Positions 1 to 64,000 of a stretch of DNA of 64,000 nt are shown in pieces. Under the pieces are notes generated by a model. That model was not told where the DNA came from. It saw only the letters and a list, made by a program, of their open reading frames with translations, and ran no database searches. This stretch comes from Terrabacter sp. Ter38 (GTDB lineage Bacteria > Actinomycetota > Actinomycetes > Actinomycetales > Dermatophilaceae): the NCBI RefSeq assembly GCF_024519435.1, contig NZ_JALJRZ010000002.1, positions 62,001-126,000 of the forward strand, written 5' to 3'. How positions within the stretch are numbered: the stretch's first letter is position 1; every line of letters begins with the position of its first letter. The position numbers were made by a program, and so were the translations under genes.

Positions 1-2
1 GC

Positions 3-1790
3 GATGTCGACAAGCCCGACGAGCTGCGGATCGACCTCGACCCGCAGCCGGGGCGCGGCTTCAAGGACGCCGTCGAGGCGGCGGTCGCGCTGCGGGAGGT
101 GATGGCCGAGATCGGGCTCACCGCGTGGGCCAAGACGTCGGGCAACCGGGGCGTCCACGTCTACGCACGGGTCGCGCCGACCCACGAGTTCCTCGACGTG
201 CGCCACGGCGTCATCGGCATCGCGCGCGAGCTCGAGCGCCGGCTCCCCGACCTCGTCACCACCTCGTGGTGGAAGGAGGAGCGCGGCGAGAAGATCTTCG
301 TCGACTTCAACCAGGCGTGCCGCGACCGCACCATCGCCTCGGCCTACTCGCCCCGGCCGCTCCCCGGCGCGCCGGTCTCGACGCCGGTCACCTGGGACGA
401 GCTCGGGTCCGTCGACCCGAGGGAGCTGACGGTGCGCACCGTGCCGCAGCTCGTCGCCGACCGCGGCGACGCCTGGCGCGGCATCGACGACGAGGTCGGC
501 GACGTCGCAGCCGCGATCGCCCTCTGGGACCAGGACGTCAGCGAGCGTGGCCTCGGCGAGCTGAACTTCCCGCCGGACTACCCCAAGATGCCGGGTGAGC
601 CGCCGCGCGTGCAGCCCAGCAAGCGGCGTCAGGACAAGGCCGACACGGAGTACATGGCTCCCAAGGCGGAGCGCGACGCCGACCTGCGCACGACGTGGGG
701 TATGCCGGTCGTCCCTCCGGTGTCCCCGATGCTCGCCAAGCCGGTCAAGGACTTCACGGCCGTCAAGGTCGACGTGCTCTACGAGCCGAAGTGGGACGGC
801 TTCCGGTCGATCATCTTCCGCTCCGGAGACCTCGTCGAGATCGGGTCGCGCAACGAGAAGCCGATGACGCGCTACTTCCCCGACGTCGTCGAGGCCGTGC
901 TCGCGAACTTCCCCGACAGGTGCGTCATCGACGGCGAGATCATCCTCGTGTCACCGGAGTCGGGTGACCGTCTCGACTTCGACCTGCTCCAGCAGCGCAT
1001 CCACCCGGCGGCCTCACGCGTCAAGAAGCTCGCCGCCGAGACACCGGCGTCGTTCGTCGCCTTCGACCTGCTCGCGCTCGGGGAGGAGTCCTACCTCGAC
1101 AAGCCGTTCGCCGAGCGCCGGGCCGCGCTCGAGAAGGCCCTCGCCACGACCGAGGCCCCGATCCACCTGACGGCGGCGACCGCTGACCGCGAGGTCGCCA
1201 AGGGCTGGTTCACCCAGTTCGAGGGCGCCGGGCTCGACGGGGTCATCGCCAAGCCCGTCGACGTCGCCTACGAGCCGGACAAGCGCCTCATGTTCAAGAT
1301 CAAGCACGAGCGCACGGCCGACTGCGTCGTGGCCGGCTACCGCGTGCACAAGAGCGGACCCGACGCCATCGGCTCGCTCCTGCTCGGGCTCTACGGAGAG
1401 GACGGACAGCTCGCCTCGGTCGGCGTCATCGGCGCCTTCCCCATGGCTCGCCGCAAGGAGCTCTTCGAGGAGCTCCAGCCGCTCGTCGCCGAGTGGGGCG
1501 AGCACCCCTGGAACTGGGCGGCTCCCGCGGAGGACACCGGCGGCGTACGCACTCCCCGGTCGTCGGAGTACTCCCGCTGGAACAACCAGAAGGACCTCTC
1601 GTTCGTGCCGCTCCGGCCCGAGCGGGTCGTCGAGGTGCGCTACGACCACATGGAGGGCACGCGCTTCCGGCACACGGCGCAGTTCGTCCGGTGGCGCGAG
1701 GACCGCACCCCCGAGTCGTGCACCTTCGACCAGCTCGACGAGCCCGTCAGCTACGACCTCGCCGACGTCCTCTCCGCCGGATCCGACTGA
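3..1790 (+). CDS. ligD: ATP-dependent DNA ligase with LigD-type polymerase domain (5' partial)
   Basis: The reading frame is open from the left edge, so the true start lies outside the window; an ATG at 99 is internal. The first residues (RIDLDPQPG) carry the DLD metal-binding motif of the LigD primase-polymerase domain. After a charged linker the ligase domain starts at about 720 with SPMLAKPVKDF. The adenylated lysine lies in EPKWDGFR (lysine codon 789-791), and the later motif VIAKPVDVAYEPDKRLMFKIK is ligase motif IV/V. No 3'-phosphoesterase domain sits between the two, unlike mycobacterial Pol-PE-Lig LigD. By family it should act with Ku in non-homologous end joining; no ku gene is visible here. 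Confidence 0.9.
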   Translation, partial: DVDKPDELRIDLDPQPGRGFKDAVEAAVALREVMAEIGLTAWAKTSGNRGVHVYARVAPTHEFLDVRHGVIGIARELERRLPDLVTTSWWKEERGEKIFVDFNQACRDRTIASAYSPRPLPGAPVSTPVTWDELGSVDPRELTVRTVPQLVADRGDAWRGIDDEVGDVAAAIALWDQDVSERGLGELNFPPDYPKMPGEPPRVQPSKRRQDKADTEYMAPKAERDADLRTTWGMPVVPPVSPMLAKPVKDFTAVKVDVLYEPKWDGFRSIIFRSGDLVEIGSRNEKPMTRYFPDVVEAVLANFPDRCVIDGEIILVSPESGDRLDFDLLQQRIHPAASRVKKLAAETPASFVAFDLLALGEESYLDKPFAERRAALEKALATTEAPIHLTAATADREVAKGWFTQFEGAGLDGVIAKPVDVAYEPDKRLMFKIKHERTADCVVAGYRVHKSGPDAIGSLLLGLYGEDGQLASVGVIGAFPMARRKELFEELQPLVAEWGEHPWNWAAPAEDTGGVRTPRSSEYSRWNNQKDLSFVPLRPERVVEVRYDHMEGTRFRHTAQFVRWREDRTPESCTFDQLDEPVSYDLADVLSAGSD

Positions 1791-1823
1791 GCGCCAGCGC
1801 GCGTTCGACCGGTTGGTGCCGTA

Positions 1824-2165
1824 TCAGTGACGGGGCTGCCGGGGACGGCGGTCGTGGTGGCGGTCGGCGGCCTCGCGCAGCTGGGAGACGACCTTGGCCT
1901 CCGCGTCTTTGAGCGCGGCCTTGGTGTCGGTCAGGTGTGAGACCCCGATGACGGTCGGCAGGCCGCTGACGCAGACCTCGACGGAGGTGTGCATGCCCGG
2001 CTGCCCGCGGTCCTTGACCCGGAGCCCGATGTGGACCATCGACGGGTCGAAGCGCTCCAGCTGGGTGAACAGCTGGCTCAGCGCGTGCTCGATGAAGGGG
2101 AGGTCGTCCGCGTGGTAGCCGTCCTCGAGACGGACCCGATCCATGAAGAGGCTGGACGTGCTCAT
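1824..2165 (-). CDS. HPF/RaiA-like (S30AE) short ribosome-associated protein, putative
   Basis: This codes for 113 residues. The start at 2165 (MSTSSLFMDR) is chosen because AAAGGAG stands just upstream; a longer in-frame extension to 2462 has no such signal and runs antisense into the next gene. The pattern of a strand containing HIGLRVKDR, a hydrophobic strand (TSVEVCVSGLPTV), then an acidic helix with DTKAALKDAEAKV and a basic QLREAADRHH end resembles the S30AE fold of hibernation factors. It is shorter than long actinobacterial HPF and lacks the C-terminal dimerisation domain. The functional call is inferred from this pattern only. Confidence 0.55.
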   Translation of the reverse strand: MSTSSLFMDRVRLEDGYHADDLPFIEHALSQLFTQLERFDPSMVHIGLRVKDRGQPGMHTSVEVCVSGLPTVIGVSHLTDTKAALKDAEAKVVSQLREAADRHHDRRPRQPRH

Positions 2166-2292
2166 TGCCGAGCTCCTTTGCCGCGTGGGCGTCGGTGTCG
2201 ACGTCCACCTCGAGTCTATCGAGCCGCCTTGGCCTGCAACCGTTCCAGACCTATGAGGGTGGTCACGGCCCTTTCTGGAGGACGATGGCGAG

Positions 2293-3309
2293 ATGGACCT
2301 CACGCCTGACCTCAGATCGTTGATCACCGGCTTCCGCACGTCGGCGGCAGTCAGTGCAGCCGCCGAGCTGGGGCTCAGTGACGAGCTCGCCTCCGGGCCG
2401 TTGTCCCTGACGCAGCTCGCCCGACGCGTGGGCGCCGACGAGGACACCCTCGGCCGCCTCATGCGGGTGCTCGTCGCACTCGAGCTGTATGCCGTGTCGG
2501 CCGAGGGCGCTTACGCCGCAACGCCGCTCGGAGCCGGCTTGCGTGCCGACGTCACTGGTTCGCTGCGGCCTCTGGCGCGCACGCTCCAGGACCCGGCGAC
2601 GTGGGCGGCCTGGGGGCGCCTCACCGACAGCGTGCGGACCGGCGACAACGCGTTCGAGGCCCTGCACGGCGAGGACGTCTGGACCTACCGGGCCTCCCAC
2701 GCGGAGGCGAACGCGATCTTCAACGACAACATGACGGCCCTGACGTCGAGGGTGGCTGCGGCGGTGGCTCGCGCGTACGACTTCGGCGGGCTGACCTCGG
2801 TCGTCGACGTCGGCGGTGGACACGGGGTCCTGCTCGAGGCCGTCCTGGCCCGGCACGAGCACCTGCGCGGCACGGTGTTCGACCTGCCCCAGGCCATACC
2901 AACCGGGCCGTCCTCGACCGTGAGCGAGTCCGTCGCGTCCCGATGGTCGGTCGCGGCGGGCAGCTTCTTCGAGGCAGTCCCATCCGCCGATGCGTACCTG
3001 CTGAAGAAGGTGCTGCACGACTGGTCCGACGAGAGGTGCGTCGAGATCCTGCGCACGTGCCGTCGCTCGCTCGAACCGGGCGGAGTGGTGCTCGTCGTCG
3101 AGCTCGTGCTCGACCGGCCGGGCCACGAGCTCGAGTCCGCCCTGTCCGACCTCAACATGCTCGTGCTGCCGGGTGGGCGCGAGCGCACGGCGGCGCAGTT
3201 CGACGCGTTGTTCGTCGCCGCCGGCTTCGGGCCCGCACGCCTGGTGGAGACCGACGCCGACGTCGTGATCCTCGAGGCACGCGCGACGCCAGCGGCCGCC
3301 ACGGGCTGA
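2293..3309 (+). CDS. SAM-dependent O-methyltransferase (methyltransf_2 family)
   Basis: This 338-residue protein has the layout of small-molecule O-methyltransferases such as carminomycin or hydroxyneurosporene methyltransferase. An N-terminal winged-helix dimerisation part (AELGLSDELASGPLSLTQL) is followed by the SAM-binding motif VVDVGGGHG near residue 170. The catalytic-region motif LLKKVLHDWSDERC carries the family His, and a conserved tail follows (NMLVLPGGRERTAAQF). The substrate cannot be read from sequence. The gene is divergent from the HPF-like gene across a 127-bp spacer and converges on ptsI, so it looks monocistronic. Confidence 0.85.
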   Translation: MDLTPDLRSLITGFRTSAAVSAAAELGLSDELASGPLSLTQLARRVGADEDTLGRLMRVLVALELYAVSAEGAYAATPLGAGLRADVTGSLRPLARTLQDPATWAAWGRLTDSVRTGDNAFEALHGEDVWTYRASHAEANAIFNDNMTALTSRVAAAVARAYDFGGLTSVVDVGGGHGVLLEAVLARHEHLRGTVFDLPQAIPTGPSSTVSESVASRWSVAAGSFFEAVPSADAYLLKKVLHDWSDERCVEILRTCRRSLEPGGVVLVVELVLDRPGHELESALSDLNMLVLPGGRERTAAQFDALFVAAGFGPARLVETDADVVILEARATPAAATG

Positions 3310-3347
3310 GGCCCTTAGGCCTCGACCACGACCCGTCCGAGGGCGGC

Positions 3348-5066
3348 TCAGAGCAGGTCGGTGAGCTCGGTCCGCGCGGCCTCGCGCACGGCCGTGAGGG
3401 CGTCGACGGCGGTGCGCGCACCCCGGGCCGCGGCCGCGAGGGCCTGGCACTCGGCCACCGAGTGGAGCGACAGGGCCAGCCGCACGACGGGCACCTTGCT
3501 CGGTGCCATCGACAGCGACGAGACCCCGAGGCCGACGAGGACGAGGGCGAGCAGCGGGTCGCCGGCCGACTCGCCGCAGACCCCGATGGGACGGCCGGCA
3601 CGGGCAGCCCCCTCGCACGCGAGTCCGACGACGTCGAGGACGCCCGGCTGCCACGGGTCGAGCAGGTCGGACAGCGCGCCCTGCATGCGGTCGGCGGCCA
3701 TCGTGTACTGCGCGAGGTCGTTGGTGCCGAGCGAGCCGAAGTCGACCTCGCCGAGCACGTCGTGGGCCCGCAGTGCGGCCCCGGGCACCTCGATCATGAC
3801 GCCGGCCTTGGGCAGGCCGTTCTCGCGGACGCGCCGCGCGAACCACGCCGCCTCCTCCGCCGTGGCGACCATCGGGGCCATGACGCGCACGTCGGCCCCG
3901 GTCTCGCGGGCGGCGACGGCGAGCGCCTCGAGCTGGGCGTCGAGCAGGTCAGGGCGCTCGGCCGAGAGCCGCAGACCGCGGCGGCCGAGGGCGGGGTTCT
4001 CCTCCGGGCCGAGGTCGGCGAACTTGAGCGGCTTGTCGGCGCCGGCGTCGAGGGTGCGTACGACGACGCGTCGGCCCTCGAACGGCGCGAAGACGCCGCG
4101 GTAGATCTCGGTCTGCTCCTCGACCGTCGGGGCCTGGGTCGCCGAGAGGTAGACGAACTCGGTGCGGAAGAGCCCGACCCCCTCGAGGTCCTGGGCGCCG
4201 GCCGCGACGGCGTCCTCGACGCCGCCGATGTTCGCGAGCAGCGCGACCTCGGCGCCGTCGGACGTGCGACCAGGACCGGAGAGGTGCGACAACGCCTCTG
4301 CCCGGCGCGCAGCCCGCTCCCGCTGGGCCGTGACGAGCTCCATGTCGGGGTCGATCGTCACCTCGCCGGTGTCGCCGTCGAGCGCGACGGGCGTGCCCGG
4401 GGCGATCTGGGTGGCCCCGGCGAGCTGGACGACCGCAGGGATCCCCATCTGCGCGGCGAGGATCGCCGTGTGGCTCGTCCGGCCGCCGGCCTCGGTGATG
4501 ATCCCGACGACGAGCCGCCGGTCGAGCGTGGCCGTCTCGGCGGGCGCGAGGTCCTCGGCGACGATGACGCTCGGCTCGGTGAAGGAGGGTACGCCGGGGG
4601 CCGGGACCCCGAGCACCGCTGCGACCGCGCGTGACCCGACGTCCCGCAGGTCGGCGACCCGCTCGGCGAAGTAGCCGCCGAGCGCCTCGAACTGGGCGGC
4701 ATACGTCTCGACGGCGTTCTCGATGGAGTGCGCCCGCCCGTGCCCGGCCGCGAGCTCCTTGGCTGCGGCCTTGACGAGGCCCTTGTCGCGGGCGATGAGG
4801 GCCGTCGCCTTGAGGATCTGCTGGGCCGTGTCGTCGACCCGGGTCGCCCGCTCCTCGAGCGAGACGGCGACCGACTCGAAGGCCGCGCGTACGTCGGCGA
4901 GCGCTGCCTCCTCGTCGTCGACCGCGGTCTCGTCGGCCGGCGGCCGGACCGGCGGTGCGACCTGCACCACCGGCCCGTACGCCGTGCCCGGGCTGACACC
5001 GATGCCGTGCCTGGTCTCCGAAGAGGGCTCCGAAGAGGGCTCCGAATGGGTCTCCGACTCGGCCAT
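3348..5066 (-). CDS. ptsI: Phosphoenolpyruvate-protein phosphotransferase (PTS enzyme I)
   Basis: At 572 residues this is the usual EI length. After a short Ser/Glu-rich tail (SEPSSEPSSE) comes the EI start GIGVSPGTAYGPV. The phospho-accepting histidine is in GGRTSHTAILAAQMG. The PEP-binding TIM-barrel shows FRTEFVYLSA, a middle block with LGRRGLRLS, and CGESAGDP near the end. It transfers phosphate from PEP to HPr in the cytoplasm. The start is five bases after the ptsH stop, so it is the last gene of the fru operon. Confidence 0.96.
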   Translation of the reverse strand: MAESETHSEPSSEPSSETRHGIGVSPGTAYGPVVQVAPPVRPPADETAVDDEEAALADVRAAFESVAVSLEERATRVDDTAQQILKATALIARDKGLVKAAAKELAAGHGRAHSIENAVETYAAQFEALGGYFAERVADLRDVGSRAVAAVLGVPAPGVPSFTEPSVIVAEDLAPAETATLDRRLVVGIITEAGGRTSHTAILAAQMGIPAVVQLAGATQIAPGTPVALDGDTGEVTIDPDMELVTAQRERAARRAEALSHLSGPGRTSDGAEVALLANIGGVEDAVAAGAQDLEGVGLFRTEFVYLSATQAPTVEEQTEIYRGVFAPFEGRRVVVRTLDAGADKPLKFADLGPEENPALGRRGLRLSAERPDLLDAQLEALAVAARETGADVRVMAPMVATAEEAAWFARRVRENGLPKAGVMIEVPGAALRAHDVLGEVDFGSLGTNDLAQYTMAADRMQGALSDLLDPWQPGVLDVVGLACEGAARAGRPIGVCGESAGDPLLALVLVGLGVSSLSMAPSKVPVVRLALSLHSVAECQALAAAARGARTAVDALTAVREAARTELTDLL

Positions 5067-5071
5067 CCTCG

Positions 5072-5341
5072 TTACTCCGCGTCGAGGTCGCGCGAGAGGA
5101 GGTCGACGAGCGAGTCCAGCGTCTCGTCGGCGCCGTCGCCCTCAGCCGTCAGGACGACCTCCTCGCCGTGCCTGGCCCCGAGGGCCATGACGCCGAGGAT
5201 GCTCGTCGCGTCGACGGGGTCCTCGCCGGGCTTGGCGATCTCGACGTCGAGCCCGGACGCGCTCGCGGCCTCGACGAAGAGGGCGGCCGGACGGGCGTGG
5301 AGGCCCACCGAGGAGGCGATGGTGACGGTGCGGGTTGCCAT
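5072..5341 (-). CDS. ptsH: Phosphocarrier protein HPr
   Basis: An 89-residue HPr. The phosphorylated histidine is His15 in GLHARPA, and the regulatory-serine region is present as DATSILGVMAL. An AAGGAG Shine-Dalgarno lies 8 nt before the start at 5341. It receives phosphate from EI and passes it to the EIIA domain of the fructose permease encoded upstream. The spacer to fruA is 76 bp, so a weak internal promoter is possible. Confidence 0.96.
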   Translation of the reverse strand: MATRTVTIASSVGLHARPAALFVEAASASGLDVEIAKPGEDPVDATSILGVMALGARHGEEVVLTAEGDGADETLDSLVDLLSRDLDAE

Positions 5342-5417
5342 GGACGTGCTCCTTCTATGGATTCAGAGTGGTCGTGCTGTCGATGTGGATCAGACGGCGA
5401 TCGAGCTCACGCCCTGA

Positions 5418-7493
5418 TCAGACCGTAGCGCTCGCCTCGACCTCTGCAAGGTGGGTGTCACGCGACTTGAGGGCGACGACGATCGACGCCATGACGAGGA
5501 CGCCGATCACCAGCGCCAGCAGGAAGAGCAGGAAGTTGCCGATGAGCGGCAGCACCCAGATGCCTCCGTGCGGGGCTCGCAGCGTCGACCCGAAGACCAT
5601 GACCAGCGCTCCCGTGATCGCCGAGCCGACGACCGAGCCGGCGATGACGCGGATCGGGTCGACGGCGGCGAAGGGGATCGCGCCCTCGGAGATGAATGAC
5701 GCTCCCAGCAACCAGGCCGCCTTGCCGTTCTCGAGCTCCGGCTCCGAGAAGAGCTTCGGACGCACCGTCGTGGCGAGCGCCATCGCGAGCGGGGCGACCA
5801 TGCCGGCCGCCATGACGGCCGCCATGATCTTCAGCTGCGGCGCGTCGGTGGCGGCACCTGCGGCGGCGAGACCGGTCGTGGCGAACGCGTAGGCGACCTT
5901 GTTGACGGGCCCACCGAGGTCGAAGCCCATCATCGCGCCGAGGATGACGCCCAGGATGATCGCGCTCGCGCCCGACATGCCCGTCAACCACGTGTTGAGC
6001 GCGTCGGTCAGGCCCTTGATCGGGCGGCCGAGCACGGTGATGAAGAGTCCGATCGTGATGAAGGACGACAGGAGCGGGATGACGACGACGGGCATGATGC
6101 CTCGCACGCCCTTGGCGACGTTCCAGTTCGAGACCCACCGGGCGACGAGACCGCCGAGCACACCGGTGACGAGGCCACCGATGAATCCGGCACCCATCGT
6201 CGAGGCCACGGCGCCACCGACGATGCCCGGGACCAGACCGGGCCGGTCGGCGATGGCGAAGGCGATGAAGCCCGAGAGGATCGGCACGAGGAAGCCGAAG
6301 GCCGCGTTGCCGATGACGAAGAGCAGGGCAGCCCAGGACGTCAGGCTCAACGCGCTGAAGGTCTGCGCGATGTTGTACTGGTCGGTCGAGGTGAGGTTGT
6401 ACTTCACGATCTCGATCGGGCCCTGCTCACCGATCGCGACCTGGGCGAGCATGAACGACAGGGCGATGAGGATGCCGCCGGCCGCGACGAACGGGATCAT
6501 GTAGGAGACACCGGTCATCAGCCACTGGCGGATCATCGTGCCCGTGCTCGAGCCGCTCTCGACCTTCGAGACGAGCCCGCCGGACGGACCTGCAGCGGCT
6601 GCGGCGGCGACGGCGGCCTCGCGCTTGCTCGGGTCGGCGTCCCACTCCGTGACGAGCTGCTCGGCCTGGGAGACGAGGGCCGGGCCGTCGGAGATGCCCT
6701 TCTTGACGCCCACGTCGACGAGCGGTTTTCCGGCGAAGCGGCCGGCGTCCTTGACCGGCAGGTCATGGGCGAAGATCACGGCGTCGGCGGCGGCGATCTC
6801 GGCCGCGCTGAGCGGCTTGGAGCCCGCCGAGCCCTGTGTCTCGACCTTCATCGTGTGGCCGGCGGCCTTGGCGGCGTTCTCGAGGCCCTCGGCCGCCATG
6901 TACGTGTGGGCGATGCCGGTCGGGCACGAGGTGACCCCGACGAGGGTGAGCGCGCGCTTGGCCGCCGGCGCTGCGGCGCCGGTCGTGTCGGTGCGGGCAG
7001 CACCGGCACCGGCACCGGCTCCGGCGGCCGCGGCCGCCATGACGGGCTGGTCGAGCTCGACCTCGGCACTGACGATGCGGACGACCTCGGCCTCGGTCGT
7101 CGCGGCTGCGAGCGCGGCCTTGAAGTCCTTCTTCATGAGGGCGCGGGCGAGCCTGGGCAGCATCTGCATGTGCGCGTCGCCGCCGGCCTCCGGCGCGGCG
7201 ATGAGGAACACGAGCGTCGCAGGACCGTCCTTGGCGCCCCAGTCGATGCCGTCCGTGCGGCCGAAGACGAGCGACGGCTCGGTGATGGCGGCGCTGCGCG
7301 CGTGGGGGATGCCGATGCCGCCGGGAAGCCCGGTCGCCATCGTCTCCTCGCGCTTGCGCACGTCGCTGAGGAAGGTGTCGAGGTCGGTGCACCTGCCGGA
7401 CGCGACGAGGCGCTCGCCGAGCATCCGGGTCGCCTCGTGGCGGTCGGCACCGGTGAGGTCGAGGACGACCTGGTCTTCGGTGATGAGGGACAT
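5418..7493 (-). CDS. fruA: PTS fructose transporter subunit IIABC
   Basis: The 691-residue permease has domain order A-B-C. EIIA spans residues about 1-150 with the phospho-His in GIGIPHARS. A linker rich in Ala/Gly follows. EIIB has the phospho-cysteine in VGVTSCPTGIAHTYMAAE. EIIC is a long membrane part starting near MIRQWLMTGVSYMIPFVAAGG with many hydrophobic segments. It imports fructose with phosphorylation to fructose 1-phosphate, the substrate of the FruK encoded upstream. AAAGGA precedes the start at 7493. Confidence 0.95.
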   Translation of the reverse strand: MSLITEDQVVLDLTGADRHEATRMLGERLVASGRCTDLDTFLSDVRKREETMATGLPGGIGIPHARSAAITEPSLVFGRTDGIDWGAKDGPATLVFLIAAPEAGGDAHMQMLPRLARALMKKDFKAALAAATTEAEVVRIVSAEVELDQPVMAAAAAGAGAGAGAARTDTTGAAAPAAKRALTLVGVTSCPTGIAHTYMAAEGLENAAKAAGHTMKVETQGSAGSKPLSAAEIAAADAVIFAHDLPVKDAGRFAGKPLVDVGVKKGISDGPALVSQAEQLVTEWDADPSKREAAVAAAAAAGPSGGLVSKVESGSSTGTMIRQWLMTGVSYMIPFVAAGGILIALSFMLAQVAIGEQGPIEIVKYNLTSTDQYNIAQTFSALSLTSWAALLFVIGNAAFGFLVPILSGFIAFAIADRPGLVPGIVGGAVASTMGAGFIGGLVTGVLGGLVARWVSNWNVAKGVRGIMPVVVIPLLSSFITIGLFITVLGRPIKGLTDALNTWLTGMSGASAIILGVILGAMMGFDLGGPVNKVAYAFATTGLAAAGAATDAPQLKIMAAVMAAGMVAPLAMALATTVRPKLFSEPELENGKAAWLLGASFISEGAIPFAAVDPIRVIAGSVVGSAITGALVMVFGSTLRAPHGGIWVLPLIGNFLLFLLALVIGVLVMASIVVALKSRDTHLAEVEASATV

Positions 7494-7551
7494 GCGTTTT
7501 CCTTTCGGAGGATGAGGCGATCAGGTGTTCGGCATCAGTGGTCGTGCCGTG

Positions 7552-8496
7552 TCAGGAGAGGACACGGCCGAAGTCGGGCTCGCGGGTCAGCTCGGCGCGT
7601 ATGCCGTCGAGGTCCTCGGGTTTGGGCACCCGGCTTCCGGGGAGGGTGACCGCCGCGGCACCCCACGTCACGCCCGTCAGGAGCGCGCCGGCCGGGTCCT
7701 GACCGGTCGACAGGCCGTGGAGCATGCCGGCCAGCATGCAGTCGCCGGCGCCCACGGTGGACAGGGGTGCCGTGATCGACGCGTGGCCGTGGGCGCAGTC
7801 GTCGGCCGTCACGAGCAGGGCCCCGTCACCGCCGAGGCTGACGGCCACGACGTCGATGCCACCGGCGACGAGCTCGCGGGCCGCGTCGCGGACGTGGCCC
7901 AGGGTGGGCAGCTCGTGGTCGACGAGCTCGGCGAGCTCCTCGTGGTTGGGCTTGATGAGGTGCGGCTTCGCGGCCACGGCGGCTGCGAACGGTGCGCCTG
8001 ACGAGTCGATGGCGATCCGCCCGCCGCGCTCGCGCACGCGCCTGACGAGGCCGGCGTAGAGGTCGGTCGAGGCGCCGGGCGGGAGGCTGCCGCAGCCGAC
8101 GACCCACTGCGCGCCGGTGGCGCGATCGAGGGTCGTGGCCAACAGCGCTTCCACCTCGGCGGCGGACAGGTCGGGGCCGGGCTCGTTGAGCTTCGTCGTC
8201 GTGCCGTCCGGCTCGAGGACGCTGATGTTCATCCGGACCGAACCACCGACCGGCACGGACGCGTAGGCGACGCCGGCGCTGTCGAGCAGCTGCTCGAGCA
8301 GGTGACCCTCGGGCCCGCCGCTCGGGATGACCGCGACGGTCGAGCTGCCCTGGGCGGCGAGGACGCGGGAGACGTTCACGCCCTTGCCACCCGGGTCGAT
8401 GCGGCTGCTCGTGGCGCGGTGAACCTCGCCGGGACGGAGCACGTCGATGAGGACGGCCCGGTCGATGCTCGGGTTGGGCGTGAACGTGACGATCAT
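7552..8496 (-). CDS. fruK: 1-phosphofructokinase
   Basis: A 314-residue PfkB-family sugar kinase. The N-terminus MIVTFTPNPSIDRAV and the motif DPGGKGVNVSRVLAAQG are typical of FruK, and the catalytic-base motif is VGAGDCMLAGMLHG. It phosphorylates fructose 1-phosphate to fructose 1,6-bisphosphate. The start at 8496 overlaps the fruR stop by 4 nt (ATGA), showing translational coupling. A longer frame to 8649 is only the overlap with fruR. Confidence 0.94.
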   Translation of the reverse strand: MIVTFTPNPSIDRAVLIDVLRPGEVHRATSSRIDPGGKGVNVSRVLAAQGSSTVAVIPSGGPEGHLLEQLLDSAGVAYASVPVGGSVRMNISVLEPDGTTTKLNEPGPDLSAAEVEALLATTLDRATGAQWVVGCGSLPPGASTDLYAGLVRRVRERGGRIAIDSSGAPFAAAVAAKPHLIKPNHEELAELVDHELPTLGHVRDAARELVAGGIDVVAVSLGGDGALLVTADDCAHGHASITAPLSTVGAGDCMLAGMLHGLSTGQDPAGALLTGVTWGAAAVTLPGSRVPKPEDLDGIRAELTREPDFGRVLS

Positions 8497-9254
8497 GCGG
8501 TCACCACTTCCGGTCCGGCCGCTCGGATCTCGGCGGCGACGTCGTCGTCGAGGTCGGTGTCGCTGATGACGACGTCGACGTCGGCGAGCTGGGCAAATCG
8601 GTGGAGGTGGTCGTCGCCGGCCTTGCTCGAGTCGGCGAGGACCACGCACTTGCGGGCGGCGGTGACCATGGCGCGCTTGACGAGGGCCTCGGACTGGTCG
8701 GGCGTCGTGAGGCCCCGGACGACGGACAGGCCGTTGGTGCCGATGACGGCGACGTCGACGACGACGTCGGCGAGGGCGCCGGTGGCCCAGTCGCCGACGG
8801 CGGCGCCGGTCGTGCCGCGGACGCGTCCACCGAGGAGGTAGAGCGTGATGCCGGGATGGGTGGAGAGGACCGTCGCCGCGGCGAGGCTGTTGGTGAGGAC
8901 CGTGAGGTCGAGGTCGGGCGGGAGCATCTCGGCAACGGCCAGGGTGGTCGAGCCGCCGTCGAGGATGATGCTGCCGCCGCTGGGCAGCTCGTCGAGCGCA
9001 CGGGCCGCGATGCGACGCTTGACGTCGGCGAGGCGGCCGGACCGGGTGGCCAAGGTCGGCTCGACCTCGAGGCGCTCGACGGGGATCGCGCCACCGTGGA
9101 CCCGGCGCAGGGAGCCGCGGCGTTCGAGGGCGGTGAGGTCGCGGCGCACGGTCTCGGCGGCGACGCCCAGCGAGTCGGCGAGGGCGGTGACCTCGACCCG
9201 GCCGGCGCGACGCGCCTCAGCGATGATCCGCTGCTGCCGCTCCGCTGCGTACAT
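8493..9254 (-). CDS. fruR: DeoR-family transcriptional regulator of the fructose operon
   Basis: This 253-residue protein begins MYAAERQQRIIAEARRAG, the standard DeoR N-terminus. It has a helix-turn-helix (VTALADSLGVAAETVRRDL) followed by LRRVHGGAIP, and the sugar-phosphate sensor domain includes ILDGGSTTLAVAEML. The start at 9254 fits that consensus; the frame open to 9995 is antisense to the lipase gene. It is first in the operon and probably represses it, relieved by fructose 1-phosphate or a related effector (family knowledge). Confidence 0.9.
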   Translation of the reverse strand: MYAAERQQRIIAEARRAGRVEVTALADSLGVAAETVRRDLTALERRGSLRRVHGGAIPVERLEVEPTLATRSGRLADVKRRIAARALDELPSGGSIILDGGSTTLAVAEMLPPDLDLTVLTNSLAAATVLSTHPGITLYLLGGRVRGTTGAAVGDWATGALADVVVDVAVIGTNGLSVVRGLTTPDQSEALVKRAMVTAARKCVVLADSSKAGDDHLHRFAQLADVDVVISDTDLDDDVAAEIRAAGPEVVTA

Positions 9255-9308
9255 CGGACTCCTTCGTCCTGTGTGGTCCCATCGTGCCCTCTGGGGCTCG
9301 TCCCCCAA

Positions 9309-9366
9309 GGAAACCACCGGTGCGGCGTGAAGTAAATAGATTCGGGCACCCGTTTCTGTGGTTTCC
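9309..9366. promoter_or_regulatory. Inverted repeat upstream of fruR (candidate operator)
   Basis: GGAAACCAC (9309-9317) and its exact reverse complement GTGGTTTCC (9358-9366) stand 40 nt apart in the fruR leader/promoter region. Between them an AT-rich stretch (AAGTAAATAGATT) stands out in this GC-rich DNA and could hold the minus-strand -10 box. Paired half-sites of this kind suit a DeoR-type autoregulator, but binding is inferred. Confidence 0.35.
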
Positions 9367-9509
9367 ACTCGGCGATGTCGGCGAACCGGGCAATGCGGGC
9401 ACCCGGCTCGACGCCCGAGCCACGTCGTGGGCAGACGCTCCCCTACGACGCGGCGGACGGCATACGCTGCCGCTCGACGGCCAGTCACCGAGCAGATCGA
9501 GGACGATCC

Positions 9510-10436
9510 ATGCAGAGCAGCACGTTCACGCTGACCACTCGCGACGGCACCGACGTCTTCGTCAACCGGTGGCTCCCCGACGGTGCCGCGCGGGCGATCG
9601 TCCAGATCGCGCACGGCCTCGCCGAGCACTCGAGCCGCTACGCCCGCTTCGCGCAGCGCCTCACCGATCACGGCTACGCCGTCTACGGCTCCGACCACCG
9701 CGGGCACGGCAAGACGTCCAGCCCACGCGGCTCCTTCGCCGAGCGCGACGGGTGGCAGACGGTCATCGACGACCTGCACGCCGTCACCGCCAAGGCCCGC
9801 GAGGAGCAGCCGGGCCTGCCCGTCGTGCTCGTCGGCCACAGCATGGGCTCGTTCATCTCGAGGGGGTATGCCGCCCAGTACGGTCCCGAGCTCGCCGGCC
9901 TCGTGCTGACGGGCACCGCCGGGGGCGCAGGGGCCATCGGCAAGGTCGGCGTCTTCCTCGCCTCGACCCAGGCCCGGCTCCGCGGGCACGAGCACATGAG
10001 CGGCCTGATGAACACGCTGAGCTTCGGGCAGTACAACTCGGCGTTCAAGCCGACCCGCACCGACTTCGACTGGCTCTCGCGCGACCCGGCCGAGGTCGAC
10101 AAGTACGTCAACGACCCCGACTGCGGATTCGTCTTCAGCGCAGGCGGATTCGCCGACCTGCTGCGTGGGCTCGAGTCGGTCAACACCGACCGCGTCGCCT
10201 CGCGCATCCCCAAGGACCTACCGGTCCACCTCGCCTCGGGCGACCAGGACCCGGTCGGCGCCAACGGCAAGGGCGTCCAGCGCGTGGCCGACCAGCTGCG
10301 ACAGCTCGGCGTCCAGGACGTCACGGTGACGCTGTGGCCGCAGGCCCGCCACGAGATCCTCAACGAGACGAACCGCGACGAGGTCGAGACCGAGATCGTC
10401 GACTGGATCGACGCGCACCTCGCCGCGCAGGGCTGA
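9510..10436 (+). CDS. Alpha/beta hydrolase, monoacylglycerol-lipase type
   Basis: A 308-residue serine hydrolase. The start MQSSTFTLTTRDG at 9510 is preceded by GAGGA; an upstream in-frame ATG at 9375 would add an unlikely 45 residues. The oxyanion region is AHGLAEHSSRYARF, the nucleophile elbow is VGHSMGSF, a late Asp lies in ASGDQDPV, and the catalytic His is in QARHEILNE. These match Hydrolase_4 / PldB-like monoacylglycerol lipases. It is likely cytoplasmic, as no signal peptide is seen. Confidence 0.88.
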   Translation: MQSSTFTLTTRDGTDVFVNRWLPDGAARAIVQIAHGLAEHSSRYARFAQRLTDHGYAVYGSDHRGHGKTSSPRGSFAERDGWQTVIDDLHAVTAKAREEQPGLPVVLVGHSMGSFISRGYAAQYGPELAGLVLTGTAGGAGAIGKVGVFLASTQARLRGHEHMSGLMNTLSFGQYNSAFKPTRTDFDWLSRDPAEVDKYVNDPDCGFVFSAGGFADLLRGLESVNTDRVASRIPKDLPVHLASGDQDPVGANGKGVQRVADQLRQLGVQDVTVTLWPQARHEILNETNRDEVETEIVDWIDAHLAAQG

Positions 10437-10462
10437 CCCACACCGCACCCGCACCGCACGCG

Positions 10463-10509
10463 CACGGCAGCGCCCACTCGGCCACGAACGTCGAGGGGGC
10501 GCTGCCGTG
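10463..10509. terminator. Bidirectional hairpin terminator between convergent genes
   Basis: CACGGCAGCGCCC (10463-10475) pairs perfectly with GGGCGCTGCCGTG (10497-10509) around a 21-nt loop. It sits exactly between the lipase stop and the phoD stop. There is no clear T-run, as is common in high-GC actinobacteria. Confidence 0.6.
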
Positions 10510-10516
10510 CCGGTGG

Positions 10517-12301
10517 TCAGCCGCCGCGGGGCACGTCCGAGCGCGGGCCGACCGGCCCGGTCGCCGGCGAGAGGCGGCGTGTGCCCGCGAGCGTCTGGAG
10601 GCTGCGCGTGTAGGTCGGCACGATCGTCGGGACCACGCGCGGGTCGGGCTGGGCGCTCGTCGGCACCGGGGTGTGGTGGTAGTCGGCCTGCACGCGCTCG
10701 GGCGTCACGTCGATGACGACGTAGCCATGGCTGACGCCGTCGATGTAGCGCAGCCACGGGTTGAGCTGCTGCGCCGCACCGATGGCCTGCCGGGTCACGG
10801 CGACGACGACCTCGGGTGGCTGGCCGGCGAGCTGCGGCGTGCCGCCGAGCACCTCGAAGAAGCCGTCGCTCGTCACCGACGGGCAGACGAACTCGACCCC
10901 CGCAGAGGCGTATGCCGTCTGGCCGGGTGACGAGGTGACGGGCAGGTCGCACGAGAACGACGCGTGGATGTCGCCGGTCAGCACGACCGCGTCGCCGGCG
11001 GCCGGGGGCTGCGCGGCGAGGTGGTCGAGCAGGCTCCTGCGGTCGGCGGTGTAGCCGTCCCACTGGTCGGCGTTGACGAAGGTCAGACCGGGGGCGCCGA
11101 GCGCGGCACCGGGGTAGAGGACCGGCGCGACCATGACCTGGTTGCCGAGCAGGTGCCACTGGCGACCCTGCTCGGCGAGGCCGTCCTTGAGCCAGCTCAG
11201 CTGCTCCGGTTCGGGCAGGTGCCGGGCCGGCGAGGCGATGGCGCCGTCGATCGCCGGGCTGACCCCGATCGGGACGAACCCGTCGAACGGCACGTTCGGC
11301 ACGGTCACCTGGGCGCTGCGGTTCTGCCTCGTCTCGAGGATCGACAGGTCGCCGAGGGCGCCGAACGTGAACCGCTTGAAGAAGCGCGTGCCCCGGTGCG
11401 GGACGGACTGGTCGGGCATCCGGAACGGCATCCACTCGAGGTAGGCCTGCATGGCCTGGGCGCGGCGCGCGAGGTAGTCGCCCTCCCCGGCCTGGTGGTT
11501 CTGGGCGCCGCCGGCCCACGCGTTGTTGGCGACCTCGTGGTCGTCGAAGATCGTGATCCACGGCAGCTTCTGGTGCGCGGCCTGCGCGTCGGGGTCGGCC
11601 TTGTGCAGCGCGTGCCGGAGCCGGTAGCCGGTCAGGTCGATGGTCTCGGTGGGCGGCTGGCTGTCGCGGACGCCGACGAGCGCGGCAGGGCCGTAGCGGT
11701 CGGCGCCGTTGCCGTACTCGTAGATGTAGTCACCGACGTGGAGCACGAAGTCGAGGTCGTCGCGGGCGGCGATGGCGCGGTAGGCCGTGAAGAAGCCGCC
11801 CGTGTAGTTGCTGCAGCTGACGAGCGCCATCCGGAGCGCATGGGTCTCCCCCGCGATGTCGGCGGCCGTCTGGGTGCGCCCGACGTCGCTGAACTCGCCG
11901 AGCGACTGGAAGCGGTAGAAGTAGCGCGTGTAGGGGTCGAGCCCGGTGACGTCGACCTTGACCGTGTGGTCGCTGTCGGGCGAGGTCATGACGGTGCCGT
12001 GGGCGGCGATCCGCGTGAAGCGCTGGTCGCGGGCGACCTGCCAGCGCACCGGGATCGACCGGCCGAGGCCGCTGCCCGGGGTGGCGACGGGCTGCCCGGG
12101 TCGGGCCGGTGGGGTGGCCCGGGTCCAGATGATGACGGAGTCGGCGGTGGGGTCGCCGCTGGCGATCCCGTAGCCGAAGATGCCCCGACTCGCCGGCGCC
12201 GCAGCGGCGGCCGGGTCGAAGACGCGGGGGACGGCGAGGGCGGCGGTGGCCGCGGCCACACCCTTGAGGAGGGTGCGCCGGTCGAGGGACGACGTTGTCA
12301 T
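10517..12301 (-). CDS. phoD: Alkaline phosphatase D family protein, Tat-exported
   Basis: A 594-residue PhoD. The signal peptide has a twin-arginine motif (DRRTLLKG) followed by an Ala-rich hydrophobic core, so export through Tat is expected. An N-terminal fibronectin-like domain contains FGYGIASGDPTADSVIIWTRA. The metallophosphoesterase core has HVGDYIYEYG, FDDHEVANNAWAGG and LTGDIHASFSCDL, with the metal-binding Asp and His residues. The enzyme releases phosphate from organic phosphate (phosphodi- and monoesters) outside the cell. Confidence 0.93.
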   Translation of the reverse strand: MTTSSLDRRTLLKGVAAATAALAVPRVFDPAAAAAPASRGIFGYGIASGDPTADSVIIWTRATPPARPGQPVATPGSGLGRSIPVRWQVARDQRFTRIAAHGTVMTSPDSDHTVKVDVTGLDPYTRYFYRFQSLGEFSDVGRTQTAADIAGETHALRMALVSCSNYTGGFFTAYRAIAARDDLDFVLHVGDYIYEYGNGADRYGPAALVGVRDSQPPTETIDLTGYRLRHALHKADPDAQAAHQKLPWITIFDDHEVANNAWAGGAQNHQAGEGDYLARRAQAMQAYLEWMPFRMPDQSVPHRGTRFFKRFTFGALGDLSILETRQNRSAQVTVPNVPFDGFVPIGVSPAIDGAIASPARHLPEPEQLSWLKDGLAEQGRQWHLLGNQVMVAPVLYPGAALGAPGLTFVNADQWDGYTADRRSLLDHLAAQPPAAGDAVVLTGDIHASFSCDLPVTSSPGQTAYASAGVEFVCPSVTSDGFFEVLGGTPQLAGQPPEVVVAVTRQAIGAAQQLNPWLRYIDGVSHGYVVIDVTPERVQADYHHTPVPTSAQPDPRVVPTIVPTYTRSLQTLAGTRRLSPATGPVGPRSDVPRGG

Positions 12302-12394
12302 GGTCGGAGGCTATGCCGAGCCGGTGACCGGCAGGGGTGTAGGCGTCGACCAGCGTTGGGCGACCGCGTGACCACCCCGGGTCGCGAGGTCGCC

Positions 12395-12690
12395 CTACGT
12401 CACTGCCCCACTTAACGGAGCAGTGACGTAGGTGGCTGGGTCGCTCGGGCCCCGCCCGCTACGTCAGTGCTCCCCGGGCGGGGCAGTGACGTAGGGAGCT
12501 GGGTCGCTCGGGCACCGCCCGTTACGTCAGTGCTCCCCCGGGCGGAGCAGTGACGTAGGAGGCTGGGTCGCTCGGGCACCGCCCGCTACGTCAGTGCTCC
12601 TCTGGACGGGGCAGTGACGTAGGGAGCTGGGTCGCTCGGGCACCGCCCCCTACGTCAGTGCTCCCCGTGACGGAGCAGTGACGTAGGGCT
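12395..12690. repeat. Five tandem hairpin repeats, 64-bp period
   Basis: Five near-identical units start at 12395, 12459, 12522, 12586 and 12650 (spacing 64, 63, 64, 64 bp). Each holds a hairpin: left arm CTACGTCAGTGCTCC (CTACGTCACTGCCCC in unit 1), a 5-8 nt variable loop, and right arm GGAGCAGTGACGTAG or GGGGCAGTGACGTAG. Between hairpins the linker GCTGGGTCGCTCGGGC is also conserved, so this is not CRISPR. It fills most of the 490-bp gap between phoD and the small membrane-protein gene. A diverged single copy lies at 25026-25065. Confidence 0.85.
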
Positions 12691-12767
12691 CGGCGGGCGG
12701 CATGCGGCCTTGACGGTCCCGGGGATCGTGGGGTGACGCGGCGGGCGCGGGGACGTAGCGTCGGCAC

Positions 12768-12797
12768 ATGAGCACCTACCTGCGGGTCCGGTCATGA
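12768..12797 (+). other. Possible nine-codon leader ORF
   Basis: ATG at 12768 opens MSTYLRVRS and stops at the TGA 12795-12797, overlapping the ATG of the downstream membrane-protein gene by 4 nt. The coupling geometry is that of a real upstream ORF. No attenuator structure was recognised, and a chance overlap is possible. Confidence 0.25.
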
Positions 12798-12982
12798 CCC
12801 GCCCTGTCCGCGTCATCGTCGGCGTCCTCGTGCTGCTCGTCGGGGCGCTGTGGACGCTGCAGGGTCTCGGCTACGTCGGCGGGAGCGCCATGTCGGGCAA
12901 CACGCTCTGGGCCGTCATCGGACCGATCGTCGCCGTCGCGGGTCTCGGACTCGCACTGTCGCGACCTCGCCGCCGCCCCTGA
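12794..12982 (+). CDS. Small two-helix membrane protein
   Basis: This codes for 62 residues. Helix 1 is about VRVIVGVLVLLVGALWTLQG and helix 2 about TLWAVIGPIVAVAGLGLAL, joined by a short glycine-rich loop, with a basic RPRRRP tail that should face the cytoplasm. Short proteins with this WTLQGLG...GN..W...G pattern are widespread in actinobacteria but have no assigned role. The gene converges on the DUF4389 operon. Confidence 0.75.
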   Translation: MTRPVRVIVGVLVLLVGALWTLQGLGYVGGSAMSGNTLWAVIGPIVAVAGLGLALSRPRRRP

Positions 12983-13017
12983 CCGAGGCGGCAGGAGCGC
13001 TGCGGCGAGGTCAGCGG

Positions 13018-14634
13018 TCAGCTGACCCGGGTCGGGCCGGTCGGGCGGACGGCGTCGTCGGCCACCGGCGGCGCGAGCGTCGGGGGTGGCGGCGGTCCCG
13101 GCAGTCCCAGGGGCACCTCGGCACCACCCTCGTCGAGCTGGAACGGCGGGTAGACGTCTGTCATGAGCGCGGCGTAGGCGATGACGCGGTAGACCCACCG
13201 GTTGAGGCCGGCGACGAGGTCGAAGAGCGCTCGCGGGTAGTGGCCGGCGAAGAGGAGCGACAGTCCCGCGACGAGGACGAGCAGTCCGAGCAGGCCTCCG
13301 CTCAGGATGTTGAGGCGACCGTTCCCGTCGGCGTCCCTCGCCCAGGTCCACGCCCACGAGCCGCCACCGACGAGCAGGCCGACGATGAGGTAGTGCGGGA
13401 TCGCGAGCAGCCACCACTTGACGAGGACGAGGCCCCGCGAGAGCCGGTCCGGGTAGGCGATGTCGAGCCGCGCGGGATAGTCGGGCTCGTCGTCGAGGCT
13501 GAACGGCGGGTAGCGGTCGGTGCCCAGGCCGCCGCTGCTCGCGTAGTAGGACACGCGCCAGGTCCACCGGAGCACCCCGAGGTTGAAGTCGAAGAGTCCG
13601 CGGGGGTAGCGCCCGGTGACGAGGATCGCGAAGAACGCGAAGACACTGACGACCGAGAACGCGATCCACAGGAAGCCGAGCACGATGACGTGCGGTATCG
13701 CGAGGAACCACTTGACGAGCCACAGCCACCGCGAGAGCGGCTCGTCGAGGCGCGCGTCGAGCGCGACCGGACTCACGGCTCGGGGGTGCGTCGGCAGCGA
13801 CGCCGGTGCGGCGACGGGGGACGCCTCGACGGTCGGGGCGGGCAGGCCGCCGTACGGCGGCGCGATGCCGCCAGGCTGGGGCGACCTGGTGCCGTTCGCG
13901 CCGCGGACGATCAGGGCCACGGCGATCCCCGTCAGGACGAGACCGATTCCGAGCATGACGAGAGCGAGGGGCAGGAGGAAGCCGGCCCGCACCCCGACGG
14001 TCGCGGCGACGGCGACCCCGGCGCTCCCGTCGGCGTTCATGATGACGGCGGCCCACTGGCCCCCGGTGACGCGCCAGGACAGCTGCTGCTGTCCGGCGCC
14101 GGTGGCCGAGGTGGTCCAGAAGGTCTGCGTCGTCGGGGCGGCTACCGTCGAGGCGCCCGGAGTCGCCCGCAGCACCGCGGCGCTCGCGCTCCCGTCGCGG
14201 GCCCGCGCGATGCCGACGACCTGCTCGTGGGCGACGCCCTGGAGGTATGCCGTGAGGTCGCCGGACGGTGCGACGCCGAGGAACACGTCCGTCCCGGACG
14301 CGAGCGGACGTGCCGTGAGCCGGAGGTCGAGGTCGAGCCGGTCGAGCACCCAGGCGGGCACGTCGGGACCGGTCTCGACGACGATGTCCTCGGCCGTGAT
14401 GGCCGGCGACTGGCTCGTGAGGGCGGGGAGCGTCAGGGAGAGGTAGCCCGCGTCGTCCCGCCCCACGGCATACGTGATGGCGAGGCCGGCGCCGCCGAGG
14501 AGCAGGCCGAGCCCGGGCAGGATGAGCAGGCAGCCGATGACGAGGGCCGCGATGTGGCGCCCAGCGGGATGGAACCCACCCGCCGGGCCCGGAGGGGCCA
14601 TGGGGCCAACGGGGTTGGGACTGGGGGCGGTCAC
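13018..14634 (-). CDS. DUF4389 domain-containing membrane protein
   Basis: About 538 residues. The start is taken as GTG 14634, which has GAGG 11 nt before it; a GTG at 14643 overlapping the upstream stop (GTGA) is the alternative. Order: a Pro-rich cytoplasmic tail, a TM helix (ALVIGCLLILPGLGLLLGG), an extracytoplasmic beta-rich part, another TM, a Pro/Ala linker, then two DUF4389 repeats. Each repeat has paired TM segments and the signatures TGRYPRGLFDFNLGVLRW / GHYPRALFDLVAGLNRW and YPPF.LD. Function unknown. It is third in a coupled minus-strand operon. Confidence 0.8.
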   Translation of the reverse strand: MTAPSPNPVGPMAPPGPAGGFHPAGRHIAALVIGCLLILPGLGLLLGGAGLAITYAVGRDDAGYLSLTLPALTSQSPAITAEDIVVETGPDVPAWVLDRLDLDLRLTARPLASGTDVFLGVAPSGDLTAYLQGVAHEQVVGIARARDGSASAAVLRATPGASTVAAPTTQTFWTTSATGAGQQQLSWRVTGGQWAAVIMNADGSAGVAVAATVGVRAGFLLPLALVMLGIGLVLTGIAVALIVRGANGTRSPQPGGIAPPYGGLPAPTVEASPVAAPASLPTHPRAVSPVALDARLDEPLSRWLWLVKWFLAIPHVIVLGFLWIAFSVVSVFAFFAILVTGRYPRGLFDFNLGVLRWTWRVSYYASSGGLGTDRYPPFSLDDEPDYPARLDIAYPDRLSRGLVLVKWWLLAIPHYLIVGLLVGGGSWAWTWARDADGNGRLNILSGGLLGLLVLVAGLSLLFAGHYPRALFDLVAGLNRWVYRVIAYAALMTDVYPPFQLDEGGAEVPLGLPGPPPPPTLAPPVADDAVRPTGPTRVS

Positions 14635-14639
14635 GACGA

Positions 14640-15125
14640 TCACATCCTCGGGAAGCGGCCCGTGACGAGCCGCACGATGGCCTCGACGATGCCGACGACG
14701 CTGCCGACGACGCCGATCGCGAGCAGCACGCGCGCGACGACCTCCCAGCCGGTGCCGATGACGTCGAGCGGGAAGACCTGCCACATCTGCACCAGGGCGA
14801 TGAGGCCGAAGCCGATGGAGATGATGTCGCCGAAGGCCCGCGGTCGTGGCTGGTCGACGACGACGTTGACGAGGTCGGCGATGGCTCTCGCGATGATCGA
14901 GGCGTTGACCGCGCCGATGACGAGGACGGTGCGCGGGGTGAGGAACGGCACGACCTCCCAGCCGGGCCAGACGTTGATGAGCAGGAGCAGGACGAGGCTG
15001 GTGAGGAGCGACCCGGCGTAGCCCGCACGCCGGCCTCGCTGGGGTACGGGCGCACGGGGGTCGAGCTCGTGGCCGGTCCGGTGGTCGCGCGAGTCGGAAG
15101 GCAGGTGTTCGGTCGGCGTGGTCAT
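14640..15125 (-). CDS. Conserved hypothetical membrane protein
   Basis: This 161-residue protein begins MTTPTEHLPSD at 15125, whose ATG overlaps the upstream gene's stop (ATGA). A polar N-terminus of about 45 residues is followed by four hydrophobic segments, the first being LLTSLVLLLLINVWPGW and the last IGVVGSVVGIVEAIVRLV. No catalytic motif is visible. It sits between the GTPase-like gene and the DUF4389 gene with overlaps at both ends, so the three are probably co-translated. Confidence 0.7.
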   Translation of the reverse strand: MTTPTEHLPSDSRDHRTGHELDPRAPVPQRGRRAGYAGSLLTSLVLLLLINVWPGWEVVPFLTPRTVLVIGAVNASIIARAIADLVNVVVDQPRPRAFGDIISIGFGLIALVQMWQVFPLDVIGTGWEVVARVLLAIGVVGSVVGIVEAIVRLVTGRFPRM

Positions 15126-16546
15126 GACGCGCTCCCGGCGAACGTGGAGCCCGCGTGGGTGCCGAGGACGTCCTGGACGTCGAGGGGCAGCGCGGTCCGG
15201 AGCGCTGCTGCGAGGCCACCGGGAACGATCTCGCGCAGCTCGTAGCGGGCCCGCACGAGGGGGGCCTGGACCGTCAGCACCCGGGTCAGGTCGATGGGTG
15301 TGCCGCTGACGACCGCCTCGCACTCACCCGCGACGACGGCCGACCGGATCGTCGCCTCGAGGTCGCGCACCTGGTCACCGCCGTAGCCCATGGCCGGCAG
15401 GACGCCCCGCGCGTTCGGGTACGTCGCGTAGGTCGCGGCGATGGACCCCACGGCATACGGGGTCGGGTCGACGATCAGGGCGGCACCGGCCGCGCGGGCG
15501 CCGACGACGCCGGCGCCGTAGGTCATCGAGCCGTGCGTCAGGGTCGGCCCGTCCTCGACGACGATGACGCGGCGGCCGCGCACGGCGGCGGGGTCGTCGA
15601 CGGTGACCGGGCTGTCGGCGCGCAGGACGGTGGCCCCCGGGTTGAGCGAGCGCACCGAGGCCTCGACGGCCTCGATGTCGGCCGGCCGGGCCGAGTCGCA
15701 CTTCGCGATGACGACGACGTCGGCCATCCGGACGTTGGCCTCGCCGGGGTGGTAGGCCGCCTCGTCGCCCGGCCGCAGCGGGTCGGCGAGGACGACGTGG
15801 AGGTCGGGCACGTAGAAGGGGAGGTCGTTGTTGCCGCCGTCCCAGAGGATGACGTCGGCCTCCCGCTCGGCCTCGCGGAGGATCCGCTCGTAGTCGACAC
15901 CGGCGTAGACGACGACGCCCGCGTCGAGGTGCGGCTCGTACTCCTCGCGCTCCTCGATGGTGCAGTCGTGGCGGTCGAGGTCGGCGTAGGTCGCGAAGCG
16001 CTGGCACGCCTGGGCGGCGAGGTCGCCGTAGGGCATCGGGTGCCGGACCGCGACGACGCGCTGTCCGAGGTCGAGGAGCAGCCGGGCGAGGTAGCGTGTC
16101 GTCTGGCTCTTGCCGACCCCCGTGCGCACGGCGGTGACCGCGACGACCGGCTTCGTGCTGCGCAGCATCGTGCGCCGGGCGCTGTGGAGGCGGAAGTCGG
16201 CGCCGGCGGCGATGCACCGCGAGGCGAGGTGCATGACCTGCTCGTGTCGCACGTCGGAGTAGGCGAAGACGACGACGTCGACGTGCTCCCGATCGACGAG
16301 GTCGGGCAGCTCGGACTCAGGGACGATCGGAATACCTTGCGGGTAGAGGGATCCCGCGAGCTCTGGCGGATAGCGTCGTCCGTGGATGTCCGGGATCTGT
16401 GTCGCGGTGAAGGCGACGACCTCGTAGGCCGGGTCGTCGCGGAAGACGACGTTGAAGTCGTGGAAGTCCCGGCCGGCCGCGCCGAGGATGACGACGCGAG
16501 TCCGGGCTGCACGGGGAGTGTCGGTGCTGGGGCTGGTGGTGCTCAT
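15122..16546 (-). CDS. Cyclic 2,3-diphosphoglycerate synthetase-like GTPase
   Basis: A 474-residue protein. ATG 16546 is preferred over ATG 16552 because GGAG lies 6 nt ahead of it. An N-terminal Rossmann part (RVVILGAAGRDFHDFNVVF) precedes a P-loop (VTAVRTGVGKSQTTRYL) and the conserved ILWDGGNNDLPF. These are the marks of the family annotated as cyclic 2,3-diphosphoglycerate synthetase. In thermophilic archaea that enzyme makes the thermoprotectant cDPG; in mesophilic bacteria the real substrate is uncertain, so the name is provisional. It is first in a three-gene operon and divergent from the aminotransferase. Confidence 0.75.
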   Translation of the reverse strand: MSTTSPSTDTPRAARTRVVILGAAGRDFHDFNVVFRDDPAYEVVAFTATQIPDIHGRRYPPELAGSLYPQGIPIVPESELPDLVDREHVDVVVFAYSDVRHEQVMHLASRCIAAGADFRLHSARRTMLRSTKPVVAVTAVRTGVGKSQTTRYLARLLLDLGQRVVAVRHPMPYGDLAAQACQRFATYADLDRHDCTIEEREEYEPHLDAGVVVYAGVDYERILREAEREADVILWDGGNNDLPFYVPDLHVVLADPLRPGDEAAYHPGEANVRMADVVVIAKCDSARPADIEAVEASVRSLNPGATVLRADSPVTVDDPAAVRGRRVIVVEDGPTLTHGSMTYGAGVVGARAAGAALIVDPTPYAVGSIAATYATYPNARGVLPAMGYGGDQVRDLEATIRSAVVAGECEAVVSGTPIDLTRVLTVQAPLVRARYELREIVPGGLAAALRTALPLDVQDVLGTHAGSTFAGSAS

Positions 16547-16732
16547 GGCCATCTCCACGGCTGGGCCACCGACGTGACCGACACACCTCACCACGGGTAG
16601 TCCTGGCTGCGGGACCCGCCTCTCCGAGTGTCCCACCGGGGCGTCGTGGCGGCGATGGTCCGAGAGCGGGATCACCCCGGTTTCGAGTCACATTCGGCCG
16701 CCACCGAAGCGGGCCGGTGACACGATCGAAGG

Positions 16733-17953
16733 GTGAGCGACACGGCGGCACGAACCGGGACCACGCACGAGCACGTCTCCTTGGCGCAGAGCTGGATCGC
16801 CGACAACTACAGCCCGTTACCCGTCGTCATCGCGTCTGCCGAGGGCGCCTGGATGACCGACGTCGACGGTCGCCGCTACCTCGACGCGCTGGCCGGCTAC
16901 TCGGCCCTCAACTTCGGTCACCTCCACCCGACGCTCGTCGCCGCGGCCCGGTCGCAGCTCGACCGGCTGACACTGACGAGCCGCGCCTTCCACAGCGACC
17001 GGCTCGGACCCTTCTGCCGGGACCTCGCGACCCTCGCCGGCAAGGAGCTCGTGCTGCCGATGAACACCGGCGCCGAGGCCGTCGAGACGGCGATCAAGAC
17101 GGCGCGACGGTGGGGCTACGAGGTCAAGGGCGTGCCGGACGGACGGGCCCGGATCGTCGTCATGGCCGGCAACTTCCACGGCCGCACGACGACGATCATC
17201 AGCTTCTCCGACGACCCGCTCGCACACGACCACTACGGCCCCTACACACCCGGCTTCGACCTGGTGCCCTTCGGGGACCTCGAGGCGCTCGAGTCCGCGA
17301 TCACCGACGAGACCGTCGCCGTGCTCCTCGAGCCGATCCAGGGCGAGGGCGGCGTCATCCTCCCGCCCGACGGGTGGCTGCGCGACGTGCGCCGGCTCAC
17401 CCGGGACCGGAACGTGCTCCTGGTCGCCGACGAGATCCAGTCGGGACTCGGCCGCACCGGCACGACCTTCGCCTGCGACGTCGAGGCCGTCGTGCCCGAC
17501 ATCTACGTCCTCGGCAAGGCGCTCGGCGGCGGCATCGTCCCGGTGTCGGCGGTCGTCGCGGACCGTGACGTGCTCGGCGTCTTCACGCCCGGCAGCCACG
17601 GGTCGACCTTCGGCGGCAACCCGCTCGGGGCTGCGGTCGGGCAGGCGGTCGTCGGGCTGCTCTCGACCGGTGAGTTCCAGCAGCGGGCGCGGCACCTCGG
17701 TGCGCTGCTCGAGGAGGGACTGCGCGACCTGCTCGGGCACGGCGTCGACGCGGTGCGCTGCCGCGGCCTCTGGGCCGGCGTCGACCTCGACCCGGGCCGC
17801 ATGACCGGACGCGACGCGTCGCACCGACTTCTCGAGCAGGGCGTCCTCGTCAAGGACACGCACGGATCGACGGTGCGCATCGCTCCCCCGCTCGTCATCG
17901 GCGAGATGGAGCTCGAGATCCTCCTCGACGCCTTCCGCGCGATCCTGCGCTGA
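16733..17953 (+). CDS. rocD: Class III aminotransferase, ornithine--oxo-acid transaminase type
   Basis: A 406-residue PLP enzyme with a GTG start at 16733. Motifs: MNTGAEAVETAIKTAR (cofactor phosphate site), GNFHGRTTTIISFS, EPIQGEGGVILP, LVADEIQSGLGRTG, and the PLP lysine in LGKALGGG. The block STFGGNPLGAAVG is conserved in ornithine and acetylornithine aminotransferases; the overall match is best with ornithine delta-aminotransferase (glutamate semialdehyde formation). No ddaH or arginase neighbours support the assignment locally. Confidence 0.85.
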   Translation: MSDTAARTGTTHEHVSLAQSWIADNYSPLPVVIASAEGAWMTDVDGRRYLDALAGYSALNFGHLHPTLVAAARSQLDRLTLTSRAFHSDRLGPFCRDLATLAGKELVLPMNTGAEAVETAIKTARRWGYEVKGVPDGRARIVVMAGNFHGRTTTIISFSDDPLAHDHYGPYTPGFDLVPFGDLEALESAITDETVAVLLEPIQGEGGVILPPDGWLRDVRRLTRDRNVLLVADEIQSGLGRTGTTFACDVEAVVPDIYVLGKALGGGIVPVSAVVADRDVLGVFTPGSHGSTFGGNPLGAAVGQAVVGLLSTGEFQQRARHLGALLEEGLRDLLGHGVDAVRCRGLWAGVDLDPGRMTGRDASHRLLEQGVLVKDTHGSTVRIAPPLVIGEMELEILLDAFRAILR

Positions 17954-18006
17954 GCGGACCACCACGTAGTCAACCCCCGTGGCGCCGTGACGCGGGGATG
18001 CGCGGC

Positions 18007-18066
18007 CTACGCGGTGGCCGCGCGCTCGGCGCGGTCGCAGATGCCGCGGAGCATCTTCTGGCTCAT
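18007..18066 (-). CDS. Possible 19-codon ORF coupled to the SRPBCC gene
   Basis: ATG 18066 overlaps the SRPBCC gene stop by 4 nt and encodes MSQKMLRGICDRAERAATA, ending at a TAG. Its coupling and its single Cys resemble small coupled peptides. No homologue is recognised and it may be fortuitous. Confidence 0.3.
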   Translation of the reverse strand: MSQKMLRGICDRAERAATA

Positions 18067-18638
18067 GACGGACCCGCGACCGAGATCGGCTCGACGAGCA
18101 GCGGCGACCAGCGGTGGGTGTAGGCGAAGCGCTCGCGGGTGATGAGCCGCGTCGCGCGGTGCGGGTGCCGCCGCAGGACGAAAGACCACGTGAAGTCGTA
18201 CGGCGCGGCGTCCGGGTCACCGGGCACGGCCGGCGCGGCGTGCAGCACGAGTGAGCGACCGGGGTCGACCGAGGCGACGGCGAGAGCGACCTGCGGGTGG
18301 AGGCGCACGAGGTCACCGACGGCGAGGTGCTGCCAGTCCGGGACGACGGTGTCGGCGCTGTGCAGTCGGCAGCCGGCGAGGTTCTCGAGCCGGTCGTAGC
18401 TGTAGAAGCCGCCGCGGTCGGCGCCGAGCTGCACGACCCACGGCCAGACGGCCTCGGGCGGCGCCTCGATGGTGATGGCGCGCGTCGCGACGAGGCCGGC
18501 GACCGGGAGGATCTCGTCGCCCGGGAGGTGCTCGCGCGTCTCCTCGGTCGTCGCACCCCAGTGCAACGCAGACCAGCGCAACGTCACCACGGACAGGACC
18601 GCGGCGCCGGCGACCAACGGTGCGACGAGGCGCCTCAT
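18063..18638 (-). CDS. SRPBCC-fold (START-like) hypothetical protein
   Basis: About 191 residues from ATG 18638 (a GTG 9 nt further up is possible). It opens with a hydrophobic segment (RLVAPLVAGAAVLSVV), probably a membrane anchor or signal. The body has the SRPBCC pattern: ITIEAPPEAVWPWVVQLGADRGGFYSYDRLENL, then VVPDWQHLAVGDLVRL, ending in a strand with YDFTWSFVL. Such proteins bind hydrophobic ligands; the ligand is unknown here. Confidence 0.7.
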   Translation of the reverse strand: MRRLVAPLVAGAAVLSVVTLRWSALHWGATTEETREHLPGDEILPVAGLVATRAITIEAPPEAVWPWVVQLGADRGGFYSYDRLENLAGCRLHSADTVVPDWQHLAVGDLVRLHPQVALAVASVDPGRSLVLHAAPAVPGDPDAAPYDFTWSFVLRRHPHRATRLITRERFAYTHRWSPLLVEPISVAGPS

Positions 18639-18754
18639 GATCTTCACGGTAGTCCGGAAACCGTTGGCGCGCGGCGAGATCCGCGTCACCGTCGAGTCGG
18701 GCACCGGGGCGGCGCCGGGGTGGCGTCGACACGAAACACCCCGGAAAGTGTTGG

Positions 18755-18783
18755 AGCCCGGCTCGCGTTCGCGAGTCCGGGCT
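18755..18783 (-). terminator. Hairpin following repeated 41-bp element, copy 1
   Basis: AGCCCGG...CCGGGCT with an inner CTCGC/GCGAG stem, placed 4 nt beyond the 41-bp element in minus orientation. The second copy of the element at 25116 has a hairpin of the same architecture but different outer stem sequence, so the pairing rather than the sequence is conserved. It probably ends a minus-strand transcript. Confidence 0.6.
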
Positions 18784-18787
18784 ACCA

Positions 18788-18828
18788 GTGACGGTTCACG
18801 TACCACAACGGGCCAACCGTCGAAGTCT
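18788..18828 (-). repeat. 41-bp dispersed element, copy 1
   Basis: Forty of 41 bases match 25116-25156 in the same orientation. Read on the minus strand it can be translated as ...GPLWYVNRH, here followed by W and a stop; the other copy has no stop. It lies about 130 bp after the end of the minus-strand peptidase gene. The remaining 321-bp spacer between the SRPBCC and peptidase genes shows no other gene. See findings. Confidence 0.75.
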
Positions 18829-18959
18829 TGGTCTTCCTGGGAACGAGTGTCCCGCCCCAGGGCGACCGCGACAGAGTGACACGCCGGTGTCGGCGCAGTT
18901 CGTGGAAATGACGCAAGATGGCACAAACGGACCAGAAGTGACTAGTCCCTGAAGCCTTC

Positions 18960-20108
18960 TCAGCTGATCGGCGACCCCGTCGCGAGACCGGCGAGGGCGC
19001 CGTCGGGGACGACGCGGACGCAGCCCCACTCGAGGCCGAGTCGGTCCATGACGGCCTGGCTCGTGACGTGACGCAGGCGGCCGCCGTCGACGAGCCACAC
19101 CGGGTCGGCGGACCGCTCGCGCAGCAGGGTCCGGTCGAGCGGCATCTGGCGCAGACCGGAGAGCGACCCCTGCGGTGTCTCGCGGACCGTGCCCCAATCG
19201 AGGCCGAGACCCTCGAAGACCTCGGGCGACGGGATCCAGAAGGCCTTGCCGCCGTAGACGACGTGGATCGGGTCGGTGCCGCGCTCGCGGACGAGCGTGC
19301 CGTTGCCGGGGTGGGTCGCGACGTGGGCCATCGACCCGGGCTTGGCCGACACGACGGCGTCCCAGCGCAGCCCGCACGCGTCGAACTCCGCGGGGGACGG
19401 CACCCAGAACTGGCCGCCACCGCGGATCACCATGATCCGCGGGTCGGTCGAGTCGTGGATGACGCGGCCGTCGGCGAGGTAGCCCGGCGCCTTGCGGGTG
19501 TAGCTCTCGACGAAGAGCCCCCGCCACGTCTTGCCGTTGCTGCCGGTGATGGCGCGCTCGGCCGGGTCGTCGACGGTGGTGAGCTTGAGCCGGACCTCCT
19601 GGCCCGGGTTGTTGTTGTCGTAGACGAGGACGTAGGTGTAGCGGCTGTCCTGCTCCCAGCCGTACGCGACGACCTGGTGGTCGTTGCCGAGCTCGGTGAC
19701 CGAGCGGGCCTGGGTGAGGCCGAGCAGGACCGGCTGGCCGGAGTTGAGACGCGCCTTGAGCTTGGGCAGCTCGTCCTCGCGGGTCATCCGGGCGACGCCC
19801 TTGCCGCGCAGCCAGGTCGGGTGGTCGAGGCTCGTCGCGTACTGGACGAACGTCAGGCCGTTGTCGACGAAGGTGTCCATGAGCCGGGCGTAGATGTAGT
19901 CGGCGACGAGCGAGCCGTCCTGCGGCAGAGTGCCGTTCGTCGACATGGCGAGGCCGGCGTACCAGTAGTCCATGGCGGCGGCCGCCATGCCGCCGCAGCG
20001 GCCGCGGGTCGTGATGTCGACCCCGACGGCCGGGATCCGGAGGACGTGGTTGGTGAAGCCGTTGCTGAAGGCGAAGCCGTTCTCGGCGGGCGTGAAGCTG
20101 ATGCGCAT
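18960..20108 (-). CDS. Papain-like (C39-type fold) cysteine peptidase with C-terminal repeats
   Basis: A 382-residue protein from ATG 20108 (MRISFTPAENG). Catalytic-site candidates are Cys in RCGGMAAAAMDYW, His in GNDHQVVAYGW and Asp/Asn in VYDNNNPG. The C-terminal third holds three repeats of about 55 residues, each with a strand (VIRGGGQFWVPSP, VVYGGKAFWIPSP, WLVDGGRLRHVTS), an FD or LG.LDW.T turn and a basic end. These may form a binding array. No signal peptide is seen. Substrate and role are unknown. Confidence 0.65.
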   Translation of the reverse strand: MRISFTPAENGFAFSNGFTNHVLRIPAVGVDITTRGRCGGMAAAAMDYWYAGLAMSTNGTLPQDGSLVADYIYARLMDTFVDNGLTFVQYATSLDHPTWLRGKGVARMTREDELPKLKARLNSGQPVLLGLTQARSVTELGNDHQVVAYGWEQDSRYTYVLVYDNNNPGQEVRLKLTTVDDPAERAITGSNGKTWRGLFVESYTRKAPGYLADGRVIHDSTDPRIMVIRGGGQFWVPSPAEFDACGLRWDAVVSAKPGSMAHVATHPGNGTLVRERGTDPIHVVYGGKAFWIPSPEVFEGLGLDWGTVRETPQGSLSGLRQMPLDRTLLRERSADPVWLVDGGRLRHVTSQAVMDRLGLEWGCVRVVPDGALAGLATGSPIS

Positions 20109-20201
20109 GGTCGTGTGTCTCTCCCCGAAGGTTTGTTGGTCGGGGAGAAGAGACACGGGCGCCCCTGTCGATACTGGGCACCGGTACTCATACCGGCCTC
20201 G

Positions 20202-20726
20202 TCAGGGCACTCCGGACAGGTCCCACGTCGTGCCGTCGGTCGTGTCGATGAGGGCGGCCCGGTCGCACCGCAGCGTCAGCGGCAGCCGGTCGGACACCGC
20301 GTCGACGACGGTCTGCAGCCGCGCGCCGGGCACCCCGGTCGTCGCCGACACGTGCGGCATCCAGTAACCGGGCTCGTAGTGGCGGTGGATCGTCGCGCCG
20401 GTGGCACGCAGCCCCTCGACCGCCCTTGCCTGTCGGCAGGCGAGAGCGACCGAGGCTGAGCCGGCGAGCGCCACGCGTCCGCGCGGGAAGACGACCGTGC
20501 CCTGCACCGAGACCTCGACCGGCCCCCCGTCGCCCAGGCCGACCACGGCGGCGCGGGCTGCCTCCTGCTCCCAGGCCAGCAGGACGGCATACGACAGGTG
20601 GGGCACGTGGTGGCCGTGGGTGTGGGTGAGCAGCGTCGGGACGCCGTCCTCCTCGAGCCGCTCCCAGAGCGCGCGGACGGCACGGTCGGACCTGCGGTCG
20701 AGCAGCAGGCAGAGCGCGAGCGCCAT
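20202..20726 (-). CDS. 2'-5' RNA ligase / 2H phosphoesterase family protein
   Basis: A 174-residue protein with the start at 20726 (MALALCLLLDRRSD). Two HxS motifs, VPHLSYAV and MPHVSATTG, are set apart by about 90 residues as in the LigT/2H superfamily, whose members hydrolyse or form 2',5' or cyclic phosphodiester bonds. The frame extends to 21149 but upstream of 20726 it is antisense to the lipoprotein gene. Its substrate is unknown. Confidence 0.75.
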   Translation of the reverse strand: MALALCLLLDRRSDRAVRALWERLEEDGVPTLLTHTHGHHVPHLSYAVLLAWEQEAARAAVVGLGDGGPVEVSVQGTVVFPRGRVALAGSASVALACRQARAVEGLRATGATIHRHYEPGYWMPHVSATTGVPGARLQTVVDAVSDRLPLTLRCDRAALIDTTDGTTWDLSGVP

Positions 20727-20856
20727 GGCCCATTGTGTGCACGACGCTGGGCGACCGGGGGCCGACGGGGCCCGTCGCCATGTATCACCAACCGGGCTCG
20801 ACCGTCCGATCAGAAGGGGCGCCGTCGAGGCGCCCGGCACGAGGAGGGCGAGCCCG

Positions 20857-21501
20857 ATGCCCGAGCACCTGGACCACCACGACAGCACCTCGCAGCCTCC
20901 GGGCCGGACCCGGCGGCGCCGGACCGCGATGCTCGCGCTAGCCGCGGTGACGGTGAGCCCGTTGTTGCTCACCGCGTGTTCGTCGGCACCGCCGGGGGCG
21001 ACGCCGAGCCCGGCGACCGTCACGGTCACACGCACTCCAGCGCCGCCCCCGACGTCGACTCCAGCCCCGGCACCCACCTCGACCTCCACCCCGACCTCCA
21101 GCCCGGCGCCCGTGCCGGACGCGGCCGTCCCGGGTGAGCTCGCGGGCACGTGGCAGAGCCTCGACCAGGGATCGGCCGAGGTGCTCTACACCTTCCGGCC
21201 GGACGGCCGGTTCGAGCGAGCGGAGGTGCTCATGCAGTCGCGCTCGAGCGGCACCTTCGAGTTCGACATCGGCACCAAGGGCGTGGTCGACGTGACGGGC
21301 TCGACGCTGGTGCTGACCCCGCAGGGCGGCACGCAGACCCTGCACGACCCGGACTCGCCGTCCGGCAGCTACGACGGCCGGCCGCTCGACGACCTGTCGA
21401 AGGAGACGTACACGTGGTCGCGCCAGGGCGAGAACCTCGTCCTCGTGGGCACATTCGGATCAGTGAGCTACGAGCCGATGACGCAGGAGGCGCCCCGGTG
21501 A
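20857..21501 (+). CDS. Secreted lipoprotein, hypothetical
   Basis: A 214-residue protein. GAGGAGG stands before ATG 20857. A basic N-terminus (RTRRRRTAM) and a hydrophobic core lead to the lipobox LLTACSS, so lipidation at that Cys is expected. A long Pro/Thr/Ser linker follows, then a lipocalin-like domain (GELAGTWQSLDQGSAEVLYTF) with repeated beta strands. It is coupled (GTGA overlap) to a membrane-protein gene, suggesting they work together at the cell surface. Confidence 0.75.
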   Translation: MPEHLDHHDSTSQPPGRTRRRRTAMLALAAVTVSPLLLTACSSAPPGATPSPATVTVTRTPAPPPTSTPAPAPTSTSTPTSSPAPVPDAAVPGELAGTWQSLDQGSAEVLYTFRPDGRFERAEVLMQSRSSGTFEFDIGTKGVVDVTGSTLVLTPQGGTQTLHDPDSPSGSYDGRPLDDLSKETYTWSRQGENLVLVGTFGSVSYEPMTQEAPR

Positions 21502-22850
21502 GCGTGCCCGACTCCCCGGCCGAACGTGCCGCCGGACGTCTGGACGGGTGGGCGGCGCGGATCCGCTCGAACCCGGCGCAGGTCGCCGCCTCGGTCCTTG
21601 TCGCGGCGCTGCTCGCGGGCGGCACGTGGCTGGCTGCCCAGGCGGGCGGCGACTGGCTGCAGTCGACCCGGCTCGAGACTCGCTCGATGGCGCTGACCGT
21701 CGAGGAGGTGCGTCACCTCTACCAGGACCAGGCTCCGGTCGCGCTCGACCTCGCGCTGCTCGAGGTGCGGGCCGACGCCTTCCAGGACGCGTCCGACGCG
21801 GTCACGTCGCGGGGTCTCGCCACGCCCGGCAGCCGGCTCGCGGCCGCGGAGGCGGCGACGCTGCGCAAGACCGCCGGCGAGCTCCGGGCCGGGCTGCAGC
21901 AGGCGGGCAGCTCCCTGCTGTCCGCGGACTACGAGCGAGGCGACCACGGGTATGCCGTGAGCTCGCGTCTCGCGGACGCGCTCACCCTGACGGGGGCCGA
22001 CCCTCAAGGCGTCGTGGACGCCGTCGCCGACGGTGACGCGCGAGCGGCGTGGGCGTTGCGGCTCGCGGCGATGTCGGTCGTCGCCGCGGCCGCGTTCGTC
22101 GTCGTCCGCACGGCGGGCAACCGTCACCGGGCGCAGGCAGCGACGCGCCCGCACGCTCCAGGCACGCCGGACGGCGACGACGACGTCGGGCTCGTGCCCC
22201 AGCCGTGGCAGGAACGGACCCGAGCCCAGCGCCTGGCCGCAGCCGTCGCTCTCGTCGCGTGGCTGCTGCTGCCGGTCCTCACCGCGGCCCAGCTCGTGCT
22301 CTCGAGCGGCTCGGCGCGCGACGACGCCGAGTCGTCACGGCGGGCAACGACCATCACGGGCTCCCTGCTCGCGAGCCAGCTCTACAGCTCGTTCGCGCTC
22401 CGGAGCCAGCAGGAGCAGGTGCAGCTCGGGATGCTCTCTCTCGCACGTCAGTTCGTCGCCGTCGGAGACGACGTGCCGGGCCAGCCCGAGCTCGCGAAGG
22501 CCGACGCCGCCGCGGCGTCGACGTGGGCGCGGGTCGCGGGCGCGATGACGGAGCCGCCCACCGAGTCCGACGGGGTCCCGGCCGACGTCGTCGCGATGGT
22601 GACGTCCGAGCCGGCGGACTACGACCGGCTCCTCGCCGCCCAGCACGAGGCGGTCGACTCCTCGCAGCGACGCGGGGACGCGGCGAACCTCATGACCCTC
22701 GGGCTCCTCCTCGCCGCGTTCACGGCGACGGCCGCAGCGTTGGCGCGACGGCCGGGACGGGCCGGCACGACGGCGACGACGACCGCGGCGCTCATGGCGG
22801 CGACGGCCCTCGCCATCGGTGTCGTCGCGGTGGTCCGGTCGCTCGCCTGA
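21498..22850 (+). CDS. Hypothetical membrane protein with sensor-like topology
   Basis: A 450-residue protein; the GTG start at 21498 overlaps the lipoprotein stop. TM helices lie near residues 32-50 (VAASVLVAALLAGGTWLAA), 195-210 (LAAMSVVAAAAFVVV), 255-275 (VALVAWLLLPVLTAAQLV) and at the C-terminus (two more). The two halves, each TM plus a polar region of about 140 residues, look like an internal duplication of a four-helix-bundle-like extracytoplasmic domain. No kinase or enzymatic motif is present. Confidence 0.65.
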   Translation: MSVPDSPAERAAGRLDGWAARIRSNPAQVAASVLVAALLAGGTWLAAQAGGDWLQSTRLETRSMALTVEEVRHLYQDQAPVALDLALLEVRADAFQDASDAVTSRGLATPGSRLAAAEAATLRKTAGELRAGLQQAGSSLLSADYERGDHGYAVSSRLADALTLTGADPQGVVDAVADGDARAAWALRLAAMSVVAAAAFVVVRTAGNRHRAQAATRPHAPGTPDGDDDVGLVPQPWQERTRAQRLAAAVALVAWLLLPVLTAAQLVLSSGSARDDAESSRRATTITGSLLASQLYSSFALRSQQEQVQLGMLSLARQFVAVGDDVPGQPELAKADAAAASTWARVAGAMTEPPTESDGVPADVVAMVTSEPADYDRLLAAQHEAVDSSQRRGDAANLMTLGLLLAAFTATAAALARRPGRAGTTATTTAALMAATALAIGVVAVVRSLA

Positions 22851-22913
22851 AGACGTCGTCGGGGCACGTCCTCGGCACAGGCTGGGACCGGCGACCCGGC
22901 ATACGCTGACGGC

Positions 22914-23318
22914 GTGAACCCGATGCCGGACGACCTCGACGTCGTCAACGCCAACCGCTACGTGTCGCTGACGACGTTCCGCCGGACGGGGGCCCCGGTG
23001 TCGTCAGCCGTGTGGATCTCGCGTGACGCGGGCGATCTCGTCGTCATCACCGTCGACCCGAGCGGCAAGCTCAAGCGGCTCGCGCACACCTCGCGGGTCG
23101 AGCTGCGGCCGTGCGACGTGCGTGGGCGCGTGCCCGACGGGGCACCGACGTATGCCGGCACGGCCGTTGTCGACCGCAGCCCGGAGGGCGTCGCCGCGGT
23201 CAAGCGCGCCATCGGCCGCAAGTACGTCATGGCCCGCCTGGGCGATGCCGTCGCAGCGGTCACCGACCGCGTCCGGCCCCGTGGTCCGCGCGCCGGCATC
23301 CGCATCACACTGGGGTGA
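22914..23318 (+). CDS. PPOX-class (F420-dependent type) oxidoreductase
   Basis: 134 residues from a GTG start. A split-barrel flavin/F420-binding fold is suggested by RYVSLTTFRRTGAPVSSAVW, DLVVITVDPSGKLKRLAHTSRVELRPCDVRG and the C-terminal RAGIRITLG. This is the standard signature of the actinobacterial PPOX class F420-dependent proteins (e.g. Rv1155-like). Substrate unknown. Confidence 0.85.
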   Translation: MNPMPDDLDVVNANRYVSLTTFRRTGAPVSSAVWISRDAGDLVVITVDPSGKLKRLAHTSRVELRPCDVRGRVPDGAPTYAGTAVVDRSPEGVAAVKRAIGRKYVMARLGDAVAAVTDRVRPRGPRAGIRITLG

Positions 23319-23379
23319 CTCAGCAAAGGTTGTACAGGCCGTTAACGGACGCCGCTGACCTGCGCCTATGTTGTCGACC

Positions 23380-24342
23380 ATGAGCCACACCGCAGGTGCC
23401 CAGCTGGTCCAGCGCCGGCTCGGCCTCATGCTGCGTAGCAAGGTCGCGGGCGATGAGGCGCCCGCCCGTGCGCAGCGGATCTGGGGCGCCGAGGGCGAGC
23501 GGTGGTTCACCCCCGAGGACCCGGTGTGGCGCGTGCACGCCGACGCGTCGATGTTCCCGGCCGGTGTCACGTCGCTGCTGCTGCAGATGCTGCACCCGAT
23601 GGCGATGGCCGGGGTCGCCGGCCACAGCGGCTACAAGAGCGACCCGTGGGGCCGGCTCCAGCGCACGAGCCACTACCTCGCGACGACGACCTTCGGCACG
23701 GTCGAGCACGCCGAGGAGGCCATCGCGACGGTTCGCTCGATCCACGAGCGGGTGCGCGGCAAGGACCACCTCGGGCGGCCCTACCGCGCCGACGACCCGC
23801 ACCTGCTGATGTGGGTGCACGCCGCCGAGATCGACTCCTTCCTCCGGGGCTACCAGACCTTCGGCGACGCGCCCCTGACCGAGGCTGAGGCCGACGTCTA
23901 CGTCGCGCAGGCCGGCATCCCGGCCAGGCGCCTCGGCGTCATCGACCCGCCCACCTCGGTCGCCGAGCTGCGGGCCGTCCTCGCCTCCTACCGCCCGGAG
24001 CTCGAGACGTCGCCGGCCGCCCGCGAGGCCGCGCGCTTCCTCCTGCTCGACCCGCCGCTGCCCTTCTACGCTCGACCGGGCTACGGGACGCTCGCCTCCG
24101 GGGGCGTGTCCCTGCTGCCCGGGTGGGCGCGCGAGATGCTCGGCATCCCGTTGCCCGGTGTCGTCTCGACGCTCCTGGCGCGGCCGCTCGGGCACCTCGG
24201 CACGGCGGCGGTGCGGTGGGGCATGGCCGGCCTGGCCGAGCGCCGCCCGTCCGACACCCCTCCCGATCCCGACCACCTGTCGGGCTCCCCCAGATCCCCC
24301 GACGAGCCGGATGACCTCGTCGGGGCCCAGGCCGCCAGCTGA
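23380..24342 (+). CDS. Oxygenase MpaB family protein (DUF2236)
   Basis: About 320 residues from ATG 23380 (an ATG at 23368 adds MLST). The DUF2236 core shows LLLQMLHPMAMAGVAGHSGYKSDPWGRLQRTS with the conserved His pair, then LLMWVHAAEIDSFL. MpaB/latex-clearing-type proteins are heme-dependent oxygenases in characterised members; here the substrate is unknown. It is followed by a strong hairpin terminator. Confidence 0.85.
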   Translation: MSHTAGAQLVQRRLGLMLRSKVAGDEAPARAQRIWGAEGERWFTPEDPVWRVHADASMFPAGVTSLLLQMLHPMAMAGVAGHSGYKSDPWGRLQRTSHYLATTTFGTVEHAEEAIATVRSIHERVRGKDHLGRPYRADDPHLLMWVHAAEIDSFLRGYQTFGDAPLTEAEADVYVAQAGIPARRLGVIDPPTSVAELRAVLASYRPELETSPAAREAARFLLLDPPLPFYARPGYGTLASGGVSLLPGWAREMLGIPLPGVVSTLLARPLGHLGTAAVRWGMAGLAERRPSDTPPDPDHLSGSPRSPDEPDDLVGAQAAS

Positions 24343-24356
24343 GCGGCCACCTTTGA

Positions 24357-24398
24357 CCGGGCCGGGTTGCACTCAAAAAGCGGGTGCACCCGGCCCGG
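24357..24398 (+). terminator. Strong hairpin terminator after the MpaB gene
   Basis: CCGGGCCGGGTTGCAC pairs with GTGCACCCGGCCCGG (one bulged A) around an 11-nt loop that includes AAAAA. It is 14 nt past the stop and separates this gene from the ACT-domain gene. Confidence 0.7.
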
Positions 24399-24453
24399 CG
24401 CCTTCCCCCGCTTGCGTATGCCGTGTGGCGCGGTCGGTCAGTAGGCTGCGGAT

Positions 24454-24972
24454 GTGCCCAGACTCGTGCTCACCGTCATCGGCGACGACCGCGCCGGCCT
24501 CGTCAGTGCCCTCGCGGACGTCGTCACCGCGCACGACGGCAACTGGGAGGACAGCCAGCTCGCGGAGCTGGCCGGCAAGTTCGCCGGCATCGTCGTCGTG
24601 GGTGTGCCCGGTGAACGGGTGGATGCGCTGACGGCCGCGCTGCGCGAGCTCGACGGCCTGCTCGAGGTGACGTCGCACCCGGGGGCCGAGGCCTCGGGCA
24701 TCGCTGATGACGCCGACGCGCAGCGGCTGACGATCGACCTGCTCGGCAACGACAGCCCCGGCATCGTCCGCGAGGTGTCGTCGGTGCTGAGCCGGCACGA
24801 GCTGTCGATCGAGACGATGACGACGGGGACGCGCGAGGCGCCGATGGCCGGCGGACTGCTCTTCGAGGCGCACGTCGTCGTGCGGGTGCCGGGTGGGTCG
24901 GACTCGGCCGCACTGCGGGCGGACCTGGAGCGACTGGCCGCCGAGCTGCTCGTCGACATCGCCGTCGCCTGA
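24454..24972 (+). CDS. ACT-domain protein, GcvR-like
   Basis: 172 residues from GTG 24454. Two ACT domains in tandem: LVLTVIGDDRAGLVSALADVV at the start and LTIDLLGNDSPGIVREVSSVL from about residue 91. The double-ACT architecture matches proteins annotated as glycine cleavage system transcriptional repressor (GcvR-like). No gcv genes are nearby; it probably senses an amino acid. Confidence 0.8.
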   Translation: MPRLVLTVIGDDRAGLVSALADVVTAHDGNWEDSQLAELAGKFAGIVVVGVPGERVDALTAALRELDGLLEVTSHPGAEASGIADDADAQRLTIDLLGNDSPGIVREVSSVLSRHELSIETMTTGTREAPMAGGLLFEAHVVVRVPGGSDSAALRADLERLAAELLVDIAVA

Positions 24973-25025
24973 CGCCTGTTTGGCTGATTCGCTCGTTGGC
25001 TCGTTGGCCGGTTGGCCGGTGGGCG

Positions 25026-25065
25026 CCTGCGTCACTGCCCCACGGGGCGGAGCACTGTCGCAGGG
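25026..25065. repeat. Single diverged copy of the phoD-side hairpin element
   Basis: CCTGCGTCACTGCCCC then GGAGCACTGTCGCAGG with a 7-nt loop mirrors unit 1 of the tandem array at 12395 (CTACGTCACTGCCCC ... GGAGCAGTGACGTAG). The arms carry changed bases, some compensating. It lies in the 318-bp spacer 24973-25290, which has no gene but also holds the 41-bp element and its hairpin. Confidence 0.55.
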
Positions 25066-25083
25066 CGCGCCCGGGATGACAAT

Positions 25084-25115
25084 GGGGCCCGCCTCGCGAT
25101 GCGAGCTCGGGCCCC
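25084..25115 (-). terminator. Hairpin following repeated 41-bp element, copy 2
   Basis: GGGGCCCG...CGGGCCCC with an inner CTCGC/GCGAG stem and GAT loop, directly abutting the 41-bp element on its minus-strand 3' side. Its layout equals the hairpin at 18755-18783. Confidence 0.65.
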
Positions 25116-25156
25116 GTGACGGTTCACGTACCACAACGGGCCAACCGCCGAAGTCT
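25116..25156 (-). repeat. 41-bp dispersed element, copy 2
   Basis: One mismatch to 18788-18828. On the minus strand it begins about 135 bp beyond the stop of the PIN toxin gene, a distance similar to that of copy 1 from its upstream gene. No stop codon follows WYVNRH here, arguing that a peptide is not the conserved product. Confidence 0.75.
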
Positions 25157-25290
25157 GCGTCGTCGGTGGACGACTCACTCCAGTGGAGACCCGCGCACGC
25201 GCGCGAATGTCCGAATTCGTGGGACCTTGCGGGACTCTTGCGGGGCTCTTGCGGAAGCGGACGGCATACGCCCTCGGTGCGTCTGGCGTC

Positions 25291-25722
25291 CTACGTCGCG
25301 GCGCCGACGTCGCAGGTCGCGAGGTGCGCGGCCTGCCAGGTCGCGAGCAGCGAGCGGTCGCCCGAGGCGGCCAGCCCCTCCTGCCCGACGACCAACAGGG
25401 CAGTGGCGGCATGGACGGCGTCGTGGCCCCGGAGGCCGTGGGTCGAGGCCAGGTCGGCTGCCTGCCTGGACAATCGGTCGTCGACGACCACGAGGTGCAT
25501 CTGCCCGATCAGCTCGGCCAGGTGGTCGAGCAGCTCGGTGTGCTGACCGGCGCTGATGCGACCGGAAAGCTGGGCTCGCCACAGAGCGGAGGCGGCCTCA
25601 GGTCGCAGGGCCACGGAGGAGACGACGTCGTCGGCGTCGTCCCAGAGCCGTCGGCAGCGGGCGGAGGTGGGTTCGGCGACGAGCAGGGGCACGACGGCCG
25701 ACGTGTCGAGGTAGAGGATCAC
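25291..25722 (-). CDS. vapC: PIN-domain toxin, VapC family
   Basis: 143 residues. The metal-binding acidic residues are visible: Asp6 in MILYLDTSAVVPLL, Glu in LRPEAASALWRA, and the C-terminal pair region GLRGHDAVHAATAL. PIN toxins are Mg-dependent RNases cleaving tRNA or rRNA. The gene overlaps its antitoxin by 4 nt and is second in the pair, the usual VapBC order. Confidence 0.9.
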   Translation of the reverse strand: MILYLDTSAVVPLLVAEPTSARCRRLWDDADDVVSSVALRPEAASALWRAQLSGRISAGQHTELLDHLAELIGQMHLVVVDDRLSRQAADLASTHGLRGHDAVHAATALLVVGQEGLAASGDRSLLATWQAAHLATCDVGAAT

Positions 25723-25979
25723 CGGCTCTGGTCGCCGACGAGGTCGCCGATCCCACCGTCGACCGCCAGGGGTTCGGGTGACGGACGCTTGGGGTGTGCG
25801 CGCGTCGCGAGTCCCTCATCGAGGAGGGTCTCGAGGGCCGTGCGGCCGGACAGCGGGCGGATCTCGGCGACAGGTCGGCCGCGGTCGGTGATGACGAGCG
25901 TCTCGCCCGCTCGGGCACGGTCGACGTACTCGCTCAGCCGGCTCTTCAGCTCACGGATCCCGACCCGCTGACCGCTCAT
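25719..25979 (-). CDS. vapB: Phd/YefM-type antitoxin
   Basis: 86 residues. ATG 25979 has GAGGTGG 6 nt ahead, so it is preferred over the frame's 26021 end. The fold motif is VGIRELKSRLSEYVDRARAGETLVITDRGRPVAEI, the classical Phd/YefM DNA-binding N-terminus, followed by a disordered toxin-wrapping tail. It should neutralise the PIN toxin and autorepress the pair. Confidence 0.9.
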   Translation of the reverse strand: MSGQRVGIRELKSRLSEYVDRARAGETLVITDRGRPVAEIRPLSGRTALETLLDEGLATRAHPKRPSPEPLAVDGGIGDLVGDQSR

Positions 25980-26014
25980 GGTGACCACCTCATGAGGCGT
26001 TGTAGTCATCTGAC

Positions 26015-26521
26015 TCACCAACCCGAGGGATCACCGGCGACGAGCGTCTCGGTGGTGATGACGTTGTCGACGACACGGATCAGGTAGAGCTCGCGCGTGT
26101 CCCCCCGCTCGGCCGCGATGACGCCGTTGACGACGTGGTCGAAGGTGAAGTCCTGGAAGTCCGGGCGCGCACCGCGGGCCAGGCCGTCGGGGCCGAGGAA
26201 GTGGCCGACGAGGTGCTCGAGCCACGGCACGGCGTGGTTGGACTTCTCGGCCTCACGCCAGCGCAGGCAGCACCCTTCGACACAAGGGGCCCAGTCGCAC
26301 ATCCCCCACGGGGTCAGGATGTCCGGGTCGCTCAGCGTCGCAACGCCCCTGCCCGAGCCGCGCGCCCGCTCGGTTCTCTCGGCCCGCGGGTTCATAGGGA
26401 CGTCGTAGCCCTGCTCTCGCGGATCGATGAGCTCGGCGTAGGCACGGAGCCATTCGATCTCCGGCTCGCGCAGGCGCGGCCTGATGTCGAGTCGGCCGAG
26501 ATAGTGCGTGCTGTATCCCAT
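26015..26521 (-). CDS. Hypothetical protein
   Basis: 168 residues from ATG 26521, chosen because GGAGG stands 5 nt upstream (the 26569 ATG lacks one). MGYSTHYLGRLDIRPRL opens the protein. A Cys cluster (GMCDWAPCVEGCCLRW) may bind metal. The mix of Trp/Asp/His around FQDFTFDHVV is seen in uncharacterised actinobacterial proteins. Not recognised as a named family. The next minus-strand gene ends 35 bp downstream (antitoxin start at 25979). Confidence 0.6.
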   Translation of the reverse strand: MGYSTHYLGRLDIRPRLREPEIEWLRAYAELIDPREQGYDVPMNPRAERTERARGSGRGVATLSDPDILTPWGMCDWAPCVEGCCLRWREAEKSNHAVPWLEHLVGHFLGPDGLARGARPDFQDFTFDHVVNGVIAAERGDTRELYLIRVVDNVITTETLVAGDPSGW

Positions 26522-26687
26522 CGGTCCTCCGTGCCGGTCGCAGAAGCAGTAGTGCTGGCGTCGAGCCAACCAGCGCGAGCCGCTCGTGGGCGGGCGTCAT
26601 CCACAGGCGATCAGCGACCGCTGTGCGGCGGCGCGCTGCTGGGGACAACCTCGACAGGAACACCCGGGTGGCTGGCACGGTCGAGCC

Positions 26688-27191
26688 ATGACCAGATCTC
26701 GTGAGCGTTGGGAGCTCGAGGACCCAGAGCTCGTGCTGCAATCCATCGATGACGTGTGTTCGTTGGTCTCGGGGCGCGTCGTGGTGGCGGCCCTGGAGCT
26801 CGAGACCCAGGAGGTGGTCGGCGCCTCCGTGGTGCCGGATCCGGCCGAACCACAGCCGTGCTGGGACCCGTATGACGCAAGTGCTCGGCTGCGCGGTGTC
26901 GCGGTCGACCTCGTCCCGGAGCGGACAGGCACTCCGCGGGGCCGGAGCCCGATCACTCACCTGCTCGTGACGGTCGTGTGCCGCGAGGGCCGGGTCATCG
27001 ACACCATCGCCGAGCACCGATGGTTTCAGGCGTGGCGCTACAGCAACCACCTCACCAGTGCGATCGATGGTGACGTCTACGTCGTGACTCCTCACGGCTG
27101 GACGGGCGTCATGGACCAGCGCGGAGGCCACCTCCCTCGGCTCCGCCCGCGCCTCGCCCTGGCCGTGGATCGGTCGACGCGGGTCTTGTGA
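26688..27191 (+). CDS. Hypothetical protein
   Basis: About 167 residues from ATG 26688 (MTRSRERWELEDPEL); an earlier in-frame ATG at 26586 is possible but has no better signal. It looks like a globular alpha/beta protein with a core strand THLLVTVVCREGRVI. No motif recognised. Its stop overlaps the start region of the GH15 gene, suggesting coupling. Confidence 0.55.
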   Translation: MTRSRERWELEDPELVLQSIDDVCSLVSGRVVVAALELETQEVVGASVVPDPAEPQPCWDPYDASARLRGVAVDLVPERTGTPRGRSPITHLLVTVVCREGRVIDTIAEHRWFQAWRYSNHLTSAIDGDVYVVTPHGWTGVMDQRGGHLPRLRPRLALAVDRSTRVL

Positions 27192-29149
27192 TGCCGGCGG
27201 GTGCCGAGGATTCTGAGGACATGGACGCAGCTGCCGACATCGCGATCTCGCACGCCCCGACGAGCGCACCGGGCGCGGCGGGGCCGACCAGGCACGTGAA
27301 GGCGGTTCCGATCGCGGACTACGGGTTCCTGTCCGACGGTGAGGTGACGGCCCTCGTGGCACCGGGCGGTGACGTCGACTGGATGTGCGTGCCGCGCCTC
27401 GACTCCCCGAGCGTCTTCGGGGCGGTGCTCGGGCGGCACTCGGGGCGCTTCCGGCTCGGGCCGTCCGACGTCAGCGTGCCGACGGCGCGGCGCTACCTGC
27501 CGGGCACCATGGTTCTCGAGACGAGCTGGGGCACGCCGACGGGCTGGATCATCGTGCGCGACGTGCTGCTCATCGGGCCGTGGCGCCACGACGAGGACGT
27601 GTCGCCGAAGCACCGGCGCACGCCGATGGACTACGACGCGGAGCACACGCTGCTGCGGACGATCCGCTGCGTGTCGGGCGAGGTGCAGACGGTGATGGAG
27701 TGCGAGCCGGTGCTCGACTACGGGCGCCAGCCGGTGACGTGGGACTACACCGACCTGGGCTACCACCAGGGCCGCGCGACCGGCGCGGGGTCGGATGTGG
27801 TGCTCACGCTGACGACGGACCTGCGGCTCGGCTTCGAGGGCGGGCAGGCTGCTGCGAGAACCCTGCTCAGGGAGGGCGACGTCCGTTACATCGCACTCTC
27901 GTGGGGTGAGAAGGCGCCGCCGACCGACTTCGGGCAGGCGTACCAGCGACTCGTGTGGACGGCCCACCACTGGCAGCACTGGCTTGCCCGCGGTCGCTTC
28001 CCCGACCACCCGTGGCGCAGCTACCTCCAGCGAAGTGCCCTGACGCTCAAGGGACTGACGTATGCGCCGACGGGCGCCATCGCCGCCGCGTCGACGACGT
28101 CGCTGCCGGAGACCATCGGCGGAGAGCGCAACTACGACTACCGCTACACGTGGATCCGTGACGCGACGTTCGCGCTGTGGGGGATGTACTCGCTCGGGTT
28201 CGACTGGGAGGCCGTGGACTTCTTCTCGTTCATCGCCGACATGGCCGAGCGCGACGAGGACCTGCAGATCATGTACGGCATCGGCGGGGAGCGCGAGCTG
28301 CCAGAGTTCGAGCTCGACCACCTATCGGGGTATGCCGGGTCGCGGCCCGTGCGCATCGGCAACGCCGCGCACTCCCAGGTGCAGCACGACGTCTGGGGCG
28401 CGCTCCTCGACTCGGTCTACCTTCACTCCAAGGTCGCCGACCACCTCGACGGGCGCATCTGGCCGATCCTCGGCAAGCAGGTCCGGTCGGCGCTCAAGCA
28501 CTGGCAGGAGCCGGACGCCGGCATCTGGGAGGTGCGCGGCGAGCTCAAGCACTTCACGTCGTCGAAGATCATGTGCTGGGTCGCGGTCGACCGCGGGGCG
28601 AAGCTCGCATCGATGATCGGCGAGGACTCGCAGGCCGCGGAGTGGGAGCTGGCCGCCGAGGAGATCATGGCCGACATCCTCGAGCACGGGGTCGACGAGC
28701 GTGGGGTGCTGACGCAGTACTACGGGGCGTCGGCTCTGGACGCCTCGCTGTTGCTCGCGCCGCTCGTGCGCTTCCTGCCACCGGACCACCCGGTGATCCG
28801 GGCGACGGTCCTCGCGATCGCGGACGAGCTGACCGTCGACGGGCTGGTGCTGCGCTATCGCGTCGACGAGACGGACGACGGCTTCTCCGGCGAGGAGGGG
28901 ACCTTCACGATCTGCTCGTTCTGGCTCGTGTCGGCGCTGTCGGAGATCGGCGAGCACAAGCGGGCGCACGAGCTGTGCGCGAAGCTGCTCTCCTTCGCCG
29001 GGCCGCTCGAGCTGTATGCCGAGGAGATCGACACCCACACCGGGCGCCACCTCGGCAACTTCCCGCAGGCGTTCACCCACTTGGCCCTGATCAACGCGGT
29101 CATGCACGTCATCGCCACCGAGACGGGCGGCGAGCTGCCTCCCCGCTGA
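27191..29149 (+). CDS. GH15 family glycoside hydrolase (trehalase or glucoamylase)
   Basis: About 652 residues from ATG 27191 (a GTG directly before it is the alternative). An N-terminal beta-sandwich starts ADYGFLSDGEVTALVAPGGDVDWMCVPRLDSPSVF. The (alpha/alpha)6 barrel has TTSLPETIGGERNYDYRYTWIRDATF, LDHLSGYAGSRPV and, near residue 565, the catalytic-acid region GEEGTFTICSFW. In actinobacteria close relatives include phosphate-requiring trehalases; glucoamylase is the other choice. No signal peptide, so the enzyme is cytoplasmic. Confidence 0.88.
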   Translation: MPAGAEDSEDMDAAADIAISHAPTSAPGAAGPTRHVKAVPIADYGFLSDGEVTALVAPGGDVDWMCVPRLDSPSVFGAVLGRHSGRFRLGPSDVSVPTARRYLPGTMVLETSWGTPTGWIIVRDVLLIGPWRHDEDVSPKHRRTPMDYDAEHTLLRTIRCVSGEVQTVMECEPVLDYGRQPVTWDYTDLGYHQGRATGAGSDVVLTLTTDLRLGFEGGQAAARTLLREGDVRYIALSWGEKAPPTDFGQAYQRLVWTAHHWQHWLARGRFPDHPWRSYLQRSALTLKGLTYAPTGAIAAASTTSLPETIGGERNYDYRYTWIRDATFALWGMYSLGFDWEAVDFFSFIADMAERDEDLQIMYGIGGERELPEFELDHLSGYAGSRPVRIGNAAHSQVQHDVWGALLDSVYLHSKVADHLDGRIWPILGKQVRSALKHWQEPDAGIWEVRGELKHFTSSKIMCWVAVDRGAKLASMIGEDSQAAEWELAAEEIMADILEHGVDERGVLTQYYGASALDASLLLAPLVRFLPPDHPVIRATVLAIADELTVDGLVLRYRVDETDDGFSGEEGTFTICSFWLVSALSEIGEHKRAHELCAKLLSFAGPLELYAEEIDTHTGRHLGNFPQAFTHLALINAVMHVIATETGGELPPR

Positions 29150-29216
29150 CGCCCCGGCACCGCACTTCGCCGCCATACCGAGAACCGATCCGGCCCTCCG
29201 GGTCGACAGTAGAGAT

Positions 29217-29771
29217 GTGGCACCACTCGTCGCTCCCGACGACCAGTCCCTCCTCGAGGCGCTGGCCTCCGGGGACGTCGGCGCCCTCGAGAGGCTCTAC
29301 GAGCGTCACGCACCGTGGCTCTCGGTCCGGCTGATGCGACGCTGCAACGACCGTGAGGTCGTGGCCGATGTCCTCCAGGACACCTTCGTGGCCGTGTGGC
29401 AGGGGGCCCGGCGCTACCAGGGGACGGGCGAGGTCGGCGCGTGGATGTGGGGTATCGCGATCAGACGGCTCGTCAGCCGGCTCCGGTCGCGCCGGGACGT
29501 CGTGCTCTTGCGCGACCCGGCGGCCTCCGGCGCTGCCTCGCCGACCGCCGAGGACGAGCTGCTCCTCGGCGTCGAGTACGGCGACCTCGGTCGGGCGATG
29601 GCCACCCTGTCCCCCGAGCTGCGCGCCGTCATGCAGGCGACCGTGCTCGACGGCCTCACCACCCGCGAGGCCGCGCGCCTGCTGGGCATCCCCCAGAACA
29701 CCGTCAAGACGCGGGCCCACCGCGCGAGGGCGCGCCTGCGGGCGAGCCTCTTGGAAGGAGCGTCGTCATGA
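29217..29771 (+). CDS. ECF-type RNA polymerase sigma factor
   Basis: 184 residues from GTG 29217. Region 2: ALERLYERHAPWLSVRLMRRC...VLQDTFVAVWQGARRYQG. Region 4 HTH: LTTREAARLLGIPQNTVKTRAHRARARLR. It heads a five-gene operon in which the next gene, overlapping by 4 nt, encodes a zinc-type anti-sigma protein, so it is probably held inactive at the membrane until a signal arrives. Confidence 0.9.
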   Translation: MAPLVAPDDQSLLEALASGDVGALERLYERHAPWLSVRLMRRCNDREVVADVLQDTFVAVWQGARRYQGTGEVGAWMWGIAIRRLVSRLRSRRDVVLLRDPAASGAASPTAEDELLLGVEYGDLGRAMATLSPELRAVMQATVLDGLTTREAARLLGIPQNTVKTRAHRARARLRASLLEGASS

Positions 29772-30706
29772 GTACGCGCCACGTGCGGCCGGACGACCTG
29801 CGCGCCTGGGTCCGCGGCGAGGCCGACGCCGTCACGTCGATGTCGCTCGAGCAGCACCTCGTGCGGTGCCCGCAGTGCCAGGCGGGTGTCGCGGCCGAGC
29901 TGCCACCGATGGCGTATGCCGTCAGCTCCCTTCCCGACGTCACGCCCCTCTCGGACGCAGCGGGTCCCGGGCAGCCTGAGCCACCAGCGCTTTCCGAGGT
30001 TCCGGACGCGCCGGACCTGCCGGACCTGCCGGACCTGGCGGCCGTCTGGGGCGCCGTACGCGACGAGATCGAGGTGCCACGCGTGTCGCTGCTGGAGCGG
30101 CTCCTCGTGCGGATCGGCCTGCCGCCCGGCGACGCGATGCTCGTGGCCGCGGCGCCGGCGCTGCGCGGGTCGTGGATCTGCGCGGTCGCCCTCGCCGTCG
30201 CCTTCGCGGTCGGTGGGGCCGTGGCCGCGCGCAACGGCAGCGTCATGGTCTTCCTCGTCGTGGCGCCGATCGTGCCGGTGCTCGCCGTGGCGACGGCCTT
30301 CGGGCCGGAGGCGGGGCCGGCGCTGGAGCAGGAGAGCTCGACGCCGTACCCGCTCGCACGTCTGCTCCTGCTCCGTACCGCCGCCGTGCTCCTCGCCGCG
30401 CTCCCCGTCGTCCTCGTCGGCCAGTTCGTCTTCCCCGAGTCGGCGGCGTGGGTGTGGCTCCTCCCGGCACTGGGCTTCACCGCGGCGGTCCTCGCTCTCT
30501 CGACGTGGTTCGGGCCGTGGCGCCCGGCGAGCGCCATCACCGTCGTCTGGGTCATCGCCACCGGCGCGGCCTCCCGCCTCGACACGATCTGGGCCGTCTT
30601 CGCGCCTCAGTACCTCGTCCTCTACGTCCTCATGCTCCTCATCGGGCCGCCCGTCCTCGTCCTTCGAGCCCGGCGACTCGGCACGATCGGAAGGATCGCG
30701 TCATGA
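29768..30706 (+). CDS. Zinc-finger anti-sigma-like membrane protein
   Basis: 312 residues. The N-terminal ZAS motif is LEQHLVRCPQCQAGV (His-x3-Cys-x2-Cys). A PDLP-type short repeat (APDLPDLPDL) forms a linker, and six or so TM helices follow, starting LRGSWICAVALAVAFAVGGAVAA. It is larger than simple anti-sigma factors. The gene overlaps both the sigma-factor and the ABC ATPase genes by 4 nt. Confidence 0.75.
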   Translation: MSTRHVRPDDLRAWVRGEADAVTSMSLEQHLVRCPQCQAGVAAELPPMAYAVSSLPDVTPLSDAAGPGQPEPPALSEVPDAPDLPDLPDLAAVWGAVRDEIEVPRVSLLERLLVRIGLPPGDAMLVAAAPALRGSWICAVALAVAFAVGGAVAARNGSVMVFLVVAPIVPVLAVATAFGPEAGPALEQESSTPYPLARLLLLRTAAVLLAALPVVLVGQFVFPESAAWVWLLPALGFTAAVLALSTWFGPWRPASAITVVWVIATGAASRLDTIWAVFAPQYLVLYVLMLLIGPPVLVLRARRLGTIGRIAS

Positions 30707-31602
30707 CCGCAACCAGCTCGACCCCGGTCTCCCTGCGCGGTGTCACCAAGCGCTACCGCTCCCTCGCGGCCCTCGACGACGTCGACCTCGACCTCGGGCC
30801 CGGCATCACCGGCCTGCTCGGTCCGAACGGCGCCGGCAAGACGACGATGCTCCGCGTCATGGCGACGGTGCTGCGACCCGACGCCGGCGAGGTGCGGCTC
30901 CTCGGCCGCGACCCGAGCCGGCCGGATGCCCGCACCGAAATCAGGCGGCGGCTCGGCTACCAACCGCAGGAGCTCGGCTTCCCGCGCGGGTTCTCCACCT
31001 TCGCCTTCGTCAACTACATGGCAGTCCTCAAGGAGTGGGCCGACCGTGGGACTCGCACCACCGAGGTGAGACGGGTGCTCGACCTCGTCGGCCTCGGCGA
31101 CGTCGCGACGAAGCGCATCAGTCGTCTCTCGGGTGGGCAGCGGCGCCGGGTCGCCCTGGCCCAGGCCCTGCTCGGCACACCGGAGCTGCTGGTCCTGGAC
31201 GAGCCGACGACCGGGCTCGACCCCGAGCAGCGCGCGTCCTTGCGGGGCGTGCTCGCCGACATCGCCGCGACGTCGACGATGGTCATCTCGACGCACCAGA
31301 CCGAGGACGTCGCCGCGCTGTGCCGCCGGGTCGTCGTGCTCGATGCCGGGCGGGTGCACTTCGACGGCACGGTGCCCCAGCTGGTGTCGCTCGCGGCCGG
31401 ACGTGTCTGGATGGCCGCTGCGCCGGATGCAGCGGCGCAGGCGTCGTGGCGCACCGCGTCCGGGCGCTATCGCAACGTCGGGGAGTCAGTGCCGAGAGGC
31501 GCCGAGCTCGTCGAGCCCAGCCTCGAGGACGCCTACCTGCTGCTCCGGGGCGCAACGGCCGCCGCCACCGCTGACGCCACGACCTCGGCGGAGGTGGCGT
31601 GA
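30703..31602 (+). CDS. ABC transporter ATP-binding protein
   Basis: 299 residues. Walker A GPNGAGKTT, signature LSGGQRRRVALAQALLG, Walker B LLVLDEPTTGLDP, and the switch His in ISTHQTEDV. The composition of the C-terminal tail suggests an exporter/multidrug subfamily ATPase. It works with the permease encoded next. Confidence 0.92.
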   Translation: MTATSSTPVSLRGVTKRYRSLAALDDVDLDLGPGITGLLGPNGAGKTTMLRVMATVLRPDAGEVRLLGRDPSRPDARTEIRRRLGYQPQELGFPRGFSTFAFVNYMAVLKEWADRGTRTTEVRRVLDLVGLGDVATKRISRLSGGQRRRVALAQALLGTPELLVLDEPTTGLDPEQRASLRGVLADIAATSTMVISTHQTEDVAALCRRVVVLDAGRVHFDGTVPQLVSLAAGRVWMAAAPDAAAQASWRTASGRYRNVGESVPRGAELVEPSLEDAYLLLRGATAAATADATTSAEVA

Positions 31603-32555
31603 TGACCAGCACCCCGCAGGACGCCCTTGCCGTGACGACCGCCCTCGCCCCGCGCGGCGGCTACCGGAGCCCGTTCGCCGCGCTCGCCCGCATCGAGGCG
31701 TGGCGCTTCGCGCGACACCCGATGTTCCTCGTGGGCACGGCGCTCGGCGTCGTCTTCACGGCCATGGCCCTCAACGAGGAGGCACACCAGGTCACGAGCG
31801 ACTCGCTCAGCCTGCCCGTCGTCGCCCTGACGGTGGGGGTTTCCTCGATGATCACCGCCTACCACCTGACGCGGTCCTTCCACGGGGCCGGTGAGCTGCT
31901 CGAGGCGTCGCCCACCTCCGTCACGACCCGGACGGCCGCGCTCTGCCTGATGGCTGGTGTCCCTGCGCTCGTCGCCTCGGCGTGGCTCGTCCTCTACTAC
32001 GCCATCGGCCCGTCGGCGTTGGGCGCGCCGGCCTGGATGTATGGCCCCTTCTCGCCCGCAGCGGTCGCGACGGTCCTCGTGCAGAACTCGATCGCCTGCT
32101 CCGTCGGCGGGACCCTGCTCGGCGTCGCTGCCGGCCGGTGGTGGCGCTTCCGCGGCGCGTCAGCCGTCCTCGTGCTGGCGGTGGTGGTGTGGACCTTCGG
32201 CGTCCTCGGCGTCTTCACCAACACCGAGTCAGCACCAGCTGAGTGGTACCGCTGGGTCAGGCTGTTCGAGCCCCTCGGCATCTTCACTAACGCAGCGCAG
32301 GGTTACGTCGCGGTCACCAGCCTGACCGGGTCGCCGGCGTGGTACCTCGCGTGGACCCTCACGCTCTGCGGCCTTGCCGCCCTGGCCGCGTTGCTGTGGC
32401 GGTCGGAGGGTCGGACGCGGCGGCGTCTCGTCCGGATCGGCGTGGTCCTCGTCGCCCTCTCCGTCCTCACCTACGGCTTGGCCTCCGCCGGCGGGCTCAG
32501 CGAGCCGGTGCGCTCCTACCCCGACGGCCACAGCGTCGTCCTCGTCTCGAAGTGA
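31602..32555 (+). CDS. ABC transporter permease
   Basis: 317 residues from ATG 31602 (GTG 31599 overlapping the ATPase stop is the alternative). ABC-2-like: an N-terminal RIEAWRFARHPMFLVGTALG followed by six hydrophobic segments, e.g. LVASAWLVLYYAIGP and AVLVLAVVVWTFGVLGVF. The substrate is not predictable. Confidence 0.85.
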   Translation: MTSTPQDALAVTTALAPRGGYRSPFAALARIEAWRFARHPMFLVGTALGVVFTAMALNEEAHQVTSDSLSLPVVALTVGVSSMITAYHLTRSFHGAGELLEASPTSVTTRTAALCLMAGVPALVASAWLVLYYAIGPSALGAPAWMYGPFSPAAVATVLVQNSIACSVGGTLLGVAAGRWWRFRGASAVLVLAVVVWTFGVLGVFTNTESAPAEWYRWVRLFEPLGIFTNAAQGYVAVTSLTGSPAWYLAWTLTLCGLAALAALLWRSEGRTRRRLVRIGVVLVALSVLTYGLASAGGLSEPVRSYPDGHSVVLVSK

Positions 32556-33154
32556 ACGCGACTCGCACGCTCGGGCCGGCAGCGGGCATCCCGTGGCGGC
32601 CCGTGGCGGCCCTGACTGTCGCCGGGCTGCTCCTCGTCGGGGTCGCGGCGACGTGGACCACCAGCGCCGTCGCGGGCACCACGCTGGTGGTGGGCGTGGC
32701 CGTCCTCGCGGCCGCGACGGCATACGTCCTCGACGAGGCGGCGGCGGAGGCCGTCGGGGGAACGCCCACGTCACTGCGACAGCGCAGTGGAGCCCGACTC
32801 CTCGTCGCAGGTGGGGTGCTCGTCGTGGGGACGCTCGGGGTCGGGGTCCTGACGGTCAGGAGCGGGGTGAGCGCTCGGTTCGGGGTCATGCTCTGGCTGA
32901 CGGGCTGCGTGCTCGTGGCCGTCGCCTCCGCCGCCACGTTACGACGGCACTTCGCCGAGCCCGGGGACGCGGTCGGTGGCGCCCTGCTGACGGTGGTCAT
33001 CGCGCTGGCCGTCGTGAACCCGCTCTCGCGTTGGGTCGACGTCTTCCCGAGTGAGCCGGACGCACGGTGGGCAAGCTCGTTCGTGCTCTGGGGTGGCGTG
33101 GGCGCCCTCTGCCTGGCGGTGCTGACGCGCGCGACCCGGGACCCGCTCGACTGA
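32552..33154 (+). CDS. Hypothetical membrane protein, ABC-operon associated
   Basis: 200 residues, GTG start at 32552 in a GTGA overlap with the permease gene. About six TM helices (VAALTVAGLLLVGVAATW, TLVVGVAVLAAATAYVL and others) and short polar loops. It resembles an additional transmembrane subunit or accessory of the exporter. It is the last gene of the sigma-factor operon. Confidence 0.7.
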   Translation: MNATRTLGPAAGIPWRPVAALTVAGLLLVGVAATWTTSAVAGTTLVVGVAVLAAATAYVLDEAAAEAVGGTPTSLRQRSGARLLVAGGVLVVGTLGVGVLTVRSGVSARFGVMLWLTGCVLVAVASAATLRRHFAEPGDAVGGALLTVVIALAVVNPLSRWVDVFPSEPDARWASSFVLWGGVGALCLAVLTRATRDPLD

Positions 33155-33250
33155 CGAGTGGCGGCGCTGCTGGTCTGATTCGTCGGTGGCGATGGGCCGG
33201 CGAGCCGTAGCGTGCACCCAGGGGGCCGAGGCGACCGAAAGGCGCGCACC

Positions 33251-33865
33251 ATGATGCAGTTCGAGGTCGACCCGAGCCGGATGGCCCTGCTCAACATCGA
33301 CGTCCAGAACGTCTTCGTCGAGATGGCGTGGGATGCGCCTGCCGTGGTCGATCGCATCAACCGCCTGGCGGAGGTATGCCGTGTGGCCGGCATCCCGGTC
33401 ATCCACGTCCGGCACGCGGTGGCCGAGGGCGCCGATCTCGGGATCCTCGGCGAGATGTTCCCGCCGGTGCGAGAGGGGATGTTGGACCGCACGTCCCACA
33501 CTGCCGCGTTCCACGAGTCGCTGGTCATGGACCCGTCCGACCACGTGCTCGAGAAGCCGCACTTCGGCGCCTTCCAGGACACCGACCTGCTGACGCGGCT
33601 CGAGCTGCTCGGTGTCGACACCATCATCATCACCGGCATCGAGACGAACGTCTGCTGCGAGACGACGGCGCGCGAGGCGATGGTCCGCGACGTGCGCGCC
33701 TTCTTCATGAGCGATGCCACGACGACGGGTGGGGTGCCGGGGATGGAAGTCGCCGAGGTGCAGCGCGCCTCGCTGGCCACGGTCGGCACCTTCTTCGCCC
33801 AGGTCGCCACGACCGACGAGATGATCGACTGGATCGGTGCTGCGTCTGAGCCCACCGAGCGATAA
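33251..33865 (+). CDS. Isochorismatase-family cysteine hydrolase, copy 1
   Basis: 204 residues from ATG 33251 (MMQFEVDPSRMALLNIDVQN). Catalytic triad candidates: Asp in NIDVQNVF, Lys in LEKPHFGAF and Cys in ETNVCCETTAREA. The protein matches the cysteine hydrolase (nicotinamidase-like) clan. Its close paralogue lies 845 bp downstream. Confidence 0.88.
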   Translation: MMQFEVDPSRMALLNIDVQNVFVEMAWDAPAVVDRINRLAEVCRVAGIPVIHVRHAVAEGADLGILGEMFPPVREGMLDRTSHTAAFHESLVMDPSDHVLEKPHFGAFQDTDLLTRLELLGVDTIIITGIETNVCCETTAREAMVRDVRAFFMSDATTTGGVPGMEVAEVQRASLATVGTFFAQVATTDEMIDWIGAASEPTER

Positions 33866-33962
33866 GCGGATGACTCGTCAGTGGGTGGGTGACGGCCGCC
33901 GAGGCGAAGGGTGGAGACTGGGGGTTCGGCGACTGCACCACGAAGGAAGCGGATGACTGCCC

Positions 33963-34517
33963 ATGTCTGACCAGGAGACGTTCGTGACTCCGAAGTTCGC
34001 CCAGCCCTACTGGGCGAAGCACGCCTACGAGGTGCTCGTGGAGACCGCGGGTCGCTACAACGCCGTCATCACCTACTCCGAGCTCGCGGAGGAGGTCCAG
34101 CGCCGCACGTCGCTGCGGACCAAGTCGCAGATGCGCAACTGGATCGGTGCGCTGCTGGCCGATCTGGTGAAGGTCAACCACGTGCGCAACGAGCCGCCGC
34201 TCGCGTCACTGGTCGTCCGCAAGGACGACGGCCAGGTCGGCGCCGGCTACGACGAGGCGCTCCGTGTCGCTGGCAAGGCCCCGATCACCGACCCACTCGA
34301 GCGCGAGAACAGCGCGGCCGCCGCACGGCTCGAGTGCTACCGACACTGGGGAGCCGACGTGCCCGCCGACGCGGTGCCGACGCTGACGGCTAAGGCCCGG
34401 GTGGTCCGCGCGAGCACGCCGCGCGCGACGGCGGCGACCGAGGCTCGCCGCGGTGCGGTCTGCCCGACCTGCTTCATGGAGATGCCCGTCTCCGGCCCCT
34501 GCCCCAACTGCGACTGA
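33963..34517 (+). CDS. Hypothetical protein with winged-helix-like N-terminus and zinc-ribbon tail
   Basis: 184 residues. N-terminal: YAKHAYEVLVETAGRYNAVITYSELAEEVQRRTSL-like helices then SLVVRKDDGQVGAGYDEAL, a pattern seen in uncharacterised actinobacterial proteins. The C-terminus has CPTCFMEMPVSGPCPNCD, a two-CxxC zinc knuckle. It lies between the two isochorismatase copies. Function unknown; DNA binding is plausible from the winged helix plus zinc ribbon. Confidence 0.65.
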   Translation: MSDQETFVTPKFAQPYWAKHAYEVLVETAGRYNAVITYSELAEEVQRRTSLRTKSQMRNWIGALLADLVKVNHVRNEPPLASLVVRKDDGQVGAGYDEALRVAGKAPITDPLERENSAAAARLECYRHWGADVPADAVPTLTAKARVVRASTPRATAATEARRGAVCPTCFMEMPVSGPCPNCD

Positions 34518-34710
34518 CTCGAGCAACCGCCACCTGGTCGGCGTCGCCGCGTACCGAGCAAGGCAGGCCACACGGCATACGCCATCTCGGTCGACCGTGT
34601 TGACTGGGCGATTCCCTGAAGGGACGCCCCTCGCAGCCCTAGCCTGTTCCTACGGTCGGCCGGCACCCGGAAGGCGCAGCATGATGCAGTTCGAGGTCGC
34701 GCCATAGCGT

Positions 34711-35304
34711 ATGGCGCTGGTAAACATCGACGTGCAGAACGTCTTCGTCGAGATGGCGGTCGACGGCTTGGCCGTCGCCCAGCGCATCAACCGCCTCGCC
34801 GCGGCGTGCCGCGCCGCCGGCATACCGGTGATCCACGTGCGGCACGCGGTGGCAGCCGATGCTGACCTCCGCATCCTCGGTGAGCAGTTCGATGTCGTGA
34901 GGGAAGGCATGCTGGAACGCTCGTCGCAGACGGCGGCGTTCCATCCGGACCTGGTCATCGACCCCTCGGACCAACTGCTCGAGAAGCCGCACTTCGGTGC
35001 CTTCTACGACACGCACCTCGAGGAGCGTCTGGGCCGGCTCGGCGTCGACACGATCATCGTCACGGGCATCGAGACGAACGTCTGCTGCGAGACCACCGCA
35101 CGAGAGGCCATGGTCCGCGACATTCGGGTCTTGTTCGTCAGCGACGCCACGACCACCGGCGGCGTGCCCGGGCTGTCCGTGGACGAGGTGCAGCGTGCCT
35201 CCCTTGCGACGGTCGGCACGTTCTTCGCCGAGCTCGTGACGGCCGACGAGTTGGTCGCCCGCATCGGGGACGCACCGGTAGGCGCCACGGTGGTGTCGGG
35301 GTAG
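34711..35304 (+). CDS. Isochorismatase-family hydrolase, copy 2, truncated by in-frame TAG
   Basis: The frame runs from ATG 34711 (MALVNIDVQNVF) for 197 residues. Homology to copy 1 continues upstream to ATG 34681 (MMQFEVAP), but codon 34705-34707 is TAG where copy 1 has a serine codon, followed by RMALVN. So the ancestral start is cut off and the remaining protein lacks the first ten residues, although Asp, Lys and Cys of the active site remain. Only the upstream start has a Shine-Dalgarno-like sequence, so expression of the restart is doubtful. Confidence 0.75.
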   Translation: MALVNIDVQNVFVEMAVDGLAVAQRINRLAAACRAAGIPVIHVRHAVAADADLRILGEQFDVVREGMLERSSQTAAFHPDLVIDPSDQLLEKPHFGAFYDTHLEERLGRLGVDTIIVTGIETNVCCETTAREAMVRDIRVLFVSDATTTGGVPGLSVDEVQRASLATVGTFFAELVTADELVARIGDAPVGATVVSG

Positions 35305-35347
35305 CCGAACACGCGGCGTCGGGCGCCGTCAGGGAGGTGCGCCCAGG

Positions 35348-35545
35348 TCAGTCGGCCTTCTCGAAGGTCACGAGGACGCCATTGACGCCGCCTGGTCCTA
35401 TGCGCCCCTTGACGTCGACGGACGTGATCGCTTTGAGCGACCAGCCCTTCGAGCCGTAATCGTTGAGCACCTTCTCGAGCTTGTCGCCCGACATCTTCCC
35501 GCCGAGCATTCCCTCACGAAGCTCGACGACCTTGTACTGCGGCAC
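35348..35545 (-). CDS. DUF4177-type small protein
   Basis: 65 residues from GTG 35545, with AAGG 7 nt upstream: MPQYKVVELREGML... . The pattern of KVV strand, ....LEKVLNDYGSKGWSLKAI helix and final VLVTFEK strand is DUF4177. Function unknown. Confidence 0.75.
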   Translation of the reverse strand: MPQYKVVELREGMLGGKMSGDKLEKVLNDYGSKGWSLKAITSVDVKGRIGPGGVNGVLVTFEKAD

Positions 35546-35633
35546 GGCGCACCTTCTTCCCTGTCGATGTCCTTTGACCGTATGTCGTGTCGATCGCGCC
35601 CGCTGCCCAAAGGGCAGGGGCAGGACCCGGCCA

Positions 35634-35813
35634 CCCGTCGGAGTACTTCTTGATGGTGGCGGTGACGAAGGAGTCAGCGGCGACCTTGCTGCCAGCCTCA
35701 AGGTCCTGGGCCAGCACCACCCAGTTCCTGTCGAGGACCGGCACGCGGTGGGAGCCAGTCGCGTCGTTTGCCGGGGCGACCTGAAGGCCAGCCGCTTCCA
35801 GCCTCACACGGAC
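35634..35813 (-). pseudogene. PASTA-domain remnant
   Basis: The minus strand reads LQVAPANDATGSHRVPVLDRNWVVLAQDL...KVAADSFVTATIKKYSDG, nearly the same as the C-terminal PASTA region of the lipoprotein at 36799-37260. Here there is no signal peptide, no lipobox and no start codon, and the frame continues past the normal stop. Both copies point the same way, forming a direct repeat about 1.16 kb apart. Confidence 0.7.
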
Positions 35814-35993
35814 ACCGGGGCCGACGCACGAGGGCCGGCGCGGCGAGGCGTCGGGCTGAGCGGCGTCCGCGAGCGGGTCGAGCACTATCGCGGCGACATG
35901 ACCGCGGGCGTGGACACCGACGGCGTCTTCCGGGTGTCCATCCGGCTGCCGTTGCACCAACCCGACCGAGACAGGGATGCGATCCATGACTGA
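35812..35993 (+). pseudogene. C-terminal remnant of a sensor histidine kinase
   Basis: The plus strand encodes GVGLSGVRERVEHYRGDM and ends VSIRLPL, the G2-box end of an HATPase_c domain with GLxGxRERV. Everything upstream of the ATPase C-terminus is missing; the PASTA remnant takes its place. The stop overlaps the response regulator start by about 8 nt, as in intact two-component pairs. Confidence 0.65.
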
Positions 35994-36656
35994 CGACCAG
36001 CGCCGGCCACCGATCCGCGTGATGCTCGTCGACGACGACCCCGTGGCGCGGACCGGCCGGCGCTTCATGCTCGGCGCGGCCGGCGGCCTCGAGGTGACGG
36101 CCGAGGTTAGCGACGGCGACGAGATGGTCGGTGCCATCCAGGCGCGCCGGCCGGATGTCGTGGTGCTCGACGTGCGGATGGCCCGCGTTGGCGGCATCGA
36201 GGCGATCGCCGCGATCAAGGCGCGTCCCGAGGCCCGAAGGTGTTGATGTTCACCGTGTTCGACACCGACGTGGCGCGGCGGGCGGTGGCGGTATGCGCCG
36301 ACGGGTTCCTGCTCAAGACGGCGTCGCCCGAGGAGATCTGCGGCGGCATCCGCAACATCGCCGGCGGACTCGGAGCGGTGTCGCCGAAGACCGCGGCGCA
36401 GCTGTTCACTCACGTCCGTGAGGACCCGCTCGCAACGCAGCGCGCTGAGGCTGCCCGGCTCGTCGCCACGCTGACACCACGCAAGCGCGAGGTGGCCGCG
36501 GGCCCGGTCCGTGGGCTGTCGAACGCCGAGCTGGCGCGCGAGCTCTACGTCAGCGAGACCACGGTCAAGACGCACGTCGCGAGCGCCTGCATCAAGCTCG
36601 GCGTCGACAACCTCGTGCAGGCCGCCGTCATCGCGGACCGCGCCGGCGTGGCCTGA
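35986..36656 (+). pseudogene. NarL/LuxR-family response regulator, frameshifted
   Basis: Receiver domain from ATG 35986: IRVMLVDDDPVART with the Asp in VVVLDVRMARVGG, then the frame ends at 36246. The rest (VLMFTVFDTDVARRAVAV, FLLKTASPEEI and the LuxR HTH LSNAELARELYVSETTVKTH) is in the frame one base earlier, so a single-base deletion near 36235 splits the gene. Substitutions in the usual LTPREREV motif (LTPRKREV) are consistent with decay. A functional protein is unlikely unless the shift is programmed. Confidence 0.75.
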
Positions 36657-36730
36657 GACGCATCATTCGCCGAACGACACCCGAAGGCTGGCACCGTGGG
36701 CTCTACGGTTCGACAAGGTAGCCGCCGAAC

Positions 36731-36768
36731 GCCTCGGGTCCCGCTCTGAGAGGGGGCGGGACCGAGGC
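36731..36768. terminator. Hairpin terminator
   Basis: GCCTCGGGTCCCGC (36731-36744) pairs with GCGGGACCGAGGC (36756-36768), one mismatch bulge. It lies between the decayed regulator (+) and the PASTA lipoprotein (-), so it can serve both strands. Confidence 0.6.
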
Positions 36769-36798
36769 GCTGTCACCGGTTGGTGAGCCGAGCGATGA

Positions 36799-37260
36799 TC
36801 ACCCGTCGGTGTACTTCTTGATGGTGGCGGTGATGAAAGAGTCGGCAGCCACCTTGCTGCCAGGCTTCAGGTCCTGGGACAGCACCACCCAGTTGGCATC
36901 GAGAACAGGAATCCGGTTCGCGCCGGTCGCGTCGTTTGCCGGAGCGACGTGGAGGCCGACCGCTCGCCATGCATCCTGCGCGTCCTGGTAGTTCATGCCG
37001 ACGCCGTCGGGGACGGTGACCTTGCTCGGCACCGCCGGACTCGAGTCCACGACCGCGTCGGCGGTCTCGGGCGCTGGGGCCGGCGCCGTGGCCTCGACCG
37101 TCTCAGTGACGGTCTGGACCGCCGGGACGGCGACGGTCTGGGTGACGACGACGGCCGGAGGGGTGCTGGTCCCGCAGCCGGCGGTCGCGCCGACCACCAG
37201 GACCGCTGCCGCGGTCGCGACGAACCTGACCGTTGACCGTGTTGTGCTGTGTGTGCTCAT
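36799..37260 (-). CDS. PASTA-domain lipoprotein
   Basis: 153 residues from ATG 37260, with AAGAAGG just upstream. The signal core FVATAAAVLVVGATAGC gives a lipobox ending at Cys. A Thr/Val/Pro-rich linker leads to a single PASTA domain (VPDGVGMNYQDAQDAWRAVGLHV...DLKPGSKVAADSFITATIKKYTDG). PASTA domains bind peptidoglycan or beta-lactams, so an envelope role is expected. Confidence 0.8.
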   Translation of the reverse strand: MSTHSTTRSTVRFVATAAAVLVVGATAGCGTSTPPAVVVTQTVAVPAVQTVTETVEATAPAPAPETADAVVDSSPAVPSKVTVPDGVGMNYQDAQDAWRAVGLHVAPANDATGANRIPVLDANWVVLSQDLKPGSKVAADSFITATIKKYTDG

Positions 37261-37397
37261 GTCCTTCTTCACTTCGTGGGGGTGAGGGCCATGCGATCCT
37301 GCCTGATCCCTCCCGCAAGGTCTTGAGAATGCACAAATCGGGCGGAACATGGTCCTGTGCTCGGCGCCTGCAGCGCACCCGCCGGCCCCAGCACAGG

Positions 37398-37706
37398 TCA
37401 CGTGCACGCGTCGAAGCCGCGATGGCCCGCACCGCCCTCCGCAACCTTCGTGATCCACCTGTGCTGCAGAACCACTCGCTCCGCGTCGAGCGCGTCGTCG
37501 AACGGACCGTCCCGATGGAGGCAGTCTTCGCAGAGCGTGTAGTAGCGGTTGTCTCCGCCGATGCAGACTGCGACAACGTGACAGGGCCACGGCTCGACTC
37601 CCTCCGAATGCCCGGGTCCGGGAGGTAGGTCTGCGAGCTGTTCAGCGAGCTCGACGAGGACGTCGTCCGGCAACTTGTCCCGGTAGCCGTCGGGCAACGT
37701 GCTCAT
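37398..37706 (-). CDS. Hypothetical protein of cREC/DUF3293 operon
   Basis: 102 residues from ATG 37706; the ATG overlaps the upstream stop (ATGA). Contains a His/Cys set (WPCHVVAVCIGGDNRYYTLCEDCLHRD) that may bind zinc. No family recognised. It is the last gene of the three-gene operon; the 137 bp after it, up to the PASTA gene, shows no feature. Confidence 0.55.
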   Translation of the reverse strand: MSTLPDGYRDKLPDDVLVELAEQLADLPPGPGHSEGVEPWPCHVVAVCIGGDNRYYTLCEDCLHRDGPFDDALDAERVVLQHRWITKVAEGGAGHRGFDACT

Positions 37707-39724
37707 CGCGCTGCCTCCTCGTCGCCGGACACCCACTGCAGCCGGTACAGGTCGCCGGTGAACCCGGACTCCGACGCTTGCTCGAGCGCTGCCGCGAGTG
37801 CTCGGCCCAGCTTGCTGTCCGGGTGGCGGACGGCCTCGCGCGCCGTTGCGTAGTCGGGATCCTTGGACAGCCGACGTCGGAGCGCCTCGCGGGTCACGTC
37901 GTCGAGTCCGAGGTCCAGCGAGATCGACACGTCGTACCAAACGAGCCACTGCTCGTCGTCCGGCCACGGTTCGAGCACGAGCGCCGCCACGGTCTCGAGG
38001 TCGGACTCTGTGACCCAGCGGGCGACCACACCGGCGCGGCCCCTCGCGGACGCTGGCCACGAGACGAACTCGCGGCTGTCACCGAGGTCGCCCCACTGCC
38101 TGATGACCGCGAGCTTGGGGGCCACGACCCCGATCGATCCGCCTCCGTCCCAGCTGATCGGCGCGCCGCCGGACTCGCTGAACCAGCGGTACTCGACGAG
38201 GGCCTCACTGACGAGCCCGCCGTTCTCGATCTCGTCGTCGCCGACTGAGAGCCATTGCCATCCGTGGCCGTTGCGGACCGCGACGACGGGCTGGCCATCG
38301 ACCGTGCAGTGCACCAGGCGCGAAGGCACCCCCTCGACGAGACGAGCGATCTCGTCCAGGTCGAGCCCGGCCGCTTCGGCCGCCTCTTCGTCGACACCTT
38401 CGGCACCCGAGAGGACACCGACTCGCGGGATGCGCAGGTGCTCCAGCAGGTTGAGCTGGCTGTCGCGCGCGGCGTTGACCTCACAGACGATGTCGGGACC
38501 GAGGGTCGACAGCTCGCGCACACCGGCCAACGCGGCCTCGGTGGTCGGGAAGACGCCGACGATGGTGCTCGTCCATTCACGCGCTGCTGCCGGAGCCGCG
38601 TCCCAGCGCTCGACCCGGACTGCACCATCCCCGTCAGGCACCACCAACCACCGCTCGCGCCTGCCGTCCGGGAACTTTCTCTTGACGGAGACCTGCGTCG
38701 AAGAGGGCGCTTGCGGCCACCTGCCCAGCGCTATGTCGGAGAGGGTGTCGCCCCACCCCGCCAACTCCTCAGGGACACCGACGGAGTTGGGCAGGCTGGT
38801 CGCACTCCTGATCGCCGCCGCCGCATCGAGGACGTCCGAGGCCGACCAGCCCTCCCCCGAGCAGCGGACGGCCCCCTGGAGGTCTCCGCCGAGCTCGACC
38901 CACTTCTGGACGTGGCGAGGCCTCCAGTCCCGAGGCCACCCTGCCTCGACGTGCTCATGGTGCTGGGCCGAGTTGCGCTTGCGCGCTGCCGCCTGGCCAG
39001 CGCGGCGTTCGTCGCGCCGCTCCTCGGAGGCGCGCGCCGCTGCCGCCGCCGCTCGGTGCGCCTCGCCTTGTTGCTCCCTGCGCTGGAAGTAGCGCACTTG
39101 GTCCGCCTCGACGCGCGGAGCCCAGTAGTCCGCCGCGAACCCGAGGAAGACGTCGTTGAGCTGCGCGGCCTGCGACTCATCCGCCACCTCGACCCCGAGG
39201 GCACGGTCCAGCGCCGTGCTGGCGGCGGCGATCGGCACATACGGAGAGGCGAGCCCGAGCTCCCGCCATGCCCGGTCGGCGCCGACGGCCCGCACGTCGG
39301 GCGTGATCTGGCGCCAGCCGAGCGTCACCGTGGAGTCGTCATTGCACGAGACGACGTTCAATACGTCGGCCGTCCACTCGAAGATCGCGTCCTGCTTGAA
39401 CCGCCGCCCGAGGTCGACGGCCTCCTGCCGCATGAGCCCGACGATGGCGACGCTGGGTTCGACGTGCAGCCACGCCGGGTCTGCTCCGGCCGCGGGGTAA
39501 TGCGACACGCTCGCGGCGTCCAGCTGCTCGATGAGAGCTTGCTGAGCGCGCCGGTTGTCCGTCTCGTTGGTCTGACGGCCGTACAGGTCGTATGCCGTGA
39601 TGATGTGGACCGGCTGCGCAGGTGCGTCGCCGGCAGCGATCCCCGGCTCCGCGCTCTGGATGACGACGAGTCCGGCAGGGCGGTGAAGACGCAGCTGCAC
39701 CGAGAGGTAGGCATCGCGAATCAT
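37703..39724 (-). CDS. DUF3293-like N-terminal domain protein
   Basis: 673 residues. The first 150 residues fit DUF3293: HIITAYDLYGRQTNETDNRRAQQALI, then LHVEPSVAIVGLMRQEAVDLGRRFKQDAIF. A basic Arg/Ala-rich stretch around residues 220-250 (ARASEERRDERRAGQAAARK) and several unknown parts follow. No catalytic motif was found. It is sandwiched by overlaps between the cREC gene and the small Cys/His protein. Confidence 0.65.
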   Translation of the reverse strand: MIRDAYLSVQLRLHRPAGLVVIQSAEPGIAAGDAPAQPVHIITAYDLYGRQTNETDNRRAQQALIEQLDAASVSHYPAAGADPAWLHVEPSVAIVGLMRQEAVDLGRRFKQDAIFEWTADVLNVVSCNDDSTVTLGWRQITPDVRAVGADRAWRELGLASPYVPIAAASTALDRALGVEVADESQAAQLNDVFLGFAADYWAPRVEADQVRYFQRREQQGEAHRAAAAAARASEERRDERRAGQAAARKRNSAQHHEHVEAGWPRDWRPRHVQKWVELGGDLQGAVRCSGEGWSASDVLDAAAAIRSATSLPNSVGVPEELAGWGDTLSDIALGRWPQAPSSTQVSVKRKFPDGRRERWLVVPDGDGAVRVERWDAAPAAAREWTSTIVGVFPTTEAALAGVRELSTLGPDIVCEVNAARDSQLNLLEHLRIPRVGVLSGAEGVDEEAAEAAGLDLDEIARLVEGVPSRLVHCTVDGQPVVAVRNGHGWQWLSVGDDEIENGGLVSEALVEYRWFSESGGAPISWDGGGSIGVVAPKLAVIRQWGDLGDSREFVSWPASARGRAGVVARWVTESDLETVAALVLEPWPDDEQWLVWYDVSISLDLGLDDVTREALRRRLSKDPDYATAREAVRHPDSKLGRALAAALEQASESGFTGDLYRLQWVSGDEEAAR

Positions 39725-40212
39725 GCGTGGAGGACCTCCGTGGTCTCGGCCTGCTCGTACAGCGAGTCGTCTGGATTGCGATTACCGAAGACGCCGCCAC
39801 CGGCTCCGGGTCGCCACTCGCAGTGGATTGCTGCGTCGAATCGCATCCAGATGCCCTGCGCGTAGCACGGTCGTGCGGGATATCCAGCGCGCCTCAGACG
39901 CTGGGTGACCTCGAGTCCTTCGGTGACTCGTGCCGAGTGGACCTCGATCGTCCCAACGCGCAAAGGGGTTCCGCGCTCGGCCCGCGAGACGAGATGGTCA
40001 ACAGCCGCGGCGGACGTAGTTGCGTCCAACAGGCCGTAGTCGAGCCACAGCCCGTCGACCTGCCGATCATCGACCAAACTGAGGAGTGCGACCGCATTGT
40101 CGCCGCGCCGCACCTGAAGGTGCGGACGTCGGTCACGGAAGGCGCGGGTGTCGTCGACGAGAACGACCAGCGAACCTGCCCGGCGAAGCCCGGGAAACAG
40201 GGGTGCGTGCAT
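39721..40212 (-). CDS. Cyclic-phosphate processing receiver (cREC) domain protein
   Basis: 163 residues. LVVLVDDTRAFRD at the start, the paired acidic GLWLDYGLLDA, and IEVHSARVTEGLEVTQRLRRAGY match the cREC domain, whose Asp residues and IHS motif distinguish it from phospho-receivers. AAGGG lies 8 nt before ATG 40212. The C-terminal tail (GNRNPDDSLYEQAETTEV) is extra. By genome context cREC proteins are tied to nucleic-acid processing; here it begins an operon directly next to the dpd island. Confidence 0.7.
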   Translation of the reverse strand: MHAPLFPGLRRAGSLVVLVDDTRAFRDRRPHLQVRRGDNAVALLSLVDDRQVDGLWLDYGLLDATTSAAAVDHLVSRAERGTPLRVGTIEVHSARVTEGLEVTQRLRRAGYPARPCYAQGIWMRFDAAIHCEWRPGAGGGVFGNRNPDDSLYEQAETTEVLHA

Positions 40213-40226
40213 CGACAGCCCTTTCG

Positions 40227-40301
40227 GTCCAAGGAGCCCCTGAACCGAGGCCCGCTCTGGCCAGGCCGACGGATGCCGGCGCGGCCGGGTCTTCCTTGGA
40301 C
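40227..40301. other. Inverted repeat in the island-edge spacer
   Basis: GTCCAAGGA (40227-40235) and its exact complement TCCTTGGAC (40293-40301) are separated by 57 nt of very GC-rich DNA. They lie in the 252-bp gap between the cREC gene and folE2, in the leader of the cREC operon. No tRNA, integrase or direct repeat was found in this gap. Confidence 0.4.
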
Positions 40302-40464
40302 GGCACCGGGGCGGACCGGTTGCCGGGCGACCCCTCCAAGGTGGGTAACGGTCGCGCCTCTTGACCTACAAGTGATGATGACAGAGGGCGCCGACAGACG
40401 GCTCGTAACCCGCCGCCAACTCGTGCGTGCCCACCATTCGCTATACGAAGGTGAACGAACTACT

Positions 40465-41250
40465 TCATGTGCCGGGACACCACGAGACGGCGGTGACGGC
40501 ATCGTGACTGTGAATGCTCTCCAGGTTGCGAATGCGCACCCTGTGGCCCACATCCTGGGTCCTCAATTGGCCCGAGAGATCTCGTGCCATGTCCTCGACG
40601 AACGCCGGATGTTCAAAGGCCGTCATCGTGATCGAACGCTCATCGGGGCGTTTTACGATCGGATAAACCGGGCATGACCCCGTGCCGCGGATTAGGTCCA
40701 CCAAGGCTGCAATTGGGACTGGATACGGGGTGTCGTCCTGACCGTGCACATCAACGGTGACGACGCTGCGCTGGTTGTGCGCCCCATAGTCACTGATTGC
40801 CTTGCTGCAGGGGCACAGACTTGTGACTTCGCTCGAGACCGTGGTCACCAGTTCGAAGGCGCCCCCTCGCAGCGTGGCGCGCAGGCTCAGATCACTGGCT
40901 TGCCACGACTGGATGCCGGACGCAGGCGAGGTCACGCGCGTTGCAAACGGAAGACCGATGCCGATGGATGCCTCAGCAACATCCAAACGGGACGCCACCT
41001 GCTTCAGAACGGTAGCGAGTTCGCGAGGATCGATGATCTGCAAGTGCTCGTGCACCAGTTCGACCATGCGACTCATGTGCGTGCCCCGCCGGTCCGCGGG
41101 CAATTGCACGAGGATCTCGAACGACGCAACGCCGGCTTGGACCGTAGCCCCGTCCGAGAAGGTGCTCGGCATCCTCACGCCGTCGATACCGACCTCATCG
41201 AGCGGGATGCCGCGCAGATCCACTTGATTCTGAATATCAGGCAGGATCAT
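40465..41250 (-). CDS. folE2: GTP cyclohydrolase I type IB
   Basis: 261 residues. The start ATG 41250 ([12 protein letters not shown]) overlaps the queD stop (ATGA). FolE2 hallmarks: [22 protein letters not shown] with the metal-binding Cys, and VVTVDVHG. The enzyme converts GTP to dihydroneopterin triphosphate, the first step to preQ0, and uses metals other than zinc where zinc is scarce. Its presence makes the island independent of the host folE. Confidence 0.93.
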
Positions 41251-41618
41251 CGTGCGCCCCGGTAGATGCAACCGGACGTACATGTCTCTCGAACCTGGAC
41301 GGCACTGAGATTGTCGATTTCACCAACTAGTCGATCCCAGATCCAGCGAGCGAGCACTTCGCTCGTCGGGTTCTCTAGGCCGTCGATCTCGTTGAGATAG
41401 TTGTGATCCAACTGATCTTCGAGAGGCTTGAAGGCGGCCTTGATGTCGCCAAAGTCCTGCACCCACCCGGTCTGGGCGCCGACGATACCAGTGACGTGCA
41501 CCTGAACACGATACGAATGCCCATGCAGACGCCCACACTTGTGATTCTGTGGAACGTTCGGTAGACGATGCGCAGACTCGAAGGTGAACTCGCGGTAGAT
41601 CTCGGCGGTGTGGCTCAC
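41247..41618 (-). CDS. queD: 6-carboxy-5,6,7,8-tetrahydropterin synthase
   Basis: 123 residues. The T-fold protein has FESAHRLP, the Cys/zinc motif [24 protein letters not shown] and LDHNYLNEI, and an end [11 protein letters not shown]. Step two of preQ0 synthesis: dihydroneopterin triphosphate to carboxy-tetrahydropterin. It overlaps both folE2 and queE by 4 nt. Confidence 0.94.
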
Positions 41619-42250
41619 GGGATTCCTAAGTACTTGTGCGTTTGAAGGCTGAGGTTCCAGTTGGGGTGGTCGAGGCAGAATTTGACCGCTGCACTCACGT
41701 TGGCGTCTAGATCAGGACCGTCCATTGGCTGCACTCGGTAACTCTCGAAGTCCAGCGATTCGAACTGCAACGGGTCGGCGTTCAACTGTGGGTACACGAA
41801 CTTAAGTTCCTGCCCGCCGCTGACGACCAGGTCCGCCCCAATCTTTGGGCTGACGCACAACCAATCGATGCCGGGTGGCGGCACCCGTGTGCCGTTGGTT
41901 TCGACAGCGACGTAGAAACCGCGGGCCTTCAGTGCCTCGACGGCCGCCTCGTCCAGTTGCAGCAACGGCTCGCCGCCCGTGCAGACAACCATTCGGTCCT
42001 TGGTCCACCCCGAGGGCCACGCAGCCTCGACTGCGTCGGCCAGATCATCAGCGCTCTTGAACCGGCCACCACCTTCCCCGTCGGTTCCAACGAAGTCCGT
42101 GTCGCAGAACTGACAGATCGCTCGGTCACGATCCTCTTCCCGCCCCGTCCACAGGTTGCAGAGGCTGAATCTGCAGAACACGGCTGGCCTGCCCGCGTGG
42201 GCGCCCTCGCCCTGGAGCGTGTAGAAGATCTCCTTGATTTTGTACGTCAT
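41615..42250 (-). CDS. queE: 7-carboxy-7-deazaguanine synthase (radical SAM)
   Basis: 211 residues from ATG 42250 ([16 protein letters not shown]), overlapping the queC stop. The cluster motif is CX14CX2C ([19 protein letters not shown]), the QueE variant known from Burkholderia-type enzymes. [13 protein letters not shown] is the SAM-binding GGE. Step three of preQ0 synthesis. The frame upstream of 42250 is in queC and not translated. Confidence 0.94.
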
Positions 42251-42933
42251 GCCGACTCTTGATAGCTGATCGGGTCGACCGATCCCGCTTCCGCGAAGCC
42301 TCTGAGACGCAACAAGCATGAATCGCAATGCCCGCAGGACCGACCGGCCTCATCAGGGTCGTAGCAGGAACTCGTAAGGCCGTAATCAACGCCCAGGGCC
42401 AAGCCCATTTCAACGATCTGCGCCTTGGTCTTGTCCATCAGAGGCGTGTGAATCTTCAACGTCGAGCCCTCAACCCCGGCACGCGTCGCGAGGTTGGCCA
42501 TGTGTTCGAAGGCCTCGATGTACTCCGGACGACAGTCCGGGTAGCCCGAGTAGTCGAGAGCGTTCACGCCGATGAAGATGTCTGCCGCCCCGACCACCTC
42601 GGCGTACGCCAGGGCGAACGAGAGAAAGATGGTGTTTCGGGCAGGCACGTATGTGACCGGGATGTCTTCGGCCACTTCCTCTGCGGTGTCGTGCTTCGGA
42701 ACATCGATGTCGGCGGTCAGAGCCGATCCGCCGAATGCCGTGAGGTCTATGTCGCAGATGGTGTGGCCCTCAACCCCTTGCGCCGCGGCGACGCGACGGG
42801 CAGCCTCGAGCTCGACAGCGTGCCGTTGGCCGTAGCGAAAGCTGAGCGCGTACGGCTCATAGCCCTGACTCTTCGCGTAGGCCAACACAGTCGTTGAGTC
42901 GAGCCCGCCACTGAGGAGAACTACGGCCTTCAT
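42247..42933 (-). CDS. queC: 7-cyano-7-deazaguanine synthase
   Basis: 228 residues from ATG 42933 ([15 protein letters not shown]); a GTG 12 nt earlier is an alternative. The PP-loop is SGGLDS; the C-terminal zinc site is [22 protein letters not shown]-dependent conversion of 7-carboxy-7-deazaguanine to preQ0. First gene of the minus-strand preQ0 operon, divergent from the DNA-modification genes. Confidence 0.94.
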
Positions 42934-42982
42934 CTCATCCACCAACCTTCATAACCAACGCCGGGCGTGCGATCTGACTCTA

Positions 42983-43011
42983 CGATTTACTGTGGTCTAC
43001 AGTAGCGTCAA
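42983..43011. promoter_or_regulatory. Divergent promoter with palindromic candidate operator
   Basis: TACTGTGGTCTACAGTA (42988-43004) is a perfect 6-bp palindrome with 5-bp centre. On the minus strand TTGACG (complement of 43006-43011) is a good -35 box, and 16 nt after it comes TAAATC as a possible -10, so the palindrome fills the promoter spacer of queC. A repressor bound here would block the preQ0 operon and could reach the plus-strand start at 43045 too. No regulator gene was identified in the window. Confidence 0.45.
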
Positions 43012-43044
43012 CACACCGACAGTTTCCAAGTCAGGGGCCGAGAC

Positions 43045-43917
43045 GTGACCAACCAGATGACGATCGTCGTCACGTGCACTGACCGCAAGTCGCTCCCGGT
43101 GTCCGATGACCTCAGGATCCGAAACCTCAAGCCCGGCACGGTTGAGTCCCGCGCATCCGCCTGGGACGAGAGTCTAGGTCGGGCCACTGACCAGAGGACG
43201 CTCCGCGAGTTGTACCAGGGCGAGGCATGGTCTCAGGTGCCTCGTCTCGAGGGTGCCGCCCGTGCGGCGGGCTACACCCCGGTTGTTCTAGTTGCTTCCG
43301 CTGGCTTGGGCCTTCGCCCACTCGACCACAGGGCGCCTGCCTACGCAGCGACGTTTTCCACAGGCCACGATGACTCCGTCGCGTTGACCGTCGAACAGGC
43401 GCAAGACTGGTGGCAAGCAATCAGCACCGACTCGCCCTCAACGTTGAGTGGACCCATGATGTGGGTGCTGTCAAAGGACTACTCGAAGGTGATCGCTGAC
43501 GACATGCTCGCCCGAACAAATGGCGATCCACTGCTAGTGTTCGGCGGCTCAGTGGATGTTCCATCCGATCGACGCGTCCCATCCAATCGGCAACTCCGCC
43601 GGGCCCTTGGGGGCACAGCTAATAGTCTGAATTTGCGGATGGCTGTGCAATGGCTGGAACTTTCAAGCGCCTGCGGGGCCTTCTCCGCGGAGGCGCCTGA
43701 ACGGTGGCATGACTGGTGCACCGAGGCGGAACGCCCTGAGTCGTATAATCGGGCCCGGCTATCTGATGAAACCATTCTCGAACTGATCCAAGCTTTTCGC
43801 GAAAAAGACCCCGACATCACCAAGTCCCGGGCCTTGCGCCAGTTGCGCGACTCACAACTTGCATGTGAACAACGGCGATTCGGAACTCTCTTTCAGCAGG
43901 CGGAGAAGGTCTCATGA
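43045..43917 (+). CDS. DUF6884/ArcS-like-fold protein, first gene of the dpd operon
   Basis: 290 residues from GTG 43045. The opening IVVTCTDRKSLP, then LRELYQGEAW and VVLVASAGLGLRPLDHRAPAYAATFS, mirrors the DUF6884/YaaA-like pattern (strand-Cys-x-x-x-Lys ... LYxG ... SAxxGL.P). The remaining 150 residues (VPSNRQLRRALGG, WLELSS) are unassigned. It starts the plus-strand run 111 bp from queC. No DpdC homologue was identified by sequence in the window, and this protein occupies a place where one would be expected; the DpdC-like role (preQ0 nitrile to amide) is speculative. Confidence 0.6.
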   Translation: MTNQMTIVVTCTDRKSLPVSDDLRIRNLKPGTVESRASAWDESLGRATDQRTLRELYQGEAWSQVPRLEGAARAAGYTPVVLVASAGLGLRPLDHRAPAYAATFSTGHDDSVALTVEQAQDWWQAISTDSPSTLSGPMMWVLSKDYSKVIADDMLARTNGDPLLVFGGSVDVPSDRRVPSNRQLRRALGGTANSLNLRMAVQWLELSSACGAFSAEAPERWHDWCTEAERPESYNRARLSDETILELIQAFREKDPDITKSRALRQLRDSQLACEQRRFGTLFQQAEKVS

Positions 43918-45047
43918 GCGAAGGTTGGCTCGAGAGACGCGCGTTGAAAGTGCTGCAGAACGCTGAGGTCCCACTATTCCTCTTCACATTGGCGGCTGAG
44001 GAGATCGATCTGGTTGCCGACGTCTCTCGGATTGGTCGCGACGAGGCCGGCAAGTTGATTGGCTACCAGAGACCCGAGAAGCAGAAGCACGTCAAGCAGA
44101 TCCTGGACTACCTCGACTCCGGCGACGTGCTGTTCCCGAATGGGCTCATCCTTGCGCTACCGCCAGAGACACGTTTCAAGTCCAGCCGTGGCCCCGGCAC
44201 CAGTGATGGCCTGGCCGTCTCTGGCACCTTAGAGATTCCGATTTCTCCCGAGGGTGAAGGCCCACGCCCGGCCTGGATCGTGGATGGACAACAGCGCAGT
44301 CTCGCGCTTTCACGGACCAAGAATCGTCGCATGCCAGTGCCGGTTGCGGGCTTTGTGACGCAAGATCTGGACGTTCAAAGAGAGCAATTTCTGCGAGTCA
44401 ATACCGTGCAACCCCTACCAGTGGGTTTGGTCACCGAACTGCTGCCTGAAATCGCGCGCGTCCCGTCGGCCCGGATGGCGACCAGGCAACTCCCCTCCGC
44501 TCTCGTCGACATGCTGAACCAAGATCCCGACTCTCCCTTCTACGGCATTGTCCGACGAGCGTCCACGTCCACGGACAACAAGCACGTGGCGGTGGTGACT
44601 GACACGGGCCTTGTCGAAGCCTTGCGCGAGTCGATCGAGTCGCCGTCGAGCCTGCTGTTTCCGTACCGAAACATCGCCACGGGAACGACAGATACGGAAG
44701 GCATCCGCCGTGCACTTCTCGCGTACTGGGGCGCCGTGCGTCAAACCTTCCCGGGAGCCTGGGGATTGCCTCCCACAGAGTCGCGTCTCATGGGCGGGGT
44801 GGGCATCAGAGCGATGGGCCGACTCATGGACCGCGTGATGGCACACGTAGACGCGAATGCCGCCGATGCCCGCGAGCAAGCCACCGCCGAACTGGCCCTG
44901 ATTGCGCACAGATGCCGCTGGACGGACGGCACGTGGGAGGACCTAGGGCTCACATGGAACGACCTGCAGAACACGCCAAGACACATCAGCGCACTTTCGA
45001 ACTACCTCGTACGCATCTACTTGTCCGAGCGGATGCGTAGAAGATGA
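43914..45047 (+). CDS. dpdB: DGQQR-domain protein DpdB, copy 1
   Basis: 377 residues, ATG 43914 overlapping the preceding stop. The family motif DGQQR is at residues 124-128 (AWIVDGQQRSLAL), characteristic of the ParB/DndB-like DpdB group. It is followed by EQFLRVNTVQPLPVGLVTELLP. C-terminal RWTDGTWEDLGLTWNDLQNTPRHI. In the Salmonella system DpdB helps DpdA insert preQ0 into DNA and has ATPase-type motifs. It overlaps dpdA by 4 nt. Confidence 0.9.
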   Translation: MSEGWLERRALKVLQNAEVPLFLFTLAAEEIDLVADVSRIGRDEAGKLIGYQRPEKQKHVKQILDYLDSGDVLFPNGLILALPPETRFKSSRGPGTSDGLAVSGTLEIPISPEGEGPRPAWIVDGQQRSLALSRTKNRRMPVPVAGFVTQDLDVQREQFLRVNTVQPLPVGLVTELLPEIARVPSARMATRQLPSALVDMLNQDPDSPFYGIVRRASTSTDNKHVAVVTDTGLVEALRESIESPSSLLFPYRNIATGTTDTEGIRRALLAYWGAVRQTFPGAWGLPPTESRLMGGVGIRAMGRLMDRVMAHVDANAADAREQATAELALIAHRCRWTDGTWEDLGLTWNDLQNTPRHISALSNYLVRIYLSERMRRR

Positions 45048-46282
45048 GGTTCTACTTTCCCGACAGCCAGGACCTCGTCAGCCCCACGTATGACTTCCAA
45101 CGTGACGAGTACTCCCCACTACGGGTGAGGCAGCGCGATGACCGTTATGCCCACGAGGTGCTGGAGGAGCATCCCTACCACGGACTTCTGGTGAGCAAGT
45201 CCATCGTCGATGGCTCGATTCGGGGCGCTGGCAAGTACACCGGAGCACAGCGAGCACGCCTGTATCGCTTGGGCGTTCGCGAGTTCTTCCGACTGACGCC
45301 CGAACTCGTGACACTCGGCGACAACGGCGCGTTCAATTACGCTGACGAACTCGTTCCTCCCGTCAACGTCGATGAGACGCTCGACTTCTACGAAGGGTGC
45401 GGCTTCGACGCCGGGGTGAGCGTTGACCACATCATCTTCGGCTATGCACCCGAGGCGGACTTCAACACGGTCGATCCTGCTTGGGCCCAACGACGACTGC
45501 TGACCCTCCGACTCGCCGAAGAGTTCATCACGCGGGTCGCCGACCGGGGTACCGACCTGGAACCTGTCGGCGCCGCCCAAGGCTGGAGTCCAACGAGCTA
45601 CGCGGACAGCGTGAAGCAACTCCAGGCCTTCGGGTATCGTCGCATTGCCCTCGGCGGCATGGTGCCCCTCAAGACTCGGCAGATCGTAGAATGCCTTGAG
45701 GCGATCGACGGAGTGCGCGCGCCCGAGACGGAATTTCATCTCCTCGGCATCACGCGGGTCGACTCGATGGGGCGCTTCGCTGAATTTGGGGTGACGAGTT
45801 TCGATAGCACCTCCGCGTTCCGGCAGGCCTTCATGGACGACCGCCTTAACTTTCACACCCGTGATGAAGCGTTTGTGGCCTTGCGAGTCCCGCAGGTTGA
45901 CGGCAATCCAACCCTTCGCAGAGCCGTCTTGGCTGGCAGGGTGTCACAACGAGATGCTGTGAGCGGTGAGCGCGAATGCTTGCGGGCACTACGCGCGTAT
46001 GACGGATCCGAATCCAGTATGCGTGAGGCTCTGGCGGCGCTCGCCAGGTACGAGATGATTTGCCAGAGCAAGAAGAGCTACCTCTCCCAGTACGAAAGGA
46101 CCCTGCGCGCCGCGCCCTGGGCGAGCTGCTCATGCTCGATCTGTCGCGAACTCGGCATCGAGGTGGCCATCTTCCGAGGCACCGAGCGCAATAAGCGTCG
46201 CGGATTCCACAACCTGTCAGTGCTCGCCCATAAGATTCAGAACCTCGCACGTCCCCATCCAACCGAGGAATCACATGGCTGA
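45044..46282 (+). CDS. dpdA: DNA-guanine transglycosylase DpdA (TGT paralogue)
   Basis: 412 residues. TGT-type features: Asp93 in LGDNGAFNY (general acid/base), Asp128 in the FDAGVSVDHI substrate region, GGMVPLKTRQ, and Asp254 in TSFDSTSAFR, the best nucleophile candidate. The zinc site is Cys362, Cys364, Cys367 (CSCSIC) with His389 (RGFHN). It exchanges guanine in DNA for preQ0. The enzyme is distinct from tRNA Tgt in length and Zn spacing. It stands between two DGQQR genes, both overlapping it. Confidence 0.93.
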   Translation: MRFYFPDSQDLVSPTYDFQRDEYSPLRVRQRDDRYAHEVLEEHPYHGLLVSKSIVDGSIRGAGKYTGAQRARLYRLGVREFFRLTPELVTLGDNGAFNYADELVPPVNVDETLDFYEGCGFDAGVSVDHIIFGYAPEADFNTVDPAWAQRRLLTLRLAEEFITRVADRGTDLEPVGAAQGWSPTSYADSVKQLQAFGYRRIALGGMVPLKTRQIVECLEAIDGVRAPETEFHLLGITRVDSMGRFAEFGVTSFDSTSAFRQAFMDDRLNFHTRDEAFVALRVPQVDGNPTLRRAVLAGRVSQRDAVSGERECLRALRAYDGSESSMREALAALARYEMICQSKKSYLSQYERTLRAAPWASCSCSICRELGIEVAIFRGTERNKRRGFHNLSVLAHKIQNLARPHPTEESHG

Positions 46283-47381
46283 CCGTTACGAACTGCGCCT
46301 TCCGGCTTTGAGGATTAGGCAGGGACAGAAGTACATCTATTCATTCGCAGTTGATGGTAAGCGCATCCACGATTTCGCCACTGTCTCGCGGGTCCACCGA
46401 GACGATGCGAACCTTAAGGGATACCAGCGGCCGGAGGTGCTCACGCACATTCGGGCCATTCGCCGGTACCTCGAGTCCGATGGTCCACTCCTTCCCAACG
46501 CGGTCGTCTTTGCCTTTGACGACCGTGTGCAGTTTGAGGCGTTCAGCGAGAAATCTGCGGTCGACTACTCATCGATCGGCGAGCTCGTGATCCCGATCGA
46601 CGAATCAATCCCCGAAGAGGCGAGGCCCGCTTGGCTTGTCGATGGCCAACAACGTAGTGCCGCGATTCGCGACGCGGACCTTGCGGAGTTCGCGGTCGCA
46701 GCCGTCGGATTCATCGCTGATGGCGAGGAAGAGCAGCGTTCGCAGTTCATCCTTGTGAACAACACAAAACCCTTACCCAAGGGCCTGATTCACGAACTGC
46801 TGCCTGACACCACGGGACATCTACCCCCCGCCTATGCCAGGAAACAATTGCCAGCGCAGATCATGACACGACTCAACGCCGGTCCGCGCAATTTGAAGGG
46901 CCAGCCCTTCGCGGGTCGAATTGCTACGCCGACACAGCCGGATGGGTATATTAAAGACAACAGCGTCCTTAAGATGATTGAAAACAGCCTGTCCGATGGC
47001 GCGCTCTATCAATACCGAGACCCTGCGGACGGATCAGCGAATGTGGACAAGATGGTTGCCCATCTCGTCGCCTTTTGGGACGCGGTTCAGACTACGTTCT
47101 ACGATCCGTGGCAACTCGAACCCCGGAAGTCCCGTCTGACGCACGGCGTTGGAATTCAATCCCTCGGCTATGTCATGGATGCCCTGACGGAGGGCTTCAA
47201 CGTCGACGAACTCGATGACCTCGATCTCACGGGCCAACTCGTGCAACTTCTTCCCTACTGCGCTTGGACCGCGGGAACCTGGGCATTCGCTGAAGACGAT
47301 ATCCGCCGCTGGAACGGCCTGCAGAACACCCCAAGCGACATCAGACTGCTAACTGGTCACCTGCTCCGCACCCTCCGCTAG
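46275..47381 (+). CDS. dpdB: DGQQR-domain protein DpdB, copy 2
   Basis: 368 residues, ATG 46275 overlapping dpdA by 8 nt. DGQQR at residues 123-127 (AWLVDGQQRSAAI), GYQRPEVLTHIRAIRRYL, FILVNNTKPLPKGLIHELLP and AWTAGTW...WNGLQNTPSDI align along the whole length with copy 1 (GYQRPEKQKHVKQILDYL; RWTDGTW...WNDLQNTPRHI). Clearly paralogous but well diverged. Having two is unusual compared with the single dpdB described in Salmonella. An 82-bp gap follows. Confidence 0.85.
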   Translation: MADRYELRLPALRIRQGQKYIYSFAVDGKRIHDFATVSRVHRDDANLKGYQRPEVLTHIRAIRRYLESDGPLLPNAVVFAFDDRVQFEAFSEKSAVDYSSIGELVIPIDESIPEEARPAWLVDGQQRSAAIRDADLAEFAVAAVGFIADGEEEQRSQFILVNNTKPLPKGLIHELLPDTTGHLPPAYARKQLPAQIMTRLNAGPRNLKGQPFAGRIATPTQPDGYIKDNSVLKMIENSLSDGALYQYRDPADGSANVDKMVAHLVAFWDAVQTTFYDPWQLEPRKSRLTHGVGIQSLGYVMDALTEGFNVDELDDLDLTGQLVQLLPYCAWTAGTWAFAEDDIRRWNGLQNTPSDIRLLTGHLLRTLR

Positions 47382-47421
47382 GAGACATCCGACCCAGATC
47401 CCCCTCGAGGTCTGACTTTGG

Positions 47422-47443
47422 GGTTACTCTCCCGGGAGTCACC
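47422..47443. promoter_or_regulatory. Imperfect palindrome before dpdE
   Basis: Within the 82-bp gap, the only sizeable gap on the plus-strand dpd run, GGTTACTCT and GGGAGTCACC form an imperfect inverted repeat around CCC. It may be an operator for an internal promoter or a partial attenuator. Weakly supported. Confidence 0.3.
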
Positions 47444-47463
47444 GATCCGATCAGGGGGTACTG

Positions 47464-50400
47464 GTGAGCGACCACGTTCGCTGCCCGCGCTGCGATGCGC
47501 CCATGGTGATGCAGTTTGCTTCCCGAGGCCGTCAGGCGGGCCAGTCGTTCTGGGGTTGCTCCCAGTTTCCCCGCTGTCGCGGCTCACGGGACCCCGATGG
47601 CAACGCGCCACAGTCGCGTCAACCGCGAAAGAAGGCAACTCCCTCCCCCATCCCCTCGATCGGGCGGCGTACCACGTCCTTGAGTCGCGGCGACCTGCTG
47701 CTGTCCTCGGACAACGGTTTCGGCCCCGGCAAGTTGGTCGCCCGCGAGGGTGACAAACTTGTGCTTGAGTACTTTGATGCGCCTGGTCAGGTGCCGTCGG
47801 ACCGCTACCGCGAGGCGGTATCGCGTGCGAGTCTCACCCGCCTGGCCCTCTCCCCAGAATTGCGTGTGTTTTGGCAGGACGCGAACGAACGTTGGCGCTC
47901 CGGTCGCATCATTGAGGTCTCCGCGCACAACGACATCCATGTGCGGGGCCATGAGTGGGAGGGGTTCGTACCGGAAGAGCGCCTCTTCGTGCGGTGGAAC
48001 AAGCCACTGACCGACCCGGTGGGGTTTGGCGCGGTGGGCATGCTCGAATCACCCATGCTCGCTGAGCTGCGTTTACCCTTCCTCCGCAGCATCCTTGAGC
48101 AGCGCTCGGCAACTCATGGCATGCGAGCCGTCCTATCGAGTTGCATCGAACTCCATGCCCATCAGGTGGAGACGGCTTGGCGCGTTCTACAGGACCCTGT
48201 TCAACGCTATCTGCTTGCCGACGAGGTCGGCCTCGGCAAGACCATCGAAGCGGGAGTCATCATTCGCCAGATGCTGCTGGACAACCCCAATCTGCGAGTC
48301 CAGTTGATCTTGCCTCCGTTTCTGCTCGACCAGTGGAAGCGTGAGTTGATCCAGAAGTTCCGAGTGCAGGACTTCCCCCTGGCGCAGGTCCGCTTTAGTC
48401 GCGATGATGAGCCGTCGGCGTGGGACGTGGCAGACCTCGTGGTAGTCGACGAGGCACACAACCTTGCACGGATGTCAGTCAGCCCGGATCCCAGCCTCGC
48501 CTTGCGCTTCGGACGGCTCCGTGAGGTCGCCCTTGCAAGTCCGCGCCTATTGCTGCTTTCCGCTACACCCGCCCTGCACAACGAAAATGCCTTCCTCGCG
48601 ATGCTCAAGTTGCTTGATCCCGCGGTTTACGCCGACACCACAGCCGAACAGCTTCGGGCTCGCCTAGAGGCTCGCGCGGGCCTAGGCCGTGTGTTTCTCG
48701 GGCTGCAACCCAGCCTCCCAGGCGTACTCCTGAAGGGGCGCCTCGCGGAGATCGAAGGGTCTTTCCCGGACGACGCCGAGGTCGTCGACCTGATTGCGCG
48801 TGCCCGTGCGTCAGTGGCCACGCAAGACAAGGAAGAGACTGCATCGCTGATCCATGCCGTGCGCACGCACGTTTCCGAGGTGTACCGCGTCCACCGCCGA
48901 ATGCTTCGCACCCGGCGTACAACGGCCCTGGAGGGCACCTACCGGGTGTCTGGTCGTCGCGCGCCGGAGCCAATTCTGCTGGCACCGACCCGGCGCGACG
49001 AAGTTACAGAGGCCCTCGATAGATGGCGGGAACAGGCTCTGGCGTCGGCCGAAGGCAACCGGGCGGCGATGACCGTAGCCGCGCGCGCATTCGCCGAGGC
49101 CGCAGCGGTGGCCCTTGATCCGAGCGCATTACGGGAGTGGGCGGCATACCGCGCCGATGCTCCAGTGGCCGCTGACGAGATCGCCGCGCTGAAGCGCATC
49201 GAGCAGGACTTGGCCTACGCGGACCGACGATCCACCGTCAGTCGCCCGTTCGCTGACGCACTCAGCGATCTCATGACGTCGAACGAGCGTGCCGTCGTCT
49301 TCTGCCCCACTGCGGACCTGGCAACTGAACTGGCTGAGGAACTCAAGGATCTTTTCGGCGCCCAGTCGGTCTTCTGCCATGTGGCGACCCAAGGTAGCGA
49401 GGAGAACGACCGCGCAGTTCGCTCATTCGAGGCGATCCGTAAGGCTGCGGTCCTGGTAGCAGATTCATCGGCCGAGGAAGGTCGCAACCTCCAGTTCGCC
49501 GACGTCCTGGTGCATCTGGGACTTCCTGAATCGGCAAACCGTCTTGAGCAGCGCATCGGCCGTTGTGACCGGTGGTCGCCCGAAGGATCGGGAGATTGGC
49601 GCTCATATGTCGTCTCTGGACACGCAGTGCACACCTATGCCGGCGCCTGGGCGAGCATCCTCTCGGACGGTTTCCGAATTTTCGACAACTCCGTCGCCAG
49701 CCTTCAGCAGGCCGTCGACGACGCAACCGACGAAGCATGGCGGATTCTCCTTCAGATGGGTCTAGACGGCGTCGCCTCCGCGGTGACGCGAGTTCGGGAG
49801 ATGCTCGACGCGGAGATCGAACGCGTCCGCGAACAGGACGCGCTTGACAGCCTGGAGACAAGCGTCGACGAGCGCTCCGTTTACGCCCGGATCGCGGACG
49901 TCGAATCCGACGCATCAGCCTTCGCGAAGGTGAGCGACGACCTTCTTGCATCTAGTGGCGCCGCGGGCAACCTTCGATTCGAGCGGAAGGGCAACCCTTC
50001 CGCCGGCTTGGGCAGCTACGAGGCGCTCGGCCGCCTGCCGGGGAGGCAAGCACAGATACCACTGATCCCTGCATCGCGCCTCGTTCGGGACTTCCTTCCG
50101 CTGAAGGGCCACGTCGGCACGTACGTGCGGGAGGTTGCCCTCGCGCGTGAGGACGTGCATCTTTATCGGTACGGAGACCCGTTCATCGACGCTGTCAGCG
50201 ATTTCCTGTGGCACGACGATCGTGGCCGAGCGTTCGGTATGTGGCGCTGGCTCCCCGAGTGGAGCCTTGATGACACACCCCTTTATCGGTTCGACTACGC
50301 GGTCGAGGCCGACCCTCTCGCGGTGCCGGCCGCAGACGATCCTCGTAGCGAACTAGGGACGGTGAGTGCTGGCATGGACCAAGGTGCGCTAACGCGGCGC

Positions 50401-50892
50401 GCCGACGGGATTTTCCCTCCAATCATCGTCAGCGTCTGGATGACATCTGATGCGCGGGAGTTGAGATCCAGGTCGCACCTCGACGCGGTTTCCGCCTCAT
50501 ACGCGAAACCGGGCCCCACCTATGCCGGCGGCGACTACTCGCTAAACCGTGTCAGGATCAAGGAGGCCTATGAACTCATTCCCCCAAGCAACTGGGGCGA
50601 GTCTTGGCGATCCGCGGAAAGAACTGCTCAACTGCTCGTCCGCAGTCGAGAGGACGTTCGAACTGCGGTCGAGCGTGCCTCTGCCATCGCCAACCGAGAT
50701 TCGGCAACGAGGCTGTCGCAACTGCGTCTGCGAGCCATGCGCACGACTGGATCGGAACTCGTCCGCTTGAAGGAGGAACTCCATCGCGAGGAAGTCATCG
50801 CCCGTGCCATGTCCGCCGCCGTGGCCGCACCATCACTACGGCTAGACAGCACCGGCATTGTGGTTCTCTCCGGCCGAGCCCTGACGAGTTGA
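47464..50892 (+). CDS. dpdE: SNF2-type helicase DpdE with N-terminal zinc finger
   Basis: 1142 residues from GTG 47464. Residues 7-40 form a topoisomerase-type C4 zinc finger (Cys7, Cys10, Cys32, Cys38; CPRC...WGCSQFPRC). Then the helicase: Walker A DEVGLGKTIEAG (Asp253-Gly264), DEAH near residue 329 (VVVDEAHNL), LLLLSATPALHN, and motif VI around NRLEQRIGRCDRWS. A long unassigned C-terminal part follows. By family a DNA translocase in the restriction arm of dpd systems. Confidence 0.88.
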   Translation: MSDHVRCPRCDAPMVMQFASRGRQAGQSFWGCSQFPRCRGSRDPDGNAPQSRQPRKKATPSPIPSIGRRTTSLSRGDLLLSSDNGFGPGKLVAREGDKLVLEYFDAPGQVPSDRYREAVSRASLTRLALSPELRVFWQDANERWRSGRIIEVSAHNDIHVRGHEWEGFVPEERLFVRWNKPLTDPVGFGAVGMLESPMLAELRLPFLRSILEQRSATHGMRAVLSSCIELHAHQVETAWRVLQDPVQRYLLADEVGLGKTIEAGVIIRQMLLDNPNLRVQLILPPFLLDQWKRELIQKFRVQDFPLAQVRFSRDDEPSAWDVADLVVVDEAHNLARMSVSPDPSLALRFGRLREVALASPRLLLLSATPALHNENAFLAMLKLLDPAVYADTTAEQLRARLEARAGLGRVFLGLQPSLPGVLLKGRLAEIEGSFPDDAEVVDLIARARASVATQDKEETASLIHAVRTHVSEVYRVHRRMLRTRRTTALEGTYRVSGRRAPEPILLAPTRRDEVTEALDRWREQALASAEGNRAAMTVAARAFAEAAAVALDPSALREWAAYRADAPVAADEIAALKRIEQDLAYADRRSTVSRPFADALSDLMTSNERAVVFCPTADLATELAEELKDLFGAQSVFCHVATQGSEENDRAVRSFEAIRKAAVLVADSSAEEGRNLQFADVLVHLGLPESANRLEQRIGRCDRWSPEGSGDWRSYVVSGHAVHTYAGAWASILSDGFRIFDNSVASLQQAVDDATDEAWRILLQMGLDGVASAVTRVREMLDAEIERVREQDALDSLETSVDERSVYARIADVESDASAFAKVSDDLLASSGAAGNLRFERKGNPSAGLGSYEALGRLPGRQAQIPLIPASRLVRDFLPLKGHVGTYVREVALAREDVHLYRYGDPFIDAVSDFLWHDDRGRAFGMWRWLPEWSLDDTPLYRFDYAVEADPLAVPAADDPRSELGTVSAGMDQGALTRRADGIFPPIIVSVWMTSDARELRSRSHLDAVSASYAKPGPTYAGGDYSLNRVRIKEAYELIPPSNWGESWRSAERTAQLLVRSREDVRTAVERASAIANRDSATRLSQLRLRAMRTTGSELVRLKEELHREEVIARAMSAAVAAPSLRLDSTGIVVLSGRALTS

Positions 50893-50893
50893 C

Positions 50894-53491
50894 GTGACTG
50901 ATCAGTGGTACCTGGCGACAGCCCACCTAGCTGGTGACACAGACAACCGCGACCTTCTTACCGGGCCCCACCGCCGACTGGTAGACGCGTGGTTCTCGGA
51001 GGTGCCGGGCGCCGAGATCGGGGGTGATGTTGCCGCGCTCCTGAGCCAGGTACTGCGTCACCGCCGAGGAACTACAGGTCATTCCAACAGTTTTCTGATC
51101 CTTGGTCTGAACGAGCGAGGTGTTCCGCTTGAGAACCTTCGCGCCGCAAACCTCGACGTCACTAAGTACGGCCTGCACCAGCATCAGGTCACGCTCGGCC
51201 CCGATTGGGCGCCCGACTGGCTCCGTGGCGACGTGCGCTGGATCGACTTGGCCTGCACGAGCCCCGACAGTTTCGAGGGACCCAAAGGCGTCGTGTCCAC
51301 CGCTGCCCGACACGACCTGGCGGTGCCGGCCGACCCGCCTCTGGCCGCGATTGCAGGGGTCGATACATACCGTTCGCGCAGCCAGGCCAGCGCCGTCCGG
51401 GCGGCCACGCTTGCACCTGCGGGCGACACGCTCCACGTGGTCCTACCCACCGGGACAGGAAAGTCTCTGGTGGGCATCGCGCCCGGACTACTCGGCCGTA
51501 GCGGCGTGACAGTCGTCGTGGTCCCGACCATTGCGCTGGCCCTTGACCAGGAGCGCCAGCTTCATCGACGGTTTCCGAACCAGGGCCTCCCTCAAGAATT
51601 GGCCTACTACGGCGATCGTGCGGCGACTGAGAAGGAGGCGATGAAAGAGCGCCTGGGCGAGGGTACCCAGAGAGTGCTCTTCACCTCGCCCGAGGCTCTC
51701 GTCACCGGTTTGGCGCAGACTCTTCGACGCCTGACGGCCAGGGGCCAACTGAGCCACGTCGTAATCGACGAGGCACACCTCGTACGCACCTGGGGCCTAA
51801 GCTTCCGACCTGAATTCCAAGTCGTCGCCTCCCTGATCACCGAACTGCGAGAGGTCGCCCGAGCGCAGGGGGTATCACCTCCCCACGTAGCACTGCTAAC
51901 GGCCACGCTCTCCCGACAGAGCCTGTTACTGAACGACGAACTGTTTGCCGGATCCGATACCTCGCTATTCGTAGGCTCGACATACCTACGTACTGAGATT
52001 CGCTATCTGTTTGCGGCGCCCGCGCCCCGCGAATCGCGCCTCGACCGAGTAGTCGAAGCGCTCCACCACCTTCCGCGGCCGGCGATTGTCTACACCACCA
52101 AGAAGGAGTCGGCTGACACCCTCGCAGTTCGACTGAAAGCGGCGGGGTTTGGGCGCACGGCGGTCTTCCATGGCGATGTGCGCGCCGACGACAGGCTAGA
52201 GATCCTGCGGGCTTGGTCGGGCGATGCCGGCCCGACGTCCGTCGACATCGTCGTGGGGACTAGTGCCTTCGGCCTTGGTGTGGACCAGAGCGACGTCCGT
52301 ACTGTCATCCACGCCTGCGTTCCCGCCTCGGTCGACCGTTTCTATCAAGAAGTCGGGCGCGGTGGCCGTGACGGTCACGCAGCCGTTTCGGTCTGGATAC
52401 CTAGCACTACCGATGCTCAAGAGGGTCGCGCCATCGAGAACGCGACCGTCCTTGGCGACAAGAAGAGTTGGGGTCGCTGGGACGCAATGCGATCGGCTCG
52501 CATCTCAGACGACCCGTCGCGCCGCGAACTTGTCCTGGACACCAGCACCGTTCCGTCCTGGCTCTACTACGCCTCTGACAGCAACCAACTGTGGAACCGC
52601 AACACTCTGGTCCTGCTGCAGCGCGCCGGCGTGCTCGACATCGTCGACACTCCCCCACCGACCTTGGAACGCCTGGAAGACGAGCCTGAGGCTGATTGGC
52701 AGAATCGCGTCGCTGCCGCTTGGTCCGCATACGTGAAGCATTTGACTGTGGGCATACGCTCCGGAATTTCCAATGTTGATGAGGCTACTGTCCTCCGGGC
52801 GATCGCCAAGGTTAGACGTGAGATTCGTGATTCAGAAACGGACTCGCGCGACCGGATCGAGCGCATGTTCAGGCTTGATGAATGCTGGGGATCAATCCTG
52901 AGCGAGGAATACGCCTACGAAGACGTTGGCTCGATGCACGCTTATCAGGTCGTTGCGCCCGCGTGCTCAGGTTGCCCGGCCGCCGCGCACGTTCACGAGC
53001 CGTCACTGCGATCTGCGCGACCGATCGTGCAGGAGGCATCCCTTCCCCTATTGCACCGCAAGGTGAGTCCCATGCTTGCCGCGATGGCCACCAGTAACCG
53101 GACGATGATCGTGACCTACCCCGAGGGAGATCTCCGGATCCACCTTGCCGAACTCGTCATGAAGGCAGTGACCCACGGCGTCCGGGGAATCTTGGCATCC
53201 AAAAGTCTGTCCAACTTGCCCGCAGTCGTGGACGCAGGCCGCTCTGCAGCGGAGGGACTGGTCGCCATTGATCCCATCGTCGCGGGCCCGCCCCGAACGT
53301 TCCCGATCCCCACGCTCATCCTCTTGGACCGAACCGATCCGCCGGAGTTGAGTTGGCTCGCCGGCCAGGCTGGTTCCCTTCGGATCGTCGTGCTGCCGGA
53401 AGAAACGCCGGACCCCCAGTATCCCGGCCAACCCGTGAAGAGCATTCGCTACCCGCATTGGACGCTTTCGTACTTTCTTAGGAGTTTGTGA
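50894..53491 (+). CDS. dpdF: RecQ-like ATP-dependent helicase DpdF
   Basis: 865 residues from GTG 50894, one base after the dpdE stop. Walker A LPTGTGKS at residues 184-191, DEAH near 292 (VIDEAHLVRTWGLSFRPEF), LTATLSR, and motif VI FYQEVGRGGRDGHAAV. A Cys pair ACSGCPAA lies at about residue 692. A RecQ-family helicase predicted to work with DpdE and DpdJ. Confidence 0.88.
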   Translation: MTDQWYLATAHLAGDTDNRDLLTGPHRRLVDAWFSEVPGAEIGGDVAALLSQVLRHRRGTTGHSNSFLILGLNERGVPLENLRAANLDVTKYGLHQHQVTLGPDWAPDWLRGDVRWIDLACTSPDSFEGPKGVVSTAARHDLAVPADPPLAAIAGVDTYRSRSQASAVRAATLAPAGDTLHVVLPTGTGKSLVGIAPGLLGRSGVTVVVVPTIALALDQERQLHRRFPNQGLPQELAYYGDRAATEKEAMKERLGEGTQRVLFTSPEALVTGLAQTLRRLTARGQLSHVVIDEAHLVRTWGLSFRPEFQVVASLITELREVARAQGVSPPHVALLTATLSRQSLLLNDELFAGSDTSLFVGSTYLRTEIRYLFAAPAPRESRLDRVVEALHHLPRPAIVYTTKKESADTLAVRLKAAGFGRTAVFHGDVRADDRLEILRAWSGDAGPTSVDIVVGTSAFGLGVDQSDVRTVIHACVPASVDRFYQEVGRGGRDGHAAVSVWIPSTTDAQEGRAIENATVLGDKKSWGRWDAMRSARISDDPSRRELVLDTSTVPSWLYYASDSNQLWNRNTLVLLQRAGVLDIVDTPPPTLERLEDEPEADWQNRVAAAWSAYVKHLTVGIRSGISNVDEATVLRAIAKVRREIRDSETDSRDRIERMFRLDECWGSILSEEYAYEDVGSMHAYQVVAPACSGCPAAAHVHEPSLRSARPIVQEASLPLLHRKVSPMLAAMATSNRTMIVTYPEGDLRIHLAELVMKAVTHGVRGILASKSLSNLPAVVDAGRSAAEGLVAIDPIVAGPPRTFPIPTLILLDRTDPPELSWLAGQAGSLRIVVLPEETPDPQYPGQPVKSIRYPHWTLSYFLRSL

Positions 53492-54411
53492 TGGCAGTAC
53501 TCAACCCGCCACGCACACTGCCCAGCCTCGGACGTGCCATCGTGAACTACCTCCTCGATGCGCGTCGTTCGCCGACCGAGGACGACCTTGTCGCCGCATT
53601 CAAGCCGGACGGTCTTAATCCCGGCGCCGAGGCCGCGGGCGGAATGAAGAACACAATCTCCTCGCTGCGCGCGATCAACGTTCTCGAAACGAATCCCGAC
53701 GGAACGCTTCGGTTGGGCGCTCAGGTCCCGTCCCCAAAGTCTCCACTCGACGCTCCGGATTTTCGCCGACTGCTTCATTCCCGAGTCTTCGACCTCGGCC
53801 GGGATGGCGATGTCTGGGCAACGCAACTCGGCGACGGCCACACGAGTGGTGCTCGTGACCTCAACCGCGCCCTCACCTGGGTGATGGCTCAGGACGCCCT
53901 GGGCCAACCGCTGTCATGGACAGAGAACCTGCAAAGGCTCCAGGCCGAGCAGTTCGGCACAACCGATCGTGAAACGTGGGCCATCGTCAACGACACGCGA
54001 TGGGTAGCGGCTTCTCGATGGATTGTTGCGCTCGGCTTGGCGACCCCATCGGTCATGAAAGACCGGTCTGGCGTCGTTCCCTTACCGGTTGCCGCGGTCG
54101 GGGACGTACTGCGAACCGTGCGCGCGGAGCGTCTCCCGATCCATGAACTCCTGGCGCGAATCGGACAGGCGCTTCCCGTCCTTCACGGCGGGTCGATGCG
54201 TTCCGGACTCGTAGCCCTCCTCGGCGCCGACCCAGACCCAGGCATCAACGCCGACTGTGCGGACAGTTCAGTCGGGCAGGCACTGCGCATTCTCGAGGAG
54301 CGCGGTCGAATCCGATTCGAAACACTCCCAGACGCACAAGGCATCCGCCTGTCCCGATTCGACGCCGCGCGCCAAACGCATGCCATCGTGGAAACCGGAG
54401 GAAACAAGTGA
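53488..54411 (+). CDS. dpdG: Protein DpdG
   Basis: 307 residues; GTG 53488 overlaps the dpdF stop by 4 nt, with ATG 53491 as the second choice. The N-terminal part (SLGRAIVNYLLDARRSPTEDDLVAAFKPDG) looks like a winged helix. The rest is mainly helical (RDLNRALTWVMAQDAL, ETWAIVNDTRWVAAS). No catalytic motif. Assignment comes from position in the dpd order; in Salmonella dpdG contributes to the restriction-like phenotype. Confidence 0.75.
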   Translation: MMAVLNPPRTLPSLGRAIVNYLLDARRSPTEDDLVAAFKPDGLNPGAEAAGGMKNTISSLRAINVLETNPDGTLRLGAQVPSPKSPLDAPDFRRLLHSRVFDLGRDGDVWATQLGDGHTSGARDLNRALTWVMAQDALGQPLSWTENLQRLQAEQFGTTDRETWAIVNDTRWVAASRWIVALGLATPSVMKDRSGVVPLPVAAVGDVLRTVRAERLPIHELLARIGQALPVLHGGSMRSGLVALLGADPDPGINADCADSSVGQALRILEERGRIRFETLPDAQGIRLSRFDAARQTHAIVETGGNK

Positions 54412-57400
54412 GCTGGCGTGGCACCCTTCCAGCCGCCTGCTGGAACGCACATGAGGCTTCAGCCATCATCCCTGTTGAAGCAGAAAGCACGTCCGACGGC
54501 GTCTTCCTCGCCACACACAGCACCATCCCGATCACCCAGCGCGACCAGGTCGATAATGCCCGCGGCGGCGCCGTGGTGGACGAACGAGCATTGCTCCGTG
54601 CCGTACAGGAACAGCCTTCGGACCAGCCCATCATTCCTATCCTCGGCAAGTCCGGCACAGGCAAGTCCCACCTCGTCCGGTGGCTCCGCGCTCATCTGGA
54701 AACAAAGGAATCGACCCGCCTGATCTTCGTCCCCAAGCACCGCATGTCGCTCCGTGGGATCCTCGAACTGATCCTTGAGCACGCAAGCGGCGAGCGGGCC
54801 GACGAACTTCGGGCAAAGGTAGCGACCGCGGTCGACGCCGCCGCGGATGAAAAGACCGCGCAACTGAAGCTGCGCAACGCTCTAGCGGTGAACATCGAGA
54901 CGCGCGGGAACCGCACCGACGGATCGCCCGAGGAGATCGAACTCCGCTCGTATCTCGCTTCCCCCGTTGGTCTTCCGGCTCTCTTTGGCGACGACGTCTT
55001 CCGTAGCCGGCTACTCGACCAGAACGGACCGATCGCTCGCTTGGTGCGTGAAAAGCTGTCCGGGAAGGGCGACGAGGACAAGGAGGACGCATTTGGCTTC
55101 GCTGCCAACGATCTGAACCTCTCCGTTGACGACGTGAACCGTGCCGGACAGGCCGCTCGCGAGGTCGCCGGCGCGCTGACGAGCGAACTCTCCTTCCGTG
55201 AACTCGCCGCACGAATGATCAACGAGCAACTTGGTCCGTCCGTGAGCGAGGTCTTCGGCGTAGGAGGCGACGATCTCAAGCAGATCCTCACAGACGTCCG
55301 AGTCGAGATGGACCAGCAGGGCCTCGAACTACTGGTGCTTATCGAGGACTTCTCGATCTTCCAGGGCATCCAGGGTGGACTGATTGATGCCATCACTCTC
55401 ATCTCTACCGAGGCGCAAAGACTTTGTCCGATGCGAGTCGTCATGGCTGTCACCACCGGCTACTTCATCAATCAGATGCCGGAGACGGTCTACACGAGGA
55501 CGTACCGGGTCTTCGACCTCGATCTACCCGACGGGATCGATGTGTCGTTCCAACCGTCCGGGTTCGCCAGTCGATACCTCAACGCCGTTCGCGTCGGAGC
55601 AACTGAACTCGAAGATGCACATGCACGCGGGGAAGAGGTGACCAACGCCTGCGAACAGTGCCCTGTCAACGCGGAGTGCCACTCGTCGTTCGGACAAGCC
55701 GACGGCTACGGCCTCTTCCCGTTCAGCCCCGCCGCCCTCGACCGCGCTATCAAGAGCCAATCGACGGACGGCAGTTTCGTGGCTCGCGACGTGCTAACCC
55801 GGGTCCTTCGACCGGTCCTCCATCGTGATCAGGCTGAGATCGACAACGGCCAATTCCCGAGCGACGGCTTTGCCAATGACTTCCGGACCGGTGCAAGCGA
55901 CCGTTTGGCGAACATCGAGGACCAGTTCAAACTGCGGACGCCCGGAGACGAGGAACTCTCCGAACGTCGCATTCGGCTCGTCCGATTTTGGGGCTCGGGG
56001 GCGGGTGCGGAGAACCTTGCGCCGACGATCCATGAAGCCTTTGGCGTTACGCCAATCGCTGGACTCAACGAACCGAAGAAGGCGATCGTGGAGCCGAGTC
56101 CGCCTCCGCCCACCGAACGTTCGCGAACTCACACCCCGACACCGCAACCAGTCGATGCGGATCCAGCGCTGGTCAAGGCCGTCGATGGCTGGCTCGCAAC
56201 CGGCAACATCCTCCAAGGCGAGATCAACGACCTTCGGAACATCGTCTTTCAAGCTGTCCGACAGCGACTCGCGTTCGAGGACGGCTACGGCGGCGACAGC
56301 CTGTGGAGCAACGACAAAGCCCTTGCACCAGGGTTCGAAGCGAAGATGGTCGAGTTCAACCAAGCGAAGATCGCTGGCGCCGTCCTGCCGATGGACCGAT
56401 CGAACTCAGACGACATGCGAGCCCTGCGGGCACTCGCATGGGCAAACCACAAGAATAACTGGGCGGAAGTGCCTGACGGAGAGCGTCTGCAGAGGCTCAC
56501 GGAGACCGCCATCGACCGATGGGCAATGCGCGTGGGCGGCGCACTTCTTCCGCCGCAGCACCCCAACGACGACACCGAACTGGCCCTGCTCGTGGAAGTG
56601 CTGCTCAGCATGGCGCGAGCGCTCGGAATCCCCGACGCATTCAAGTCCGACACCGCTAGTCGGATCCGGGCCCTATTCGCCCCTATCCCTGTACGGACAG
56701 ATCTCGAACTGAGGCCTGGTCTCCGGTCCCTCCACGGCTTCCTGGTGGACGGCGCCGGCAGCGGCAATAACGTGGCTCGGGTCGGCCGCGGCCATCTCCA
56801 GCAGCGACTGCTGCGTCACGCCTCCTACAGCCAGGGCTCTGGCAAGCCCCTTGCCCTGGACCTCAGCAAACTAGCGAGGGTCGTCCGTAGCGGTGCGGTG
56901 GGCGCACCTTGGCCCGATTCGACCCCCGACCTGATCAAGACCTCGGTCACGACCATCGAGGCCCGACTGGTATCCATCGACTCCTTGCACGCAGAAGCTT
57001 CGAACCTGGTACCCGATCTTTCCGACCTCGGAGGTGAGCTCGCCGACGTCGCCTCGGAACTTGTCGTCCTCGTCAACGAGCGCGCTGCCGCCGGTGCGCT
57101 GCCAGGTGGAATCAACCCCGCCGACCTCCAAGCCGCAGCCAAGTCCGTCAAGCCCGGTGACCAACGCAAGGTCGAGGCCGCCTTTGCCGAGCTGAGTCGC
57201 TGGGATCAACTCACGCACGACGAGAAAATGCAGGTCCTAAACGCCGACTGGGATGAGCCCGCACGGCGAGTAGGTGCCTGGCTCCAAATGGCCAGGCAAA
57301 CGATCCGACTGCTTGAGCACAGCCTCGGCAACGGCAGTCCCTCTGACGTGCAACGCGAATACGCTGAGGCACGCGACCAACTGGTCGCCGATCTCACCGC

Positions 57401-57464
57401 CACGGCCGACTCGATCTCGAGCCCACCAACCGAAGATCCAGCCGGAGCAGAGGAGCTCGCATGA
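54408..57464 (+). CDS. dpdH: ATPase DpdH
   Basis: 1018 residues from GTG 54408 (GTGA overlap). Walker A GKSGTGKSH at residues 80-88 and Walker B-type LLVLIEDFSIFQG around residue 308 make it an AAA-like/STAND ATPase. A CxxCx5C cluster (CEQCPVNAEC) at about residue 414 suggests zinc. The second half is helical with no family recognised. Assigned as DpdH by P-loop, size and position between dpdG and dpdI. Confidence 0.8.
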   Translation: MSWRGTLPAACWNAHEASAIIPVEAESTSDGVFLATHSTIPITQRDQVDNARGGAVVDERALLRAVQEQPSDQPIIPILGKSGTGKSHLVRWLRAHLETKESTRLIFVPKHRMSLRGILELILEHASGERADELRAKVATAVDAAADEKTAQLKLRNALAVNIETRGNRTDGSPEEIELRSYLASPVGLPALFGDDVFRSRLLDQNGPIARLVREKLSGKGDEDKEDAFGFAANDLNLSVDDVNRAGQAAREVAGALTSELSFRELAARMINEQLGPSVSEVFGVGGDDLKQILTDVRVEMDQQGLELLVLIEDFSIFQGIQGGLIDAITLISTEAQRLCPMRVVMAVTTGYFINQMPETVYTRTYRVFDLDLPDGIDVSFQPSGFASRYLNAVRVGATELEDAHARGEEVTNACEQCPVNAECHSSFGQADGYGLFPFSPAALDRAIKSQSTDGSFVARDVLTRVLRPVLHRDQAEIDNGQFPSDGFANDFRTGASDRLANIEDQFKLRTPGDEELSERRIRLVRFWGSGAGAENLAPTIHEAFGVTPIAGLNEPKKAIVEPSPPPPTERSRTHTPTPQPVDADPALVKAVDGWLATGNILQGEINDLRNIVFQAVRQRLAFEDGYGGDSLWSNDKALAPGFEAKMVEFNQAKIAGAVLPMDRSNSDDMRALRALAWANHKNNWAEVPDGERLQRLTETAIDRWAMRVGGALLPPQHPNDDTELALLVEVLLSMARALGIPDAFKSDTASRIRALFAPIPVRTDLELRPGLRSLHGFLVDGAGSGNNVARVGRGHLQQRLLRHASYSQGSGKPLALDLSKLARVVRSGAVGAPWPDSTPDLIKTSVTTIEARLVSIDSLHAEASNLVPDLSDLGGELADVASELVVLVNERAAAGALPGGINPADLQAAAKSVKPGDQRKVEAAFAELSRWDQLTHDEKMQVLNADWDEPARRVGAWLQMARQTIRLLEHSLGNGSPSDVQREYAEARDQLVADLTATADSISSPPTEDPAGAEELA

Positions 57465-58171
57465 CCTTGCGAAGCACCATCCAGGATCTGCGCGCCTACG
57501 CCGACGTCGCCAACGACGAGCACAGGGTCAAGGTTCGGACAGGACAGTTCGCAGAACTCAGCGCACGCCTCGCCCCGCCTTTGGAGGGGCTGCCCGCGCT
57601 CAACATCGCGCTGAGTGAAGTTGCCCAACTCGATGTCGATCTGCCAGCCGGTCGGGAACAGGATGCCGCCCAGGTAGCTGACGGTCTCCGTGCCCTGGCG
57701 GATGAATTGCCATCCCTAGGCATCGAGCAGAACCTTGACCTCGCGAAGGAGCGCGTCCGCTCGGCCGAGAAATACACCAACCAGCTGCGCACTTTCGTCG
57801 TAGGCACCTGGCAGACGCACGTGAGCCAACCCCCACCGGCGATCAACACCGATCTCATCGACGCCCTGGCACAGGGCGGAATTGACGTCGAGGCGATTCG
57901 CGATGCGCTCGAGACCGCGCGCGGCCGCCTGCTCGCGATCACCAGCAGGCTGATCCCGGACCGTGGTGCGGTTCAGAAGCACCATGACGCAATCGAGTCG
58001 ATACACCGCTGCGGCGAACAGATCGGAGAGGTCGTCGACTCCGATATCGCTGAGGGCATCGTGGGGTCTCAGGAACCGTCTGGGGTCCCGCTCACCTGGT
58101 TCACGCCAGAACGTCTCGAAAGGCTTCAGGCCCTCGGCATCCTCGATCGTTTCCACGTGAGGCTGCGATGA
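57461..58171 (+). CDS. dpdI: Protein DpdI
   Basis: 236 residues, ATG 57461 in an ATGA overlap. Predicted largely alpha-helical with heptad-like stretches (LRSTIQDLRAYADVANDEH, AQVADGLRALADEL, LDLAKERVRSAEKYTNQL), so a coiled-coil subunit is likely. No enzyme motif. Function follows from dpd context; Salmonella dpdI is needed for the restriction-like phenotype. Confidence 0.72.
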   Translation: MTLRSTIQDLRAYADVANDEHRVKVRTGQFAELSARLAPPLEGLPALNIALSEVAQLDVDLPAGREQDAAQVADGLRALADELPSLGIEQNLDLAKERVRSAEKYTNQLRTFVVGTWQTHVSQPPPAINTDLIDALAQGGIDVEAIRDALETARGRLLAITSRLIPDRGAVQKHHDAIESIHRCGEQIGEVVDSDIAEGIVGSQEPSGVPLTWFTPERLERLQALGILDRFHVRLR

Positions 58172-61100
58172 ACCCAGCGCTGTCCACCCGAATCCTTGAC
58201 CGACTCGAGTCACTCGAGGATCCACTGCTGTGCTGGGGAGTCGTCGACGGTGGCTTCAGCACAGACGAACTCCGCAGGGTGATCACCGACGAACTCACCG
58301 CAAGCCACGAATGGGACCTCGGCGCCGACGACATCATCGAGGCGATGACTATGCAGGCGATGCTGGTCCACGACTCCAGTTCGTCCCCCGCCCGTTGGCG
58401 CACCCGCAATGGTGAGACCATCCGCTTGGTGGCGCGACTCCGGCAGACCTTCCTCGGCCAGACGTGGCAATCCGGAACGAACCTGATCTCCGACTTCCGG
58501 TACGCACGCCGTCCCCGCTTCTATCCAAAAAGGGATCACCCTTGGACAGCTGCCATCGACGGGGTCGTCGGCCCCGTCGACGCCTACCGCGATGTCCTCG
58601 AGGTCATGACGCAACGCGACGGCAGGCATGACCTCCTAGGCGGGTTCCAGGTCCGCGCTACCAGGCACATCTTGTCCGCGCTGCAGAGTCAGACCACGAC
58701 AGCCACCGTGGTCGGTGCTGGAACCGGAAGCGGAAAGACCAACGCGTTCTACCTCCCTGCCTTCAGCCACCTGGCTAGTGTCACCGACCCCTCCGCATGG
58801 ACCCGCGCACTAGCCGTCTATCCCCGTACCGAACTGCTGAAGGATCAGTTGGACACGGCGTTCGCCCACGCCTGCCGACTCGACGGGCTGTGGAAGCGGT
58901 CCACTGGACGATCGCTGACGATCGGTGCCCTCTACGGCAGCACACCCACTAATGCGAAAAACGTAAGGCTTCCCTATCGGGGTTGGGGAAGGCGCTCCCA
59001 CGGCATGGCTTCACCGCAGATGCGCTGTCCCGGCGATGGTTTCGCCCAATGTGGAGGCGAACTCGTCTGGCCCAACGAAGACATCGATGCCGGAGTCGAA
59101 CGCCTGGTATGCGCGACCTGCCGGCGCTCGTTCGGACAGGACCAAGTCGTCCTTACCCGTCAATCCATGCAGAACTCGCCTCCCGACCTCCTCTTCGTGA
59201 CGACCGAGATGCTCAATCGGGGACTCTCCGATATGAATCTCACACGGCCTTTGGGCATCGACGTACCAGTCGGCAAGAAGCCTCGGATGATGCTCCTCGA
59301 TGAGATTCACACCTACGACGGAACCACCGGCGCCCAGGCCGCCATGGTGCTCCGCCGATGGCACCACAGCATCCAAGCCCCCATTGCCTTCGTCGGTCTC
59401 TCCGCGACGCTGTCGAACCCGATCCGCCACATGGCAGACCTGACCGGGGTCGACGACGAACTCGTCAGCAGCATCACGCCCGACGCCGACGAGTTGGAGT
59501 ACGAGGGGGCGGAGTACTTGCTCGCGCTCCGCAGCGACCCCACCAGCGGCGCGTCCGTCCTGTCCACGACCATCCAGACAGCCATGCTGCTCCCGCGAAC
59601 GCAGGATGAGTCGGCGAGTCGGATCTCATCCGGTGTCTACGGAACGAAGGCCTTCGTCTTCACAGACGATCTCGATGTCACGAACCGGCTGTTCTCATAC
59701 CTCCTCGACGCCGAAGGGCAGCGGTACGCCTCCGGAAGGACGAACTCGTTCAAACCTCCTCTCGCGTCATTACGTTCGATCTCCAATGGGGGGGAGGTCA
59801 CGCAACAGCGTCGCGCCGGCCAACTCTGGGATCTACCTACTGCGATCGGCCACAAGTTCGCAACGATCGGCGAAGGTCTTCGGGTGAGCCGAACCACTTC
59901 ACAGGACGCAGGCGTTACGGCCGACAGTCAACTGATCGTTGCGACCGCGTCTCTCGAGGTCGGCTTCGACGACCCCGACGTCGGTGTGGTCATCCAGCAC
60001 AAGGCACCTCGCGGAGTCGCCGCCTTCCTTCAGCGGAAGGGGCGAGCGGGTCGCAAGCGGACCATGCGGCCCTACACCGCAGTCGTACTGTCCGACTACG
60101 GCCGCGACCGCGCGACATACGAGTCGTGGGACACCCTGTTTGACCCCGTGCTCCCTGATCTCGTGCTGCCGATCCGCAACCGCGCCGTACTGCGCATGCA
60201 AGCAACCATCGCGATGATCGATTGGCTGACAGCGCAGCTCCGTGAACAGCGTGTCCCGAGAACGACAAACGGGTGGACAGCCCTCGGCCAGAAGCCGGCC
60301 GACAGCTTCGCCAAGCCGGGCCGCGAGACTCAACTCAAGGCCGTTAAGATCCTGAACGAAGCCCTCCGCGATCCGGACCGCCAGCGAAGCCTGCGCACGT
60401 GGGTGCAGACCGCACTCGGCCTGTCCGACTCAGAGGCCAACGAAGTCTTGTGGCATCCGCCGAGGCCACTCTTGCTCGAGGCGATCCCGACGTTGCGTCG
60501 CCGCCTCCTGCACAACTGGGGCGTGGCCGATGCCACCAGAGTCCACGAGTTTCGCGATCTCATGGGCGGCAATCCCCTGCCCGACTTCTTCCCGATGAAC
60601 CTCTTCAGCGAACTCGCTTTGCCCGAGACTTTAGTGAGCATTCCGCCTCAGTCGGATCGGGATACCGAGCGCGAAGTCCATCCGATGGGTCTCGGCCAGA
60701 TGCTCCGCGAGTACGCACCGGGTCGGGTGTCACGCCGATTCGCAACAAGGAATCTCGAGCACCGCCACTGGATTCCCGTTCCGATCGGCGTAGCTGAACC
60801 GATACTTGAACTCACAACGCTCCTGCCCCTGTTTGGGATCGAGGAGCCTTGCACCATCGACCTTGACGGCACTCCGACGACCACCACGGTCGTTCGTCCC
60901 GATGAGGTCCTGCTCGAACTGCCACCGAAGGCAGTGAAGGACTCGTCAAACGCAACGATGCAATGGCGGTCGCAGTTCGTCGAAACGGGGACCGGCCTGA
61001 TTATCCGCGTGCCGAGCGCCGACCCTGTCGGGCGCCTGATCAAGGACGCGCGCTTCTTCCTGCATGCTCAGAACGCTCACGTCAATGTCCATCGTGCGGC

Positions 61101-62664
61101 CGTGAGTGCTGACGCCACCCTGAACCTCGAAGACGGCAGTGAGCAGCGGGTTCGATCTCGCTTCGCGCTTCATGGCCAACCGGCCGCGATGGGCTCGACT
61201 TTTGAGGTGGACGGATTGCGCATCCGAGTCGAACTTCCGGCGGACATCGCCATCCCGTCCGACCTCATGCCCGGACTGCGCAGTGCCTGGTTCAAGCACG
61301 TCCTGCTCAATGACGATGAGTTGCTGAGCTTCCTGAATAGCTTCCGGATTGACTGGCTGCACCAGTGCCTCGAGGCCATGCTGCTCACTACGGCAGTACG
61401 TGACCAGAGCACCCTCGCGGAGGCCTACGCATCGATCCACGACTCCTTCGACGACAAACTCGACGAAACCCTCGACGCCATGTTCCGGGCGTCGAGCGTG
61501 GTCGAGTCAGAGTCCGCGGTGCTGTCACGAATGGGCGCCCGACTCAAGGAGGCACTCAAGAACCCGGCCATCGCCTCCCGTCTCGACGCCCTGGCGCCGC
61601 AGTACTGGTCTCCTGAGCCCACAGCGTTCAATCGGTGGTTGCGCGAACGGACGCTTTCGACGCTTGGACATGCGACGCTGGCTGCGGCCAGACAGATCTG
61701 CCCGGAGCACGATCCTGAAAGCATCCTCGTTGACATCGAGCCCGGATATGATGCCGACGGCCGACCGCGGGCCGGGGAGATTTGGCTGTCGGAATCCTCC
61801 ATCGGCGGCGGTGGATTCGTAGAAGCCCTCGCCGCGCGGGTCCGCCCCGATCCTCGACGACTCCTTCGACTCCTCCTGCGAGCTACACAGCCCAGTACGT
61901 ACGAACTCGTTGACATCCATCTTCAGCGGGTAATCGATCTGACGACCACGGACCCCACGTGGTCTGGCCTCGTCAACGACTTTCGGACTGCGCCTGATCA
62001 GGCAACACGCGTCGAGGCGCTCGGGCGGATCCGGGATGGCCTGCGCCAATCAGGCATCTACGGCGCCGAGCAGTCGGTCGTGTCATCGCTTGCGAGTCGC
62101 GTTCTGCGGCCAGGATCGACCCCAGCGACGGACAGGGCGTTGTCGACTGTGACGACCGAGTGGAAGGCAGAGGAGCGGCGACTCGGTGTCGAAATCCCAC
62201 CTCGCACCTGGGCGTATCTGATGCGCGCACGCGCCGACTTGGATGCTGGCCTGGTCCTCGCGGGTGGAGGCGGCGAGCGCCAGCGAATGGATGCGGTCCA
62301 GAGCATGCTGTGGCCGCGCGGCTGGCAACTCCGTGCTGAACAACTGAACGCTTGGAATCCGTTTGCCGCGAATCTGGCAGCGGCACCCGACGTGCTGCGG
62401 TCTCTCGCTGCCGCAGGCGATCCCCCGCTCCCCCTCATCGGCGACTTCCGTGTACGCGTCCGGCGGGCCCTGGCGAGTATGGGCTCGGCGCAGGTCCTAG
62501 CCACCCCCGATCAGGCCGGAGAGCTCGCAGATCTGCTCGTGGACGTCAGCGTCGAGCCGGTAGTGACCGAATACCTCAATGTCTATCCGCGGGTTGTGGA
62601 GGTCGACCACCGGGCGAACGGCGACGTCGTCGTCGCGCTCGAACTGGCCGAGGTGTCGGCATGA
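58168..62664 (+). CDS. dpdJ: DEAD/DEAH helicase DpdJ
   Basis: 1498 residues. Walker A GAGTGSGKT at 183-191, a four-Cys zinc ribbon (Cys287, 295, 315, 318; CPGDGFAQC...CATC), the DEIH box at 378-381 (MLLDEIHTYDG), FVGLSATLSNP, and motif V/VI ATASLEVGFDDPDVGVVIQ...FLQRKGRAGRK. The arrangement recalls YprA-type (COG1205) helicases. The long C-terminal half is unassigned. It is probably the motor for the restriction arm. Confidence 0.87.
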   Translation: MNPALSTRILDRLESLEDPLLCWGVVDGGFSTDELRRVITDELTASHEWDLGADDIIEAMTMQAMLVHDSSSSPARWRTRNGETIRLVARLRQTFLGQTWQSGTNLISDFRYARRPRFYPKRDHPWTAAIDGVVGPVDAYRDVLEVMTQRDGRHDLLGGFQVRATRHILSALQSQTTTATVVGAGTGSGKTNAFYLPAFSHLASVTDPSAWTRALAVYPRTELLKDQLDTAFAHACRLDGLWKRSTGRSLTIGALYGSTPTNAKNVRLPYRGWGRRSHGMASPQMRCPGDGFAQCGGELVWPNEDIDAGVERLVCATCRRSFGQDQVVLTRQSMQNSPPDLLFVTTEMLNRGLSDMNLTRPLGIDVPVGKKPRMMLLDEIHTYDGTTGAQAAMVLRRWHHSIQAPIAFVGLSATLSNPIRHMADLTGVDDELVSSITPDADELEYEGAEYLLALRSDPTSGASVLSTTIQTAMLLPRTQDESASRISSGVYGTKAFVFTDDLDVTNRLFSYLLDAEGQRYASGRTNSFKPPLASLRSISNGGEVTQQRRAGQLWDLPTAIGHKFATIGEGLRVSRTTSQDAGVTADSQLIVATASLEVGFDDPDVGVVIQHKAPRGVAAFLQRKGRAGRKRTMRPYTAVVLSDYGRDRATYESWDTLFDPVLPDLVLPIRNRAVLRMQATIAMIDWLTAQLREQRVPRTTNGWTALGQKPADSFAKPGRETQLKAVKILNEALRDPDRQRSLRTWVQTALGLSDSEANEVLWHPPRPLLLEAIPTLRRRLLHNWGVADATRVHEFRDLMGGNPLPDFFPMNLFSELALPETLVSIPPQSDRDTEREVHPMGLGQMLREYAPGRVSRRFATRNLEHRHWIPVPIGVAEPILELTTLLPLFGIEEPCTIDLDGTPTTTTVVRPDEVLLELPPKAVKDSSNATMQWRSQFVETGTGLIIRVPSADPVGRLIKDARFFLHAQNAHVNVHRAAVSADATLNLEDGSEQRVRSRFALHGQPAAMGSTFEVDGLRIRVELPADIAIPSDLMPGLRSAWFKHVLLNDDELLSFLNSFRIDWLHQCLEAMLLTTAVRDQSTLAEAYASIHDSFDDKLDETLDAMFRASSVVESESAVLSRMGARLKEALKNPAIASRLDALAPQYWSPEPTAFNRWLRERTLSTLGHATLAAARQICPEHDPESILVDIEPGYDADGRPRAGEIWLSESSIGGGGFVEALAARVRPDPRRLLRLLLRATQPSTYELVDIHLQRVIDLTTTDPTWSGLVNDFRTAPDQATRVEALGRIRDGLRQSGIYGAEQSVVSSLASRVLRPGSTPATDRALSTVTTEWKAEERRLGVEIPPRTWAYLMRARADLDAGLVLAGGGGERQRMDAVQSMLWPRGWQLRAEQLNAWNPFAANLAAAPDVLRSLAAAGDPPLPLIGDFRVRVRRALASMGSAQVLATPDQAGELADLLVDVSVEPVVTEYLNVYPRVVEVDHRANGDVVVALELAEVSA

Positions 62665-63185
62665 GACGGATTACGACTGGGGGCCGCGGGCAGACGCGGG
62701 TTCTCAATGACCTCATGCAGAACCTGCTGGTCACAGAACTCCTGGTCCCTTCCGGGCAACTGTGGGTTCTGTCTCCTTGGATCTCCGATATTGACGTAAT
62801 CGACAACACGGCGGGCCAGTTCAAGACCGTGCTGCCAGGTCTCCCATCACGAAGGATTCACCTGACCGAGGTCCTGATCGAACTGGCTCGTCGTGGGAGC
62901 GACGTCCGCGTTCTGACCCGCGACGCTGAGAGCAACATCGTTGCGCGCCAGCGGCTCGAGAATGCCGGCGGCCTGGGCGCTAGGCCGGCGGTACGAATCC
63001 ATCCCAATCTCCACGACAAGGGCATCCTGGGCGACCGATTCCACCTCCAGGGATCGATGAACTTCACCTACTTCGGACAGACGATAAACGCTGAGGGCGT
63101 GACGTTGACGCGCGACCCCCACGCCATCGCGGAGACGCGGATCTCGTACAACGCCCTCTACGAAGGGGCCGGTCATGCAGGGTGA
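62661..63185 (+). CDS. dpdK: Phospholipase D-like nuclease DpdK
   Basis: 174 residues from ATG 62661 (ATGA overlap with dpdJ). A single HKD-like motif is visible, HDKGILGDRFHLQGSMNFTYFG, with His118 and Lys120, so activity would need dimerisation as in other one-motif PLD nucleases. The N-terminal LWVLSPWISDIDVI is the usual PLD strand. A candidate for the cutting subunit. Confidence 0.88.
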   Translation: MRRITTGGRGQTRVLNDLMQNLLVTELLVPSGQLWVLSPWISDIDVIDNTAGQFKTVLPGLPSRRIHLTEVLIELARRGSDVRVLTRDAESNIVARQRLENAGGLGARPAVRIHPNLHDKGILGDRFHLQGSMNFTYFGQTINAEGVTLTRDPHAIAETRISYNALYEGAGHAG

Positions 63186-64000
63186 CGAGTTTTTTGGGCC
63201 CGGTAACGACATCAAACCCGCACGCCTACACCCCGAGCACGAGACATCGATCGAGAACTGGCGCGCTGCCATCAGGCGTGGGCAGATCGCGTTTCTTCCG
63301 AGAGCGACCAGCGGAAACCTTTACTGGTACGGGTTTGCGCCCACGCAACGGGAGCAGAAAGAGTTGCTCACGCTGCTGGACGCCTGGGTAGGCCCCACAT
63401 TCAGCGACCTGCCGAGAAGCCGGGGGCGGCTGTACCCAAAGGATCCGTTTGACACGGCGCTGGCCACGAACGACGTGCCGCCACTTCGCTTTGAGGTTCT
63501 GCCTCGCGGCAGCGGAGCGGCTCGCGACGAGGTACGCCAAGCACTCCTGGTTCTCTCCAAGTTGGTGTGGAAGCGTCCCCGCTCTGAGTTCGACGCCCCA
63601 CGAACCACGGTCGAGGTGCTCGACGACTTGGGTCACGCAATTGGTGCTCAGGATCGGCGAATCGCCCTTGCATGCCTTCGTGAACTCGAAGCCTTCGCCG
63701 ATCTCGACCACTCGAACCTTGCGTTCCTCCGCTTGCGCGTACACGCCGGGCTTAGGGACGTGGCCGCAATCTTCGCCGACCAGGACCTGGAACACGTCCT
63801 CCAACTGCGTCGCCCACTCGGTATCACTCGACTGCTTCAGCACGCTGTCTACGAGCGCTACCTAGAAGCGGCCGACGCATCCGGCGAGGGAGCATCACTG
63901 CTCGAAGCTGCCGACCGGATCCCAACTGGGCTCCGAACACTCACAACAGGAGGCACCGCAGGAAGCCGGCCCGCGCTCGTCGTCGAGTTCGTGCTAGCCA
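63175..64000 (+). CDS. dpdD: Protein DpdD (3' partial)
   Basis: ATG 63175 overlaps dpdK by 11 nt and the frame stays open through the right edge (275 codons here). It begins MQGDEFFGPGNDIKP and includes WYGFAPTQREQKELLTLLDAW and LRFEVLPRGSGAARDE, followed by helical repeats. Assigned as DpdD from its order after dpdK and its start; in Salmonella dpdD belongs to the restriction arm. The rest lies outside the window. Confidence 0.7.
   Translation, partial: MQGDEFFGPGNDIKPARLHPEHETSIENWRAAIRRGQIAFLPRATSGNLYWYGFAPTQREQKELLTLLDAWVGPTFSDLPRSRGRLYPKDPFDTALATNDVPPLRFEVLPRGSGAARDEVRQALLVLSKLVWKRPRSEFDAPRTTVEVLDDLGHAIGAQDRRIALACLRELEAFADLDHSNLAFLRLRVHAGLRDVAAIFADQDLEHVLQLRRPLGITRLLQHAVYERYLEAADASGEGASLLEAADRIPTGLRTLTTGGTAGSRPALVVEFVLA

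Follow-up and report, generated by a model that had tools for sequence, protein, structure and literature searches.

The stretch of Terrabacter sp. Ter38 DNA analyzed here (the window) comprises 64,000 nucleotides and is taken from a contig of 552,645 bp (bases 62001-126000) in the 4.83-Mb genome of this soil actinobacterium. A dpd island spans positions 40465-65340, its last gene running past the 64-kb window on the same contig. Its gene order is folE2-queD-queE-queC on the minus strand, divergent from dpdC-dpdB1-dpdA-dpdB2-dpdE-F-G-H-(I)-J-K-D on the plus strand, with the following features:

40465-41283, minus: folE2, GTP cyclohydrolase, first preQ0 step (NF010200, 229 bits, above cut-off; PF02649, 2.7e-70)
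41247-41618, minus: queD, 6-carboxytetrahydropterin synthase (TIGR03367, 110.7 bits, above cut-off)
41615-42244, minus: queE, radical-SAM 7-carboxy-7-deazaguanine synthase of the Cx14CxxC type (TIGR04508, 340 bits, above cut-off)
42247-42945, minus: queC, preQ0 synthase (TIGR00364, 219 bits, above cut-off)
42946-43044, no strand: divergent intergenic region with the palindrome TACTGTGGTCTACAGTA (69 regions compared)
43045-43917, plus: dpdC (PADLOC PDLC02817, 1.4e-98)
43914-45047, plus: dpdB1, upstream DGQQR (DndB-like) paralogue (NF041060, 390 bits, above cut-off; clade apart from dpdB2)
45044-46282, plus: dpdA, DNA-guanine transglycosylase (NF041059, 588.7 bits, above cut-off; 7ui4_A, 2.8e-115)
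46275-47381, plus: dpdB2, downstream DGQQR (DndB-like) paralogue (NF041060, 505.8 bits, above cut-off)
47464-50892, plus: dpdE, SNF2/DrmD-like helicase (NF041062, 1139.5 bits, above cut-off)
50894-53491, plus: dpdF, RecQ-like helicase (NF041063, 649.6 bits, above cut-off)
53488-54411, plus: dpdG (NF041064, 155.5 bits, above cut-off)
54408-57464, plus: dpdH, AAA ATPase (NF041065, 665.4 bits, above cut-off)
57461-58171, plus: probable dpdI (position and weak profile matches)
58168-62664, plus: dpdJ, YprA-family helicase (NF041067, 1795 bits, above cut-off)
62661-63185, plus: dpdK, phospholipase-D-type protein, ATG at 62661 (NF041068, 183 bits, above cut-off)
63175-65340, plus (63175-64000 in the window): dpdD, 721 aa (full length NF041061, 615.6 bits, cut-off 300)

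FolE2, QueD, QueE, QueC, DpdA, both DpdBs and DpdD, E, F, G, H, J and K all score above their NCBIfam cut-offs. The gene calls confirm the divergent layout, spacings and coordinates of the original prediction, as well as its complete preQ0 pathway; the two DGQQR proteins that it had reported both retain the motif and both belong to NF041060. Its assignments of dpdE-K and dpdD hold for E, F, G, H, J, K and D, while the dpdI match is weak. The dpdI candidate scores 12.7 bits against the DpdI model NF041066 (E 0.093, cut-off 150) and has no Pfam or PADLOC match; hhalign gives 90.5% (E 1.3e-6, a weak alignment) against the same-place proteins of other islands and 4% against the Enterobacter protein alone. 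The original prediction had allowed that dpdC might lie outside the stretch, but it is the first plus-strand gene, left unnamed there; its protein has no match in Pfam or NCBIfam (E up to 10) or in the PDB. Extension to the right completes dpdD, as had been anticipated; the part inside the window alone scores 271 bits, below the cut-off. The listed queE reading frame, with its start at 42328, is over-long at the 5' end, the family match beginning at residue 29.

From dpdC to dpdB2 the genes overlap by 4, 4 and 8 nt, followed by an 82-nt gap ahead of dpdE. A 1-nt gap separates dpdE from dpdF, overlaps of 4, 4, 4, 4 and 4 nt run from dpdF through dpdK, and dpdK overlaps dpdD by 11 nt. The TACTGTGGTCTACAGTA palindrome between queC and dpdC possibly represents back-to-back -10 elements. 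It occurs in just 2 of the 69 queC-dpdC regions (the window and locus L025), and a conserved operator was rejected on this count; CTACAGTA is present in 22 of the 69.

GC content measured in 2-kb steps is 0.686-0.739 over 1-40 kb and 0.605-0.643 over 40-64 kb. At third codon positions (GC3) the values are 0.67-0.76 for 13 island genes (queD, queE and dpdK left out), 0.89, 0.97, 0.94 and 0.75 for four right-flank genes and 0.86, 0.73 and 0.73 for three genes of the segment to the left of the island. The less GC-biased codon use noted earlier for the island relative to 1-40 kb is thus a real contrast, although some neighbours do not show it. No tRNA was found in the window or the following 39 kb, and a tRNA attachment site was rejected on this ground. 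No integrase was seen among 10 flank ORFs compared with Pfam.

Dpd systems are described as inserting preQ0 into DNA via DpdA and DpdB, forming dADG via DpdC and directing DpdD-K against unmarked DNA (available text of PMC11888242, PMC12839542 and PMC12707154), with the DpdC of S. Montevideo reported in print to convert dPreQ0 to dADG. In the Terrabacter host, FolE2, QueD, QueE and QueC would convert GTP to preQ0, DpdA with its ATPase-like DpdB partner(s) would exchange guanine in host DNA for preQ0, DpdC would hydrolyse dPreQ0 to dADG, and the DpdD-K set of helicases, ATPase and PLD-type proteins would attack unmarked DNA. The gene content is observed directly, and for this host we infer all biochemical steps from the published Dpd work in S. 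Montevideo. The host probably replaces some guanines of its own DNA with a modified base and turns on DNA that does not carry it.

DpdA matches a solved DNA-guanine transglycosylase (PDB 7ui4) across residues 1-400 with an E value of 2.8e-115, and C362, C364, C367 and H389 are invariant across 84 aligned sequences. Its 588.7 bits against the DpdA model compare with 15.9 bits, under the cut-off, against Pfam TGT. In a tree, 17 DpdA proteins stand apart from 2 Tgt proteins with support of 100/100, the outgroup being thin: 12 Tgt-like loci were tried and 2 yielded rows, which Pfam assigns to TGT at 460 and 490 bits. These results bear out the original identification of the TGT-like gene as dpdA. 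In the whole host genome there is no TGT family match (the control gave a match in all 14 named genomes) and one QueC match, the island gene. Since the host has no match to a tRNA Tgt and a single QueC, preQ0 is probably made for DNA, which supports the earlier claim that the que genes serve DNA in this organism.

Because folE2, queD, queE and queC can also supply queuosine by an established pathway, the que and TGT-like genes could conceivably carry out tRNA queuosine synthesis and merely adjoin a helicase defence system. Such an arrangement is very hard to reconcile with a genome devoid of TGT family matches and with a DpdA that resembles the DNA enzyme and separates from Tgt, and the que genes are found at most of 80 related loci (queC at 79, queD at 78, queE at 78 and folE2 at 71). 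It is likewise highly improbable that the main use of the preQ0 genes is in making a 7-deazapurine secondary metabolite: preQ0 is generally a precursor of 7-deazapurine molecules (according to the available text of PMC11888242), but the genes of the cluster are explained by preQ0 and Dpd families (dpdI weakly), and dpdA has que genes beside it in islands from many genera.

Contigs of 84,980 species genomes were scanned with DpdA, yielding 196 relatives, of which the best 80, 56-97% identical, were kept and their neighbour genes located by tblastn. Among these best 80 of 196, dpdC lies upstream in 78, queD and queE are each found in 78 and folE2 in 71, and queC is encoded opposite dpdA in 68, shares the strand of dpdA in 11 and is missing from 1. 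A DpdB flanks DpdA on both sides in 78 of the 80 actinobacterial relatives, the exceptions being L076 and L087. Restriction genes, counted by best matches to DpdE, F, H or J that reach 60 bits in loci reaching at most 10 kb from dpdA, vary in placement relative to dpdA: downstream on the plus strand in 17, downstream on the minus strand in 49, upstream on the minus strand in 5, upstream on the plus strand in 2, and unseen in the locus in 7. The islands with queC co-directional with dpdA are L041, L045, L047, L050, L053, L059, L065, L071, L077, L087 and L101. The ten besides L087 have the order queC-queE-queD-folE2 and are much diverged, with FolE2 35-44% and DpdC 30-35% identical to the window proteins.

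DpdA scored above the cut-off in 2 of 396 genomes in a sample of the phylum, one of them the host, with weaker matches below the cut-off in 20 more, and scored above it in 3 of 9 genomes of the same genus. Among 72,556 plasmid records there were 25 matches, all below 60% identity to DpdA; two plasmid DpdAs, from Paenibacillus (L136) and Allocoleopsis (L137), are about 690-700 aa long, with a long N-terminal extension ahead of the matched part. One of 50,697 phage records matched this bacterial-type DpdA (MT835580.1, 34181-35476, 38% identity along the whole length).

The relationship between the paired DpdBs was assessed with a tree that takes in the window together with 16 of the 80 islands and adds three outsiders. 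Upstream and downstream DpdBs form separate groups of 19 and 19 rows, with support of 100/100. The upstream DpdBs of Methylobacterium and Sinorhizobium group with DpdB1, and their downstream DpdBs lie on a separate, very long branch; the one DpdB of Enterobacter takes no settled position in this tree. Both paralogues retain DGQQR and many conserved residues in common, so an inactive second DpdB is unsupported. Extra dpdB copies have already been counted (n=801, as given in the available text of PMC11888242, where a pair around DpdA is not mentioned); the conserved pair raises the question of the second DpdB's role.

Terrabacter sp. Root181 carries a dpd island at the same locus as the window, and window positions 40377-47381 align to it at 93.5% identity, the alignment ending with the stop codon of dpdB2. 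Alignment resumes in the right flank at window position 65548, with flank pieces 84-91% identical. Between these two points lies a dpdF-G-H-I-J-K-D set of another lineage, all above the NCBIfam cut-off save dpdI (37.6 bits, cut-off 150), in which DpdJ is 40% identical to that of the window. Right after dpdB2, Root181 retains a 52-residue dpdE remnant, 65% identical to residues 81-132 of the window DpdE. An ISL3 transposase lies past dpdD at the outer end of the exchanged module (L133:1667-2896), and at the inner end there is a 43-residue, 35% match to it. An IS-flanked composite remains a suggestion, given the shortness of this inner match and no self-repeat within L133.

The Root181 remnant also bears on whether the Ter38 island might be decayed, making the mark with an inactive restriction half. 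Decay does occur, as this sister strain keeps just a fragment of dpdE, and because no DpdE above the cut-off was found in its genome, restriction may fail in some carriers. In Ter38 itself, however, the reading frames of dpdD, E, F, G, H, J and K are uninterrupted and cover nearly all of their models, every member of the set exceeding its NCBIfam cut-off, and we therefore consider a modification-only or decayed island improbable.

Nocardioides caeni presents the converse of Root181, with DpdJ 93% and DpdA 71% identical to the window proteins. When 50 of the 80 genomes are compared with the window, DpdJ identities form two humps, with 41 at 35-40% and 8 at 59-93%; the remaining genome gives no match. 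DpdF and DpdA trees were built for the window and 16 islands holding DpdF, leaving out further ones such as L049, L070, L083 and L088. In the DpdF tree the 6 rows of the window type form one group (100/100); several other-type rows are long, and the window-type rows are not. The DpdA tree for these 17 loci requires 3 changes of type, all forced by well-supported branches, and a single change is seen in 0% of 200 bootstraps. The two trees conflict on well-supported branches, and the restriction half has a history separate from that of the marking half. Taken together, Root181 and the tree conflict indicate that a single conserved marking cassette occurs with restriction genes of two or more lineages. 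Since different restriction lineages adjoin a nearly identical marking cassette, what they respond to is probably the lack of one common mark.

A finer mosaic is visible within the marking half. T. aerolatus is closest to the window among the pairs compared in DpdA (80%) and DpdB2 (82%), whereas its DpdC and DpdB1 are 64% and 89% identical to those of Nocardioides sp. PD653-B2 and 44% and 77% identical to those of the window. When distances were correlated across 69 rows (the window plus 68 islands), DpdA-DpdB2 stood apart from the que/dpdC/dpdB1 block. Three co-evolving blocks were rejected, as most of this contrast disappears without the co-directional islands (59 rows) and the signal rests largely on that one divergent set of left blocks. 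We tentatively entertain, while regarding it as doubtful, a scheme in which actinobacterial Dpd is a mosaic of three parts and the two DpdBs have distinct jobs: a left block (que, dpdC, dpdB1) and a dpdA-dpdB2 core would be joined to an interchangeable restriction block whose different lineages sense the absence of one mark, DpdB2 would act together with DpdA, and DpdB1 would determine something else, for example which sites are chosen, regulation or a link to DpdC.

At the chromosomal site, the same flanks in genome G398 instead hold a C5-cytosine methyltransferase, a Vsr-like protein and MzaB-E-like proteins with AIPR and Z1 domains (L126:7951-17522), and this alternative defence content suggests that the site is a defence hotspot. 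The 5.9 kb on the left (34518-40376) look like a separate insert, judging from the alignments: Root181 connects window position 34517 nearly directly to 40377, and G398 retains short pieces. This segment contains a SAM-IV riboswitch just outside folE2 (40249-40366, minus strand, 44.4 bits, cut-off 38). The riboswitch faces away from folE2, in the direction of a cREC_REC gene (39721-40212) and a gene for a DUF3293 protein (37703-39724). Matches to the latter protein occur in T. aerolatus and in G399, where one stretch contains a stop, and none was found in the 6 other same-genus genomes searched. DpdE-like helicases under the cut-off were seen in G396 (C1:933849-936242, 261 bits) and G403 (C1:937113-938879, 196 bits); our guess is that these are of the DISARM type.

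In our reading, to which we assign a probability of roughly 0.93, the locus would be a complete Dpd modification-restriction island whose restriction half has been exchanged independently of its marking half, at a site that holds other defence genes in a sister genome. It is a well-identified Dpd island of a kind already known; what it usefully adds is the exchange of modules and a DpdB pair that is nearly universal. It also provides a complete island of the Terrabacter group, with all genes for preQ0 supply, from a host in which no Tgt match was found. A text search of PMC11888242 gave no mention of module exchange, which may nonetheless already be in print. The sister pair, with a shared marking cassette and locus and a different restriction half, offers a natural experiment on recognition of a shared mark by Dpd restriction modules.

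Known Dpd islands, including those of Salmonella Montevideo, Kineococcus radiotolerans and the Actinomycetota set, have the same gene families with preQ0 genes alongside; the available text of a survey preprint counts 333 unique islands in Actinomycetota (PMC11888242). An annotated Enterobacter plasmid has the same E-F-G-H-x-J-K-D order, with a hypothetical protein at x. The window differs from the known islands in that its DpdA lies between two DpdBs and that folE2-queD-queE-queC and dpdC point away from each other. Plasmid islands of Methylobacterium and Sinorhizobium share a dpdB-dpdA-dpdB arrangement, followed by queE-queD-queC, and their upstream DpdB falls in the DpdB1 clade. In contrast to the window, their DpdA is 39-42% identical, they carry a VUT-family transporter gene, and their gene table, which is incomplete, contains no folE2. 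A BREX-related capture (BRC) class with TGT, described in the available text of PMC12839542, has the TGT without DpdB and DpdC; the island has both and does not match this class.

A parallel lies in phosphorothioate (Dnd/Ssp) systems, in which the marking module is likewise free of one fixed restriction module (available text of PMC10853773 and PMC8092258). The nearest precedent seen is the decoupling of DndABCDE from DndFGH (PMC10853773, in its available text). The two kinds of system differ in that sulfur is placed in the backbone by Dnd/Ssp and a 7-deazaguanine base is used by Dpd, and the protein link seen here between them is the DndB-like DpdB. If the doubtful three-part mosaic holds true, different Dpd restriction lineages would sense the absence of one 7-deazaguanine mark, as varied effectors do for phosphorothioate.
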